From Gammaproteobacteria bacterium (GTDB lineage: Bacteria > Pseudomonadota > Gammaproteobacteria > Ga0077554 > Ga007554): a stretch of 44,653 nucleotides of DNA. Position numbers and translations under genes: made by a program. How positions within the stretch are numbered: position 1 is the stretch's first letter; each line of letters begins with the position of its first letter. Shown piece after piece: positions 1 to 44,653 of this stretch. The notes beneath the pieces are model-generated. The model was not told the DNA's origin, made no database searches, and worked only from the letters and a program-made list of their open reading frames with translations. The stretch covers positions 1 to 44,653 of the forward strand of contig JAGVME010000111.1 of NCBI GenBank assembly GCA_020053945.1. The letters run 5' to 3'.

Positions 1-92
1 AACTCAACCACTTCGCCTTGCGCTCCAAGCTCTACATCAAAGCCATCAAGCTGGCCTATGATGAGCTGCTGAGTATGCGGGCGGCTGCGTAA
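1..92 (+). CDS. C-terminal fragment of an unidentified protein (cut by window edge)
   Basis: An open frame enters from the left edge and stops at a TAA at 90-92, giving 29 residues that begin LNHFALRSKLYIKAIKLAYD and end RAAA. The composition (basic, amphipathic, A/L-rich) is compatible with the helical C-terminus of a real protein, and it reads toward the repeat-rich intergenic stretch 93-452. The usual neighbour of a LysM/def/fmt cluster would be dprA on the minus strand, which is not seen here. A transposase tail is possible but I do not recognise the family. Confidence 0.35.
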   Translation, partial: LNHFALRSKLYIKAIKLAYDELLSMRAAA

Positions 93-208
93 CATCAGTC
101 ATTAAGTAAGGCGAGGAAGGTGACGGGGCCAACGCCCGGCGCATGCAATAACGCCAGCCAGTAGGCAAGGTCAGGTACATCATTGGATTTTTCAGTCATT
201 GACGACTA

Positions 209-393
209 ATTCCAATTCTCGTTAGAAGTGCCTATATCTTCCAGATATTATTTTACCTGTCATTTCGCCGCTCCTGCGCATCCATGCGCTCGCGGCACTT
301 GTGCATCCATGCACATCGAAGCGTAGCGAGAAATCTTTAGATTCCTCACATGCGTTCGGAATGACAGATGTCGTTTTTAACAAGAATTGGAAT
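209..393. repeat. 185-bp palindromic element with terminal inverted repeats
   Basis: The ends are 17-bp inverted repeats, ATTCCAATTCTCGTTAG at 209-225 and the reverse complement of ATTCCAATTCTTGTTAA at 377-393 (15 of 17 match). A second nested pair, CTGTCATTTCG at 257-267 and CGGAATGACAG at 358-368, makes an inner hairpin. The centre holds CATCCATGCGC and GCATCCATGCAC units that recur inside rsmB. It occupies most of the 360-bp gap 93-452, where I see no gene. It looks like a non-autonomous miniature element; no clear target-site duplication was found. Confidence 0.7.
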
Positions 394-452
394 AAGATGT
401 ACGTTGATGGTGAGAAGTTCAACCTGAACACTTATCCAGGAACCTTTCAAAC

Positions 453-1616
453 TTAGGGCGCCACTACCGCATCATATTGGCGGATTTCTTTTTCCGCCGC
501 GACCACCAGGGCGTAGCTGACCCGCTCGAACGGGCGAAATACCAGCAATACGCCCGCGCGCTCTTCAGGCAGTGTCACAATATTACCCTTGCGCGCGGGT
601 TGCACGCCGTCTCTTACCAGGGTGCCGGCCTGATTAACAATGAATACGTGGCCTGGCTCGACGCCGTCACGCGTGCCCAGATTAATCGCCACCACTTGAT
701 ATTGCCCGATTTTGGAAACACCATCCACCACGGCAACAATCTTGCCCGGCGTGGGCTTGTCATAGGCGCGCGGCAGTAAAAAGGGATTGATTTCTTCCTG
801 GCCGATAGGAAGCAACCGATCGCCGAGCAAAGTTTCACGGTAAGAGGCGGTCAACATCAGGGTAGCGGGGTCGCCAAAACGGTCTACGCGGGCTTCGGCT
901 ACCTGGATCGCTTCATAGCCGAGGATGTCTTCCCGCTTGGCGCCCGGGTTGCGGTAGGCGACGGTTTGGTGAAATACGCCAAACTGCATCCCGGCATTAT
1001 CATCCAGGTTGCGCACATACGCCTTTTGGCCCATGCCGCTGGAGACGCGGCCTTCTTCGAGCGACACTACGTAGGGCGCATTATCCATTTCTTCTTGCGA
1101 CACCACCCGTGCGCGCAGCAAAAATGGGCTGATAATATCCATGGGGATGGTGGGAATGGCTAAATCCAGTCCGGCTACCCGTATCTGGGGTGACAGCTTC
1201 ACCAGACGCAAGCCCGCGGGCGCAGTGGCCGTGGGTCCGGAAGATTCTGTCAATACTTGCTCGGGTGACGGTTCGCCGGCCATGTTATTGCGCGGACGCC
1301 CTGACCCCGGCTCCACCTGCAACACCGGCTGGCCGTCTTGTATCGTTAAAAACACCACATCGCCCGGATAGATGCGGTGCGGGTTCTGAATGTCGGGGTT
1401 AATACGCCAAACCGCTTGCCACTGCCAGGGATCGCGTAAAAATCGCGATGAAATGCCCCACAGCGTATCGCCGCGGACTACCGTATGGCGGTCAGGGTGA
1501 TCAGGGTTGAGAGCCACGGTCTGCGCAAGCGCGCCCGGGGTGGTTACGGTGCCTACGGTTAACACCAGCAAAGCACCTAAAACTGTCTTTATGGTAAACG
1601 TTTTTATAGTGAACAT
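453..1616 (-). CDS. Secreted LysM peptidoglycan-binding protein
   Basis: A 387-residue exported protein. The chosen start (ATG at 1616) gives a clear Sec signal peptide (TIKTVLGALLVLTVG...GALA) and is preceded by an AAAGGA ribosome binding site; a longer frame to 1688 would bury the signal. Directly after the signal is one LysM domain, from HTVVRGDTLWGISSRF through IYPGDVVFL, which in this family binds peptidoglycan glycan strands. The rest (about residues 120-387) is a beta-rich region without a catalytic motif that I recognise. In many beta- and gammaproteobacteria a LysM protein of this kind sits divergent from def-fmt, as here, with a shared promoter region of about 230 bp. Family assignment is firm, precise role unknown. 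Confidence 0.88.
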   Translation of the reverse strand: MFTIKTFTIKTVLGALLVLTVGTVTTPGALAQTVALNPDHPDRHTVVRGDTLWGISSRFLRDPWQWQAVWRINPDIQNPHRIYPGDVVFLTIQDGQPVLQVEPGSGRPRNNMAGEPSPEQVLTESSGPTATAPAGLRLVKLSPQIRVAGLDLAIPTIPMDIISPFLLRARVVSQEEMDNAPYVVSLEEGRVSSGMGQKAYVRNLDDNAGMQFGVFHQTVAYRNPGAKREDILGYEAIQVAEARVDRFGDPATLMLTASYRETLLGDRLLPIGQEEINPFLLPRAYDKPTPGKIVAVVDGVSKIGQYQVVAINLGTRDGVEPGHVFIVNQAGTLVRDGVQPARKGNIVTLPEERAGVLLVFRPFERVSYALVVAAEKEIRQYDAVVAP

Positions 1617-1843
1617 AGCCGTCCTTTGTGAGTGTGGCGCCCAAACCCTTATTGAACCTGAAAACCTCAGTTGGAGCGCCAGATCCATTACCAGATCCCT
1701 ATTGCCTAAAAATGGCTATCAAAATCATTTTTGGGATTATAATATTCCAAAGCAGATTTCAGCCTACGGGCAACTTCTGCTGACAATCCCACTCTTATAT
1801 CGGATCATTATCCATTTAAGTTAAATACAGGTTGCTTTACGCC

Positions 1844-2347
1844 ATGGCTATTCTTTCGATTTTGCACTACCCTGACCCGCGCCTACGTAACAAGGCCGCG
1901 CCGGTAGCGCACGTGGATGACACGATCCGCGCCCTGGTCGACGATATGTTTGAAACCATGTACCAGGCGCCCGGCATCGGCTTGGCGGCGCCCCAGGTGA
2001 ACGTATCCAAGCGAGTGATTGTTATAGATATTTCTGAAGAACGCAACGCGCCGTTATGTCTGATTAATCCGGAAATAGTGCAGCAGGAAGGCATCGAAAC
2101 CATGGAAGAGGGTTGCCTTTCAGTGCCGGGCATTTTTGAGCCGGTAGAACGCGCCCGGCAAATTCGGGTGCGGGCGCTAGGGCGCGACGGTAAACCGCTG
2201 GATAGGCGGGTGGATGACATACTGGCGGTGTGCATACAACATGAGATCGACCACCTGGATGGCAAGCTGTTTGTCGATTACCTCTCGGAACTGAAACGGC
2301 AGCGCATCCGCAAAAAGCTTGAAAAACAGCGCCGCCAGACTTTGTGA
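1844..2347 (+). CDS. def: Peptide deformylase
   Basis: This metalloenzyme removes the N-terminal formyl group from nascent polypeptides. At 167 residues it has the normal family length. All three signature motifs are present: motif 1 GIGLAAPQV, motif 2 EGCLSVPG with the metal-binding Cys, and motif 3 HEIDHLDG with the two metal-binding His and catalytic Glu. The start at 1844 ([14 protein letters not shown]) matches the usual N-terminus; an in-frame ATG at 1832 adds four residues and neither has a strong ribosome binding site. The stop codon overlaps the fmt start, so the two are translationally coupled. Confidence 0.97.
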
Positions 2348-3312
2348 CGCCGTCCGCCGTGACCCCCCCACTAAAAATCATTTACGCCGGAACCCCGGAG
2401 TTTGCCGTTGCGGCGCTGCAAGCACTGCTGTGCTCACCCCATCAGGTCTGCGCGGTATATACCCAACCCGATCGGCCTGCTGGACGGGGACGTGCACTGA
2501 GGATCGGCCCGGTCAAACAAGTCGCCTTACAGCACGCCATTCCGGTGTACCAGCCCGCCAGCCTTAAGTCACCCGAGGCGCAGGCGGAACTGCGCGCGCT
2601 GGGGGCAGACGTGATGGTGGTGGCAGCGTATGGTTTGCTGCTGCCGCCAGCGGTGTTGGCCGCGCCGCGCTTGGGGTGCGTGAATATTCATGCGTCGCTG
2701 TTACCGCGCTGGCGCGGCGCGGCGCCCATTCACCGCGCGATATTGGCCGGTGACAGCGAAACGGGCATTACCCTCATGCAGATGGACGTGGGACTGGATA
2801 CGGGCGCGATGCTGTCCAAAGTAGCGTGCCCGATATTACCCGACGACACCACGCAAACGCTGCATGACCGCCTGGCGACACTTGGCGCGCACGCGCTCCT
2901 GCCGGTGTTGGAACAGCTTGACGCGGGCACGGCGCACCCCATCGCCCAGGACAATGCGCTGGCGTGTTACGCCGCCAAAATCGACAAGGCCGAAACGCAC
3001 ATAGATTGGCAACAGTCCGCACTTAACATCGAACGTAAGGTACGTGCCTTCAGCCCTAAGCCCACGGCGCGCGCGCATTTGGGTGATGCACAACCGTTAC
3101 TCATTCTAGCGGCGGCCGTTCACGGCATGATTAATGACACACAGCCACCGGGCACCATAATCGCCGCACACCGCGACGGCATCGACGTGGTCACGGGTGA
3201 CGGCGTGTTGCGCTTGCGGCAATTGCAATTGCCGGGTGGGCGCCCCATGGCGGTAGCGGATTTCCTGAATGCCAACCGCACCTTGGTGACGGTGGGCGTT
3301 ACCCTGACATGA
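2344..3312 (+). CDS. fmt: Methionyl-tRNA formyltransferase
   Basis: This enzyme formylates initiator Met-tRNA with 10-formyl-THF and is the functional partner of def. The 322-residue frame has [11 protein letters not shown] at the N-terminus and the formyltransferase core [20 protein letters not shown] with the catalytic Asn/His region. The C-terminal OB-like domain (from about residue 210) includes KVRAFSPKP. The start is a GTG at 2344 that overlaps the def stop; a second GTG at 2359 just before PPLKIIYAG is also possible and would give a more usual N-terminus. The stop overlaps the rsmB start codon (ATGA), indicating one operon. Confidence 0.96.
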
Positions 3313-4931
3313 GTACGCGCGCGCTCGTTGCAAATGCCCTGGTACAGGTTTTGTTTGAACGACGTTCGTTAAGCGCGGTGCTGCCGCAATGCCTCGCACA
3401 GGTCCCTCTCACTGCTAAAGGGGCAAGCGAACGCGCCCTGGCGCAGGAAATGTGCTATGGCGTGCTGCGCTGGCAACCCCGCTTAGCGGCCATCTTGAAA
3501 CACCTGATGCGCAAACCGCTCAAGGATCGCGACGCCAATGTACATACCCTGTTATTGCTGGGCCTGTATCAACTGATTTATATGCGCACGCCCGACCATG
3601 CCGCCGTGACTGAAACGGTGTCAGCCGCCAAAGCCTTAAACAAGGCATGGGCGAGTGGGTTGGTGAATGCCGTGCTGCGCGGTTATGTGCGCGATGCGCC
3701 GCGTATTGCGGCAGAGGTTGATTGCGACGAAGCAGCGGCATTTGCCCATCCCACGTGGCTACTCAATGCCATCAAAACCGCCTGGCCCCAACAGTGGCAG
3801 GCCATTGCCACCGCCAACAACCAACATCCGCCCATGACATTGCGCGTTAACGCGCAGCACATGGACCGCACCGCTTATTTACAGGCATTACACGCCGCCG
3901 GCATTGAAGCCCGCACCGCACTTCACACGTCCCACGGCATTACGCTGGCGCAGCCAGTGGATGTGGAACGTCTGCCCGGTTTCCAGGACGGTTGGGTGTC
4001 AGTCCAGGATGCCGCCGCACAACTGGCGGCGGCGTTAATAAATGCGCCGGGCAGGACGCCCCAGTGCGGTGAGCGGTCGCTTCCGGCATCCCTGCCTCCC
4101 GCGACACTAGTACTTCCATGCACGTCGCAGGATGCGCAAGAGCCGCCGCAGCCGGGGCAACGGTCGCTTCCGGCATCCCTGAACCCCTCGCTTCGCTCTC
4201 CCGCGATGTGCATGGATGCACAAGTGCCGTGGGCGCAGGATGCGCGCCGGGCAGGATGCCCAAGTGCTGCGAGTGCATGGATGCACATGAGCAGCCAGGA
4301 ACGGCCGACACTCGTACATCCTGTACGGCGGCTACTGGACGCTTGCGCGGCGCCGGGTGGCAAAACCGCGCATATTCTGGAGTCACAACCTGGCATTGCG
4401 CTCACCGCGTTGGATAATGACGGCCAACGCCTGAACCGGGTACGCGAAACCCTGCAACGCCTCGGGTTAGCTGAACCCGCCCACGTGCGGCAGGGCGATG
4501 GCCTTGTTCAAGTGCGGCAGGGCGATGCCGCGGCCCCCGTCGCCTGGTGGGACGGCCTCCCATTTGACAGTATTCTGCTCGACGCCCCGTGCTCCGCCAC
4601 CGGTGTGATACGCCGCCACGCCGACATCAAATACCTGCGCCGCGCCGAAGACATTACAGCTTTGGCGGAGCAGCAGGCGCGCATTCTTGAGGCGCTATGG
4701 CCCTTGTTGCGCCCAGAAAAGGAAGGCGGGGGGATGCTTTTATATGCCACTTGCTCTATCCTGCCACAGGAAAACCAACAACAAATGATCCGGTTTCTGG
4801 CAAATCATCCCGACGCGCATGAACAACCCATTACTGCCGGGTGGGGCCGTCCTGTGGAAGTGGGGCGGCAAGTGTTGCCGGGCGAGGATGCCATGGATGG
4901 GTTTTATTACGCGCAGTTGATAAAAAGATAA
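3309..4931 (+). CDS. rsmB: 16S rRNA (cytosine-967-C5)-methyltransferase with in-frame insertion
   Basis: RsmB (Sun/Fmu) methylates C967 of 16S rRNA. The N-terminal 150 residues are a NusB-like RNA-binding domain. The methyltransferase part has the SAM motif [17 protein letters not shown] (about residue 341), motif [10 protein letters not shown] with Cys428, and the catalytic motif ATCS with Cys482. At 540 residues it is about 100 longer than usual (roughly 430-450). The excess lies between [13 protein letters not shown] and [11 protein letters not shown] (residues about 247-337), where family members have about 15 residues. This region is low-complexity and repeat-derived, but reading frame and all catalytic residues are kept, so the gene is probably functional. 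A separate 9-residue tandem duplication (VRQGD...VRQGD) occurs at 4485-4527. Confidence 0.95.
4048..4320. repeat. Repeat-derived in-frame insertion within rsmB
   Basis: The inserted stretch contains a 20-bp unit GGTCGCTTCCGGCATCCCTG twice (around 4074 and 4161), and three related CATGCAC/GATGCGC units (4116-4140, 4203-4250, 4270-4300). The core GATGTGCATGGATGCACAAG near 4204 is shared with the reverse complement of the intergenic element at 209-393. Both encode SAASAWM in one frame. The length is close to 273 nt, a multiple of three, with no stop codon in the rsmB frame. Confidence 0.75.
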
Positions 4932-4986
4932 AAATGAAAACGGCGAATTGGGGGGTGGCGTTTCTGCCACGTACGATTACTTAACC

Positions 4987-5586
4987 ATGAAAAAATGGTC
5001 TCTTGAGCAAACATACACCCATCACAAAATAATGCCCTTAACATTATTTTTGGTATGCGTTTTATATTTTGGCCTGGCTTGGGCGGAGGAGCCCCCGGGC
5101 AAATTTGCGGTGCGTGCCGCAGAAACTACCTTGGTTGACAAAGTATACCGCCTGAATACGCGCCTCTCTTATCAATTGGGGTCGGAAGCGCTTGGGGCAC
5201 TGCAAAAAGGCATACCGCTGACTTTCACCTTAAACATCGAAGTGTTCCGTCAGCGGGAATACTTATGGGCAGAAAAAATCGCCAGCATCGAACAGGGCTA
5301 TCAACTTTCTTACCATGCGCTCACCCAGCAATACCTGGCCAAAAACCTCAACACCGGTGTATTCACCACTTTTCCCACCCTGAAAGCGGCGCTGGACAAC
5401 CTCAGCGCCATTGAAAATTTCCCGATGCTTGATGCGCAATTACTGTTGCCTGAGGAACGTTACTTTGCGCGTTTGCGCGCCTATCTTAATCTTGAGGCAT
5501 TGCCCGTACCCATCCGTGTATTGGCTTATATTTCACCGGGCTGGCGCCTGGGCAGCGAGTGGTATATATGGCCACTCGCGCCTTAA
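4987..5586 (+). CDS. DUF4390 exported protein
   Basis: A protein of about 199 residues, starting at MKKWSLEQTYTHHK, with a hydrophobic signal segment LTLFLVCVLYFGLAWA followed by a soluble domain. The position between rsmB and an ntrY-like kinase, and conserved-looking stretches such as GIPLTFTLNIEVFR and the C-terminal SPGWRLGSEWYIWPL, fit the DUF4390 family that commonly lies here in betaproteobacteria. Its function is not established. Its 3' end overlaps the next gene by about 20 bp, so co-expression with the kinase is likely. The start is uncertain: upstream in-frame codons reach 4948, and ATG at 5032 would also leave a signal peptide. Confidence 0.8.
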   Translation: MKKWSLEQTYTHHKIMPLTLFLVCVLYFGLAWAEEPPGKFAVRAAETTLVDKVYRLNTRLSYQLGSEALGALQKGIPLTFTLNIEVFRQREYLWAEKIASIEQGYQLSYHALTQQYLAKNLNTGVFTTFPTLKAALDNLSAIENFPMLDAQLLLPEERYFARLRAYLNLEALPVPIRVLAYISPGWRLGSEWYIWPLAP

Positions 5587-7868
5587 GACGGCTCAGCGCC
5601 GGCATTACCCCGGTGATTACGTTATTTTTCCTATTGCTGGTATCGCTCTATTTGATGAGCAGCGCCACCCAAAACTCCGCCCAGTTTGGCCAGCTCTATT
5701 CGTTCCTGCTCGTTCTCAATATTCTCGAATTAGTGGTGCTGGTGGGCTTGATTGCCGTCAACCTGCAGCGCCTGCGCCGTCAATACCGTGAGGGGGTAGT
5801 AGGCTCGCGCCTCACGGTGCGGCTGGTGACAATATTCGTGATTCTCTCGGTCGTGCCGGTCTCATTGGTGTATTACTTCTCGGTGGATTTTTTGCAGCGC
5901 GGCATTGATAGCTGGTTTGATGTGCGCACCGAAAAGGCGCTCACCGATGCCCTTGAATTAAGCCGCATCGCGCTCGATGGGCGCATGCGTGACTTGTTGC
6001 GGCAAACGGAATTGATGGCGCGCGATCTTGAAGGCATCTCCCCCGGCGAAGCCAGCGCACGCATGGATGCCTTACGTTACCGTAGCGGCGCCTCGGACTT
6101 AACCCTCATGACTTTGCATGGCGAAGTGATTGTGTTTACCAGTGATGACCCCACCCTGATTGTGCCCCTGCAACCCAGCGAACCCATATTGTTGGGCCTG
6201 CGGCAAGGGCTGACACATGTGGGGCTGGATCCGATCCGTGACACTGGGCTTTATGTGCGGGTCATCGTCAATGTACCAAGCCACACGCTCAATGGCGCGC
6301 CGCGAGCGCTCCAGGCGCTGTTTCCCATCGCCAGCAATATGAATACGCTCGCTGAAGGCGTGCAAACCGCGTATGCGAAATACCAGGAGTTAGGTTATTT
6401 ACGCGAACCGCTGAAATTCAGTTTTACACTGACACTTTCGCTGGTATTGCTGCTCAGCCTTCTGATGGCAGTATGGGCGGCGCTGTTTTCGGCACGCCGC
6501 CTGACGGAGCCAGTGCGCGTCCTGGCGATTGGCACGCGTGCCGTAGCCGCGGGAAATTATGACCAGCAACTGCCTTCATTGCCCGCCCACGATGAGTTAA
6601 GTTTTCTCGTGACGTCCTTTAACGACATGACGAAAAAAATCGCGTTGGCGCGGGATGAAGCCCAGGCCAGCCACCAACATGCTGAACAACAACGCGCCTA
6701 TCTTGAAGCCGTGCTGGTGCGGTTATCATCCGGCGTGCTCACATTCGATGCACAACAGGTATTGCGCACTGCCAATCTCGCGGCTAACCAGATTTTAGGC
6801 CACGACATTACCCCGCACATCGGCAAAACCTTACGTCAGATCCGGGATGACCACCCGCCGTTGCGGGCTTTTGTGGAAGCGCTATTGCCGCACTTGTCCG
6901 GCGCGCCCCAAGAATGGCGTGAAGAAATAGCGTTATTTGGCAGCGGTGGCCGGAAAATTCTGATGTGCCGTGGCGCGCCTTTGCCCCACATTGAAAATGG
7001 GCGGACGGACGCTGTCCAATACGGCCAACCTATTAATGAAAACACCGACAGCGGTTATGTGACCGTATTTGATGACATTACCGCGCTCATCCAAGCGCAG
7101 CGCGATGCCGCCTGGGGTGAAGTGGCGCGGCGCCTGGCCCATGAAATCAAGAATCCCCTGACACCCATCCAGCTTTCCGCCGAGCGCTTGCGCTACAAAT
7201 ACCTCGACACCATTGTTACTTACACCGGTAACGAAGAAGATGCCCACGTGCTGGACCGCGCCACACATACTATTATCCAGCAAGTAGCCGCCATGAAAGA
7301 AATGGTAAAAGCTTTTTCAGATTATGCACGCGCGCCAAAATTGGTGCTGCAACCCCTCGACCTCAATATGTTGATTGAAGATGTGGTGGATTTGTATCGT
7401 GGCCATGATTCAAAAATCCGGTTGCTTACCGAGCTGGACAAACAATTGCCCACTATTGAAGCGGACGCCGGACGCTTTCGCCAACTGCTCCATAATTTAT
7501 TTAAAAACTCATTGGATGCCCTCCATGAAAACGCAGGATGTTGTATCATTGTCACCACGCGCTGGGTGCATGACTCTGGCTCCAGCAGCATTGAGCTTAC
7601 CGTCAGCGACAATGGGCCCGGCATTCCATCCGAGATACTTGGCACACTTTTCGAGCCCGGTGTCACCCGGAAATCCAAGGGCAGCGGCCTGGGTTTGGCC
7701 ATTGTAAAAAAAATTGTGGAAGAGCATGGGGGCGTAGTGAAGGCTGGAAATAATCCAGAAGGAGGCGCCTGTGTGAGCGTGCGCTTGCCGCGGCCACATA
7801 ACCCGGGCGCGGCAACGGTGCCGGCACCTGGACAGGAAGGCGATGGCTTACGGAGTGGCAGTACATGA
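5568..7868 (+). CDS. ntrY: NtrY-like membrane sensor histidine kinase
   Basis: A protein of about 766 residues with the NtrY layout. Transmembrane segments lie near residues 13-30, 44-66 and 84-104, followed by a periplasmic region and a fourth segment near 282-305. Next is a HAMP domain (RRLTEPVRVLAIGTRAVAAG), then a PAS domain (about 370-500). The HisKA box RRLAHEIKNPLTPIQLSAER has the phospho-accepting His at about 525. The ATPase domain has an N box (LLHNLFKNSLDAL), G1 (DNGPGIP) and G2 (GSGLGLAIV). A GTG at 5559 is an alternative start. The gene overlaps the DUF4390 gene upstream and ntrX downstream (ATGA). NtrY family members sense redox or nitrogen status; the signal here is unknown. 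Confidence 0.93.
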   Translation: MATRALRRLSAGITPVITLFFLLLVSLYLMSSATQNSAQFGQLYSFLLVLNILELVVLVGLIAVNLQRLRRQYREGVVGSRLTVRLVTIFVILSVVPVSLVYYFSVDFLQRGIDSWFDVRTEKALTDALELSRIALDGRMRDLLRQTELMARDLEGISPGEASARMDALRYRSGASDLTLMTLHGEVIVFTSDDPTLIVPLQPSEPILLGLRQGLTHVGLDPIRDTGLYVRVIVNVPSHTLNGAPRALQALFPIASNMNTLAEGVQTAYAKYQELGYLREPLKFSFTLTLSLVLLLSLLMAVWAALFSARRLTEPVRVLAIGTRAVAAGNYDQQLPSLPAHDELSFLVTSFNDMTKKIALARDEAQASHQHAEQQRAYLEAVLVRLSSGVLTFDAQQVLRTANLAANQILGHDITPHIGKTLRQIRDDHPPLRAFVEALLPHLSGAPQEWREEIALFGSGGRKILMCRGAPLPHIENGRTDAVQYGQPINENTDSGYVTVFDDITALIQAQRDAAWGEVARRLAHEIKNPLTPIQLSAERLRYKYLDTIVTYTGNEEDAHVLDRATHTIIQQVAAMKEMVKAFSDYARAPKLVLQPLDLNMLIEDVVDLYRGHDSKIRLLTELDKQLPTIEADAGRFRQLLHNLFKNSLDALHENAGCCIIVTTRWVHDSGSSSIELTVSDNGPGIPSEILGTLFEPGVTRKSKGSGLGLAIVKKIVEEHGGVVKAGNNPEGGACVSVRLPRPHNPGAATVPAPGQEGDGLRSGST

Positions 7869-9271
7869 ATACCGCTTACATTCTTGTTGTGGACGATGAG
7901 CGCGATATACGCGAGCTGATTAAAGAAATCCTGCAAGACGAAGGGCATAAGGTATCCACCGCGGAAAATGGCGCGGCGGCGCAACGCGCGCGGCGTGAAC
8001 GCCGTCCTGACTTGATACTGCTCGATATCTGGATGCCCGACATTGATGGCATTTCACTTTTGAAGGGATGGGCCAATGAAGGCGGCGCCATGTCCCCTGT
8101 CATCATGATGTCTGGCCATGCCACGGTGGAAACCGCCGTCGAGGCCACCCGTCTGGGCGCTTACGATTTCCTGGAAAAACCGTTGTCCATGGCCAAGCTG
8201 CTGGTGACCGTAAAACGGGCGCTGGAGGCCGATAAATTACAGCGTGAAAATCTCGGCCTGCGCACCCATGGCGTTACGTTTGAAGAACCCATCGGCCGCA
8301 GCGCGGCCATGCAGGCGCTCCGCGAGCAGGTTAAAAAAATCGCCCAGCATGACGCCCCTGTATTGATTACGGGTGAAGCGGGCTCTGGTAAAAAGTTATT
8401 TGCCCGCTACTTACATAACTGTAGTCCCCGTCGCCATAATCCTTTTATCGATGTCAATATAGCCGTTAACAATGCCTCCCACAATAAAAGCATGGACGAC
8501 AACCCCGGCGTGGCCAATTTTTTTGGTGGCGAAAAAGACGGTAAAATCCAGTACGGGCAGTTGGAACAGGCCAATGGCGGCACGCTCTTCCTGGATGAGG
8601 TTGGCGATATGGATTTATCGCTGCAAGGACGGCTCGCGCGCGCCATGCGTAATGGTTCGTTTTTAAGGGTAAACGGCAACGAACCCGTCAAGCTGGATGC
8701 CCGCATTGTCGCCGCGACCCGTTATGATTTGGCGCTGGAAGTCCAAGCCAAGCGCTTCCGCGAAGACCTATACTATCAACTTAACGTGTTGCCATTGCGT
8801 ATACTTTCCTTGCGCGAGCATTGCGAAGACGTGCCGGATTTGATTAACTGCTACACCGATTTTTTTGTGCGGCATGAAAACCTGCCCTACCGTAATTTTT
8901 CACTTGCCGCGCAAAACCGCTTGCGCAACCATGCTTGGCCAGGAAACATAAGGGAAATAAAAAATTTAATCCAGAGGTTATTGATCTTGGGCAACGATGC
9001 GGAAATCGGCGTGGCGGAAGTGGAAGCGGCCTTGGGTGACCACCGCGAAAAATATAGCCCTGTACCGGCCCCGTCCGTAGTTTTTGATTTACCGCTACGC
9101 GAAGCGCGGGACCAGTTCGAAAAAGCCTATCTGGAATACCAGCTTCTTGAAACAGGAGGCAATATCAGCAAAGTCGCGAAATTGGCGGGCATGGAACGCA
9201 CCCACCTGTACCGGAAAATGCGCGCCCTGGGAATTAATGTAGGCAATACGCCTGAAACACCCGGCCAATGA
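7865..9271 (+). CDS. ntrX: NtrX-like response regulator lacking the GAFTGA loop
   Basis: A 468-residue partner of the kinase. The receiver domain (1-120) has the acidic pair DD near residue 10, phospho-acceptor Asp54 in LLDIWMPD and Lys in EKPL. The AAA+ domain has Walker A GEAGSGKK (about 169-176), Walker B GGTLFLDEV and FREDLYYQLNVLPLRI. A Fis-type helix-turn-helix is at the C-terminus (GGNISKVAKLAGMERTHLYRK). Where sigma-54 activators carry GAFTGA, this protein reads FFGGEKDGKIQYGQLEQ, so the sigma-54 contact loop is missing. It may therefore act as a repressor or sigma-70 regulator; this is inference. Confidence 0.93.
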   Translation: MNTAYILVVDDERDIRELIKEILQDEGHKVSTAENGAAAQRARRERRPDLILLDIWMPDIDGISLLKGWANEGGAMSPVIMMSGHATVETAVEATRLGAYDFLEKPLSMAKLLVTVKRALEADKLQRENLGLRTHGVTFEEPIGRSAAMQALREQVKKIAQHDAPVLITGEAGSGKKLFARYLHNCSPRRHNPFIDVNIAVNNASHNKSMDDNPGVANFFGGEKDGKIQYGQLEQANGGTLFLDEVGDMDLSLQGRLARAMRNGSFLRVNGNEPVKLDARIVAATRYDLALEVQAKRFREDLYYQLNVLPLRILSLREHCEDVPDLINCYTDFFVRHENLPYRNFSLAAQNRLRNHAWPGNIREIKNLIQRLLILGNDAEIGVAEVEAALGDHREKYSPVPAPSVVFDLPLREARDQFEKAYLEYQLLETGGNISKVAKLAGMERTHLYRKMRALGINVGNTPETPGQ

Positions 9272-9355
9272 TATGCGCTGTGTCCATCGTTCGTGAAACT
9301 GTGGTTTAACTGCGCATACTCTTCCCCAGCCAGCTTCTAAAGGATCATCTTAGTA

Positions 9356-10729
9356 ATGAAAATAATTATCCTGGGTGCCGGACAAGTGGGCTCATCAGTG
9401 GCCGCCAATCTGGTAAGCGAAGCCAATGATATCACCGTAGTTGACACCGATATGGATTGCCTGCGGGATTTGCAGGATCGCCTTGACTTACGCACCGTCT
9501 ATGGCCATGCCTCCCATCCGGAAATACTGAAACGGGCAGGCGCGGAAGACGCCGACATGATCCTGGCCGTCACCAACAGCGACGAAACCAATATGGTGGC
9601 GTGCCAGATCGCACATGTGCTGTTCCACACGCCTACCAAAATCGCCCGGGTACGCGCCACCGAATACTTGGTTTTCCCCCAGCTATTCAAGGAAGGCGCT
9701 TTTCCGGTAGACGTGCTGATCAGCCCCGACCAAGCCGTCACAGATTATATCCAACGGCTCATTGAATATCCTGGCGCTTTGCAAGTGCTGGACTTTGCGC
9801 ATGGCAAAGTGCGCCTGGTCGCGGTGCGCGTCCACTATGGCGGCCTGCTGCTGGGACGGGAACTGCGCGCCCTGCGTGACCATATGCCCGGCGTCAAAAC
9901 CCGGGTCGCCGCCATTTTTCGCCGCGATAAACCTATCATCCCTGAAGGGAATACCGTCATCGAACTGGATGACGAAGTATTTTTCATCGCCGCGAAAAAA
10001 GACATCCGCGCGGTAATGGGTGAACTGCGCCGCCTCGACCAACCCTTTAAGCGCATTATGATCGCGGGCGGCGGCAACATCGGCAAACGCCTCGCCAAAG
10101 CCCTGGAGAACGATTACCAGGTCAAAGTCATTGAGCACAATCCACAACGCGCCCGGCTGATCTCGGAAGAATTGGAAAACGCCACGGTCTTGCTGGGGGA
10201 TGCCACTGATGAAGAATTGCTGAAGGAAGAAAATATTGAATCAACTGACGTATTCTGCGCGCTCACCAATGATGATGAGGATAACATCCTCTCTGGCATG
10301 CTCGCCAAGCGCCTGGGCGCGCGCAAAGTAATGGCGCTGATTAACCGCTCGGCGTATGTTGACCTGGTCGAGAGCGGCACGATTGATATCGCCATCTCAC
10401 CCCACCAGGCGATGATCGGCAGTTTGCTCGCGCATGTGCGGCGCGGCGACGTGGCCGTGGTGCATTCATTACGCCGCGGCGCGGCGGAAGCCATTGAAGC
10501 GATCGCGCATGGCGACCGAAAATCTTCCAAAGTGGTTGGCCGTGCCATCCACGACATCAAATTGCCGCTGGGCACCAATATCGGCGCGGTCGTGCGCCAT
10601 GGCGAAGTGCTGATTGCCCATCATGACACCGTAATCGAAGCGGAAGACCATGTGATCCTGTTCGTGGTGGACAGGAGCCGTATCCGGGAAGTGGAACGTT
10701 TGTTCCATGTCAGCGCTACGTTCCTTTGA
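9356..10729 (+). CDS. trkA: Trk potassium uptake regulator TrkA
   Basis: A 457-residue peripheral, NAD-binding subunit that gates TrkH. Two tandem RCK modules are visible. Each begins with a Rossmann glycine motif, [14 protein letters not shown] at residues 2-15 and [14 protein letters not shown] near 234-247, each followed by an acidic residue at the end of the second strand (VVDTD; VIEHN) and a TrkA-C domain. The length is normal. A ribosome binding site AAAGGA lies before the ATG. It follows ntrX by 84 bp and precedes trkH by 92 bp. Confidence 0.97.
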
Positions 10730-10821
10730 GCCAGCGAAGATCCAGGGAAGATAGAGCCGCCATGATATTATCCGCATCCATCTTACAACAACTGCCCACC
10801 TCCGGCCCCTGATTCCCCACT

Positions 10822-12273
10822 ATGCAGCTTACCGCCATCCAACGTATCCTCGGTTTATTGCTGATGCTGTTCAGCGTTACCATGTTGCCGCCCGTCGGCG
10901 TTTCTTACTGGTATGCCGACAACACGCAGGACGCATTTTTTATGGCGTTTGCATTGACCTTCGTCATTGGCTTATTTTGCTGGCTACCCGCGCGCGCTTA
11001 CCGCCAAGAATTACGGCTACGTGATGGTTTCATCGTAGTGGTGTTGTTCTGGACGGCATTAAGCTTGGTCAGCGCCTTGCCATTCATGTTGGCGCAACAA
11101 CCCCACATGTCGTTCACCAATGCTGTGTTTGAATCTGTCTCCGGTTTTACCACTACCGGCGCTACTGTCATCGTGAGTCTGGATGAGTTGCCGCAATCCA
11201 TTTTATATTACCGGCAGCAACTGCAATTTCTCGGCGGGATGGGTATCGTGGTATTGGCCGTCGCGATATTTCCCATGCTCGGCATCGGCGGCATGCAGCT
11301 CTACCGCGCTGAAACTCCCGGCCCGATGAAAGACAATAAACTCACGCCGCGCATCACCGAAACCGCGCGGGCCTTATGGTATATCTACCTGGGACTCACC
11401 GTCGCTTGCGCAGCCGCTTATTGGCTGGCGGGCATGAGCTTGTTCGATGCGATTGGTCACAGCTTTTCCACCATTTCGACCGGGGGGTTTTCCACGCATG
11501 ACGCCAGCATGGGCCATTTCAATAGCGCGTTGATTGATACCATCGCCATCGTCTTCATGTTATTGGGCAGCATTAATTTTGCGATTCACTTTATAGCGTG
11601 GCGCCAGATTGATATAAAGCACTATTGGCATGATGCGGAAGTGCGCGGATTTTTTACCATTGTCGCGGCGGTTATTGCCATCACCACGGCGGTGTTATTG
11701 GTTACAGGACGCTACCCGGATTTCTGGGACGCGCTGCGTTATGGCGCATTTCAAGTCGTCACCATGATCACCGGCACCGGATTCCTCACGGCTGATTTTT
11801 CCGTGTGGCCATTATTCCTGCCACCGCTGTTAATCGCTATCGGTTTTATTGGGGGTTGCGCGGGTTCCACGTCGGGCGGCATGAAAGTGGTGCGCATCCT
11901 GCTGCTCTATAAACAAGGCCTGCGCGAAATCATGCGCTTGATACATCCCAGCGCTATTATTCCAGTAAAGATCGGCCAACGTTCATTGCCTGACCGGGTC
12001 GTGGAAGCGGTATGGGGATTTTCTGCCCTGTACATTACCAGCTTCGTCATATTATCACTCGCATTGATGGCGACGGGTCTGGATATAGTAACGGCATTTT
12101 CCGGCGTCGCCACCTGCCTGAACCTCGTCGGTCCTGGCCTGGGCGCCGTCGTCGCCAACTTCGCTGCAGTAAGCGACACTGGCATCTGGATCCTCAGCTT
12201 CGCCATGCTGCTAGGTCGGCTGGAAGTATTTACCCTGCTGGTGATACTCAGCCCCGCGTTCTGGCGAAAATAA
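10822..12273 (+). CDS. trkH: Trk potassium channel subunit TrkH
   Basis: A 483-residue polytopic membrane protein that forms the K+ pathway. The four selectivity-filter loops expected of the TrkH/KtrB superfamily can be seen in order: VSGFTTTGATV, STISTGGFSTHD, MITGTGFLTADF and ATCLNLVGPGLGAV. About ten hydrophobic helices surround them. It lies just after trkA, its cytoplasmic gating partner. Length and ends look complete. Confidence 0.97.
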   Translation: MQLTAIQRILGLLLMLFSVTMLPPVGVSYWYADNTQDAFFMAFALTFVIGLFCWLPARAYRQELRLRDGFIVVVLFWTALSLVSALPFMLAQQPHMSFTNAVFESVSGFTTTGATVIVSLDELPQSILYYRQQLQFLGGMGIVVLAVAIFPMLGIGGMQLYRAETPGPMKDNKLTPRITETARALWYIYLGLTVACAAAYWLAGMSLFDAIGHSFSTISTGGFSTHDASMGHFNSALIDTIAIVFMLLGSINFAIHFIAWRQIDIKHYWHDAEVRGFFTIVAAVIAITTAVLLVTGRYPDFWDALRYGAFQVVTMITGTGFLTADFSVWPLFLPPLLIAIGFIGGCAGSTSGGMKVVRILLLYKQGLREIMRLIHPSAIIPVKIGQRSLPDRVVEAVWGFSALYITSFVILSLALMATGLDIVTAFSGVATCLNLVGPGLGAVVANFAAVSDTGIWILSFAMLLGRLEVFTLLVILSPAFWRK

Positions 12274-12366
12274 ATTTTCGTGGCAGGCGCATCGTGGTTG
12301 TGGGTCTCAGGAAACGGTCTGGGTAGCCTGCATCGTCGGTAAAGTACCTCACATACGCGCTAAGAT

Positions 12367-12411
12367 GTTGAAAAAGCCCCTCCATGGGCTGCACGCAGGC
12401 GGTTTTTCAAC
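12367..12411 (+). terminator. Hairpin after trkH, possible terminator or small repeat
   Basis: GTTGAAAAA at 12367-12375 pairs with TTTTTCAAC at 12403-12411, and inside it AGCCC...GGGCT forms a smaller stem. It lacks a T-run directly after the stem but sits 94 bp after trkH, before a new promoter. The sequence resembles common dispersed hairpins, so it may be a repeat that doubles as a terminator. Confidence 0.5.
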
Positions 12412-12451
12412 AGCCTGCTAAATATCCCCCTATAGAAAACGCACCGCGTGT

Positions 12452-12485
12452 GCGTCATCTTCCTGTAACAGGCTTCGTTTAGATT
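12452..12485 (+). promoter_or_regulatory. Putative PhoB box and -10 upstream of PEP-CTERM/phoA pair
   Basis: Half-sites GCGTCAT and CTGTAAC are separated by CTTC (7-4-7 spacing), matching the CTGTCAY consensus at 5/7 and at 6/7 if A is allowed at position 5. Exactly 10 nt later comes TAGATT as a -10-like hexamer. The geometry equals that of the E. coli phoA promoter. It would drive 12552 and, through a 62-bp gap, the alkaline phosphatase. Confidence 0.55.
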
Positions 12486-12551
12486 ACCTGTCAGACCCAA
12501 ACCAGATTGGGGCGGTGGTGTCATTTCGGCAAACTCACGGGGGATTAATCC

Positions 12552-13325
12552 ATGGCATTAATTACAACAGCGACAAGAACAACTTTCACCGGTATCGGAC
12601 TGGCTTCCCTGCTCGCCACATTTGGCGCCCATGCCGGTGAGCTGATCAGCAACGGTGGCTTCGAGACAGGCGATTTCACCGATTGGAAGGTGTATGAAGC
12701 GGGCACCCTTGGCGCCGTATCCGTAGCATCGGGGTTGGTAGCGCCCAACAGCCTGAAACCGACTGTGGGGCCTGCAAGCGGGATCTATTATGCGTTGATG
12801 GACGATTCTTTCGCCAGCGCTAACGCCTTGATCCAAACCTTCAGCACTGGGCCGGTCCAATTGGCGGTCTTGTCCTTCAATATGTTCGTGAATGACCACA
12901 ACCCCAGTGGTGAAGTCTTGATTGATCCTACGGGGCTGGATGCCACTACCGGCGGTTCCTACTCCCCAAATCAACACGCGCGGGTCGACCTGCTCTCCGC
13001 ATCGGCCTCGCCCTTTGATACCGGTGCCGGTGTGCTCAAAACCTTTTATCTTGGGGGCGGTACCGGACGCCTGTTTAATAATCCATATACCGCATTCGCC
13101 GGATTCGATGTGACCGACGTGCTCGCGGCGGGCGGAACTTTCCAATTGCGCTTCGCGGAAGTGAATAATGAGGACTTCTTCAACGTGGGCGTTGACAACG
13201 TCAGCCTGCAAGTCACGCCGGTGCCGGAAGCCTCAACCTGGGCAATGATGCTGGCGGGACTGGCGCTCACTGGGCTGATAACACGCCGACGTCATCTAGG
13301 CGTGAAAAATGACATCGCACGGTAA
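12552..13325 (+). CDS. PEP-CTERM sorted exported protein
   Basis: A 257-residue protein with an N-terminal signal (FTGIGLASLLATFGAHA) and a C-terminal sorting tail: VPEASTWAMMLAGLALTG followed by RRR. In this family the tail is recognised by exosortase and the mature protein goes to the outer surface or the extracellular matrix. The mature part starts GELISNGGFETGDFTDW, the opening typical of beta-sandwich, carbohydrate-binding-like PEP-CTERM proteins, and contains no catalytic motif that I recognise. The start ATG lies 67 bp after a putative Pho promoter. It probably forms a transcription unit with the phosphatase. Confidence 0.85.
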   Translation: MALITTATRTTFTGIGLASLLATFGAHAGELISNGGFETGDFTDWKVYEAGTLGAVSVASGLVAPNSLKPTVGPASGIYYALMDDSFASANALIQTFSTGPVQLAVLSFNMFVNDHNPSGEVLIDPTGLDATTGGSYSPNQHARVDLLSASASPFDTGAGVLKTFYLGGGTGRLFNNPYTAFAGFDVTDVLAAGGTFQLRFAEVNNEDFFNVGVDNVSLQVTPVPEASTWAMMLAGLALTGLITRRRHLGVKNDIAR

Positions 13326-13387
13326 CAAGGCGCAAACGTAATCATTTAGCCATCCCCTGAATATCTACTGATAAGGAGAACACTGTC

Positions 13388-14956
13388 ATGAATAAATTCA
13401 TACTAAAACCGCTGGCGATCGTAGTGGCCGCCAGCTTTACGGCCCCCGCCCTGGCGGTGGATTCTTTCCCGCCGCCAGCGATGACGCCGCAGGACTGGTA
13501 TAACGCTGGCGCGAATGCAATAGACGATGCGAAGAAAGTGTTCCCTAATGTGCGCCGCGCCAAGAACGTGATCCTGTTTGTCGGCGACGGCATGGGCATC
13601 TCTACCGTCACTGCCGCCCGCATCCTGGCCGGCCAATTGCAAGGCAAGAGCGGCGAAGAACACCAGCTCTCCTTTGAGAAACTGCCTTATCTGGCGCTGT
13701 CCAAAACTTATAGCGTTAATCAGCAGACACCCGATTCCGCTCCCACCATGACGGCCATGGTTACCGGCGTTAAAACCAACGATGGTGTACTGGCAGTGAA
13801 TCAGAATGTCACACGTGGCAACTGTAGCCAGGTGCAGGGCAATACCCTGACGACCATTCTTGAACATGCCGAGAAAGCTGGCAAAGCCACTGGCATCGTT
13901 ACCACTGCCAGGCTTACCCATGCTACTCCAGCCGCCAATTACGCTCACTCACCCGAACGTAACTGGGAAAGCGATGCGGAAGTTTCTGCCGCGTGCGCTA
14001 GCTTTGCTGACATCGCACGTCAGCTTATCGAATTCCCCCATGGCGACGGGCTTGAAGTGGCTATGGGCGGTGGCCGCGACCGCTTTCTCCCCAAGACACT
14101 AGCCGACCATGAAGACGCAGGTAAAACAGGCCGTCGCAACGACGGACGCAACCTCACGACAGAATGGTTGGCCAATTATCCAAACGCTGCTTATGCGTGG
14201 AACAAGGCACAGTTTGACGCTATCAATCCTGCCAATACCAAACATCTACTCGCCCTGTTCGAACGCTCCCATATGGAGTATGAGCATGACCGCGCCACCG
14301 ACACCGGCGGCGAACCTTCCCTGTCCGAGATGACGGCTAAATCCATCGACATGCTGAAGCAGAATCCCAAAGGATTCTATCTGCATGTGGAAAGCGGCCG
14401 GGTCGACCACGCCCACCATGCTGGCAACGCCTCCCGTGCATTGACCGATACCATTGAACTGGCCAAGGCGGTGAAGGTGGCAATGGAAAATACCGATCCC
14501 AAGGAGACACTGATCATCATCACGGCGGATCACAGTCATGTCTTTACCATTGCTGGCTATCCGAAGCGCGGCAACAATATCCTCGGCAAGGTGGTGAGCA
14601 CCGGTAAAGCCGACGGTGATTACGCCAAAGACGCGCTGGGCTTGCCCTACACCACGTTGGGTTATACCAATGGCCCGGGATATACCGGCGCCTCCAACGC
14701 ACAGCCCGAGGGCAGCAAAACTTATCCGCATTTCCCGGCAAGCTATTCGGGAATTACGGCGGGCCGACCCAACCTGATCGCCACCGACACCACCGCCGCA
14801 GGCTACATGCAGGAATCAACGGTGCCGATGCAGTCTGAAACCCATGCCGGTGAGGATGTCGCAATCTACGCTAATGGCCCCAAGGCTTACCTGTTCCGCG
14901 GCGTCATGGAGCAGAACACCATCTTCCATGTCATGAAGGAAGCCTTCGGGTTCTGA
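13388..14956 (+). CDS. phoA: PhoA-type alkaline phosphatase
   Basis: A 522-residue exported phosphomonoesterase with signal peptide KPLAIVVAASFTAPALA. Family motifs are in order: metal-binding FVGDGMGISTVTAARI, the nucleophile in DSAPTMTAMVTG (Asp116-Ser117, equal to D101-S102 of E. coli PhoA), ESGRVDHAHHAGN, the zinc ligand motif TADHSH, and a later His in ETHAGEDV. It is about 50 residues longer than the E. coli enzyme. A good ribosome binding site (AAGGAG) precedes the ATG and a strong terminator follows the stop. It releases inorganic phosphate from organic monoesters in the periplasm or outside. No promoter of its own is visible, so the upstream Pho-box-like site probably serves it. The symbol reflects the family, not a proven orthologue. 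Confidence 0.93.
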   Translation: MNKFILKPLAIVVAASFTAPALAVDSFPPPAMTPQDWYNAGANAIDDAKKVFPNVRRAKNVILFVGDGMGISTVTAARILAGQLQGKSGEEHQLSFEKLPYLALSKTYSVNQQTPDSAPTMTAMVTGVKTNDGVLAVNQNVTRGNCSQVQGNTLTTILEHAEKAGKATGIVTTARLTHATPAANYAHSPERNWESDAEVSAACASFADIARQLIEFPHGDGLEVAMGGGRDRFLPKTLADHEDAGKTGRRNDGRNLTTEWLANYPNAAYAWNKAQFDAINPANTKHLLALFERSHMEYEHDRATDTGGEPSLSEMTAKSIDMLKQNPKGFYLHVESGRVDHAHHAGNASRALTDTIELAKAVKVAMENTDPKETLIIITADHSHVFTIAGYPKRGNNILGKVVSTGKADGDYAKDALGLPYTTLGYTNGPGYTGASNAQPEGSKTYPHFPASYSGITAGRPNLIATDTTAAGYMQESTVPMQSETHAGEDVAIYANGPKAYLFRGVMEQNTIFHVMKEAFGF

Positions 14957-14978
14957 TCGTTCTGTAGATGCAGCAAGT

Positions 14979-15010
14979 AAAGGGAGTGCGCGTGAGCGCG
15001 CTCCCTTTTT
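14979..15010 (+). terminator. Rho-independent terminator after phoA
   Basis: AAAGGGAGTGCGC and GCGCGCTCCCTTT form a strong stem with a GTGA-type loop, running straight into a TTTTT tract. It begins 22 bp after the phosphatase stop codon. Confidence 0.9.
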
Positions 15011-15052
15011 CTATTTGACACATTGATACGATCCCAATGATGAGGTATTGAA

Positions 15053-15769
15053 ATGCGCATTAAAATGATAAGGCAGTGGCTATTAGCATTACCGGCGCTC
15101 GGATTATTATGTGGTGCGGTCCAAGCTGATCAGTCGTTGGAAGCGACCGCATGCGTCTATCTGATCGACACATCTTCCGCGCAGAAGGTGGCTGGTACCG
15201 ACGTAGAGCATCCCACCACTCCATGGTATTTCTGGCGCAGCGATAACCGCGTCGAAACCCGCGACGCGCACGGGGAAAACGGCGAAGTCTGGGGGTCGAA
15301 TCCGCGCGGCCAGATTTCCTACACCAAACTTTTTCACCCGGCCGAAAAAGCCATCGACTACACGCCCGGTGACCTGGCCGCACTGGCGATCAATGCCGAC
15401 TGGAATCAGATCAAATCCATCATCGACCCCAAATTGCTGGGCACACACCTGAAACGTAGCGGAGAACAAACCGTCAACGGCCATCGTGCCGAGCGTTATG
15501 CAGGCGCGATTGACGGCGTAACCACCGAGGTCTTATGGTTACCGGAAATGAAATTGCCAGCGCGCATCGAGAAGACCCGGGGCGGGGTTACGGTGAGCCT
15601 GCGCATGGCGGAATGCAAACCCCTGGCGTCAGCCCCCTGGGCCATGACATCCGAGACCCGCATGCAATCCTATCAGCACCTTGACTATGCTGATCTCGGT
15701 GACATGGAAAACGATCCCTTCGTGAAAAATGTCATTGGCCACAACGAAGGAGCGCATCACGGACATTGA
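15053..15769 (+). CDS. Unknown periplasmic protein
   Basis: A 238-residue protein with signal peptide (WLLALPALGLLCGAVQA). I do not recognise the family. The mature part holds two Cys, a Trp/Tyr-rich beta-type pattern (TTPWYFWRSDNRVETRD, YTKLFHPAEKAIDY) and a His-rich C-terminus (GHNEGAHHGH) that could bind metal. The repeated R-V-E and LPARIEKT patterns are vaguely like LolA-type lipid-carrier folds, but this is a guess. It stands alone between the phoA terminator and the nuclease gene. Codons 126-157 were duplicated as a fragment at 19348-19441, so the locus has recombined. Confidence 0.75.
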   Translation: MRIKMIRQWLLALPALGLLCGAVQADQSLEATACVYLIDTSSAQKVAGTDVEHPTTPWYFWRSDNRVETRDAHGENGEVWGSNPRGQISYTKLFHPAEKAIDYTPGDLAALAINADWNQIKSIIDPKLLGTHLKRSGEQTVNGHRAERYAGAIDGVTTEVLWLPEMKLPARIEKTRGGVTVSLRMAECKPLASAPWAMTSETRMQSYQHLDYADLGDMENDPFVKNVIGHNEGAHHGH

Positions 15770-15894
15770 CAGGTGCGCGACGAATGTAGCATCGGCATTT
15801 TACGGCTTTGTGCGGATTAAAATGTGGGTGCGGCAATGTTGATAGCGTTGACTATCCACTTAACGCTGAAGGTGCGTTTTAACAATCATTTGCG

Positions 15895-15928
15895 TAGTCA
15901 TCAAAACATCACATTCGACATTTACTCT
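15895..15928 (+). promoter_or_regulatory. Weak Pho-box-like site upstream of the nuclease
   Basis: TAGTCAT and ACATCAC are spaced by CAAA, and 10 nt later is TACTCT. The half-sites match CTGTCAY at only 5/7 and 4/7 and the -10 is poor (3/6). It is recorded because its position and geometry match the better sites in this window. Confidence 0.25.
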
Positions 15929-15955
15929 GTAGTGACTTAGCCAAAGGAGAAAATC

Positions 15956-18766
15956 ATGTCGACCCGCGCCGCTATTCCCCGTTTATCTGTTATCGCCTGG
16001 TTTGCATTAGGTTTCACCATCAGCAGCAGTACGGTAAGTGCCGCGCCCAGCGAATTGTTTTTTTCCGAATACATTGAAGGCAGCTCCAACAATAAAGCGC
16101 TGGAGATTTTCAACGGCACGGGCGTGGCAGTAGATTTGGCGGCGGGCAATTACGTGGTTCAGATGTTTTTTAATGGCAGCACGACACCCAGCTTAACTCT
16201 TACGCTCACCGGCACCGTTGCCAATGGCGATGTCTTTGTGCTCGCGCAGAGTAATGCAGGCGCCACTATTATCGCCCAGGCTGACCAGGCTAGCAGTTCC
16301 AATTTTTACAACGGTGACGATGCGATAGTTTTACGCAAGGGCGGAGCAAGTGGTGCGATTGTGGATTCGATCGGTCAGATCGGCATCGATCCCGGCACAG
16401 AATGGGGCACGGGGCTGGCCAGCACTGCCGATAATACCTTGCGCCGCAAAACCACTGTCAGCCAAGGCGATATCACGGCCAACGATCCCTTCGATCCGGC
16501 GACGGAATGGGATGGATTCGCCAACGATACTTTTGATGGACTCGGCAGCCATACGACCGGCAACGGTGGCGGCACGGGCGGCGCGTGCAACGATTCCTTT
16601 ACACCCATCTATGCCATTCAGGGCAGCGGACCGATGGCCGCCATTACCGGCACAGTCAGCACCCAAGGCGTGGTGGTAGGTGATTACGAAGGCGCCGCGC
16701 CTGCTTTGCGTGGTTTCTATATTCAAGACACAGTCGGTGATGGTAATGCGGCCACTTCCGATGGTATTTTCGTGTTCAACACCAACACTAATAGCATTAA
16801 CGTCGGCGATGTGGTGCGTGTGACAGGTACCGCGAGTGAATTCCAGAACCAGACCCAAATCAGCGCCACTAATATTGCCGTGTGTGGTAGGGCTTCGGTG
16901 CCTCCCGTTGACGTCAACCTGCCTTTCGCAAGCAGCGATTTCCTGGAGCGCTACGAAGGCATGCTGGTGCGCCTGCCGCAGACTTTATACGTCACTGAAC
17001 ATTTTCAACTGGGGCGCTTTGGCCAACTGGTGCTATCTTCTCAAAAGCGCCTGGCACAACCCACCAATGTCGCACAACCCGGTGCGGCGGCGCTGGCGTT
17101 GCAGGCTGCCAATGATCTTAACCGCATCATCGTCGACGATGAATTGAATAACCAAAATCCCGACCCGATCCGATTTGGCCGCGGTGGTGACCCGCTGAGC
17201 GCGAGCAATACCCTACGCGGTGGAGATACGGCAACCGGTATCGTCGGTGTCATGACCTACAGTTGGGCTGGAAATAGCGCGAGCGGCAATGCTTACCGTG
17301 TGCGTCCCTTCAACCGCTTGGCTACCAATGCCACTAACTTCAGCGCGGGCAATGCGCGACCAGTAGCGACCCCCAACGTCGGCGGCCGCTTGAAGGTCGG
17401 TAGTTTTAATGTTCTGAACTACTTCCTCACGCTGGATAATGGTGCGGCGAATTGTGGCCCGGCCAGCAACAAGCAAACCTGCCGTGGCGCGCAGACGGCA
17501 GTGGAATTGCAGCGGCAACAGGACAAGTTGATTCCGGCCATCGTCAAACTGGACGCGGACATTCTCGGCTTGGTCGAATTGGAAAATAGCCACAACACCA
17601 GCGGTGTGGATGCAAAACCGCAGGCCGACATTGTTGACCGCCTCAACACCGTTCTTGGTAGTGCGGTTTACGGTTACGTCGATAGCGGTATTATCGGTAC
17701 CGATGCGATCCGTGTAGGGTTGATTTACAAACCCGGCAAAGTGCGTCCCGTAGGTGCTTTCAGCATTCTCGATTCTGCCGATGACACACGCTTTATCGAC
17801 ACTAAAAATCGACCGGTACTCGCCCAAACCTTTGAAGAAGTTGCGACCGGCGCCAAGTTCACGGTGGCGGTAAACCATCTCAAGTCAAAAGGTTCGGCGT
17901 GCACCGATGTGGGTGATGCGGATGCCGGTGATGGACAGGGCAATTGTAACGGAACCCGCACCCAGGCGGCTGCGGCGCTCATCGATTGGCTGGCAGGTGA
18001 CCCAACAGGCAGCGGTGACCCGGACTATCTGATTATCGGCGATCTTAATTCCTACGCGAAGGAAGACCCGATCACCACGTTGCTCAATGCGGGTTACACC
18101 AACTTGCTTGATTCCTTCATCGGCGCGGACGCTTATGGCTACGTGTTTAACGGCCAGTGGGGCTACCTTGATCATGCGTTGGCATCGCCCACGCTGTTGG
18201 TACAGGTCACCGGCGCAATGGAATATCACATCAACGCGGATGAGCCAAGCGCACTCGACTACAACACCAACTTCAAGAGCGCGGGTCAGCTCACCAGCCT
18301 GTATGCGGCAGACGAGTATCGTACCTCGGATCACGATCCACTGGTGATCGGCCTGAATCTGACACTGGCTGCACCGAACGGTATCAATGGCACTGCGGCC
18401 CGGGATACCTTGATCGGCACCCGTGGCAACGATGCGATCACCGGTTTTGCCGGACGTGATACCTTGACGGGTGGTGCGGGTCGGGATCAGTTCATTTACA
18501 CCAGCATGTTGGATGCCAGTGATACGATCACCGACTTCCAGCCTGGCCAGGATCGCATTGTCTTGACCCGCTTGCTGCAAAGTCTGGGTGTTAGTAGCTC
18601 TAATCCGCTCGCAGATGGTTTTGTGACTTGCAGCCCTTCAGGTAGCGGCAGCATCATCAATATTGATCCGGATGGCGGCACCGGTGCCGCACCCGCACGT
18701 GCATTGGTGCAGATCAAAGGTGTGGGCTGCGGCAACTTCACCAGCATTGATAACTTCACGTTCTAA
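15956..18766 (+). CDS. ExeM/NucH-type extracellular nuclease with RTX tail
   Basis: A 936-residue secreted nuclease. After a signal-like N-terminus (VIAWFALGFTISSSTVSA) comes a lamin-tail domain (LFFSEYIEGSSNNKALEIFNG), then an OB-fold-like region (about 210-330). An endonuclease/exonuclease/phosphatase domain follows (about 475-800) with VGSFNVLNYF, ILGLVELENS (metal Glu), VNHLKSKG, IIGDLNSYAKEDP and TSDHDPLVIGL (catalytic Asp-His). The C-terminus has RTX-like nonapeptides (GTRGNDAITGFAGRD, LTGGAGRDQF) and a domain like type I secretion targets. Having both a Sec signal and an RTX tail is unusual. Family members degrade extracellular DNA, giving phosphate and nucleosides. Ribosome binding site AAAGGAG lies before the ATG. 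Confidence 0.92.
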   Translation: MSTRAAIPRLSVIAWFALGFTISSSTVSAAPSELFFSEYIEGSSNNKALEIFNGTGVAVDLAAGNYVVQMFFNGSTTPSLTLTLTGTVANGDVFVLAQSNAGATIIAQADQASSSNFYNGDDAIVLRKGGASGAIVDSIGQIGIDPGTEWGTGLASTADNTLRRKTTVSQGDITANDPFDPATEWDGFANDTFDGLGSHTTGNGGGTGGACNDSFTPIYAIQGSGPMAAITGTVSTQGVVVGDYEGAAPALRGFYIQDTVGDGNAATSDGIFVFNTNTNSINVGDVVRVTGTASEFQNQTQISATNIAVCGRASVPPVDVNLPFASSDFLERYEGMLVRLPQTLYVTEHFQLGRFGQLVLSSQKRLAQPTNVAQPGAAALALQAANDLNRIIVDDELNNQNPDPIRFGRGGDPLSASNTLRGGDTATGIVGVMTYSWAGNSASGNAYRVRPFNRLATNATNFSAGNARPVATPNVGGRLKVGSFNVLNYFLTLDNGAANCGPASNKQTCRGAQTAVELQRQQDKLIPAIVKLDADILGLVELENSHNTSGVDAKPQADIVDRLNTVLGSAVYGYVDSGIIGTDAIRVGLIYKPGKVRPVGAFSILDSADDTRFIDTKNRPVLAQTFEEVATGAKFTVAVNHLKSKGSACTDVGDADAGDGQGNCNGTRTQAAAALIDWLAGDPTGSGDPDYLIIGDLNSYAKEDPITTLLNAGYTNLLDSFIGADAYGYVFNGQWGYLDHALASPTLLVQVTGAMEYHINADEPSALDYNTNFKSAGQLTSLYAADEYRTSDHDPLVIGLNLTLAAPNGINGTAARDTLIGTRGNDAITGFAGRDTLTGGAGRDQFIYTSMLDASDTITDFQPGQDRIVLTRLLQSLGVSSSNPLADGFVTCSPSGSGSIINIDPDGGTGAAPARALVQIKGVGCGNFTSIDNFTF

Positions 18767-18817
18767 ACTATGCGGCTATCAAAATCAGGCCTGTTAAAGT
18801 TGAATCAGGAGTAGCAC

Positions 18818-19339
18818 ATGATCCACTTCAAGAATAAATTTGGCGCAACATTTTTAGCCACCCTACTATGTGTCGGTGCGGGTGCGGGTCACGCTGCCAC
18901 CGTCACCTACGACTTGAATGGCGTAGTAGATTCCGGTCCGTTGTTAAATGAAATGTACGTGGGTCGATTCACTTTTGACGACATAGCTTTAACTGGATCA
19001 GGTGAAGAATTTTTACCCGTAAGCACATTGAACTTTGATTTTTTGGGTAACACATTTAACCAGAACCAAGGTAGCGTGGCACCCGAAGCCGCTTTTCTTG
19101 ATGGCACTTTTCTGGGCCTGAGTTTCAACGTCAGCACATTCGATCCTGATTTCGCTTTCATTGCGGGAATTGACAATGTGTCTGACGCCTACTTCGCTTA
19201 TGATAACGGCGCTGGAAGCGCGGGCTTAGGCTCACTCGTCTACACTGTCAGTGCCGTTCCTGAACCGGAAATTGTGACCCTGTTGCTATTCGGCGTGGCG
19301 CTGGTGGGCTATGTGGCTCGTGGACGCAGGAAAATTTGA
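18818..19339 (+). CDS. Short PEP-CTERM protein
   Basis: A 173-residue exported protein with a signal ending GAGAGHA and a C-terminal tail VPEPEIVTLLLFGVALVG followed by RGRRK. The mature region is acidic and beta-rich (YVGRFTFDDIALTGSGEEF). No enzyme motif is seen. It has ribosome binding site CAGGAG and lies 51 bp after the nuclease, so it may share its transcript. A duplicated gene fragment begins 8 bp after its stop. Confidence 0.82.
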   Translation: MIHFKNKFGATFLATLLCVGAGAGHAATVTYDLNGVVDSGPLLNEMYVGRFTFDDIALTGSGEEFLPVSTLNFDFLGNTFNQNQGSVAPEAAFLDGTFLGLSFNVSTFDPDFAFIAGIDNVSDAYFAYDNGAGSAGLGSLVYTVSAVPEPEIVTLLLFGVALVGYVARGRRKI

Positions 19340-19347
19340 TGGACACA

Positions 19348-19466
19348 TCAAATTGCTGGGTACACACCTGAAACGTAACGGAGAACAAACCATCGATGGC
19401 CAACGCGCCGGGCGTTATGCAGGCGCGGTTGGCGACGTGAACCTGCATAATTCCTGGGGAAACTAA
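19348..19466 (+). pseudogene. Duplicated fragment of the periplasmic protein at 15053
   Basis: Bases 19348-19441 are about 85% identical by eye to 15429-15522 within the unknown periplasmic gene. In the same frame they read KLLGTHLKRNGEQTIDGQRA, against KLLGTHLKRSGEQTVNGHRA in the intact gene. The frame has no start or signal peptide and runs out at a TAA at 19464. It is a relic of a paralogue or of a recombination event. Confidence 0.85.
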
Positions 19467-19530
19467 AAAAACAACATGAACCCGGAAAATTCAATACGCA
19501 TTTTATCGTGAAAAGTGCGCTCAAAACCAA

Positions 19531-19609
19531 GATCCCTCCCCCGCTTTCGCGAGGGTCGGGATGACAACCTCCTGTCATTTCGACCCTCGCGAAAGCGGGG
19601 GGAGAAATC
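19531..19609. repeat. Long near-perfect palindrome
   Basis: An arm of about 36 bp at 19531-19566 (CTCCCCCGCTTTCGCGAGGG within it) pairs with 19573-19609 across a 6-nt centre. The ends at the loop read GGATGACA and TGTCATTTCG, like other hairpins at 256-368 and 42053-42104. This kind of element is a dispersed intergenic repeat and can also stop transcription. Confidence 0.85.
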
Positions 19610-19663
19610 CTTGTCTTGATTCACCTTACATAAAAATACCCATTTCCCCCATTTAATATAAAT

Positions 19664-19697
19664 CTGTCGCTTTCCTGTAACACTACTCAATTATAGT
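19664..19697 (+). promoter_or_regulatory. Putative PhoB-dependent promoter
   Basis: Half-sites CTGTCGC and CTGTAAC are spaced by TTTC, followed by exactly 10 nt and then TATAGT at 19692-19697. TATAGT is also the -10 of E. coli phoA, at the same distance. It lies 36 bp before a small ORF with an excellent ribosome binding site. This is the best -10 of the set. Confidence 0.65.
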
Positions 19698-19733
19698 CCT
19701 TCCATAAATCACCATTCCTTGAAGGAGGACGTT

Positions 19734-19904
19734 ATGGAAAGCATACCTTTGCATGCAGGCATGTCCGATGAGTACTTTGACGACAGGCCTTATGATCATA
19801 TGGAAGACGATGACGTTGAAAATGAAGTCGAGATTTGGCTGGACGAAGACCTGTGCATCTACCTGAGGGGCGATGGGACGGTCACGCAGTATTTCGTGCA
19901 TTAA
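19734..19904 (+). CDS. 56-residue acidic small protein
   Basis: The ATG at 19734 follows a strong ribosome binding site (GAAGGAGG, 7-nt spacing). The product begins MESIPLHAGMSDEYF and has 17 Asp/Glu against 2 Arg, with a DDRPYDHMEDDD cluster and a C-terminal hydrophobic pattern EIWLDEDLCIYLRGDG. No signal peptide or membrane segment is seen, so it should be cytoplasmic. I do not recognise a family. The promoter geometry suggests phosphate-starvation induction. It could be a small regulator, metal buffer or antitoxin-like protein, with no evidence to choose between these. Confidence 0.65.
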   Translation: MESIPLHAGMSDEYFDDRPYDHMEDDDVENEVEIWLDEDLCIYLRGDGTVTQYFVH

Positions 19905-19948
19905 GGTTGTGCATATACAAAACAATTAGGCTTCACAGCCTATGTAAA

Positions 19949-19993
19949 ATTTCATGTAACTGACACACAAACGTAACACAACTTTGTGATGAT
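19949..19993 (+). promoter_or_regulatory. Putative triple-half-site PhoB box and -10
   Basis: Three 7-mers in an 11-bp rhythm are seen: ATTTCAT (19949), CTGACAC (19960) and ACGTAAC (19971), with spacers GTAA and ACAA. Ten nt after the last one is GATGAT (19988-19993), 4/6 to TATAAT. It would serve the 46-aa ORF and perhaps the PEP-CTERM gene at 20347. Confidence 0.5.
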
Positions 19994-20049
19994 GGGGATG
20001 CAAATTGATTTAAGAAGCGCAAAGGCAAGCTCCAGGAGGAGTCGGGTAA

Positions 20050-20190
20050 ATGAAATCGGCAACGTCAAAGTCAAAGGATATGGCAACAAACGGTGCTTTT
20101 TTAGCGTGGGATGTTTATTTAGTTGATCAACCAAAAGGAGGGGCTTGTCCGCTAAAAATAGCAATGCGCAAAGCTGGCGTTTTTATCTAA
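20050..20190 (+). CDS. Possible 46-residue basic small protein
   Basis: The ATG at 20050 is preceded by AGGAGGAG about 9 nt upstream, and the frame is open for 46 codons to a TAA at 20188. The product begins MKSATSKSKDMATNGAFLAW and is basic overall, with a mid hydrophobic stretch (GAFLAWDVYLV) and one Cys. It matches no family that I know. Evidence for it being real is the ribosome binding site and its place downstream of a Pho-box-like promoter; the AT-rich region between 20191 and 20346 shows no further gene. Confidence 0.4.
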   Translation: MKSATSKSKDMATNGAFLAWDVYLVDQPKGGACPLKIAMRKAGVFI

Positions 20191-20346
20191 AGGGACTGCT
20201 AAAGCCAGCATGAACCGTAATGTAAGGCATTTACATTAGTTCCCACACAACGGAGGTTTTTTCAGTTGCGGTAATGGGGATAGCAAAACTTAAATTTTTC
20301 CAGTGAAAATTTTTCTAACCTAAATTAATTGATAGGGAGATTTAAC

Positions 20347-21282
20347 ATGAAATTGAAACCAAATCACTTCAAAGGACCAATACAAATGAAGCTTAAACTT
20401 GCCGCGCTGGCCACCATGATGGCCGTCTCCGCACCATCGTTCGCCCTTATTGAGGGCGCCACTTCTGGCAACGGCAGCCTGTTGCTTAACTTTATTACCC
20501 CCGGTGCCACCTCCACAAACGGCATGTCCGCCGCTTTCGATCTGGGCGTCAATCTGAATGATGTGTTGGCGTGGAACGGTATTGCCGGTTTTACCCAAAC
20601 CTGGAGCCTGACTGCCGCCAACTATGGTTCCGCCTGGAGCGATCTGCTGGGATTCTCTAGCAACGATAACGATGCGGACATCCAGTTCAACGTAATTGCG
20701 CTGGATAACACGAACAAAACTACTGTAAACAACGGTTCGCGTTACCTGACCACCGCTGATGTGGCCAAGTATCCCAGCTTGAACAACGGCAATCTGAGTG
20801 CCTTTGATCAAATGGATTTATACGTCAAGGCAAACAACGGCCTCGGCACACACCCCACAGAAGCCAATGGCGCCAGCACGGTAATGGCGGGGGATTTGCC
20901 GCTCAATAGCTATTTCCGTGGGATCAATGGAGTGCAGCAGGGTGACAACTGGCTGACCAAAACCTCGGCTGACACCACCAAGAACCTGACCACCGCCCAG
21001 AACTTCTGGTTCTTGGAAACCACACTGCCCGGCGGCAGCGCCCAGGCAAGCAAGACGGCTTTCGGTTTCGATATTGACGGCGACGGCCTGATTGAGATGG
21101 ATAACAACGGTGCTGCTGTTACTGGTGGTTTCTCCGAGTTCAGTGAGTGGTCGGTGAACATGGCCGACGGCACCATTACCTTCGCCACTCCGGTTCCCGA
21201 AGCCGAAACCTACGCCATGATGCTGGCGGGTCTGGGTCTGATCGGTTTTCTCGGCCGTCGCTGCAGGAACCGCGCTGCCTGA
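20347..21282 (+). CDS. PEP-CTERM exported protein
   Basis: A 311-residue protein. The ATG at 20347 has ribosome binding site TAGGGAG; an internal ATG at 20386 gives a shorter, cleaner signal peptide (MKLKLAALATMMAVSAPSFA) and may be the true start. The mature part is rich in Asn/Thr/Gly and has a short acidic FDIDGDGLIEMDNNG motif that looks like a calcium-binding EF-hand-like loop. The C-terminus is the sorting tail VPEAETYAMMLAGLGLIG then RRCRNR. No enzyme motif is seen. A terminator follows 88 bp after the stop. Confidence 0.87.
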   Translation: MKLKPNHFKGPIQMKLKLAALATMMAVSAPSFALIEGATSGNGSLLLNFITPGATSTNGMSAAFDLGVNLNDVLAWNGIAGFTQTWSLTAANYGSAWSDLLGFSSNDNDADIQFNVIALDNTNKTTVNNGSRYLTTADVAKYPSLNNGNLSAFDQMDLYVKANNGLGTHPTEANGASTVMAGDLPLNSYFRGINGVQQGDNWLTKTSADTTKNLTTAQNFWFLETTLPGGSAQASKTAFGFDIDGDGLIEMDNNGAAVTGGFSEFSEWSVNMADGTITFATPVPEAETYAMMLAGLGLIGFLGRRCRNRAA

Positions 21283-21370
21283 GCAAATCCGTCGTCGGGA
21301 ATCCTTTAAGGCACTCCCGCCCCGCGATAAATAAACTATTACCAAGCTGTATCTCGAAGCTGTTTTAATC

Positions 21371-21402
21371 AGGCCTGCCGGCAGGGCGCTGGCAGGCCTT
21401 TA
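21371..21402 (+). terminator. Rho-independent terminator
   Basis: AGGCCTGCC and GGCAGGCCT form a 9-bp stem around a short GC-rich loop and are followed by TTTA. It separates the PEP-CTERM gene from the PstS-like gene. Confidence 0.75.
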
Positions 21403-21438
21403 ATATCATCATTATCCATGTATGTTAGGAGATCAATC

Positions 21439-22983
21439 ATGAAGCTGAACCAAATCACACTGGCTGTGGTCGCATTGGCCACCGCCCCCGTTGCCCTTGC
21501 CCTGACCCCCGCCCAGATTGACGGCACCACTGCCCGCCTGTGGCTATCGGGCGCGTCGGCTCCCACCGCTTCGGTGTACAAGGGTGTGTTGACCCTGTGC
21601 AAAGGCATGAAGTATAAAGATGCGCTGGGGAATATCCATACCAACGCGGGCGTGCTGGATACCCATCTCTATCTAGAAAGCAGTTCGGCCGGCAAGCTGC
21701 CCGGCGGCGCTGGTGACCGTATGGCCTATACCTGTACGGCGGCGGTGGATGGCGCCAATGAGTTCCGTATCCCCGACGACCTGGAAGGCAAGAAAATGGT
21801 GGTGTTCCACACCGTTGAAGGCGGTTCTTTCAACTACGTGGCCCCGCACATCACCATCGCCGGTGAAGCCAACACCAACTTGACGGGCAACCTCAAACGC
21901 ACCAGCAATATTGAGGGGCTGGCTGCGGGTGGTCAGTGCGCTGCTGCCCCTGCTCAAATGGTGAATGTTGATATTTCCGGCCAGACCAACGCCGTCGGCG
22001 TCTACCGCGGCTGCGCCACCACCACGGTGAACTTCACCGCCAACCAGCCCCTGCGCGCCAATGTATTCCAGGCGCCGGATCGTCCAGAAGGCGGTCTTTC
22101 CGACACCGAATACACCATCAACAAGCTGAACCTGGGTATTACGACCGAGGTGAGTGAGATCGGTCAGGAGGCCGAGACCTTTATTGGTCAGGCATTCGGC
22201 GTGGCCGTGAGCTATCCGCTGTATCACCAGTTGCAGAAGAAAGACTTCGGCTCCGCTCACACCTGTGTCACGGGGGGTTCTGCTACTCTTCCCGACCTGA
22301 CCGCCGCCTGCCAGCCTAACATGGCCGCATCGACATACACCGCAATCGCCGATGCCAATAGCATCGGTGTGGCGAGCGGCACGCTGTTCGGCGCTGCCAT
22401 CACCCCGCCCGGCACCTCCGGCAAGATCCAGTTGGAGCGCCGCGCGATCACCTCGGGCACCCAGTCGGCTTCCAATCTGTATTTCCTGAACACCCCGTGC
22501 GCGCTTGGCACTGCAGGAGGTGCGTTAGTGCCGGCACGCACTGTGGACAACACATCTAAAGTGGACGTGGCCGAAAACTCCTCCACCGGGGGTGTGAAAA
22601 CCGGCTTGACCAACGCCAGCAACGCGGGCGAGTTTGGATTGGGCGTGGTGTCGCTGGAAAACATCCCGGGGTCAGGTGAGAAATGGGCGTTTGTGAAACT
22701 GGATGCCGTGTCGCCCAACTTCACCGCAGCGGGCGCGGTCGATGCCAAGCAGCGCGTCAACGCGATCGCTAATAACTACAAAATGTGGTACGAGATCACG
22801 GCGTTTACCGCCACTACTGCCTTTCCTGAAGGCATAGCCCTGATCGAGGGGGTCAAAACCGCACTGGGCAACCCCGAGATCACCGACCTGCCCGGGCTGT
22901 TCATCAGCTCAGGCGCCGGAGCAATCGGTTCCAACGTGAGCAAGGTCACCCGCGGCGCCAACTCCTGCAGCCCGGCGAGATAA
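21439..22983 (+). CDS. Secreted protein with PstS-like opening
   Basis: A 514-residue exported protein with signal peptide QITLAVVALATAPVALA and ribosome binding site TAGGAG. The mature N-terminus reads ARLWLSGASAPTASVYKGVL, which recalls the phosphate-binding loop region of PstS (SGAGATFPAPVY), and later segments (VVFHTVEGGSFNYV, FGVAVSYPLYHQL, WYEITAFT) are arranged like a type 2 periplasmic-binding fold. At least six Cys in the mature chain suggest disulfides and an extracellular location. No ABC permease or ATPase gene is near. A DING/PstS-like phosphate scavenger is the favoured idea; a PEP-CTERM tail is absent. The assignment rests on short motif similarity only. Confidence 0.6.
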   Translation: MKLNQITLAVVALATAPVALALTPAQIDGTTARLWLSGASAPTASVYKGVLTLCKGMKYKDALGNIHTNAGVLDTHLYLESSSAGKLPGGAGDRMAYTCTAAVDGANEFRIPDDLEGKKMVVFHTVEGGSFNYVAPHITIAGEANTNLTGNLKRTSNIEGLAAGGQCAAAPAQMVNVDISGQTNAVGVYRGCATTTVNFTANQPLRANVFQAPDRPEGGLSDTEYTINKLNLGITTEVSEIGQEAETFIGQAFGVAVSYPLYHQLQKKDFGSAHTCVTGGSATLPDLTAACQPNMAASTYTAIADANSIGVASGTLFGAAITPPGTSGKIQLERRAITSGTQSASNLYFLNTPCALGTAGGALVPARTVDNTSKVDVAENSSTGGVKTGLTNASNAGEFGLGVVSLENIPGSGEKWAFVKLDAVSPNFTAAGAVDAKQRVNAIANNYKMWYEITAFTATTAFPEGIALIEGVKTALGNPEITDLPGLFISSGAGAIGSNVSKVTRGANSCSPAR

Positions 22984-23002
22984 TAAACGGTGTGTGGTAA
23001 AC

Positions 23003-23025
23003 GCGGATGGTGCAATGCCATCCGC
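23003..23025 (+). other. Perfect 8-bp-stem hairpin
   Basis: GCGGATGG and CCATCCGC surround a 7-nt loop, 20 bp after the PstS-like stop. It could protect the 3' end or form part of the terminator that follows. Confidence 0.5.
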
Positions 23026-23037
23026 AACCGGTTGTGC

Positions 23038-23073
23038 GGGACAGCTCTTCAACGGGGCTGTCCCTTTTCTTTT
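23038..23073 (+). terminator. Rho-independent terminator after the PstS-like gene
   Basis: GGGACAGC and GCTGTCCC form a stem with a roughly 10-nt loop, followed by TTTTCTTTTTT. Confidence 0.9.
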
Positions 23074-23082
23074 TTATGAGGG

Positions 23083-23119
23083 CATCTATCCAAGCCTGTT
23101 CGGCAGGTTTGTATAGATG
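23083..23119. repeat. Hairpin with 16-bp imperfect stem
   Basis: CATCTATCCAAGCCTG at 23083-23098 pairs with CAGGTTTGTATAGATG at 23104-23119 (14 of 16) around a 5-nt loop. It has no T-tract and no coding content, and precedes the REP array. Confidence 0.6.
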
Positions 23120-23138
23120 TGGCTTATGTGATGCACAG

Positions 23139-23398
23139 AGGCGCAGGGCGGGAACACGTTCCCGCCGGAATGGGTGTACCGGGAAGCGTCGGCAAGGTAT
23201 TGCCGACCTACGGATGATGATGAATAAAATGCTGTGATGGTGGGTTGAATGATTTGGTGTAGGAATTTTTTGCTGCTGGGGCGACGTAGGGCGGGAACAC
23301 TTTCCCGCCGGAATGGATGTAGTGGGAAGCGTCGGCAAAGTATTGCCGACCTACGGGAGAGGATAAAAACCCTCGGCAAGGTATTGCCGACCTACGGG
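23139..23398. repeat. REP array upstream of tpsB (five palindromes, two classes)
   Basis: Class A (GGCGGGAACACTTTCCCGCC type) occurs at 23142-23166 and 23283-23311. Class B (GTCGGCAAGGTATTGCCGAC type) occurs at 23186-23212, 23329-23357 and 23371-23398. A and B alternate, and each class B copy ends in the shared flank CCTACGG. The last copy ends on the base before the tpsB ATG. The rest of the 22984-23398 gap is non-coding; I see no good promoter for tpsB in it. Confidence 0.9.
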
Positions 23399-24958
23399 AT
23401 GATAACGAGTAAGACTCTGTGGGTGGCGTTGTGGGTACTACTTGCGGCGATGGGTTCCGCGCACGCGGAAGACGCGAAATTTGACGTATTCGAATACCGG
23501 GTAGAAGGCACGACACTGTTGCCGGTCATCGTGGTCGAGCAGGCGGTGTATCCCTATCTTGGCGATCAGAAAACCCTCGCCGATGTGGAACAGGCGCGCG
23601 AGGCGCTGGAAAAGGCCTATCACGGCGCGGGCTATCTCACCGTGCTGGTGAGTATTCCCCAGCAAAAGGTCGATAGCGGTGTGGTGAAGTTGACGGTGAC
23701 GGAAGCGCCGGTCGGCCGGTTGCGTGTCGTCGAGTCGCGCTATTTCAGCCCCGGCGAGATCCGCGCGGCCGCGCCGGAACTGGCGGAGGGGAAGGTGCCG
23801 CATTTCCCCAAAATGCAAAAAGAACTGGCGGCGCTCAACCGCAGCGCTGACCGCCGCATCACCCCCGTGCTACGTTCCGGCAAGACGCCGGGCACGGTGG
23901 AGGTCGATTTGAAGGTGCAGGACACGCTGCCGCTGCACGGCAATGTGGAAGTCAACGACCGCTATAGCCAGGACACCACGCACACCCGCCTCAGCGCTAG
24001 CCTGCGCTGGGACAACCTGTGGCAGAAACAGCATGGTGTGGGGCTGACGGTGCAGACCGCGCCGGAAAAACCCGATGAAAGCAAAGTGCTTTCGGCCAGC
24101 TATACCTGGCCGCTGGCTTCCGGAAATTATCTGGCCTTTTACGGCGTGAAATCGGATTCCGACGTGGCGGCGGTGGGCACGCTGAATGTGGTGGGCAACG
24201 GCGTAATTTTAGGCGCGCGTTACATCCTGCCGCTGCAGGGGCGTGAGGCCTTCTTCCACACTGCCACGTTAGGTCTCGATTACAAAGACTTCAACCAGTC
24301 GGTGAACCTGATCGGCAGCGGTGGTTTCAACACGCCGATCACCTATTTGCCGTTCACCCTGGGTTGGGATGGCACCTGGCTCGGCGCAGGCCGCACCACC
24401 AAATTCGGCGCAGCGTTCAATTTTCACCTGCGCGGGCTGGTGGCGGAGGAGCAGGAGTTCGCCGACAAGCGCTTCAAGGGACGGCCGAATTACGCTTACC
24501 TGCGCGGCAGCGCATCGCATAACGCAACCTGGGGCCGCGGCTGGGGTGTGAACGCGCGCGCCGGTTGGCAGCTCGCCGCGCAGCCGCTGATTGCAAACGA
24601 ACAGTTCGCCATCGGCGGGGTTGACACCGTGCGCGGTTATCTTGAATCCACCTCGCTCGGCGACAATGGCATCGCGCTCAGCCTGGAGGCGGCGACACCC
24701 AACTTCGCAAAACGGCTGGGCGCATCGCTCGATGACCTGCATCTGCTGGTGTTTGCCGATGGGGGATGGGTGCATGTACGCAGCCCGTTGCCGGAGCAGA
24801 AAGACCAATTTTCGTTGGCAAGCGCCGGGCTGGGGCTACGCCTCAAGGCATGGAAAGGCATGTCGGCCGGGCTGGACTGGGCCGTGGCGCTGGAGGAAAC
24901 CGGCAAGATACAGGCGGGCGACAACCGCGCGCATTTCCGGTTGGGTTATGAATGGTGA
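23399..24958 (+). CDS. TpsB two-partner secretion outer-membrane transporter
   Basis: A 519-residue ShlB/FhaC-type transporter that exports the TpsA partner across the outer membrane. A signal peptide (LWVALWVLLAAMGSAHA) is followed by two POTRA domains: FDVFEYRVEGTTLLP... to KLTVTEAPVGRL (about residues 25-110) and about 110-190. A 16-strand barrel follows, including DRYSQDTTHTRLSASLRWDN and the family-type FAIGGVDTVRGYLESTSLGD (VRGY, the L6 loop motif). The C-terminal strand ends in aromatic Trp. The start at ATG 23399 gives the signal peptide but has no normal ribosome binding site because a REP palindrome abuts it; a longer frame runs through the REP array and is rejected. Confidence 0.93.
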   Translation: MITSKTLWVALWVLLAAMGSAHAEDAKFDVFEYRVEGTTLLPVIVVEQAVYPYLGDQKTLADVEQAREALEKAYHGAGYLTVLVSIPQQKVDSGVVKLTVTEAPVGRLRVVESRYFSPGEIRAAAPELAEGKVPHFPKMQKELAALNRSADRRITPVLRSGKTPGTVEVDLKVQDTLPLHGNVEVNDRYSQDTTHTRLSASLRWDNLWQKQHGVGLTVQTAPEKPDESKVLSASYTWPLASGNYLAFYGVKSDSDVAAVGTLNVVGNGVILGARYILPLQGREAFFHTATLGLDYKDFNQSVNLIGSGGFNTPITYLPFTLGWDGTWLGAGRTTKFGAAFNFHLRGLVAEEQEFADKRFKGRPNYAYLRGSASHNATWGRGWGVNARAGWQLAAQPLIANEQFAIGGVDTVRGYLESTSLGDNGIALSLEAATPNFAKRLGASLDDLHLLVFADGGWVHVRSPLPEQKDQFSLASAGLGLRLKAWKGMSAGLDWAVALEETGKIQAGDNRAHFRLGYEW

Positions 24959-24963
24959 GGGAA

Positions 24964-25134
24964 ACGTCGGCAAGAGAGGCGTCGGCAAGGTGTTGCCGAC
25001 CTACGGTGGATGATGGATGCACCGGAAACCTCATGTCGTACGGCGGCAATACTTTGCCGCCGTAACCTACGGTGGGGTGATGGATGTAACACGAAACCTC
25101 GCGTCGTAGGGCGGGAACACTTTCCCGCCGTAAC
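24964..25134. repeat. REP cluster after tpsB
   Basis: A partial and a full class B palindrome are at 24964-25007, a variant (CGGCGGCAATACTTTGCCGCCG) at 25041-25062, and a class A copy at 25101-25131. They lie between tpsB and the transposase and share the CCTACGG flank. Confidence 0.88.
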
Positions 25135-25145
25135 TGGGAAGAAAA

Positions 25146-25640
25146 TCAGTCGAGCTGCATATCCGCGACGTCCGTAGGTTCGTGGTTACCCCAGTCATTC
25201 GAATAGGCGCCACGCTCCCGCCAGGCGTGAAAGGATGAATACGGCCAGTCAGCCGGGCGCGTGCAGTGACCGTGCTTGACGGGGTTATAGTGGATGTAAT
25301 CGAGGTGGCGATGCAAATCGCCGTCATCGCGGATGAGGTGATCGTAAAAGCGGTCTTGCCAGAGCGGGCCGGTGACGCCGCCAGCCTTGAGCGCCCAGGT
25401 GAGGTCACGCTTGAATGCCGCGACCACTGCGGAAAAATTGGTGTTGGCAGGTTCGAACAGCCAATGCAGATGATCGGGCAGGACGACATGGGCGTGGTGG
25501 CGGAATGGATGCTTGTCACACGCACGGTGCATCGAAGCCGACACCTGCACAGCGCGCTCCACGAGCCAAGGACGCCGACGGTGCGTAACCAGGGTGACGA
25601 ATACCGGGTCGGGCCGATAATAACGGCGGTAATTGGGCAT
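25146..25640 (-). CDS. REP-associated tyrosine transposase (RAYT)
   Basis: A 164-residue Y1 transposase of the IS200-like RAYT group. Starting at MPNYRRYYRP, it has FVTLVTHRRRPWLVE near the N-terminus, the HUH metal motif in VVLPDHLHWLF, and the catalytic tyrosine region YIHYNPVKHG. RAYTs cut and join single-stranded REP palindromes and are thought to spread them. Here it is flanked on both sides by the two REP classes that also surround tpsB and tpsA, so it is probably their mover. An ATG at 25652 is an alternative start; the frame open to 25838 is REP-derived. It lies antisense between tpsB and tpsA, which normally adjoin. Confidence 0.92.
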   Translation of the reverse strand: MPNYRRYYRPDPVFVTLVTHRRRPWLVERAVQVSASMHRACDKHPFRHHAHVVLPDHLHWLFEPANTNFSAVVAAFKRDLTWALKAGGVTGPLWQDRFYDHLIRDDGDLHRHLDYIHYNPVKHGHCTRPADWPYSSFHAWRERGAYSNDWGNHEPTDVADMQLD

Positions 25641-25724
25641 GCGGGTCAGCATAGCACGGTGTGAACTGCGTGTGTGACACCCGTTGTTGGGGATGATGCA
25701 ACGGGAAAATATCGGCAAGTGGTA

Positions 25725-25808
25725 TACGTAGGGCGGGAACACTTTCCCGCCGTGTGCCGAGTGGCGCACTCCGACAGAGAGGCGTCGGCAAAGTATTGCC
25801 GACCTACG
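25725..25808. repeat. REP pair between RAYT and tpsA
   Basis: A class A copy is at 25725-25753 and a class B copy at 25781-25808, with a 27-bp spacer. The pair lies just before the putative Pho promoter of tpsA. Confidence 0.9.
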
Positions 25809-25837
25809 ATAAGTGAGCGGCGAATGATGCGCCCCCA

Positions 25838-25871
25838 CGGTAACACAAACTTAACATAAGCATGCTAAATA
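25838..25871 (+). promoter_or_regulatory. Possible PhoB box upstream of tpsA
   Basis: CGGTAAC and ACTTAAC are spaced by ACAA; 10 nt later is TAAATA. The first half-site is good (6/7 to CTGTAAC), the second weak (4/7), the -10 weak. A start near 25878 would leave a leader of about 46 nt before the tpsA ATG and exclude the longer in-frame start at 25862. Confidence 0.4.
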
Positions 25872-25924
25872 GTCAGACGGCCACGCAGCATTTTAGACTG
25901 TTGGCCCTTTGTCAGGAGAATCCA

Positions 25925-28900
25925 ATGAATCGCAACTGTTACCGGCTAGTCTTCAACCCCACTTTAGGCATGATGGTGCCCGCACCGGAAACCGCGCGCA
26001 GTCGGGGTAAATCTGGCCAGGGCAAGGTAGCGGGTGGCGCGGCGTTGGCGCTGGCTGGCGCGGTGCTGGCGGGGGCGGTGTCTCCGAATATGGCGCAGGC
26101 CGAGCTGCCGGTGCCGAGCGCGGGTGGGGCAATTCCGGGTTTCGTGAGCGCCGGGCAAGCGGCCTACCAGGTCAATGGTACCCAGGCGTTGATCAATCAG
26201 GTGGGTGATAAGTCCATTCTCAATTGGCAGAGCTTTAACGTCAGCCCCGGGCACGACGTGCAGTTTCGTCAAGTAGATGGCCTCGCCACCAACAATCTGG
26301 TGCCGGGCGCCAATTTCACTTCGCTCAACCGCATCTGGGACCTCAATCCCAGCGTCATCGCAGGCAGTATTTCGCAGGCAGCGGGTCAGCAGGCGAATGT
26401 GATCCTGGTCAACAGCAACGGTATCGCCTTCATGGGTGGCTCGCAGGTAAATTTGAGCAGTTTCACGGCGAGCAGCCTGGATATCGCTGATAAGTTCGTG
26501 CTCGACAGTTTCCTCACCAATAACTCGCTCACCCCGCAGTTCGAGGGTACGGGCGGTTTCATCAAGGTGTTCGAGGGCGCAAAAATCACGGCGGGCAGCT
26601 TCGGCCGGGTGATGTTGATCGCGCCGACGGTGGTGAACAAGGGCATGGTTGAAGCGCCCGACGGCCAGGTGATCGCGGCGGCGGGCACCAAGGTGTTTCT
26701 GCGCTTGGCAGCGGGGCAGGGGCAGGGTGATCTGGGTCACAATGTGCGCGGCCTGCTGGTGGAAGTGGACAGCCCGGACGGACTGGCTGATTTTGAAACC
26801 GCCAACACTACGGTAAAGGATGGCGTGCTTGACGGACAAGTGGTGAACCTGGCCCACGCGGTGGAAGACAAGCTCGGCCATGTCACCAACCTGGGCGCAC
26901 TGTCCACGCCGCGCGGTAACGTCACTATGATCGGCTATGCGGTCAACCAGCACGGCATCGCGCGGGCGACGACTTCGGTGGTGGCGAACGGTTCGGTGTA
27001 CCTGTTGGCGAAAGACGAGGCGGTCAGCAGCACGGCCGAGGCCGCGAGGCGTGGCGGCCTGGTGATCCTGGGCGCCGGCAGCGTCACTGAAGTGTTGCCA
27101 TACGTGGCCGACGCCGCTCGCGCGCAGGATGGCCGTACGGGCGGCGCCGGGTTGGAAAAAGCATCGCAGGTATGGGCGCTAGGGCAGGATATCCGCATGG
27201 AAGGCGGGGCAGTCATTGATGCACCCGCGGGCGAAGTTAATTTCATCGCGGTGGAAAATCCCGGTGACCTGGCTACGCCTAGCACTAATCCTTTCAAGAC
27301 CGTAACCGTAAACGCTCCAGCATCGGGTACGGCGCGCATCCATATCGCTGACGGTGCGCGTATCAACGTGGCTGGCCTCGAAAACGTGCAGGTCTCCGCC
27401 GCGCGCAACAGCGTCGAAGTTGAACTGCGTGGCGACGAATTGAAGGATTCCCCCGTCAATCAGCAAGGCCCGTTGCGTGGACAAAAAGTCTATGTCGATA
27501 TTAACCAGGCGTTGGCGAACGCCAACTCGGGCAAATCGACGCTGATCACCAAGGATAGCCTCGAAAGCTACCAGGCGCGGCTGGAACGCACCGTGGCCGA
27601 GCGTTCGACGGCGGGTGGTGCGGTGAATATCCGTTCGCAAGGCGAAGCCATTCTGGAAAGCGGTGCGGTGATTGACCTGTCAGGCGGCAGCGTGCAGTAC
27701 ACTCCGGCCACCGTCAAAACCACCTTGCTGACGTCAGGCGGCAAGAACGTCGACATTTCCGACGCCGACGCCGAAACGCGCTATGACGGCATCGCCACGC
27801 GTTATGTGAAGGACTACGGGCGCTGGAACGTCAAGGAAGTGATTGATCTGGGGCAGAGCTTCCGCTATGACCCGGGCTATGTCGAAGGCAAGGACGCTGG
27901 CACGTTGAACGTGATCGGCATAAAGGCGGTGCAGCTTCAGGCTGACCTCCAGGGCAAGACCGTGACCGGCGAATTGCAGCGCGAAGCGGGAATCCAGCCC
28001 AAAGGCGCGAGCCTCACGTTGGGCAGCGACACGGTCCCGAGTGATTACAAACTCAACCAGCGCATTGTGATCGGCGCCGCGACACCCGCGGAGATCCATG
28101 CGCTTGCGTTGAATCCTACGCTATTTAGTGAAGATAAGATCGCCAACCTGCAGATATTCAGCAACCAGGCCGCCGAGGTGCGCGAAGCGCTGCGCCTGCC
28201 GCAGGGGGGCAGCGTGGCAATCACGGCCAAAGGCGTGGCGGTGAATGCTGATGTGGAAACGATGGCGGGTGCAATCAGTTTCAAGGCACGCGACAACAGC
28301 GTCGACCAAGTCACGGTGCCGCTTGATGTGACGGTGGCCGATGGCGTCACGCTGTCGGCGCGCGGCGCCTGGGCGAATGATCTGCCATCCGCGCCGGGCC
28401 ATTCCGGCGAAGCGGCGCGGGTGAACGGTGGCTCGGTTAGCTTGTCGGCGGCGGATGTGGTGCTCGGCACGGGCACGCTCATTGATGTGACGGGCGGTGG
28501 CCGCGTTAAGCCGGACGGCAAGGTGATGGTCGGCAATGGCGGCGATGTGGTGCTGGAGGCTGGCATGGTGGGCGCCTCCTTAGCCAGCGTTCGGCTGGGC
28601 GGCGAGGTGCGGGGGCACGCGTTGGGCAAAGGCGGCACGTTCACGCTTAATAGCGGAAAAATCCAAATCGGCGGCGTGGCCGATCCGGCGGCCCTTAACC
28701 TTGAGGCCGATTTTGTGGCGCAAGGCGGCTTTGCCAATTTCAACCTTACCGGCCGTGATGGCGTGACGGTGGCTGACGGCGTGACGCTGACGCCCCGGGT
28801 GGAAAGCCTGGAGTTACAGCCGGGCTATGGCTTGCAGGCGACCGGCAGCCGTATCGAAAACTTTTCCCGCACTCTGGTCCGTGATGACCGCACTCGCGAG

Positions 28901-31900
28901 GCCGCTAACCTGACGCTGATTGCCGACAGCGCTAGCTTCGGTGTTGTGAAAATCGGCGAGGGTGCGCGCATTTTGGCGGACGACGGCGCCCACGTAACAA
29001 TCACCGCGGGCAAGCGCATTGAGCTTCAGGGGCAGGTAAAAACGGCAGGGGGCAACATCAATGCCACGCTTAGCCGCCCCAACCAGGATTTCGATCCCAC
29101 CCAGACACTGTGGCTGGGGCCGCAGGCGCAGCTTGATGCCAGCGGCGCGGCACGGACATATCTGGACAGCAAGGGTAACCGGATAGGCGAAGTGCTGGGC
29201 GGCGGCACAGTCAATCTCAATGCCGGCAGGGGGTTCATCGTGACCGCTGCGGGCGCGACGATCGAAGCGAACGGCGTAGCACCAGTACGGCTTGATGTGC
29301 CAAACGAGGCGGGCGGTTTAGGGCGCATGGTCGGTAGCGATGCTGGCACCATCAGCATCGCCGCGCGCGAAGGGGTGGTGCTCGACGGCACGTTGTCGGC
29401 GCAGGCAGGAAGTGCTGGGCAACGCGGTGGCACGTTCATGCTGAGCCTCGGCGATGACGACACGCTACCGGGGACAGGTTATCCGACAAATGAGCGGATC
29501 ATAAGCCTGGCTCCGGTCACGGTGGTTCAGGGAGGCGAGCTTGAGCCCGGCGCGGCGGTTCCGTCCGCTTTCAATGGACAGGCCCGGCTGGGCGCCGATG
29601 CCCTGGAGACCGCCGGGTTCGAGCGCATTGTGCTGAAAAGCCGTGACGTTGTCCGCTTGGAAGATGGACTCGATCTTGGCGCTGGGTGGAGCGTGCCGTT
29701 GCGCGAAATCCAGCTCGATGCGCCGCGCCTCGAAACCGCAGGCGGTGCCGCGAGCCTCATCGCACATATGATCCGTCTCGGCAATTACGATAGCGGGCGC
29801 CAGGATGTTGTGAACACCCCCACGACGGGAACCGGCACGTTCAAGGCTAATGCGCAATTGCTGGAGCTGGCAGGCAATCAGACCTTGACGGGAATGGCGC
29901 GTACCGAGTTAACCGGCACACAGGAGATTCGCCTGAGGGGGATTAGCACCCCGACCAACGCGCGGCCTGCCGGGGCGCTCAAGAGCGCCGCCGATCTTGC
30001 GCTGCATGGCGCGCTTATCGCGCCTTCCACCTACAGCCTGTACACACTGGATGCGGCGGGGCGAACCATCGAGTTCACGCGCAATGCGCGGGTACCGGTG
30101 CAGCCGCTATCGGCGCTGGGCAACCTGACAGCCAAGGCGGAGGATATCGTGCAGGACGGCAATTTGTGGGCGCCGTTCGGACAGATCGACTTGCAGGCGA
30201 GCAACAGCCTGGTATTCAAAGACGGTAGCCTGACTTCGGTTGCCGCCGCGCCGGGGAACCTGATACCGTTTGGCAAAGTCGTGAACGGACGCGCCTGGAT
30301 AATGGACGTGGACGGTTCCAAGATTGAAATTAAAACCTTGCCGGAAAAATCGATCCGCATGGAAGCCGCCAGCATCGACATGCAGGCAGGCGCGAAGCTC
30401 GATCTCGCGGGTGGCGGCGACTTGCAGGCCTATGAATTCACCGTGGGGCCGGGTGGCTCGCGCGACATTCTCACTGACAAGAACACCTACGCTATCCTGC
30501 CCGGTTACGCGAGTGGGTTTGCCCCCAGCGACGCGCAGGAAAGTTTCGAGCGTTCGGGTGGCGATGCCGTCTACCTATCCGGCGTACCAGGTCTGGCTGA
30601 CGGCGTTTATACCCTGCTGCCCGCGCACTATGCCCTGCTGCCGGGTGCGTATGCGGTCAAGCTCGACACGGGTATCCAGGACCTGTTGCCCGGCCAGGCC
30701 TACAGCCGCCAGGATGGCGTTCGCGTCGCCGCCGGGTATGTGACCGACAGCCGCGCCAACGCGCCGCGTGACGCTGGCTGGCAGGGTATCCAGGTATTGA
30801 CCCGTGATCAGGTGCGGGCGCGTTCCGAGATTACGTTGACCCACGCCTCGGAGTTTTTTGCCGAGGGTAAGAACCGGCCCCAGGACGCTGGCCTGTTGTC
30901 GATCGTCACTACCGGCACCGGTAGCGATAGCCTGAAACTCGACGCGGTCTACAAGCTTGACGCGGGCAGCGGCGGGCGCGGCGCGGCGGTGGACATCAGC
31001 GCGTTGAAGCTGGCGATTACCAGTGGCGCCCCGTCGGGTATTGACTCGGATGTGACGCAGATCGACGTGGACAAGCTTAACGCGCTGGGCGCGGAGAGCC
31101 TGTTTATCGGCGGTACGCGCAGCGTCGGCAGCGATGCCACTACGCTCGCAGTCGGCGCGGATAGCGTCATGCTCGCCAATAATGCCGATCATGCTTTGCA
31201 AGCCCCTGAGGTCATTCTTGCCGCCAAAGATACGCTCACGCTCAAGTCCGGTAGCCTGATCGACGCGCAAGGCCCGGCTCAGGCTGAGGCCGATGATGCA
31301 GTGCGCTATGAGAGCGCAGGCGAGGGCGCGCTGGTACGCGCGGCCGCCACCCCGGCGAGCTTTACCCGCACCGCTAGTCCCCCCGGTATATTAATTACCC
31401 GAGGCACGCTTGTCGGCGAAGCGGGCAGCAAGGTGATCGCCGCCGATGCGATCACGCTCGACGCGACCCGGGACAACGCATTCAAAGGCGTGGTCGAGTT
31501 TAATAAAGAGGGCGCGGCGGTTGCGGGCAATCTGGCCGTGGGCGCAACGCGCATCAATTTCGGCGCGGCGCCCACAGGCAGCGAGGGCATTACCTACAGC
31601 CAGGCCGGCCTGGATGCGTTGAACAGCCTGGAAAGCATGGTGCTGACCAGTTACAGTACGTTCGATCTGTACGGCGATGTTAACGTGGGCGGGGTGGATA
31701 TCAACGGCAAACCCACGCTGCAAAATTTGACCCTGCAGGGTGCCGGATTGGCTGGCTTCAATAATAGTGGCCAGACGGCCAACCTGCGCGCGCAAAATCT
31801 CATGCTCGCCAATCCGGCTGCGGCAGCCTACACCCTGGCACCGGGTGGCGCGCCCGGTGATGGCACGCTCGCTATCCTCGCCGACACGCTTACCTTGGGT

Positions 31901-34900
31901 GAAGGCGACAAGGCAATTCAAGGTTATGGCAATGTAACCATCACCGCCAATGAAATGCTGGGCGAAGGCGTTGGCAAAACCAATATTGCCGCATCCACTA
32001 TGCTCAATGTCGCACGGATTAGCGGAGAACGCGGCGCCAACCAAACTTTGACCGCGAACGGTGCCTTAACGGCGACAAAACACATCGCCGACCGCGCGCT
32101 GGCGCCCGTGAACGCGCTGGGCGCGCGCTGGGCGTTGGCCGGTACAAGCGTCGACTTCAATACCCAGGCTGTATTGCCCTCCGGCCAATTCAAACTCACC
32201 GCCACCGGCGGCGACGTGACGCTGGGCGCTGATGCTCGCGTAGACGTGGCGGGTCGTTCCGTACAATTTTTCGACGTAAGCCGCCCGACATGGGGCGGCA
32301 CCGCCAAGTTCGTGAGTGAGACCGGCAATGTGACATTTGCCGCAGGATCAAAGGTTGATGTCTCCGCCGCGCCCGGCAGTGACGCGGGTAAACTCATTGT
32401 GCACGCCGCTCACGGCACGGCCACGCTCGCCGACGGCAGCGTGCAAGGCAATGCGTTGCCGGATGCGGAGGGCAACCGTGGCGACGGCGCGCGCTTTGAC
32501 CTCGATGTAAACACGCTGGCAAGTTTTTCTGCGCTCAACACGGTGCTCAATCAGGGGGAGTTCGATGGCGCGAGAAGCGTGCGCGTGCGCACGGGCGATT
32601 TGAATGTGGCCGCATCGGACAGCGTCAAGGCCCATGACATCAAACTTGCCGCAGATAGCGGCGCGTTGACGGTGCAGGGTGAACTCAACGCAGACGGGCG
32701 CGAAGGCGGAAGCATCCAGCTCTATAGCGGCGGCCGTCTCACGCTGGCAGACGGCGCCAAACTCTCCGCCCGCGCCTTGCAGGCGGGACGTGATGGCGGC
32801 ACCGTGACGCTGGGCAGCACGGACGAAGACACCGTACTCGCGGGCGGCAGCATTGACACCGCCGGTGCGGCCGGGGGGCAGGACGGCACGGTGCTGATCC
32901 GCGCCAGCCGCACCGACGACACCGCATTCACTCATCTTTATGCGCCGCTTCCCGATACCGGCACGGCCAATAACTACAAAGTCAGCCTGAAGGGGGTAAC
33001 GGCCGCGTCATCACTGCTCAGGGGCTTAGTCGTCTCTTTCGTACCCAAATTTACCAATAAGGCTTCCAGCAAACTGAGCATTAATAACACGGCTGCCAAG
33101 GATATTTGGTACAACGGCGCCGTTGTAAAGGCTGACCGAATCAAGGCTAACGAGACCGTTTACATGGTTTATGACGGCACCCGCTTCAACATCGTTGACG
33201 CGCCATTTGCCAATCGCACGGCAAGCGCAGTACCCGGAACATCAACCAGTTCACGTACCACGACGACCTACGTGGTCAGCCAGCCCGGCTTCATCAGCTA
33301 CAAGCCCGGCCAGACTGTGGTGTACACGCCCGATGCAGACAACACCGCAACCATAAACAAGCTCAACGTTAACGGCTTGGGCGCCAAAGACATCAAGTAC
33401 AACAACGTGAACCTGGCGGCGGGATTTTTGAAGGCGGGCGAACCGGTCTACCTTGTCTATGACGGAACAGCGTTTCAAGTGGCGCTGGAGGCAAACACTC
33501 CCCGCGCCGTGGGGACGGCCACAGCGCTGGCGGTGACCGCGACACGTGAGTTAAGCGCCGGTGATTCCTACGCCTTCGTGGCGGGCGCTAACAGTGACGC
33601 GGGCGGCACCACCCTGACCCTCAATGGCGTGACCGCTCCGCTACTGAAAAACGGCGCCGATCTGGCGGCCGCCGACATCAAAAGCAACAACCTGGTTTAT
33701 GTCACTTACGATGGCGCGGCCTTTCACTTGCTGACAGAGCTTGCCGCGAAAGTGGATGTTGGCCAAGGGGTGCGGGTGACTTCGGTGGCGGGCGACTACA
33801 CCAAAGCCATCGGTACCTCTATCACAGGCGCGTCCAGCATCGTGGTGGAGGCGGTCCGTACTTATGACGCGCTCACCGTCAATGGCGGCGGTGTGCTTGA
33901 CGCCAACCGCTTGAGCGCCGATGCCTACCGCTACTTGCCCAAGGCGGAGCGTGATAATGTCAAGGCAACGCTGGTGGGCGCCACCCCGGCTTTCGACGCA
34001 ACGAAATTCCATCTCCGGCCTGGAACCGAAATTCAGTACACAGGCAATATCGCGATGCTGAGGGATATCAATCTCGCCGACTATCGCTACGGCGGTGAGC
34101 CAGGGGTGCTGACGGTGCGCGCCGCAGGTAATCTCGATATCCAGGGCAACCTGTCGGATGGTTTCAATGTGGCGACCTCTGCTTACGACCACGACAATAA
34201 GATCGCGACCGCCTTGGTTCCCGCCGATCTGCTGGGCGGCGAGTCGTGGTCATACCGCCTGATTGCGGGCGCTGACCACGCCGCCGCCGATCCATTGGCG
34301 GTAAGGGCGGATGTGGGAGATGTGACGCTAGCGGCAGGCAAGCTGATACGCACCGGCACTGGCGATATCTACATCGCTTCAGGCAAAGACATCAAGCTCG
34401 CCGACAACAAGGCCGCGATTTATACTGCGGGTCGTCTCGCCGACCCGCAGAGCGGCTTTACCGCGCCAACCAATATAAGTAACTCGCTGAATTTTGCCCA
34501 ATTCAGCCAGAACGGCGGCAATGTTAGCCTCACTGCGCTGAACGACATCGTCGGCAAGCCATCGGCGCAGCTCTATTCTAACTGGCTGTTCCGCCAGGGT
34601 AAGGTGGATGCGGCTACCGGGCAATACACGCTCCAGCCGGCTTGGTGGGTGCGTTTCGACCAGTTTCAGCAGGGTATTGGTGCGCTGGGTGGCGGCGATG
34701 TAAGCATGAACGCGAGCGGCAAAATCGAGAATGTCTCCGCCAGCACACCGACCCAGGCGCGCATGGCTGCTACCGCGCCGGATGCCAGCCAACTGGTGAC
34801 GACGGGCGGCGGTGACGTGCGGGTGGAAACCGGCGGGGATTTACTGGGTGGTCAGTATTATGCTGACCTTGGTGAATTTGTCATCAAGTCCGGCGGTACG

Positions 34901-36976
34901 ATTGCGAGTGGCCAAGGTGTCGGAAGCGGCGCGTCGGCCAAACCGCTCTACACGATTTTGGCGCTGGGCGACGTGCAGGCGCAGGTGCAGGCGCAAGGCG
35001 AACTCGATATCCACGCCCTTATCAATCCGCATCTGGTGGTGCAGTCGTCCGGTGCGGGCGCGAATGTCAATGTCGGAAATCCAGGCAGCGCGCTCTGGAG
35101 TCTATTTTCGACCTACGGCGAAGACAGCGCGGCGTCTCTGCTCAGCTTGGGCGGCGCAGTGAATTTCCGCAACGCGCCGGGCGGTTCGCAGACGCTTGCC
35201 TCAATTCCGAACGTCTACAAACCCCCGCTCAACTTTAGTTTCAACTCGTCCCTCGGGGCATTGGTATTGTTACCGGCAAACCTGAATCTGGTCTCGTTCC
35301 AGGATGATGTGCTATTTGGGGGCTCGTCAGCCGTCATGCGTCCGGCGGCGCGCGGGGACCTGAATCTGTTGGCCGCAGGCACGGTCAGTCTGTCGGTTTC
35401 ACTGAACCTGACAGATATGGCGCCGATGCCGGACGCCATCTGGCTGGCAAGCAACACAAACGGGTTTTCACCGGCACCCTTACATTCAGGAGATTTCAAG
35501 CCTGCTGTAGTATATGCGGTTGCGGGCGATGTCGCCGGTGTGGGCAACAAACTGAATTTGACACTGGCCAAGGCCGTGAATGTGCGGGCGGGGCGGGATG
35601 TGATCGACCTTGGCATCAGCGCCCAGCATCCGAACGCGGATGATGTCAGCCGCGTAGAAGCCGGGCGGGATGTCCTTTATTCCACTAGCACGGGCCGAAA
35701 TAGCGGGTCTTATATCTGGGTCGCGGGTTCGGGGCGGCTTGAAGTGGTCGCTGGCCGCAATATTGATCTAGGGACATCGGCGGGTATCGTGAGCCGCGGC
35801 AATCTTGATAACCCGGCGCTTCCCGTGGGCGGCGCCGATATTCATGTGGCGGCGGGTGTGGGCGCAGGCGGGATCGATTATCAGGGCGCAGTGAACCGGC
35901 TGATTGCCAAACTGGAGGCCGGAACACCAGATGACGCCACGCTGTGGCAGGGACGCTGGCTCACTGGCGATATATCGTTGAGCGCCGCTGACGTGCTGAC
36001 GCGGGTCATTGAAAAAGTAGGTACACAAGATGCCAATACCCAGCGCGCGCGGGTGCGCGATATGCTGTTCACCGCGTTGCGCACCACAGGCCGCGATTTC
36101 AACGACCCTGCCAGCCCGTTTGCGGGCGACTACGCGCGGGGTTATGCCGCGCTGGAAACGGTTTTCCCGGGAATCAGGGAGCAGGAGGCGGAGGGTACCT
36201 TCAAAAACTACCAAGGTGACATCAATCTGTTTGCCAGCCGCATCATCACTGAGCGCGGCGGTGATATTGAATTCATCACGCCGGGCGGGCAGGTTGTCGT
36301 GGGTCTGGGCAACACCCCCGCCGCGTTGCTCCAGACCGAAGTGCCTGGGTCGGGTATCGGGCTTAAGGACAGCGGCGTACTCGGCATGGCGACGGTTGCC
36401 GACGGTAGCATTCGTGGGATTGCGCGTGGCGACATTCTGGTGAACCAGTCACGTATCCTTACCGTGGGCGGTGGTGATGTGCTGCTGTGGTCGAGCGAAG
36501 GCGACATCGACGCGGGCAAGGGCAAGAAAACGGCGACGTCGGTGCCGCCGCCGCTGACCCTGATCGACAGTCAGGGCAACGTCACCCAAGTGTTACAGGG
36601 CGCAGCATCGGGTAGCGGCATTGGCGCGCTCATCCCGGTGGGAGGCCGCGCGGGCGACGTCGACTTGATCGCCCCCACGGGCACGGTCAACGCAGGCGAC
36701 GCCGGTATCCGCGCAGGCAACCTCAACATCGCCGCGCAGGTGGTGCTGGGGGCGGACAACATTTCTGTTTCGGGCACCGCCACTGGCACCCCGGTGGCGG
36801 ATACCCGCGCGGTTACCGCGACGTCTTCCGGGGCGGTGACGGCGGGGGATGATGTCTCCAAAACTACCGCCGCATTATCGCAAAACCTGGCCGATGCCAC
36901 CCGCGCGGCCGAGCAATTGAAGCAAGCCTTCAAGCCCTCGTTTGTGAGCGTGGAAGTGGTCGGGTTTGGTGAATGA
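25925..36976 (+). CDS. Giant TpsA filamentous-haemagglutinin-family exoprotein (3683 aa)
   Basis: The ATG at 25925 has ribosome binding site AGGAGA and begins an extended signal peptide: MNRNCYRLVFNPTLGMMVPA, a basic stretch, then a hydrophobic core of Ala/Gly/Val. Next is the TPS secretion domain (about residues 60-300) with NWQSFNVSPGHDVQF, SIISGSI-like VIAGSISQAAGQ and NSNGIAFMGGSQVNL. Residues about 300-3000 are beta-helix-type repeats rich in Gly/Asp/Ala. Residues about 2347-2604 differ and resemble phage tail-fibre repeats. Near the C-terminus (about 3100-3600) is a DUF3739-like region with MRPAARGDLNLLAAGTVSLS, and the end SFVSVEVVGFGE is typical. It is secreted by the TpsB encoded upstream. 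Ligand or target unknown. Confidence 0.93.
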   Translation: MNRNCYRLVFNPTLGMMVPAPETARSRGKSGQGKVAGGAALALAGAVLAGAVSPNMAQAELPVPSAGGAIPGFVSAGQAAYQVNGTQALINQVGDKSILNWQSFNVSPGHDVQFRQVDGLATNNLVPGANFTSLNRIWDLNPSVIAGSISQAAGQQANVILVNSNGIAFMGGSQVNLSSFTASSLDIADKFVLDSFLTNNSLTPQFEGTGGFIKVFEGAKITAGSFGRVMLIAPTVVNKGMVEAPDGQVIAAAGTKVFLRLAAGQGQGDLGHNVRGLLVEVDSPDGLADFETANTTVKDGVLDGQVVNLAHAVEDKLGHVTNLGALSTPRGNVTMIGYAVNQHGIARATTSVVANGSVYLLAKDEAVSSTAEAARRGGLVILGAGSVTEVLPYVADAARAQDGRTGGAGLEKASQVWALGQDIRMEGGAVIDAPAGEVNFIAVENPGDLATPSTNPFKTVTVNAPASGTARIHIADGARINVAGLENVQVSAARNSVEVELRGDELKDSPVNQQGPLRGQKVYVDINQALANANSGKSTLITKDSLESYQARLERTVAERSTAGGAVNIRSQGEAILESGAVIDLSGGSVQYTPATVKTTLLTSGGKNVDISDADAETRYDGIATRYVKDYGRWNVKEVIDLGQSFRYDPGYVEGKDAGTLNVIGIKAVQLQADLQGKTVTGELQREAGIQPKGASLTLGSDTVPSDYKLNQRIVIGAATPAEIHALALNPTLFSEDKIANLQIFSNQAAEVREALRLPQGGSVAITAKGVAVNADVETMAGAISFKARDNSVDQVTVPLDVTVADGVTLSARGAWANDLPSAPGHSGEAARVNGGSVSLSAADVVLGTGTLIDVTGGGRVKPDGKVMVGNGGDVVLEAGMVGASLASVRLGGEVRGHALGKGGTFTLNSGKIQIGGVADPAALNLEADFVAQGGFANFNLTGRDGVTVADGVTLTPRVESLELQPGYGLQATGSRIENFSRTLVRDDRTREAANLTLIADSASFGVVKIGEGARILADDGAHVTITAGKRIELQGQVKTAGGNINATLSRPNQDFDPTQTLWLGPQAQLDASGAARTYLDSKGNRIGEVLGGGTVNLNAGRGFIVTAAGATIEANGVAPVRLDVPNEAGGLGRMVGSDAGTISIAAREGVVLDGTLSAQAGSAGQRGGTFMLSLGDDDTLPGTGYPTNERIISLAPVTVVQGGELEPGAAVPSAFNGQARLGADALETAGFERIVLKSRDVVRLEDGLDLGAGWSVPLREIQLDAPRLETAGGAASLIAHMIRLGNYDSGRQDVVNTPTTGTGTFKANAQLLELAGNQTLTGMARTELTGTQEIRLRGISTPTNARPAGALKSAADLALHGALIAPSTYSLYTLDAAGRTIEFTRNARVPVQPLSALGNLTAKAEDIVQDGNLWAPFGQIDLQASNSLVFKDGSLTSVAAAPGNLIPFGKVVNGRAWIMDVDGSKIEIKTLPEKSIRMEAASIDMQAGAKLDLAGGGDLQAYEFTVGPGGSRDILTDKNTYAILPGYASGFAPSDAQESFERSGGDAVYLSGVPGLADGVYTLLPAHYALLPGAYAVKLDTGIQDLLPGQAYSRQDGVRVAAGYVTDSRANAPRDAGWQGIQVLTRDQVRARSEITLTHASEFFAEGKNRPQDAGLLSIVTTGTGSDSLKLDAVYKLDAGSGGRGAAVDISALKLAITSGAPSGIDSDVTQIDVDKLNALGAESLFIGGTRSVGSDATTLAVGADSVMLANNADHALQAPEVILAAKDTLTLKSGSLIDAQGPAQAEADDAVRYESAGEGALVRAAATPASFTRTASPPGILITRGTLVGEAGSKVIAADAITLDATRDNAFKGVVEFNKEGAAVAGNLAVGATRINFGAAPTGSEGITYSQAGLDALNSLESMVLTSYSTFDLYGDVNVGGVDINGKPTLQNLTLQGAGLAGFNNSGQTANLRAQNLMLANPAAAAYTLAPGGAPGDGTLAILADTLTLGEGDKAIQGYGNVTITANEMLGEGVGKTNIAASTMLNVARISGERGANQTLTANGALTATKHIADRALAPVNALGARWALAGTSVDFNTQAVLPSGQFKLTATGGDVTLGADARVDVAGRSVQFFDVSRPTWGGTAKFVSETGNVTFAAGSKVDVSAAPGSDAGKLIVHAAHGTATLADGSVQGNALPDAEGNRGDGARFDLDVNTLASFSALNTVLNQGEFDGARSVRVRTGDLNVAASDSVKAHDIKLAADSGALTVQGELNADGREGGSIQLYSGGRLTLADGAKLSARALQAGRDGGTVTLGSTDEDTVLAGGSIDTAGAAGGQDGTVLIRASRTDDTAFTHLYAPLPDTGTANNYKVSLKGVTAASSLLRGLVVSFVPKFTNKASSKLSINNTAAKDIWYNGAVVKADRIKANETVYMVYDGTRFNIVDAPFANRTASAVPGTSTSSRTTTTYVVSQPGFISYKPGQTVVYTPDADNTATINKLNVNGLGAKDIKYNNVNLAAGFLKAGEPVYLVYDGTAFQVALEANTPRAVGTATALAVTATRELSAGDSYAFVAGANSDAGGTTLTLNGVTAPLLKNGADLAAADIKSNNLVYVTYDGAAFHLLTELAAKVDVGQGVRVTSVAGDYTKAIGTSITGASSIVVEAVRTYDALTVNGGGVLDANRLSADAYRYLPKAERDNVKATLVGATPAFDATKFHLRPGTEIQYTGNIAMLRDINLADYRYGGEPGVLTVRAAGNLDIQGNLSDGFNVATSAYDHDNKIATALVPADLLGGESWSYRLIAGADHAAADPLAVRADVGDVTLAAGKLIRTGTGDIYIASGKDIKLADNKAAIYTAGRLADPQSGFTAPTNISNSLNFAQFSQNGGNVSLTALNDIVGKPSAQLYSNWLFRQGKVDAATGQYTLQPAWWVRFDQFQQGIGALGGGDVSMNASGKIENVSASTPTQARMAATAPDASQLVTTGGGDVRVETGGDLLGGQYYADLGEFVIKSGGTIASGQGVGSGASAKPLYTILALGDVQAQVQAQGELDIHALINPHLVVQSSGAGANVNVGNPGSALWSLFSTYGEDSAASLLSLGGAVNFRNAPGGSQTLASIPNVYKPPLNFSFNSSLGALVLLPANLNLVSFQDDVLFGGSSAVMRPAARGDLNLLAAGTVSLSVSLNLTDMAPMPDAIWLASNTNGFSPAPLHSGDFKPAVVYAVAGDVAGVGNKLNLTLAKAVNVRAGRDVIDLGISAQHPNADDVSRVEAGRDVLYSTSTGRNSGSYIWVAGSGRLEVVAGRNIDLGTSAGIVSRGNLDNPALPVGGADIHVAAGVGAGGIDYQGAVNRLIAKLEAGTPDDATLWQGRWLTGDISLSAADVLTRVIEKVGTQDANTQRARVRDMLFTALRTTGRDFNDPASPFAGDYARGYAALETVFPGIREQEAEGTFKNYQGDINLFASRIITERGGDIEFITPGGQVVVGLGNTPAALLQTEVPGSGIGLKDSGVLGMATVADGSIRGIARGDILVNQSRILTVGGGDVLLWSSEGDIDAGKGKKTATSVPPPLTLIDSQGNVTQVLQGAASGSGIGALIPVGGRAGDVDLIAPTGTVNAGDAGIRAGNLNIAAQVVLGADNISVSGTATGTPVADTRAVTATSSGAVTAGDDVSKTTAALSQNLADATRAAEQLKQAFKPSFVSVEVVGFGE
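32965..33735 (+). repeat. Three phage-tail-fibre-like protein repeats inside tpsA
   Basis: Three units follow the pattern L-x-[IVL]-N-x ... K-x-I-x-x-N ... x-A-x-x-[IL]-K-A/S-x-x-x-V-Y-x-V/T-Y-D-G-x-x-F. Examples are SINNTAAKDIWYNGAVVKAD then VYMVYDGTRF; NVNGLGAKDIKYNNVNLAAG then VYLVYDGTAF; TLNGVTAPLLKNGADLAAAD then VYVTYDGAAF. Such NGLGAK...VYDGTxFQL repeats are known from phage tail fibres. DNA here is slightly richer in A/T than its surroundings. Confidence 0.75.
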
Positions 36977-36994
36977 TTTCCGGGCGCCTGAAAA

Positions 36995-37065
36995 GACGTA
37001 GGGCGGGAACACTTTCCCGCCGAATCAGCTAGGGAAGCGTCGGCAAGGTATTGCCGACCTACGGG
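36995..37065. repeat. REP pair after tpsA
   Basis: A class A copy is at 36995-37022 and a class B copy at 37037-37065, with the same order and flanks as elsewhere. It begins 19 bp after the tpsA stop and could stabilise or terminate the transcript. Confidence 0.9.
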
Positions 37066-37090
37066 ATGGGAGGAGTTACGGTTTTCGGCT

Positions 37091-37135
37091 TCGTCATGAT
37101 TTCGTCACGGTTTTGTCACACATGTGCCGTACACT
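37091..37135 (+). promoter_or_regulatory. Putative triple PhoB box and -10 for the exbB-tonB-porin operon
   Basis: Three half-sites in an 11-bp rhythm, TCGTCAT, TCGTCAC and TTGTCAC, have 4-nt spacers GATT and GGTT. Ten nt after the third is TACACT (37130-37135). This is the clearest Pho-box array in the window. The start point would fall about 210 bp before the exbB ATG, inside a long palindrome. Confidence 0.65.
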
Positions 37136-37301
37136 AGCAGCCTGTCTGACTTAGGTCGAATCTACTGTGAAAGTGGGAGAGCGGTTCATTTTTCCGCTAT
37201 TTTTCGTTAAATAGTGCCCGCTATTCGCCTCAAAATAGCGGAAAACTGCCCTCGTTCTCCCACTTTCTCGCTACGATCCCCTAAGTCAGATAGGCTGCTA
37301 G
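37134..37301. repeat. 168-bp nested palindromic element in the operon leader
   Basis: The outer 22-bp arms CTAGCAGCCTGTCTGACTTAGG (37134-37155) and its complement at 37280-37301 differ at one base. Inside are GAAAGTGGGAGA (37169-37180) with TCTCCCACTTTC (37256-37267), and TTTTCCGCTATTTT (37190-37203) with AAAATAGCGGAAAA (37232-37245). The nested arms would fold into one long hairpin. Form and size fit a miniature inverted-repeat element. It has no coding content and lies between promoter and exbB start. Confidence 0.85.
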
Positions 37302-37349
37302 CAACGGTTAAGTCTTCCAACTATATTTTCTAAAATCATCCCAAATCAA

Positions 37350-39122
37350 ATGAAACGTCTTATCGCCCTCGTTGTGCTGCTACTGGTATTGCCCGCGTCC
37401 GCCCAGGCTTGGTGGAATGAAGAATGGACGGTGCGCAAAAAAATCACTCTGGATACCCAGGCGGCGGCTGTGCCGGTTGAGGTGGATGTGGTGCCGGTGC
37501 TGGTGCGTCTTTCCACCGGCAATTTCGACTTTCTTTCCGCCAAAGAGGATGGCTCGGATATCCGCTTTGTGGCGGAAGACGACACCACGCCGCTCAAGTT
37601 TCATATCGAGCGCTACGATGGCATTAACGAATTGGCTTTCCTCTGGGTGCAGGTGCCGAAACTGGCTGGCAATAAGGCCGCCCAGTCTATCTGGCTTTAT
37701 TACGGTAATGCACAAGCGGCTGCCGCCGACAGCAAGGCCAGTAATGATTATGGCTACGACACGTCGCAATTACTGGTTTATCACTTGAATGAAACGCAGG
37801 GTGTGCCGCAGGACGCCACGGCCAATGGCACTCATGCCAGCACCGCCAAGCTGGCCTACGTATCCGGTAGCTTGATCGCCGGGGGCGCCAAACTGGCAGG
37901 TGACGGCGGCATGGTGGCCGACAGCCCGGCGTTACAGGCAGCCCGGGAATTCACTTTTTCCGCCTGGATCAAGCCCGGGAAAGCCGATGGCGAGTTGCTG
38001 GCATTGGGCGGTTTGACGCTCAACCTGTCCGGCGGGGTGCCGGTGCTGGCAGTCAACGGCGTGAAGACGCGCGCGGCCGCATCGATTCCGCTGAATGCCT
38101 GGCATCACATCGCGGTGACGGGCGTTTTCACAGGGGAACAGGGCGGTGGCGGGACGCAGGGTTTTACCCTGTATGTGGATGGTAAGTCAGTAGTCACCAC
38201 AACGGGCACGCTGACGCCCGCGGCCAGCCTGCGCATCGGCGGCGGTTTAGTCGGCGAAATGGATGAAGTGCAGGTGTCAACGGTGGCGCGTCCCGCCGCG
38301 TGGCTGGCGGCGCAGGTGGAATCGCAGGGGCAGGCGGGCAGGCTGGTGAAATACGGCGAAGACGAAACCACCGATAGCAGCGAGGGCACATCCTATTTCA
38401 CCACCACCATGCAAAACGTGACGGTGGACGGCTGGGTGGTGATCATCATCCTGGCGTTCATGTTCGTGATTGCGGTATGGGTAATGGTGACCAAAGCGCT
38501 CCTTTTAGGACGAATGGAAAAAGCCAACGCAACTTTCGCCGAAGAGTTTGGCAAGATGTCACGCGGGCTGGCGGAACTGGACGACAGCGTAACCGCCCAC
38601 GCGGGCAAGATGGACCATCTAGCCAAAATGATGGATGAGTTCAAACATTCTTCCCTGTACCGCATTTATCATGTCGGCGTGACGGAATTGAAACACCGCT
38701 TTCCGTCTTCCGCTAGCGCAGTGGGCGCGCCGGATAGTTTGCCCGTGATCTCCCCCCAATCCATCAACGCGGTGCGCGCCAGCCTGGATGCGCAATTGGT
38801 GCGTGAAGGGCATCGCCTGAACCAAGCAATGGTACTGCTCACTATAGCTATTTCCGGTGGCCCCTTTCTCGGCCTGCTGGGTACGGTGGTCGGGGTGATG
38901 ATCACGTTCGCGGCGATTGCCGCCACCGGCGACGTCAACGTCAACGCTATCGCGCCCGGTATCGCGGCGGCGCTGGTAGCCACCGTAGCCGGTTTGGCGG
39001 TGGCGATTCCGGCGCTGTTTGGTTACAACTACCTCACCTCCAAGATCAAAACCATCTCGGCTGACATGCACATATTTGTGGATGAGTTCATCACCAAAAT
39101 GGCCGAGAATTACGGGGGCTGA
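37350..39122 (+). CDS. DUF2341-LamG-ExbB/TolQ fusion protein
   Basis: A 590-residue protein. A signal peptide (LVVLLLVLPASAQA) is followed by WWNEEWTVRKKITLDTQ, the opening of DUF2341 (about 20-130). A LamG/concanavalin-like jelly roll follows (about 140-325; FTFSAWIKPG, AWHHIAVTGVF, LYVDGK, GEMDEVQVS). From residue about 355 comes an ExbB/TolQ/MotA proton-channel unit with a membrane segment VIIILAFMFVIAVWVMVTKA, a cytoplasmic helical part, and the conserved last two helices (GGPFLGLLGTVVGVMITF; APGIAAALVATVAGLAVAIP). ExbB drives TonB from the proton-motive force. The periplasmic lectin-like extension is absent from normal ExbB and could sense or bind a ligand. It is the first gene of the operon, two bases from exbD. 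Confidence 0.9.
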   Translation: MKRLIALVVLLLVLPASAQAWWNEEWTVRKKITLDTQAAAVPVEVDVVPVLVRLSTGNFDFLSAKEDGSDIRFVAEDDTTPLKFHIERYDGINELAFLWVQVPKLAGNKAAQSIWLYYGNAQAAAADSKASNDYGYDTSQLLVYHLNETQGVPQDATANGTHASTAKLAYVSGSLIAGGAKLAGDGGMVADSPALQAAREFTFSAWIKPGKADGELLALGGLTLNLSGGVPVLAVNGVKTRAAASIPLNAWHHIAVTGVFTGEQGGGGTQGFTLYVDGKSVVTTTGTLTPAASLRIGGGLVGEMDEVQVSTVARPAAWLAAQVESQGQAGRLVKYGEDETTDSSEGTSYFTTTMQNVTVDGWVVIIILAFMFVIAVWVMVTKALLLGRMEKANATFAEEFGKMSRGLAELDDSVTAHAGKMDHLAKMMDEFKHSSLYRIYHVGVTELKHRFPSSASAVGAPDSLPVISPQSINAVRASLDAQLVREGHRLNQAMVLLTIAISGGPFLGLLGTVVGVMITFAAIAATGDVNVNAIAPGIAAALVATVAGLAVAIPALFGYNYLTSKIKTISADMHIFVDEFITKMAENYGG

Positions 39123-39124
39123 CC

Positions 39125-39544
39125 ATGGCAAAAGCTCAGGAAGAAGGCGCGCTATACGACGATATCAACGTTACGCCGATGCTGGATCTGGCCTACGTAT
39201 TGCTGATTATTTTTATCATCATGACCACCGCGTCAGTGCAGGGCATCAAGGTCAACCTGCCCAAAGCCAGCAATACCCCGAGCCTGGCGAAGCCCACCAC
39301 CAAGGCGATCACGATCACCCAGGACGGGACACTGTATCTGGATGCGTATCCGGTCGCGTCGTTGCAAGATCTGGAATCCCGGCTGATGGCTTATAAGGCC
39401 AGCACCCCGCAATTTCCGATCGTGGTCAAAGGTGATTCCGCTGTGCAGTACCAAAAAGTAATCGAGGTGCTGGATTTGCTGGGACGCCTGGAACTCACCC
39501 AGATCGGACTCGTGACGCAGCGGTCAGGAGTCAAGCATGAGTAA
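39125..39544 (+). CDS. exbD: ExbD/TolR-type proton-channel subunit
   Basis: A 139-residue single-pass inner-membrane protein. The helix MLDLAYVLLIIFIIMTTA contains the conserved membrane Asp that carries protons in ExbD/TolR, preceded by DINVTPM. The periplasmic domain has the usual TKAITITQDGTLYLD and PIVVKGDSAVQYQKV pattern. It works with the ExbB domain encoded just upstream (2-bp gap). Its last codons lie in one arm of a 22-bp inverted repeat, and its stop overlaps a short ATGAGTAA frame. Confidence 0.94.
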   Translation: MAKAQEEGALYDDINVTPMLDLAYVLLIIFIIMTTASVQGIKVNLPKASNTPSLAKPTTKAITITQDGTLYLDAYPVASLQDLESRLMAYKASTPQFPIVVKGDSAVQYQKVIEVLDLLGRLELTQIGLVTQRSGVKHE

Positions 39545-39682
39545 CTTGAACAATTGGCCGCTTGCAGGCGAGATGCCATGCGAGGCGTCGAATGCGCGGT
39601 GTGGCAAGCCACATAAGCATTCGACAACGACGCAGGGCGCTCGCATGGAAGATGGACAATGTTCAAGTTACTCATGCTTGAC
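39530..39682. repeat. Palindromic element at the exbD-tonB junction
   Basis: A perfect 22-bp inverted repeat, GTCAAGCATGAGTAACTTGA and two more bases at 39530-39551, recurs inverted at 39661-39682. Inner arms such as CCATGCGAG...CTCGCATGG extend the pairing. The heptamer AGTCAAG occurs at both borders (39529-39535 and 39688-39694) and may be a target duplication. A 50-codon frame (39537-39689, good ribosome binding site AGGAG) runs through it; its product looks repeat-derived. Confidence 0.8.
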
Positions 39683-39693
39683 GACTTAGTCAA

Positions 39694-40350
39694 GTGAGCG
39701 CAGCGGACAAGACTTTGCGGCGCTGGCGTCCCGCGCTGGTGGTGGGCATCGGATTGGTGTTGGTGACGGTGCTGATCTGGTTGGCGATCAAGGAATTCGT
39801 GGTCGCGGATAAAGACAAAAAGAAGCGCGTGATTCAGGAGATATCGCTGGTAAGGCCGCCTCCACCGCCCCCACCACCGCCGAAAAGAATTGAAGAACCG
39901 CCCAAGCCGGAGATTCCGCAAAAAGTCGATGTGCCCAAGCCGGATCAGCCCCCCGACAAGCCGGTAGAGGCGCCGCCCCCCGATACGGGCATACCGGACG
40001 GTCCTGCAGGAGGAATGGCAACGGATCTGGCCGTAGGCACCGGTAGCGGCATTATTGGCGGGGGCGGCGGCATTGGCAACCGCTTTGCCTGGTACGGCGC
40101 GCTGGTTAAGGAGCGCATCCAGGAAGCGGTGGCACGGGATAAAAAACTACGCGAGGCGGATTACCGGATCATGGTCAACGTCTGGATCAATGCCAGCGGT
40201 ACAGTGACCCAGGCCGAGTTGATTAGCTCCACTGGCGATACGGAGCTGGATAGCGCGCTTAAAGTAGCCTTGCGTAATCTGCCGCCATTACGTGAAGGGG
40301 CGCCCGGGGATATGCCGCAACCGATTAAATTACGGATTACCGCGCGCTGA
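39694..40350 (+). CDS. tonB: TonB-family energy transducer
   Basis: A 218-residue protein with N-terminal membrane anchor (ALVVGIGLVLVTVLIWLAI), a proline-rich periplasmic spacer starting VRPPPPPPPPPKRIEEP, a Gly-rich linker and a C-terminal TonB domain (about 130-218) with ALVKERIQEAV, VNVWINASGTVTQAELISST and PIKLRITAR. TonB carries energy from ExbBD to outer-membrane receptors. No TonB-dependent receptor gene is in the window; a porin follows instead. The GTG start at 39694 has no clear ribosome binding site, apparently because the palindromic element separates it from the AGGAG at the end of exbD. Confidence 0.9.
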   Translation: MSAADKTLRRWRPALVVGIGLVLVTVLIWLAIKEFVVADKDKKKRVIQEISLVRPPPPPPPPPKRIEEPPKPEIPQKVDVPKPDQPPDKPVEAPPPDTGIPDGPAGGMATDLAVGTGSGIIGGGGGIGNRFAWYGALVKERIQEAVARDKKLREADYRIMVNVWINASGTVTQAELISSTGDTELDSALKVALRNLPPLREGAPGDMPQPIKLRITAR

Positions 40351-40377
40351 CAGGCGGATTTTAACGAGAAGACATTA

Positions 40378-41949
40378 ATGAGTGAACATATGCAAACCCG
40401 GCGAAAAATAATGCGACCTTCAATGATTGTAACAGTGTGTATGGCAATGGCATTAGCCATAAACACTGCCCAGGCCGACGAACGCGAAGAGATGGAGACG
40501 CTGCGGCAGACCACACTCAACCTGATCCAGATCTTGGTGGAACAAGGCGTGCTCACCCAGGAAAAAGCCGACCAGCTTATCAATCAGGCTGAGGTAAAGG
40601 CCGGGGAAGCCGTGGCGGCGGAGAAGAAGGCTAATATTGGCGTGGTGCGTGTGCCGTATGTACCGGAGTCGGTCAAGAAACAGATCGCCGATGGGCTGCG
40701 TGAAGAAGTAACCGCTAAGGCAAAAGCCGAGCGGTGGGGCAACGTGAACGCGGTGCCGGAATGGCTCGACAGGCTCACGTGGGAAGGGGATATGCGTGTG
40801 CGTTACCAGGGTGATCTGTTCCCCGAGGGCAACGCCCCCGAGGTTTACTTTCAGACCCTCGGTCAGGCGGTCAGCAACACCACTGAGGATCGTCACCGCG
40901 CGCGCATCCGTCTGAACTTGGGGCTGAATGCCAGGGTTGCGCCCGGCGTCAATGTCGGTGTGCGCATGGCCACCGGTAACACCAGCGATCCGGTGTCGAC
41001 CAACCAGACGCTCGGCACCACAGCCAATAAATACAGCCTGGTACTTGATCGCGCCTTCATTAAAATCGCGCCACTGCAAAGTGTGAGTGTGAGCGGCGGA
41101 CGCATTCCCAATCCCTGGTTCGGCACCGATCTGGTGTGGGATGTCGACCTCAATTTCGAGGGTGTAGCCGTTGGCTTTAATCCTTGGGCGAATGAAGTGC
41201 GTGCGTTCAAACCCTTTGCTGTGGCCGGGATATTTCCATTGCAGGAAGTCGAGAAAAACACGAATATTAAAGTCAAGGATAAATGGCTCTACGGCGCTCA
41301 GCTAGGCTTGGACTGGATACCCGGCGTACACGAGCGTTTCAAGGTGGGGGTGGGCTATTATGACTATCGTAATGTCAGCGGAGTTCCAAACCCGAAGTTG
41401 AATGACACCCAGTTCAATCAGACCGCACCGCAATCGCGCCAAAAAGGTAACAGCCTCTTTAATATCGACAACGACGGCAATGTCAATACCAACCTTTACG
41501 CATTGGCCCCGGATTACCGGATTGTTAACGTCACGCTGGCTGTCGGCTTTGCCCAGTTCTTTCCCCTCCATGTCATTGGCAATTTCGATTGGGCGCGTAA
41601 CGTCGGTTTCGATCAGGCCGAAATCCTGACGCGCACCGGGCAGAGTATCGAACCTGAAACCGAGGCCTACCAGGCCAAGCTCACCGTTGGCTATCCAGAA
41701 ATTACCGACCGCCACGAATGGCAGGTCTTTACGGGTTATCGCTATCTGGAGCGCGATGCGGTGCTGGACGCCTTCACCGATTCTGACTTCTATCTCGGCG
41801 GCACCAACCACAAGGGATTCATGATCGGTGGCCAATACGGCATTTACAAAAATACCTGGTTGTCGATGCGCTGGGCGTCGATGGATGAAATCAGCGGCCT
41901 GCCACTCTCGATTGATGTCTTCCAGCTTGATCTGACCGCCAAGTTTTAA
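40378..41949 (+). CDS. Putative outer-membrane porin with N-terminal coiled coil
   Basis: A 523-residue protein. After the signal (IVTVCMAMALAINTAQA) is a helical stretch (about 35-120: EEMETLRQTTLNLIQILVEQ and EKADQLINQAEVKAGEAV), then a beta-barrel-type sequence from LTWEGDMRVRYQGDLFPEG to the C-terminal strand DVFQLDLTAKF ending in Phe, as barrels do. This layout fits the putative-porin (Porin_5-like) family. In this operon it is the only outer-membrane partner available for the TonB/ExbBD unit. Substrate unknown; an anion or phosphoester role would fit the Pho context but is not shown. Confidence 0.85.
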   Translation: MSEHMQTRRKIMRPSMIVTVCMAMALAINTAQADEREEMETLRQTTLNLIQILVEQGVLTQEKADQLINQAEVKAGEAVAAEKKANIGVVRVPYVPESVKKQIADGLREEVTAKAKAERWGNVNAVPEWLDRLTWEGDMRVRYQGDLFPEGNAPEVYFQTLGQAVSNTTEDRHRARIRLNLGLNARVAPGVNVGVRMATGNTSDPVSTNQTLGTTANKYSLVLDRAFIKIAPLQSVSVSGGRIPNPWFGTDLVWDVDLNFEGVAVGFNPWANEVRAFKPFAVAGIFPLQEVEKNTNIKVKDKWLYGAQLGLDWIPGVHERFKVGVGYYDYRNVSGVPNPKLNDTQFNQTAPQSRQKGNSLFNIDNDGNVNTNLYALAPDYRIVNVTLAVGFAQFFPLHVIGNFDWARNVGFDQAEILTRTGQSIEPETEAYQAKLTVGYPEITDRHEWQVFTGYRYLERDAVLDAFTDSDFYLGGTNHKGFMIGGQYGIYKNTWLSMRWASMDEISGLPLSIDVFQLDLTAKF

Positions 41950-42052
41950 GTTCACGATCTTGCGGAAGGGCGCATCGCGACGTTAAAAATAACCTTAATC
42001 GGCCACTGTTGTCTTGCCTGGCCAGGTGCTATCTCTGGGGTTGCATTTATAT

Positions 42053-42104
42053 TGTCATCCCGAACGTAGAGAGGGATCTTGCTTATACTGTGCCCGGAAT
42101 GACA
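42053..42104. repeat. Small dispersed hairpin element
   Basis: TGTCATCCCG at 42053-42062 pairs with CCGGAATGACA at 42094-42104 imperfectly. The ends match those of the elements at 256-368 and 19531-19609. It lies in the 221-bp gap after the porin, which also holds the AT-rich direct repeat AATAAATAATTTT at about 42131-42159. Confidence 0.6.
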
Positions 42105-42170
42105 TAGGGGAATTAATCAGGGCTTCACCGTAATAAATAATTTTTGAATAAATAATTTTGGAGAATGTTG

Positions 42171-42839
42171 ATGTCGCGTATAGCTGGCTTGCTGGTTCCG
42201 CTCGTGCTGGCGGGCGCTTTGTCGGGTGGCAATGCCTGGGGTGAGGACAAACGCGTTTCGCGGGAGCGTGAAGCGTTGCGTAATGCCCAGCAACAAGTAC
42301 AACAACTCCGTCAGGAAAAAGCCACCTTGGAAGAAAAACTGGCTACTTTTGAACAAGAGAAAGCACGGCTTGCGCAAGAGAAGAAAAAACTCGCAGGCCA
42401 GATTAATGGCGCCCAGGCGCGCGCAGAATCAGAAAGTACGCAACGCCAGCAATTGCAGTTGATGCTTGACGCCATGACCCAGGAAAAAGACACGCTGCAA
42501 GCGCAGAAAACTGAACTTGACCAGCGTCTGGCCGAGTTGACAACCAAGCAAGCCCATACCGAAAATGAGCTGGCGCAAATCCAGGCACAAAAAAAACAGA
42601 TGGAATCCACGCTACTCAGGCGTGAGCAGCAGGTGACCCTCTGCGAAAGTAAAAATCTCAAACTCTATCAGCATGGACGCGACCTGATCGAGCAGTGCCG
42701 TGACCGTAGCGCCACCGACGCAGTGCTGCGCCTGGAGCCATTTACCGGCATAAAACGCGTGGAAATCGAGAATCTGCTTGAAGAATACCGCGACAAACTG
42801 GATGCCCAGAAACCCATTCCCGCCGAAAACCAAAATTGA
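42171..42839 (+). CDS. Exported coiled-coil protein
   Basis: A 222-residue protein with ribosome binding site TGGAG, signal peptide (LLVPLVLAGALSGGNAWG) and a long coiled coil (about residues 30-150) with heptads of Gln/Leu/Glu/Lys. Two Cys (CESKNLKLY; QCRDRS) lie close to the end of the coil, possibly paired, and a short C-terminal domain follows (RLEPFTGIKRVEIENLLEEY). No family is certain. It follows the porin in the same direction and probably belongs to the TonB operon as a periplasmic adaptor; the 221-bp gap makes a separate promoter possible. Confidence 0.75.
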   Translation: MSRIAGLLVPLVLAGALSGGNAWGEDKRVSREREALRNAQQQVQQLRQEKATLEEKLATFEQEKARLAQEKKKLAGQINGAQARAESESTQRQQLQLMLDAMTQEKDTLQAQKTELDQRLAELTTKQAHTENELAQIQAQKKQMESTLLRREQQVTLCESKNLKLYQHGRDLIEQCRDRSATDAVLRLEPFTGIKRVEIENLLEEYRDKLDAQKPIPAENQN

Positions 42840-42889
42840 TTTCCAATATTCGTGTAAACGGAGGGCGTGCGATAAGGGAATGGTAAAGG

Positions 42890-43867
42890 TTAGGCCTGTT
42901 CGGCGCCTAGCGTAGGCGTATAGCACGTTACGCGGTTACGGCCGCTGTCTTTAGACGCGTATAAAGCAAGGTCAGCTTCTTTGATGAGATCTTCATAGCG
43001 GCGAATGTCGGCCCGCAGTTCTGTTATGCCCAGACTAGTGGTTATTGCCAACGGTTGGTTATTAAAGATGATGGGGGTGGCCGCCACCGCCGCGCGTAAT
43101 CGTTCCGCGACAATCATGGCGCCGTTTTGCGCGGTTTCTGGCAAGATCGCCGCGAACTCCTCGCCGCCATAGCGCGCGAGAATATCCGCATCGCGCAGGC
43201 AGCCGCCTAACCGGTGTACGGTCTCGCGCAAAACCTCATCGCCTGCCAAGTGGCCATGGACATCATTGACGTTCTTAAAATGGTCTAAATCCAGCAGGAC
43301 CAACGAAAAGGTATGGCCATAACGCTGTGCGCGGCTATACTCTTTAGCCAGTGATTGCTCGAAAAAACGCCTGTTATAAATACCCGTTAAACCATCACGG
43401 TTACTGGCATCAGCCAATGAAACCATTGTTTTCTGCAACATGTTTTGGTAAATGCTGGTATCTGTAACGTCGAATAATGTAACGCACACATACTGCACCT
43501 CCCCAGCCTTGTCCTTTATGGGCTGAAATGCGCAGTTCTGGCGCATGCAATCCACCCCTCCTGTGACGGGGCGGTTGTGGCGGAAACGGAACAGGTAGGG
43601 GCGCTGTTCCCAAGAGGTGAAGGAGCCATTTTTAAGCACAAAAATATTTTGTATCTTGCGCCGTAACCATTTCTCGGACTCCCTAAGTTCAGGAAAGGCC
43701 GCAAACAAATCCTGGCCTACAATGTTTTGCGTGCGGCATCCGCTGTGGCTTTCCATGAAGCGGTTCCACACTACCACACGGAATTCGCTGTCGATGACGA
43801 AAATCCCGACGTTGACTTTCTCGACAATAAATTCCAGCAGTGAGAGGTCTTCCCCGGAAGCTGGCAT
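42890..43867 (-). CDS. PAS-GGDEF diguanylate cyclase
   Basis: A 325-residue enzyme making cyclic-di-GMP from two GTP. The PAS domain (about 1-135: EFIVEKVNVGIFVIDSEFRV, VTLFDVTD) contains CMRQNCAFQPI, whose two Cys could be redox-active or bind metal. The GGDEF domain (about 150-315) has DGLTGIYNRRFFEQ, LDLDHFKNVND and the active-site motif YGGEEF. An inhibitory RxxD site (RDAD) lies five residues before it, so product inhibition is expected. No membrane segment is seen. It starts directly after the CheC-like stop codon, so the two are co-translated. Confidence 0.95.
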   Translation of the reverse strand: MPASGEDLSLLEFIVEKVNVGIFVIDSEFRVVVWNRFMESHSGCRTQNIVGQDLFAAFPELRESEKWLRRKIQNIFVLKNGSFTSWEQRPYLFRFRHNRPVTGGVDCMRQNCAFQPIKDKAGEVQYVCVTLFDVTDTSIYQNMLQKTMVSLADASNRDGLTGIYNRRFFEQSLAKEYSRAQRYGHTFSLVLLDLDHFKNVNDVHGHLAGDEVLRETVHRLGGCLRDADILARYGGEEFAAILPETAQNGAMIVAERLRAAVAATPIIFNNQPLAITTSLGITELRADIRRYEDLIKEADLALYASKDSGRNRVTCYTPTLGAEQA

Positions 43868-44482
43868 TCAGATCGCTTCCATCAGCCGGTCCAGCGAGCC
43901 GCGCAACGTGTCTATGCCTTCTTCTGCCATAAGGATCAGCAAGTGGCTTTTGAAATCGCTATTCTCCAGGCCAAAATTAACCTCAACCAATAATGCATAT
44001 TGCCAAGAAAGGTTTTCGGGGGACATCACCAAGTCCAGGGGTATTTTTTCCGCGATAATGGACGGCGGCGAAAAACTCAAGTCGGCGCCGAATTGCTGGG
44101 CGACCCCATTGACGCAGGCGCCCACCAGAACATTGCTTACATCCAATAGCAACTCCTGTTCTTCCAAAGCGCTTAACTCATCGTTATAGCCCATCAGGTT
44201 GGCGAGATCCTTGCAGCCTGCATTGTCATAGATAACCACGGCCTCGCCGCGTAACTCATCGAAAAAAGCTTGGCGTACGGCGCTCACCAGGGAAGTGTTG
44301 GAGATCATTTCCCGCACGGTGCGTATTACTTCCGATACATGCACCAGCCGTATCCGGGGCACGGACAGCTCGACGAATACATCCAGGGTTCGTGCGAGCC
44401 GATCACCGGCTTGCCCCATGGCGATATTTACCACCTCTTGCAAGGCATCGGTTTGGTCAGCATTAAGCGCAGCGATAGTCAT
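43868..44482 (-). CDS. CheC/CheX-family protein
   Basis: A 204-residue protein of the CheC-like phosphatase family, with two related helical motifs: LQEVVNIAMGQAGDRLA at about residue 14 and DVSNVLVGACVNGVAQQFG at about 115. In true CheC the motif is E-x-x-N, and here ExxN (EVVN) and DxxN (DVSN) are present, so CheY-P phosphatase activity is plausible. It overlaps the response regulator upstream (ATGA) and abuts the cyclase downstream, which suggests it tunes phosphorylation of that regulator rather than classical chemotaxis. Confidence 0.88.
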   Translation of the reverse strand: MTIAALNADQTDALQEVVNIAMGQAGDRLARTLDVFVELSVPRIRLVHVSEVIRTVREMISNTSLVSAVRQAFFDELRGEAVVIYDNAGCKDLANLMGYNDELSALEEQELLLDVSNVLVGACVNGVAQQFGADLSFSPPSIIAEKIPLDLVMSPENLSWQYALLVEVNFGLENSDFKSHLLILMAEEGIDTLRGSLDRLMEAI

Positions 44483-44653
44483 AGAATCCCGAATTCCGTA
44501 AGAATTTTCCTGAGTATGCCAGTATCTACAGGTTTTTTAATGAACGCCATTGCGCCCAGCGCCAATACCCGTTCCTGCGCCAGGGGCTGAATGTCGGCGG
44601 AAACTACGATCACCATCGTATTGAGGCCTTCTTTTTTTAGATTTTCCAGATCG
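44479..44653 (-). CDS. Response regulator receiver, C-terminal half (cut by window edge)
   Basis: The last 57 codons of a receiver domain run in from the right edge. Visible are TMVIVVSADIQ (beta-4 with Ser of the switch), the helix LALGAMAFIKKPV with the conserved Lys-Pro, and the end LTEFGIL. The protein ends right after the receiver fold, so it is a CheY-like single-domain regulator or one with its output at the N-terminus. The stop overlaps the CheC start. Confidence 0.9.
   Translation of the reverse strand, partial: DLENLKKEGLNTMVIVVSADIQPLAQERVLALGAMAFIKKPVDTGILRKILTEFGIL

Follow-up and report, generated by a model that had tools for sequence, protein, structure and literature searches.

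Four of the five candidate promoters in the 44,653-nucleotide stretch analysed here (the window) are very probably classical class-II PhoB-activated promoters, a reading based on their layout, their identity with the promoters of the genome's own phoB and pstS, and their counterparts in relatives, that is, on sequence and comparison. Phosphate exhaustion probably switches on the phosphate-scavenging and surface-protein genes of the stretch as a group.

Probable PhoB-type promoters in the window

The preliminary description had listed five PhoB-box-like promoters, and the sequence contains all five of the claimed strings. In their exact registers these are:

Site 1: 12452..12485, + strand, GCGTCAT-4-CTGTAAC-10-TAGATT, putative PhoB-type promoter, matrix rank 1
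Site 2: 19664..19697, + strand, CTGTCGC-4-CTGTAAC-10-TATAGT, putative PhoB-type promoter, matrix rank 2
Site 3: 19960..19993, + strand, CTGACAC-4-ACGTAAC-10-GATGAT, putative PhoB-type promoter, matrix rank 3
Site 4 (claimed for tpsA): 25838..25871, + strand, CGGTAAC-4-ACTTAAC-10-TAAATA, unsupported
Site 5: 37091..37135, + strand, three half-sites (37091, 37102, 37113), 10 nt, TACACT, putative PhoB-type promoter, 37102 being matrix rank 4

The positions given earlier for sites 1, 2 and 4 were exact, whereas two had to be moved by 11 nt, from 19949 to 19960 and from 37091 to 37102. Position 19949 lies one repeat upstream of the start of site 3, where half-site-like repeats extend upstream, and at site 5 the 10-nt gap to TACACT is counted from the half-site pair starting at 37102.

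An E. coli phoA-type promoter carries a pair of 7-nt direct repeats at an 11-nt interval, with the -10 element about 10 nt further on. The same two 7-nt direct half-sites with an 11-nt period occur at 12452, 19664, 19960 and 37102, and a -10-like hexamer lies 10 nt past the box at all five sites; the window half-sites differ from the E. coli type in their divergence (GCGTCAT, CTGACAC, TCGTCAC) and site 5 in its three repeats. The phoB and pstS promoters of this genome are built alike, with 7-nt half-sites set 11 nt apart and a -10 hexamer after a further 10 nt, and they belong to a phoB-phoR-pstS gene set that scores above curated cut-offs.

The promoter matrix was trained only on 16 pstS/phoB promoters, two from this genome and 14 from relatives, corresponding to 15 of the 26 fetched pstS loci plus the genome's own phoB. 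Left out were L083, L088, L089, L091 and L090 (a fragment of the L086 gene), as well as L092, L093, L099, L102, L104 and L105, in which the best half-site pair was weak or without a -10 element at 10 nt; because such loci were omitted, the selection in part favours the layout. An unselected matrix was also scored, built from 26 promoters (25 loci plus phoB, only L090 omitted).

It had been proposed that the sites would be contradicted if a matrix built on the pst operon of this organism scored nothing here. That check, widened to related pstS and phoB promoters, gave the opposite outcome, as the best four of 89,238 window positions are four of the five claimed sites (12452, 19664, 19960 and 37102, ranks 1-4). 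They keep ranks 1-4 when the two promoters of this genome are omitted from training, and take ranks 1, 3, 5 and 2 under the unselected matrix, in which rank 4 is the 19949 register of site 3. Scored on the box alone, the ranks are 1, 6, 5 and 4 with the selected matrix and 1, 9, 11 and 5 with the unselected one; the matrix owes much of its discriminating power to the combination of box and -10 element.

For these four, coincidental agreement with a short, degenerate motif in AT-rich intergenic sequence is very unlikely. In 40 simulated windows, matches of equal or higher score were expected 0.000, 0.000, 0.050 and 0.125 times per window for sites 1, 2, 3 and 5, respectively, and 80 intergenic-composition scans yielded zero chance matches at their level. 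In relatives, counterparts of all four stand ahead of the corresponding genes, and this conservation of sites and spacing speaks against chance. The genome-wide picture is less distinctive: the strict pattern CTGTMAY-4-CTGTMAY has no match in the genome, and a looser pattern has 22 matches against 15 with a backward control, a mild enrichment. Three of the looser matches lie inside open frames (L112, 22.6; L109, 22.4; L127, 17.3), and since these score 17-23, level with the window sites, score alone is no proof of a site. The earlier caution that some of the five might be coincidental was borne out at 25838, which ranks 48.

The genome encodes PhoB (TIGR02154, 345.5 bits; cut-off 296.2) and PhoR (TIGR02966, 429.7 bits; cut-off 334.2). 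Similar half-sites can serve other OmpR/PhoB-family regulators, and two more near-full-length PhoB-like matches below the cut-off (C43, C39) might supply one; it is nevertheless extremely unlikely that the boxes serve such a regulator, given that pstS/phoB promoters were the source of the matrix and that the downstream genes encode a phosphatase, a PstS-like protein and a PF16930 porin. Phosphate-binding proteins and PF16930 porins are described as Pi-responsive in Pseudomonas (PMC5082522).

The phoA locus

Site 1 precedes the following genes:

12552..13325, + strand, PEP-CTERM protein gene (Pfam PEP-CTERM), between the phoA promoter/leader and phoA
13388..14956, + strand, alkaline phosphatase of phoA type (PF00245, E = 1.3e-129)
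15053..15769, + strand, conserved gene after phoA with no known domain; a homologue follows phoA in 7 of 7 compared loci (L165-L171)
15956..18766, + strand, secreted ExeM/NucH-family endonuclease with RTX repeats (NF033681, E = 1e-186)

The phoA product is 86% identical in three genomes of the same family (G003, G005 and G006), and the site 1 box and leader align with the DNA before phoA in the same three (scores 9.2, 17.0 and 19.3, respectively). There the box lies 100-101 nt from the start codon of phoA, matching the distance at site 1, which leaves no space for a PEP-CTERM gene in those loci. Site 1 thus appears to be the ancestral phoA promoter, with the PEP-CTERM gene now lodged between promoter and phosphatase. 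Across the class, 8 of 23 phoA upstream regions score at least 10, and 1 of 23 does so on the reverse strand; the scan took 23 of 25 loci, omitting the window's own (L164) and L178, which had no upstream DNA, and covered 1,400 nt in the three family loci and 400 nt in the others. In L068, where phoA adjoins the cluster, no box was found.

Possible further boxes, the one at 15895 being weak, lie at 15895 (nuclease), 21336 (PstS-like gene), 13309 (phoA directly) and 42041 (gene following the porin). Between 0.78 and 5.9 equal or better matches are expected by chance per window, or 0.08-0.38 in intergenic DNA alone; for the nuclease box, which does not exceed chance per window, the figures are 4.0-5.9 and 0.25-0.38.

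The genes behind sites 2 and 3

Sites 2 and 3 flank a short open frame and stand before a PEP-CTERM/PstS-like gene pair:

19734..19904, + strand, 56-aa acidic ORF behind promoter 2
20347..21282, + strand, PEP-CTERM protein gene (Pfam PEP-CTERM, E = 9.8e-8)
21418..22983, + strand, relative of PstS-like phosphate-binding proteins (profile against PDB and fold search)

In G001, from the same family, an ORF 74% identical to the 56-aa ORF lies behind the counterpart of site 2 (L031:726, score 20.2); tblastn found no match to it in the L033 and L035 stretches. The counterparts of site 3 (L031, L033 and L035, from genomes G001, G003 and G006) align and are weaker, scoring 7.8, 8.1 and 6.0, which are the first, second and third best scores in their respective intervals. 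The genes had been assigned to the claimed sites as they stand here, with one exception. Site 3 probably does not serve the second small ORF (20050-20190); relatives keep the PEP-CTERM gene (20347 here) after that site.

The protein at 21418-22983 has no Pfam or NCBIfam match, neither to PBP_like_2 nor to the PstS family. Its profile matched seven PDB chains, mostly PstS or phosphate-binding proteins (E = 1e-4 to 0.087). In Foldseek, phosphate-binding proteins lead (best E = 3.5e-7) and LysR-type effector domains stand lower in the list; as the model was of low confidence (pLDDT 47.6), it was used only in combination with the profile matches. Homologues of this gene carry no box in eight loci (best score 3.4).

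The exbB operon

Site 5 stands before an operon-like series, with a repeat element in its leader:

37134..37301, + strand, 168-bp palindromic repeat element that shares two bases with the end of the -10 element of the putative exbB promoter and fills the leader
37350..39122, + strand, ExbB with N-terminal DUF2341 and lectin-like LamG domain
39125..39544, + strand, ExbD
39694..40350, + strand, TonB
40378..41949, + strand, Porin_5 outer-membrane protein (PF16930, E = 1.3e-162)
42165..42839, + strand, conserved, probably coiled-coil protein after the porin

The last of these has weak SMC-like matches only, and homologues in 19 loci, where it also stands behind the porin. Loci with exbB-exbD-tonB-porin and the follower gene range from Beta- and Gammaproteobacteria to Verrucomicrobia, carriers of the cluster including Sulfuriferula multivorans and a Rhodoferax; within the class, 17 of 274 genomes have ExbB matches.

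Upstream regions of exbB were compared in 40 loci, the window and 39 others. Scores of at least 10 were reached by 24 of the 40 on the sense strand and by none on the antisense strand; the sense strand was the higher in 31, and none of 200 permuted matrices reached the observed mean. With the unselected matrix the strands were less sharply separated (28 versus 4 of 40 at a score of 8, and 31 versus 15 at 4). Of 27 boxes scoring at least 8, 17 begin 62-96 nt before the gene. The best score was below 0 in 10 regions (four Zoogloeaceae-type loci, two Verrucomicrobia, Desulfurivibrio, Bradyrhizobium, L134 and L135). The 40 are not all independent, as L061/L072, L131/L133, L062/L076, L033/L035 and the four Zoogloeaceae-type loci are kin; L136, a copy of L071, was omitted, and ExbB places in L049 (G110), L053/L057 (G076) and L055 (second copy of G156) were not taken in.

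Matches to the repeat element occur in all eight genomes of the order; G004 and G006 have full-length copies of up to 93-94% identity, and this genome has a single full-length copy. The RNA of 37136-37352 folds at -89.2 kcal/mol (z = -11.05), and an Rfam search gave no match at the gathering threshold.

The tpsB-tpsA pair

Between the PstS-like gene and exbB lies a two-partner secretion (TPS) pair:

23249..24958, + strand, TpsB transporter (POTRA_2, ShlB)
25925..36976, + strand, TpsA filamentous-haemagglutinin-like exoprotein (ESPR, TPS, DUF3739)

A terminator-like hairpin (23038-23064) lies 5' of tpsB. Between tpsB and tpsA, an insertion carrying a REP-associated transposase gene is present here. 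The TPS/Exb block groups with Rhodoferax-type homologues, not with those of the same order.

The promoter claimed for tpsA at 25838 scores 2.0, with 31.6 chance matches expected per window; omitting the genome's own promoters from training gives rank 45 with 27 expected, and the box alone ranks 28, not above chance. None of 15 tpsA upstream regions reaches 8, and their mean sense-strand score is below that of the reverse strand (L141 was omitted from the tpsB and tpsA scans, being the same place as L140). With a chance-level score and 0 of 15 regions, 25838 is unsupported as a PhoB promoter of tpsA. The pair has no supported box of its own here.

Comparison with the PUMA3 regulon

The gene set resembles the PUMA3 regulon of P. 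aeruginosa (pdtA, phdA-pdtB-exbB2-exbD2-tonB4-PA0696...), which is described as uniting a TPS pair, ExbB/ExbD/TonB, a putative outer-membrane porin and a secreted alkaline phosphatase in one regulon under phosphate starvation (PMC7035377, PMC4971064). In the window the TPS pair, ExbBD/TonB and porin are present, with exbB boxed and the tpsB/tpsA pair without a supported box. Unlike PUMA3, type II secretion and vreAIR genes are absent among the window genes scanned with Pfam, and the window has no phdA-like match; the DUF2341-LamG part of its ExbB may be a further difference.

Expression of PUMA3 is reported to require PhoB together with the ECF sigma factor VreI (PMC7035377, PMC4971064), and PhoB to bind the pdtA and phdA promoters, mutation of the pdtA pho box abolishing activity (PMC4971064). 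With so similar a gene set, the window boxes might bind PhoB and yet be transcribed through an ECF sigma factor rather than sigma-70, which we consider highly unlikely. The PUMA3 pho box is described as sitting upstream of the -35 region, whereas in class-II PhoB promoters the box stands in for the -35 element (PMC4971064). Here a T-ending -10-like hexamer follows directly, 10 nt past the box, as in the genome's own phoB and pstS promoters, so that a -35 element does not fit, and a box upstream of an ECF -35 was not found. The window promoters would accordingly be of the ordinary class-II PhoB/sigma-70 kind.

A second parallel comes from the Pi-stress exoproteins of Pseudomonas, where Pi depletion is reported to bring out a phosphate-binding protein (Psp) together with an FhaB-like exoprotein, and also a PF16930 porin. 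In two Pseudomonas strains such a porin was expressed when Pi was depleted, and it was reported missing from the exoproteome of the P. putida BIRD-1 phoBR mutant (PMC5082522).

A putative phosphate-starvation programme

We infer PhoB binding, sigma-70 use and low-phosphate induction at the four sites. Phosphorylated PhoB would occupy two direct half-sites (three at 37091) in place of a -35 element and recruit sigma-70 polymerase to the -10 hexamer 10 nt downstream. Promoter 1 would drive the PEP-CTERM gene and phoA, promoter 2 the 56-aa protein, promoter 3 the second PEP-CTERM gene and the PstS-like gene, possibly on into tpsB/tpsA, and the exbB promoter at site 5 exbB-exbD-tonB-porin. Together these genes would form a phosphate-scavenging surface programme like PUMA3. 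The single programme put forward at the outset can be retained for phoA, the 56-aa ORF, the PEP-CTERM/PstS-like pair and the exbB operon, whereas the nuclease, tpsB and tpsA could be counted in by inference only.

The regulon appears to have been assembled piecemeal, with a PEP-CTERM gene placed behind an old phoA promoter and a TPS/Exb block of other ancestry than the block of relatives. In most of the loci compared, exbB is preceded by a PhoB box, which suggests that exbB-exbD-tonB-porin, whose TonB system in PUMA3 has been called uncharacterized (PMC7035377), is used in phosphate starvation. This makes the question of its substrate testable, with phosphorus compounds as candidates. A more speculative and improbable extension is a PhoB-controlled outer-membrane machine, scattered over Beta- and Gammaproteobacteria, in which the lectin-like ExbB and ExbD-TonB would energise the Porin_5 barrel, and the barrel, the TPS exoprotein and the PstS-like protein would jointly capture polymers that contain phosphorus, extracellular DNA for example. 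If this is true, the Porin_5/ExbB machine would be a TonB-powered route of phosphorus uptake.

Matrix scoring of the candidate PhoB promoters

The preliminary description had proposed five PhoB promoters with one layout, two 7-nt half-sites separated by 4 nt and followed by 10 nt and a -10 hexamer (7-4-7-10-6). All five strings are present on direct reading of the window. Three were correctly placed, and two each lay one repeat too far upstream: the layout of the third site begins at 19960, and the fifth consists of three repeats (37091, 37102, and 37113), with TACACT placed 10 nt after the final pair, which begins at 37102.

The organism's own genome (2.14 Mb, 155 contigs, 85.6% complete) carries adjoining phoB, phoR, and PstS-family genes on one contig (C130), each above its curated cut-off, and a PhoU gene on another. 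A heuristic scan found TTGTCAC-4-CTGTAAC-10-TGTAAT upstream of phoB and ATGTCAT-4-TTGTCAT-4-TTGTCAT-10-GATAGT upstream of pstS, the same geometry as in the proposed window promoters. Scoring covered 89,238 positions on the two strands of the window and used a matrix, spacer excluded, built from 15 promoters of pstS loci in the class, partly hand-selected for layout, plus the own phoB promoter. Chance expectation came from 40 simulated windows that kept nearest-neighbour composition. With this matrix of own and related pst/pho promoters, sites 12452, 19664, 19960, and 37102 took the first four ranks.

Table. Matrix results for the five sites (site; score; rank; equal-or-better scores expected per window; rank with unselected training on 25 pstS loci plus phoB; box-only rank, selected matrix; box-only rank, unselected set)
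12452; 23.2; 1; 0.000; 1; 1; 1
19664; 20.4; 2; 0.000; 3; 6; 9
19960; 17.6; 3; 0.050; 5; 5; 11
37102; 16.0; 4; 0.125; 2; 4; 5
25838; 2.0; 48; 31.6; 47

The same four sites kept ranks 1-4 when the own promoters were removed from training, and rank 4 under unselected training went to 19949, where the third site can be read in its other register. Genome-wide, a looser pattern matched 22 times, versus 15 for a backward control. Among these are two of the window sites as well as phoB and pstS; three more, within open frames, score 17-23, so a score without conservation is no proof of a site. Site 25838, proposed as the tpsA promoter, scores at chance level, and none of 15 tpsA upstream regions scores at least 10; it should be dropped. 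The other four, with counterparts in relatives, are very likely, as judged from sequence, genuine PhoB promoters of the ordinary type.

Counterparts in related genomes

In three genomes of the same family (G003, G005, and G006), phoA is 86% identical to that of the window and the same box lies 100-101 nt ahead of its start (scores 9.2, 17.0, and 19.3). Their phoA leader can be aligned over its whole length with the window leader, up to the start of the PEP-CTERM gene, which occupies the relatives' phoA position, with phoA coming after it; this arrangement identifies site 12452, by alignment, as the old phoA promoter. Class-wide, 8 of the 23 regions ahead of phoA score at least 10; for the reverse strand the figure is 1 of 23. 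In G003 and G006, phoA and the TPS block lie on different contigs.

Site 19664 has a counterpart in G001, of the same genus (L031:726; CTGTCGT-4-CTGTAAC-10-TATAGT, score 20.2), preceding a 56-aa ORF that is 74% identical to the window's. An inverted repeat (19538-19601; 29-nt arms, 93% complementary) lies immediately upstream of this promoter, and 19349-19438 is a 90-bp copy, 88% identical and probably a decayed duplicate, of part of gene 15053-15769.

Site 19960 aligns with L031:2021, L033:1636, and L035 (minus strand) 2579, in which the half-site reads ACGTAAC or GCGTAAT and the hexamer GACGAT or GATTAT. These score 7.8, 8.1, and 6.0, first, second, and third in their respective intervals, and a homologous PEP-CTERM gene follows 158 nt (L031) and 228 nt (L035) downstream. 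Promoter 3 probably drives the PEP-CTERM and PstS-like genes. It may reach tpsB, but a terminator-like hairpin stands between the PstS-like gene and tpsB: 11 pairs, then TTTTCTTTTT with its T run (23038-23064), a weak signal given 8 such sites found versus 7.6 expected in shuffles.

The probable exbB promoter and an overlapping palindrome

Among 40 exbB upstream regions (the window included), 24 score at least 10 on the sense strand and none on the reverse, and 0 of 200 column-permuted matrices matched the observed mean. Of 27 boxes scoring at least 8, 17 start 62-96 nt ahead of the gene. Against this, the best score is below 0 in 10 of the 40 regions and 5.7-7.0 in 3. Four of 16 tpsB upstream regions score at least 10 (reverse, 1). 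A repeat element lies between the window box and exbB:

37134-37301, near-perfect 168-bp palindrome with CTAG ends, MITE-like, covering the last two bases of the promoter 5 -10

It forms a leader hairpin of -89 kcal/mol. The box-to-exbB distance is 248 nt with the palindrome and 84 nt without it, the latter inside the range of most box-bearing relatives. G002 and G004-G007 carry full-length copies, G001 and G003 shorter matches; the palindrome is multi-copy in some genomes of the order (each counted on both strands), with no second full-length copy in the own genome.

Gene products and history of the TPS/Exb block

Pfam and NCBIfam identified a phoA-type alkaline phosphatase, an extracellular endonuclease of the ExeM/NucH family with RTX repeats, three PEP-CTERM proteins, TpsB, TpsA with DUF3739, ExbB with DUF2341 and LamG, ExbD, TonB, and Porin_5. 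Protein 21418-22983 matched no family in either; a nine-sequence profile of it matches PstS-type chains (best E 1e-4), and the leading fold matches of a low-confidence model are phosphate-binding proteins. The order exbB-exbD-tonB-porin-follower recurs in most longer loci of relatives; searches located ExbB in 5 of the 8 order genomes and in 17 of the 274 class genomes, the own genome counted in each. An inverted repeat (39530-39682; 43-nt arms, 81% complementary) separates exbD from tonB. Two further genes belong to this region:

25146-25838, minus strand, REP-associated tyrosine transposase (NF047646), separating tpsB from tpsA
42165-42839, conserved protein 3' of the porin, probably coiled-coil, with homologues in 19 loci

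REP-like repeats at the transposase gene (GTCGGCAA..TTGCCGAC and GGCGGGAA..TTCCCGCC) are also found ahead of tpsB and exbB. In compared genome G113 the tpsB-tpsA gap is ~20 bp.

In the ExbB tree (40 rows) and the TpsB tree (16 rows), the window protein groups with G113 (100/100), and with Rhodoferax for ExbB, and the own-order proteins form a separate clade (100/100). Because the window protein falls outside that clade, the TPS/Exb block (23249-41949) has, by these trees, an ancestry other than that of the relatives' block. In contrast, promoter 3 and the 56-aa ORF agree with those of the family.

Relation to known phosphate-starvation systems

From the layout and known PhoB biology, low phosphate would lead to PhoR-PhoB phosphorylation, PhoB would occupy the repeats, and sigma-70 polymerase would engage the -10. 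In Pseudomonas aeruginosa, the promoters of pdtA and phdA-pdtB-exbB2D2-tonB4-PA0696 are reported to be bound by PhoB and to require both PhoB and the sigma factor VreI, with pdtA activity abolished by pho box mutation (PMC4971064, PMC7035377). Another report describes a PF16930 porin as Pi-responsive in Pseudomonas and missing from the exoproteome of a BIRD-1 phoBR mutant, and a large adhesin-like exoprotein and a phosphate-binding protein as secreted together (PMC5082522). PMC12505986 lists DUF2341, carried by ExbB-like subunits, as a domain of unknown function. Among the literature matches listed, none reports PhoB boxes ahead of this exbB outside Pseudomonas. These genes make up a variant of an already known cluster for phosphate starvation.

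Follow-up and report, generated by a model that had tools for sequence, protein, structure and literature searches.

The window analysed here comprises positions 1 to 44,653 (44,653 nucleotides) of the forward strand of contig JAGVME010000111.1 from Gammaproteobacteria bacterium (assembly GCA_020053945.1). Between about 23.4 and 42.8 kb its + strand carries tpsB, tpsA, a DUF2341-LamG-ExbB fusion, exbD, tonB, a PF16930 porin gene and a coiled-coil gene; Pfam matches and open reading frames (ORFs) bore out the initial annotation in placing all of these in the same direction. The gene for the outer-membrane two-partner secretion (TPS) transporter, tpsB (23396..24958, +), was assigned from the Pfam families ShlB and POTRA_2, an alignment to CdiB and the N-termini of its family; the ORF spans 23249-24958, and the likely start at 23396 lies upstream of the signal peptide. 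The giant exoprotein is encoded by tpsA (25925..36976, +), for which Pfam gave an ESPR, a TPS domain and a C-terminal DUF3739 domain; a β-helix body lies between. Its ORF (25862-36976) has 3704 amino acids, with the ESPR beginning at ORF residue 22 and the likely start at 25925. The DUF3739 domain (36470..36796, +; residues 3537-3645; PF12545, 138.7 bits, E = 5e-38) is parted by a linker of about 45 residues from a conserved C-terminal tail, SFVSVEVVGFGE (36938..36973, +), which was located by sequence comparison of TpsA ends. The ExbB fusion (37350..39122, +) consists, according to Pfam, of a signal peptide, periplasmic DUF2341 and LamG domains and then a TolQ/ExbB channel. It is followed by exbD (39125..39544, +; Pfam and alignment), with the conserved membrane aspartate in TPMLDL, and by tonB (39694..40350, +; PF13103, TIGR01352), which encodes one membrane helix, a proline-rich linker and a TonB C-terminal domain. 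The PF16930 porin gene (40378..41949, +; E = 1e-162) and the gene for a secreted coiled-coil protein (42165..42839, +) were characterized further using AlphaFold2 models and, for the latter, an alignment.

A secreted protein of 521 amino acids and no recognised family (21418..22983, +) is a possible accessory; its relatives adjoin tpsB in locus L030 and, weakly, in locus L118. From its gene neighbourhood, an alkaline phosphatase gene (13388..14956, +) is a possible regulon neighbour. It is paired with a gene of 238 amino acids (15053-15769), and the same pair stands beside the gene set in locus L012. The phosphate link raised in the initial annotation is plausible, since alkaline phosphatases stand close to the set in the window as well as in L012 and L036, and the counterpart in Pseudomonas aeruginosa described below is PhoB-dependent. 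In a pho-box scan the best sites, one of them at 19561, agreed at 11 of 14 positions and none was convincing.

When genome contigs were scanned with the ExbB fusion, 21 loci emerged; they belong to Beta- and Gammaproteobacteria, Bradyrhizobium, Desulfurivibrio and Verrucomicrobia. The fusion is adjoined by exbD in 21/21 loci and by tpsA or tpsB in 19/21, in agreement with the earlier proposal that the TPS genes are linked to DUF2341-ExbB; no TpsA or TpsB relative was found within 10 kb upstream in loci L006 and L020. The tonB, porin and coiled-coil genes are in the same order in every one of the 21 loci with enough flanking sequence. Gene order held from Burkholderiales to Desulfurivibrio, Bradyrhizobium and Verrucomicrobia, with tpsB ahead of the fusion in the latter two groups and tpsA last in the verrucomicrobial locus L021.

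Co-occurrence was counted in 274 genomes of the class and 378 genomes of the phylum, some genomes being common to both samples. DUF3739 was counted above its curated cut-off, the only threshold set beforehand, and the porin and fusion were counted as full-length matches, which a wide E-value gap separated from partial ones. In the class sample the DUF2341-LamG fusion was found in 17 genomes, DUF3739 in 18 and full-length PF16930 in 19; 16 genomes had all three and the remaining three had two of the three, and the 19 porin genomes are the exact union of the fusion and DUF3739 genomes (fusion versus DUF3739, Fisher p = 8e-23). In the phylum sample DUF3739 and the porin were present in exactly the same 12 genomes, 11 of which have the fusion. 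Across both samples the incomplete triads come from four draft genomes (G107, G205, G110 and G548), each with one partner missing. The G107 contig with exbD, tonB and the porin gene opens just ahead of exbD, and the porin and TonB genes of G205 lie at contig ends; because the contigs break there, the fusion would fall off the contig in both genomes. The contig of G110 opens 435 bases ahead of the fusion, and in G548, which lacks the fusion, the porin gene starts 2.2 kb from the contig end. The gene set is one conserved unit, the parts of which are present together or absent together, and both neighbourhoods and co-occurrence uphold the initial view that these genes work as one. It is extremely improbable that the Ton complex works for TonB-dependent receptors at other sites and shares no more than its regulation with the TPS genes. 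In favour of such a role, the genome of the window has three receptor plugs; these all lie off this contig, which, as first noted, has no local TonB-dependent receptor. The genome also has a second ExbB/ExbD pair. The strict all-or-none link to TpsA and the porin argues against this service, as do genomes G002 and G005, in which the ExbB-fusion set was not found though both have TonB-dependent receptors.

The initial annotation gave no established function for the gene set and thought it possibly undescribed; by gene order and annotation, it matches the PUMA3/σVreI regulon of P. aeruginosa, pdtA-phdA-pdtB-exbB2-exbD2-tonB4-PA0696-PA0697-PA0698-PA0699, in which PA0696 is a putative outer-membrane porin, PA0698 is YbjN and PA0699 is PpiC (PMC2729926, PMC4971064, PMC7035377). 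We have little doubt that the genes make up a two-partner secretion system of the PUMA3/Pdt type that includes a dedicated Ton motor. The P. aeruginosa regulon adjoins the hxc type II secretion genes and the phosphatase gene lapA, is induced by phosphate starvation in a PhoB- and σVreI-dependent manner, and has a TonB system that was termed uncharacterised (PMC2729926, PMC4971064, PMC7035377). In both loci TpsA and TpsB come with a dedicated ExbB, ExbD and TonB; a putative porin and another secreted protein are encoded as well, the gene order downstream of tpsB is shared, and there is an alkaline phosphatase nearby. They differ in that tpsA of the window stands between tpsB and exbB, and in that PUMA3 has vreAIR, YbjN, PpiC and Hxc genes, none of which was found in the window; regulation of the two sets may be different. 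The window appears to correspond to the P. aeruginosa genes on the grounds of gene order, annotation and bridging loci from Burkholderia, Klebsiella and Methylosinus. Klebsiella (L033) and Methylosinus (L029) have plasmid-borne loci in which vreA-, vreI- and vreR-like genes accompany TpsA, TpsB, the DUF2341 ExbB fusion, ExbD, TonB, the porin, the coiled-coil protein, YbjN and a PpiC isomerase, arranged as in PUMA3. Most of the PUMA3-type genes are present in loci from Burkholderia, Variovorax, Cupriavidus and Bradyrhizobium, where that arrangement recurs in part. The protein families of the window are the same as those in the vreAIR/YbjN/PpiC-bearing loci L033, L029, L031 (Burkholderia) and L022 (Bradyrhizobium). 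Linkage of TPS, ExbBD and PA0696 in several genera had already been noted by Llamas et al. (PMC2729926); the present analysis adds the all-or-none link and the TpsA tail.

The channel of the motor looks functional, since the pore residues Thr512 and Thr545 of ExbB are invariant in a 14-sequence alignment (A1) and the membrane aspartate motif of ExbD is conserved. In NCBIfam the fusion is closest to tolQ (117 bits, below cut-off), and ExbB and ExbD have their top scores to TolQ and TolR, both below the curated cut-offs; the transducer scores above the cut-off for TIGR01352 and below that for TolA. The LamG part of the fusion matches solved lectin-like domains, and no solved structural relative was found for DUF2341. 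A literature search for DUF2341 with ExbB returned a stator-evolution paper as the only relevant item; it mentions DUF2341 as an additional domain, so far unexplained, on A subunits of the MotA/ExbB kind (PMC12505986). The generic ion transporters treated there resemble the window fusion in having DUF2341 on an ExbB-like subunit; they differ in that the passages on DUF2341 that were found assign it neither a function nor a TPS link (PMC12505986).

The AlphaFold2 model of the porin (mean pLDDT 72) has N-terminal helices, predicted to be periplasmic, and a general-porin barrel of about 16-18 strands in which a plug domain is absent. Among solved structures, Foldseek gave the attachment porin OmpM1 as the best match (TMt 0.74), and the other top matches were MOMP, PorB and further passive porins, with no TonB-dependent receptors. 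These features bear on the possibility that TonB energises the porin, which would import a ligand caught by TpsA as HxuA and HxuC do for haem. The porin gene lies directly downstream of tonB, its linkage is as strict as that of TpsA, and alkaline phosphatases stand near some loci; the predicted barrel without a plug domain and its likeness to passive porins do not favour TonB-powered import, however, and no ligand is indicated. Such import is distinctly unlikely, which tells against the porin as the TonB-energised entry route of the initial annotation, and nothing was found in support of the capture of DNA or phosphoesters by TpsA.

The coiled-coil protein was modelled by AlphaFold2 as a single helix of about 150 residues (pTM 0.39), and its Cys160 is invariant. 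A helix of this length could span much of the periplasm, and together with the TolQ and TolR scores and the likeness of the porin to OmpM1 it is what a Tol-Pal-type envelope tether might contain, with the channel, LamG, long helix and attachment porin bracing the wall and no direct work being done on TpsA. A tether of this type is unlikely: it leaves the conserved TpsA tail unexplained, and the transducer is TonB-like rather than TolA-like by the cut-offs given above. The locus combines a proton channel, a TonB-like protein, an outer-membrane barrel, a periplasmic coiled coil and a giant surface protein. This parts list recalls the Agl-Glt gliding machinery, and by analogy the motor might move TpsA as an adhesin in surface motility or retraction; we know of no motility phenotype for PUMA3, and consider such movement very improbable.

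In TpsB of the window the POTRA domain starts about three residues past the signal peptide, and in its relatives the two are separated by a short, mostly alanine/proline-rich stretch. The alignment with CdiB chain 6wim_A starts at chain residue 45, with about 44 residues ahead of it, which we take to be the site of the plug helix and linker in the CdiB family. With POTRA so close to the signal peptide, the window TpsB appears to leave hardly any space, or none, for the usual plug helix H1.

TpsA proteins with complete ends have in common a short C-terminal peptide, often V(E/Q)V(I/L)GFG, behind a linker of variable length. A strict pattern, picked after the first tails had been inspected, was found in 24 of 39 TpsA ends, within the final 150 residues, and not once in 60,189 other TpsA residues; the other ends have mostly degenerate forms of the tail, and a few are fragments or wrong matches. 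In PUMA3-type TpsA the tail is in tandem; VEILGYG and VQVLGAG are one such pair, and about 30 residues separate the two copies. Genome G003 encodes a TonB-dependent receptor with PTVEVIGK at the TonB-box position and a TpsA that ends in FLTVEVIGFGD; the identical core, VEVIG, is suggestive and not a demonstration. A weight matrix was built from 19 TonB boxes of related receptors and scored on TpsA tails against the β-helix interior. It did not separate the two (3/14 tails above the 95th percentile, p = 0.07), and gave no signal for the tails when VEVIG-type boxes were left out. As the matrix does not single them out, the tails are conserved but not proven TonB boxes. More than one TpsA may accompany a single core: genome G466 has three TpsA with one fusion and one porin, locus L033 has two TpsA, and several per core were described in R. 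palustris and Janthinobacterium by Llamas et al. (PMC2729926). Searching the literature for DUF3739 gave nothing, nor did a search that combined filamentous hemagglutinin with ExbB and LamG.

The gene unit, the conserved channel residues and the conserved tail are the observations from which a model of a TonB-driven TPS was drawn. TpsA would cross the outer membrane via a TpsB without the customary plug helix, and the β-helix of TpsA would fold outside; we infer that the short tail (V-E/Q-V-hydrophobic-G-F-G) is kept in the periplasm. The ExbB(DUF2341-LamG)/ExbD channel would drive the C-terminal domain of TonB, which might grip the tail like a TonB box and so pull or release it, making presentation, retention or release of the giant TpsA dependent on the proton motive force. 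Together with the porin, the long helical protein and LamG would form a periplasmic scaffold, and in some genomes one core would serve several TpsA proteins. As a whole, we judge the TonB-driven TPS model to be just short of an even chance. That TonB acts on TpsA/TpsB is put forward somewhat more tentatively, and the specific form, in which type Vb secretion is powered by the proton motive force and a dedicated TonB engages a TonB-box-like TpsA tail through a plug-less TpsB, is a possibility held more cautiously again. Second ExbB fusion-ExbD-TonB trios exist without an adjoining TpsB or porin, and TPS secretion of the standard kind proceeds without an energy source (PMC5422565); both were counted against a TonB-TpsA model.

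Expression of the P. aeruginosa counterpart rises strongly in cells that are starved of phosphate or engaged in infection, and its TonB system and porin have no assigned role. The strict link, the core shared by several TpsA and the conserved tail provide a specific candidate target for the PUMA3 TonB; if this is true, an energised TPS would contradict the accepted view of type V secretion as a process without an energy source (PMC5422565). By association, an approximate role can also be assigned through the triad to three components that at present have generic or no functional names: DUF3739, DUF2341-LamG-ExbB and full-length PF16930.

Compared with known systems, the TPS domain in TpsA and the POTRA and barrel in TpsB, as identified by Pfam, place the pair in type Vb secretion, and the conserved channel residues and TonB C-terminal domain are those of a TonB-ExbB-ExbD energy system; no plug-domain outer-membrane receptor, as in TonB-dependent transport, was found in the locus. 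FhaB/FhaC and CdiA/CdiB likewise have a TPS domain and an Omp85-type TpsB with POTRA, but differ in having no linked Ton motor. HxuCBA of Haemophilus influenzae is similar in combining a TPS exoprotein with a TonB-energised outer-membrane step (PMC4873976, PMC5422565). HxuC is a TonB-dependent receptor, whereas the window locus is without one and has a plug-less porin as its outer-membrane partner. The C-terminus of HxuA is expected to be periplasmic (PMC5422565), and in the proposed model that of TpsA would stay in the periplasm in the same way.

The set is accompanied in the window by further genes. A block at 13388–18766 encodes an alkaline phosphatase, a 238-residue protein and a third product that resembles extracellular nucleases and combines lamin-tail, endonuclease/phosphatase and RTX domains. 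The pairing of the alkaline phosphatase gene with the 238-residue gene recurs beside the set in locus L012. Three PEP-CTERM proteins are encoded at 12552–13325, 18818–19339 and 20329–21282, and tails of PEP-CTERM or similar type are likewise found near the set in L030 and in the ExbB-fusion loci L006 and L020. A near-perfect inverted repeat (19538–19601; 29 nt arms, 6 nt loop) lies in gene-poor surroundings. A 521-residue secreted protein of no known family is encoded at 21418–22983; its relatives adjoin tpsB in L030 and, as a weak match, in L118.

A tandem pair of exbD genes was found downstream of the ExbB fusion in five loci (L009, L010, L019, L023 and L030). A Klebsiella quasipneumoniae plasmid typed as conjugative (L033) bears the entire set along with its regulators, and the TpsA genes there number two or more. 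Second trios of ExbB fusion, ExbD and TonB adjoin V-type ATPase genes in L114 (9019–12143) and L119 (7906–10805), and a further one is located inside a type II secretion operon in L118 (14151–16995); the porin and coiled-coil genes are missing from these three trios. The type II secretion cluster holding the L118 trio also encodes a 214-residue protein (17008–17652, minus strand) that contains a TPS domain and terminates in a PEP-CTERM-like tail.

Between tpsB and tpsA, the window carries a REP-associated tyrosine transposase gene (25146–25838, minus strand; NF047646 match, 128 bits). REP-like palindromic repeats lie around this gene (24935–25134 and 25715–25808) and also precede tpsB (23142–23396). 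In P. aeruginosa, too, a gene described as transposase-like, PA0691 (phdA), is situated between tpsA and tpsB, and may be a relative of the window transposase gene.

Follow-up and report, generated by a model that had tools for sequence, protein, structure and literature searches.

A giant two-partner secretion (TPS) exoprotein, TpsA, of a gammaproteobacterium carries a block of three tandem units related to phage tail-fibre proteins at a site where its homologues have a loop of a few residues. The gene lies in a window of 44,653 nucleotides, which is the whole stretch of DNA analysed here. We consider it likely that three phage bead domains were inserted into a loop of the TpsA beta-helix, where they would form an extra-helical spacer or adhesive appendage and not a receptor-binding tip. 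The case is carried by a sequence profile and by the empty site in the homologues.

The TpsA exoprotein and its secretion cluster

The TpsA open reading frame (25862–36976; this frame, its domains, the TpsB and DUF2341-LamG-ExbB genes and all features of the inserted block lie on the plus strand) encodes 3704 residues with Pfam matches to ESPR, TPS and DUF3739. Because the Pfam match to the extended signal peptide (ESPR; residues 22–70, 25925–26071; PF13018, E = 1.6e-14) begins at a methionine, the true start of the protein is probably Met22 (25925), 21 residues after the first possible start. The best stretch of the N-terminal TPS secretion domain covers residues 101–288 (26162–26725) and scores 70.1 bits against PF05860 (cut-off 33.5; E = 3.6e-19). 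The domain reads NSNG at the place of the NPNG motif and matches TIGR01901 (adhes_NPXG) at E = 6e-14. DUF3739 lies near the C-terminus (residues 3537–3645, 36470–36796; PF12545, E = 5e-38), and no toxin domain family of Pfam or NCBIfam was matched in TpsA.

TpsA is adjoined by the gene for its TpsB transporter (23249–24958), which has POTRA and ShlB/FhaC barrel domains (PF03865 and PF08479). On the 3' side of TpsA, the stretch 37350–40347 encodes a fusion of DUF2341 and LamG domains with an ExbB/TolQ-like protein (37350–39122), together with ExbD/TolR-like and TonB-like proteins; a Porin_5 porin follows. The DUF2341-ExbB fusion is a frequent neighbour of TpsA, with relatives (blastp, E ≤ 1e-10) in 51 of the 80 named homologue loci, which are the best 80 of 302 confirmed and many of which are cut short. 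TPS systems of this type may, to judge from this neighbourhood, have an energised partner. The source genome is a 2.14-Mb draft of 155 contigs, 85.62% complete and 2.26% contaminated.

Three tail-fibre units within one open frame

Alignments, loop lengths and BLAST junctions place the inserted block at approximately residues 2354–2632 (32921–33757). It holds three diverged units of 73–78 residues, all inside the one open TpsA frame. Unit 1 (residues 2366–2443, 32957–33190) scores 46.6 bits (E = 1.7e-16) with a profile made from phage units only. It is joined by a Ser/Thr-rich linker (33191–33256) to unit 2 (residues 2466–2540, 33257–33481; 51.9 bits, E = 3.7e-18), the best conserved of the three. 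A second linker (33482–33511), delimited by the unit limits of the same profile, leads to unit 3 (residues 2551–2623, 33512–33730; 31.2 bits, E = 1.1e-11).

The original prediction had recognised three tandem units at this place. They stand, in one frame and with profile scores well above chance, but at residue numbers about 20 higher than the approximate range 2347–2604 given then; the earlier start, 32965, is by arithmetic not the start of a codon, and the whole insertion runs from 32921 to 33757. The motif NGLGAK...VYDGTxF, thought to mark the units, is found in full in unit 2, while unit 1 reads NNTAAK...VYDGTRF and unit 3 NGVTAP...TYDGAAF. The Ser/Thr-rich linker SAVPGTSTSSRTTTT (residues 2455–2469), previously assigned to the flanks, sits between units 1 and 2.

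The phage-only profile comprises 93 phage units from 83 IMG/VR frames and no window sequence. Its seed was one unit of an IMG/VR contig (L033), itself found by a search with the window units, and 80 loci were kept of 236 confirmed relatives of this unit. Applied to the 3704-residue TpsA, the profile returned nothing above background but the three units, the four further stretches listed all having negative scores. As a control, the block was shuffled 2000 times, and no domain in these shuffles exceeded 10.1 bits. The HMM check that had been suggested, made here with a profile of phage units, upheld the relation for every unit. A first profile, built from the three window units, was run on four phage regions chosen from weak tblastn matches of unit 2, and in every region it matched one or more proteins of the tail or tail fibre.

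Searches of Pfam, PHROGs and NCBIfam gave no significant match to the block. Unit-bearing phage proteins match two PHROGs over the unit, phrog_4900 (tail protein) and phrog_28171 (unknown function). Single-sequence phmmer against the PDB gave weak matches only (five sequences at E ≤ 1, best 0.083), and the full-length block, as a tblastn query against phages, gave none at 0.01. With unit 2 as the tblastn query, 20 phage records were found at E ≤ 10 (best 7e-4), 14 of them annotated as tail or tail fibre, and a single match, a hypothetical protein at E = 2e-3, was found among 72,556 plasmid records. At the level of sequence, the relation of the block to phage units becomes firm only through profiles.

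The insertion site is empty in homologues

The site of insertion is the loop after VLIRASRTDD; an example of the corresponding sequence in family relatives is VLLRAPRID, succeeded by about ten residues. In 76 of the 80 named homologue loci this loop measures 1–38 residues (median 6), against approximately 285 for its counterpart in the window. The closest locus, a Rhodoferax MAG (L036), has flanks 67% (before) and 61% (after) identical to those of the window, and BLAST leaves 8 residues between the aligned flanks in L036 compared with 296 in the window. Outside the 76 measured loci, L071 and L082 start within the right flank, so that the site is missing, and L112 and L091 have about 8 and 12 residues at the site, as read from profile ends. 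Neither profile detected a unit in the 5122 frames of the 80 loci (best scores 6.7 and 8.6 bits), an absence that applies to the DNA fetched, several loci holding TpsA in part.

Among the genomes of 95 relatives, 7 have a TpsA homologue, the source genome included; the other six are without the block, one of them with a partial gene. The two sets of homologues overlap by two members (L062 and L068 are identical to G003 and G002). The block is an insertion relative to TpsA homologues. The comparison with homologues, proposed together with the original prediction, agrees with it, in that the block is absent wherever the site is readable (the 76 loops and the six genomes). The block is known from one genome.

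TpsA proteins of Comamonadaceae, Nitrosomonadaceae, Thiobacillaceae and Hydrogenophilales (such as L036–L050 and L097), with flanks up to 67% and 61% identical, align with the window protein to the C-terminus, where its DUF3739 lies, and in many of these loci relatives of TpsB and of the DUF2341-ExbB protein adjoin. They differ in having a loop of a few residues in place of some 280, and no tail-fibre unit was found in them. In L091, a different extra stretch of about 70–80 residues (TpsA residues ~2425–2510) lies just downstream of the same site; its one match among phages, a tail protein J at E = 2, is at chance level.

Predicted fold of the units

An AlphaFold2 model of unit 1, computed from an alignment with 59 other units, two of them from the window, consists mostly of strands and has high confidence (pLDDT 93.1, pTM 0.82). 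Foldseek against the PDB ranked the tail fibre of Pseudomonas phage Pa193 first (E = 4.8e-3), with no match at 1e-3. VIA-align superposed the model on residues 248–333 of this fibre (gp47, PDB 9b45) with a Z-score of 9.4 and an rmsd of 2.2 over 83 aligned residues at 19% identity; the next row had a Z-score of 3.3. The likeness is that of the same small all-beta fold across the whole unit. Structure prediction, likewise suggested beforehand, yielded a confident model of unit 1 with one strong PDB match, a tail fibre. In a viral structure library, which contains viral proteins only and is silent on hosts, 47 predicted proteins matched at E ≤ 1e-3.

The three-unit block, modelled as a single chain without the beta-helix, reached a pLDDT of 85.3 and a pTM of 0.53, and because of this pTM the mutual placement of the units is not fixed by the model. 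The pLDDT drops below 50 at residues 2448–2459 (90–101 of the model), just before the Ser/Thr-rich linker sequence and over its start. Residues 100–187 of the block model, corresponding to unit 2, superpose on the Pa193 fibre with a Z-score of 9.0. The whole block was compared by VIA only, and separate Pa193 matches were obtained for units 1 and 2, not for unit 3.

For residues 1–340 of the Pa193 fibre, the 9b45 entry is described as containing an AlphaFold model that was fitted into the density and then refined (CC 0.71; PMC11042391). As the reference is itself an AlphaFold model, the fold match is less independent and partly expected. A profile search of PDB sequences returned the Pa193 fibre chain at 1.3e-12 and the next sequence at 0.045; this sequence match is independent of the agreement between models. 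In Pa193 the unit sits close to the baseplate in a trimeric fibre of the virion, whereas the window has three diverged copies in one TpsA chain. Because it lies within a TpsA exoprotein beside TpsB, the window unit is a relocated one and not a tail fibre.

Distribution of the unit and direction of transfer

The canonical phage unit was found at E ≤ 1e-3 in 246 of 50,697 phage records, 228 of which are Pseudomonas phages; among the matches listed, 16 of 20 are annotated as tail or tail fibre. The 83 unit-bearing IMG/VR frames comprise 75 with one copy, seven with two and one with four, and some IMG/VR loci are one contig (L033 and L116, for example). In bacteria, at least 7 of 369 genomes of the class and at least 23 of 398 of the phylum hold the unit, counts that both include the source genome and are lower bounds, since in many genomes scoring covered a part of the first-look candidates.

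Unit-bearing frames other than TpsA measure 166–1225 residues and are mostly phage-like where checked. The class search gave six other proteins. Five of these were compared with PHROGs, and two matched tail-named families, two matched phage families of unknown function and one (644 residues) matched none; the sixth (1086 residues) has a GDSL lipase domain according to Pfam. From the phylum search, 10 of about 24 other proteins were scanned: seven had tail-named matches, one matched unknown function only and two had no match. Both of the latter adjoin phage genes, either those for tape measure and tail-tip J or that for an SU10-type capsid. Because the scanned frames other than TpsA are mostly tail-like or lie beside phage genes, the block was likely captured by the bacterium from a phage. 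Such a capture from a phage or prophage, as originally predicted, is the best reading, given that the units are related to those of tail fibres in both sequence and predicted fold, and that the block is absent from readable homologues.

A source prophage was not found in the genome itself, whose sole units are the three in TpsA (at 85.62% completeness of the assembly). A tree of the units, with 89 rows and 84 columns, gives no donor phage: no starred set of half the rows or fewer holds a window unit. The window units sit on long branches, with units 1 and 2 as sisters (94/83) and unit 3 elsewhere among other units. They are 30–40% identical to one another and resemble phage units at least as much as they do each other. 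The block therefore did not arise by recent triplication of a single unit: either the bacterium took up a tandem array already formed, of the sort found in a few phages, or the copies have been diverging for a long time. At the 20 positions best conserved in phages, unit 1 keeps 45%, unit 2 75% and unit 3 40%, compared with 91% on average and 55% at the lowest for the phage rows.

Composition of the block

The G+C content of the block is 0.569 against 0.622 (s.d. 0.017) in segments of equal length along the gene, and is below every one of them. Its GC3 is 0.688 against 0.719 (s.d. 0.034), with 21% of the gene segments as low, and its codon usage is within the range of the gene, with 13% of segments as unusual. 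Since GC3 and codon usage lie within the gene's range, the A/T excess stems mostly from amino-acid composition. The A/T-richness seen in the original prediction is thus real, the G+C being the lowest in the gene, but it loses its value as a sign of recent foreign origin because the codon level is ordinary. A comparison of stretches from either end of the block gave no common word of 7–14 bases, and so no target-site repeat.

Origin of the locus and other features of the window

The contig is part of the source genome, as shown by a histidine-kinase-like protein (5559–7865) that is 90% identical to its counterpart in a genome of the same genus. In a quick tree without bootstrap, the window TpsA nevertheless lies apart from the TpsA of its own family and clusters with those of Comamonadaceae, Nitrosomonadaceae and Thiobacillaceae (20-row set, SH-aLRT 99). 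The G+C content is mostly 0.57–0.65 at about 21–38.5 kb and mostly 0.51–0.575 at 5–19 kb and at the right end; as it is also 0.59–0.63 at 2–4.5 kb, composition lends weak support to a foreign cluster. The TPS-ExbB-ExbD-TonB-porin cluster (approximately 21000–42800) was probably acquired horizontally from another lineage.

Elsewhere in the window, the gene for the 16S rRNA methyltransferase RsmB (3309–4931) encodes some 90 extra in-frame residues (approximately 245–335; insert at about 4041–4330). The insert is absent from the homologues of five of seven other genomes of the family (G002, G003, G004, G006 and G007), and its DNA contains inverted repeats and has 56 matches in its own genome, itself included. 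It represents interspersed repeats within a housekeeping gene. Two PEP-CTERM proteins (18818–19339 and 20329–21282) are adjoined by an endonuclease/phosphatase-family protein with lamin-tail and RTX domains (15956–18766).

A proposed role for the block

In the arrangement that we propose, three bead units would have entered, in frame, a loop between two beta-helix strands, in one event or stepwise. TpsA with its units would be exported through its TpsB partner and fold outside the cell. The units may then fold as small beta-domains jutting from the side of the fibre, with unit 1 tied to the other two by a flexible Ser/Thr linker. In the literature, beta-helical TpsA proteins are portrayed as scaffolds, with functions that probably reside in loops and extra-helical elements (PMC5422565), and the block may, tentatively, be a spacer or adhesive appendage of this kind.

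In the description of the Pa193 fibre, residues 1–340 make up about 30% of the fibre and form three beads on a string, the first bound to the baseplate and each with three four-stranded sheets (PMC11042391). By position, residues 248–333 would correspond to bead III. Because the Pa193 match falls inside the baseplate-proximal residues 1–340, the unit is assigned to the shaft and not to the tip, and the receptor-binding module of the original prediction gives way to a bead-like shaft element. The copy number of three, together with the three four-stranded sheets of the Pa193 beads, raises the idea that the tandem units form one single-chain pseudo-trimeric bead, rebuilt from a three-chain phage domain. 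A pseudo-trimer would let a trimeric phage part work on a single-chain fibre; we regard it as rather unlikely, and the block model, at its pTM of 0.53, neither supports nor contradicts it.

Alternative explanations

The main rival to a functional appendage is a selectively neutral insertion, in which a piece of a tail-fibre gene entered a tolerant loop and has since been idle and slowly decaying. The variable length of the loop among homologues (1–38 residues), the occurrence of the block in a single genome and the many conserved positions lost in units 1 and 3, which are compatible with passenger drift, lend this explanation some appeal. We nevertheless judge it somewhat unlikely, because the frame has stayed open over approximately 840 bases, the phage-only profile still recognises each of the three units, a good fold is predicted for unit 1 and the codon usage does not depart from the range of the gene. 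The open frame, the recognisable units, the predicted fold and the ordinary codon usage suggest that the block has been kept intact for some time. That it instead acts as a captured receptor-binding module, giving the exoprotein a phage-like target specificity, is quite improbable. In its favour are the kinship of the units with tail-fibre proteins and the exchangeable receptor-binding regions described for CdiA proteins (PMC5371414); against it, the matching Pa193 unit is baseplate-proximal, and the phage frames with one, two or four copies suit a shaft.

Transfer in the opposite direction, of a bacterial surface domain borrowed by phages, could account for the window units not being near any single phage unit and for the sister grouping of units 1 and 2, although long branches may attract; a few unit-bearing proteins, moreover, have no assigned context (the GDSL lipase of 1086 residues and the protein of 644 residues without a PHROG match). 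It is very unlikely in view of the 246 phage records and 83 IMG/VR frames, set against at least 7 of 369 and at least 23 of 398 bacterial genomes, and of the absence of the unit from the DNA fetched for the 80 TpsA loci; besides TpsA, no frame exceeds 1225 residues and those checked are mostly phage-like. An assembly artefact, with a phage stretch misjoined into the gene, comes to mind with a draft of so many contigs, incomplete and slightly contaminated, but is very unlikely, as both junctions are in frame, one loop is neatly replaced, GC3 and codon usage of the block lie within the gene's range and the genome has no second copy of the stretch. An inserted run of phage bead domains, carried on the fibre as a spacer or adhesive appendage, is the reading we prefer.

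Relation to known systems and significance

Among TPS proteins, CdiA resembles the window TpsA in being TPS-secreted with a variable middle region, which in CdiA decides the receptor. According to PMC5371414, the central region of CdiA differs by class and the receptors are known, whereas in the window TpsA a phage domain has been added in a loop. Exported polymorphic toxins have been listed with 'tail-fiber' repeats, in some cases beside filamentous-haemagglutinin repeats (PMC3482391), and the T5SS row of that source names haemagglutinin repeats only. Such toxins are a precedent: repeats of tail-fibre type, be they the window's unit or a different one, are on record for exported bacterial proteins, and the kind of arrangement is therefore already known. 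The present architecture was not found in the literature on tail-fibre domains in TPS proteins and adhesins that was searched, which included no preprints and few subscription papers.

The window TpsA offers a clear and narrowly bounded case of a phage virion-type domain within a bacterial exoprotein, with an empty site in 76 homologues. The case points to an ability of giant beta-helix exoproteins to take whole runs of foreign domains, approximately 280 residues long, into their loops, and so bears on how these exoproteins gain new surface parts.
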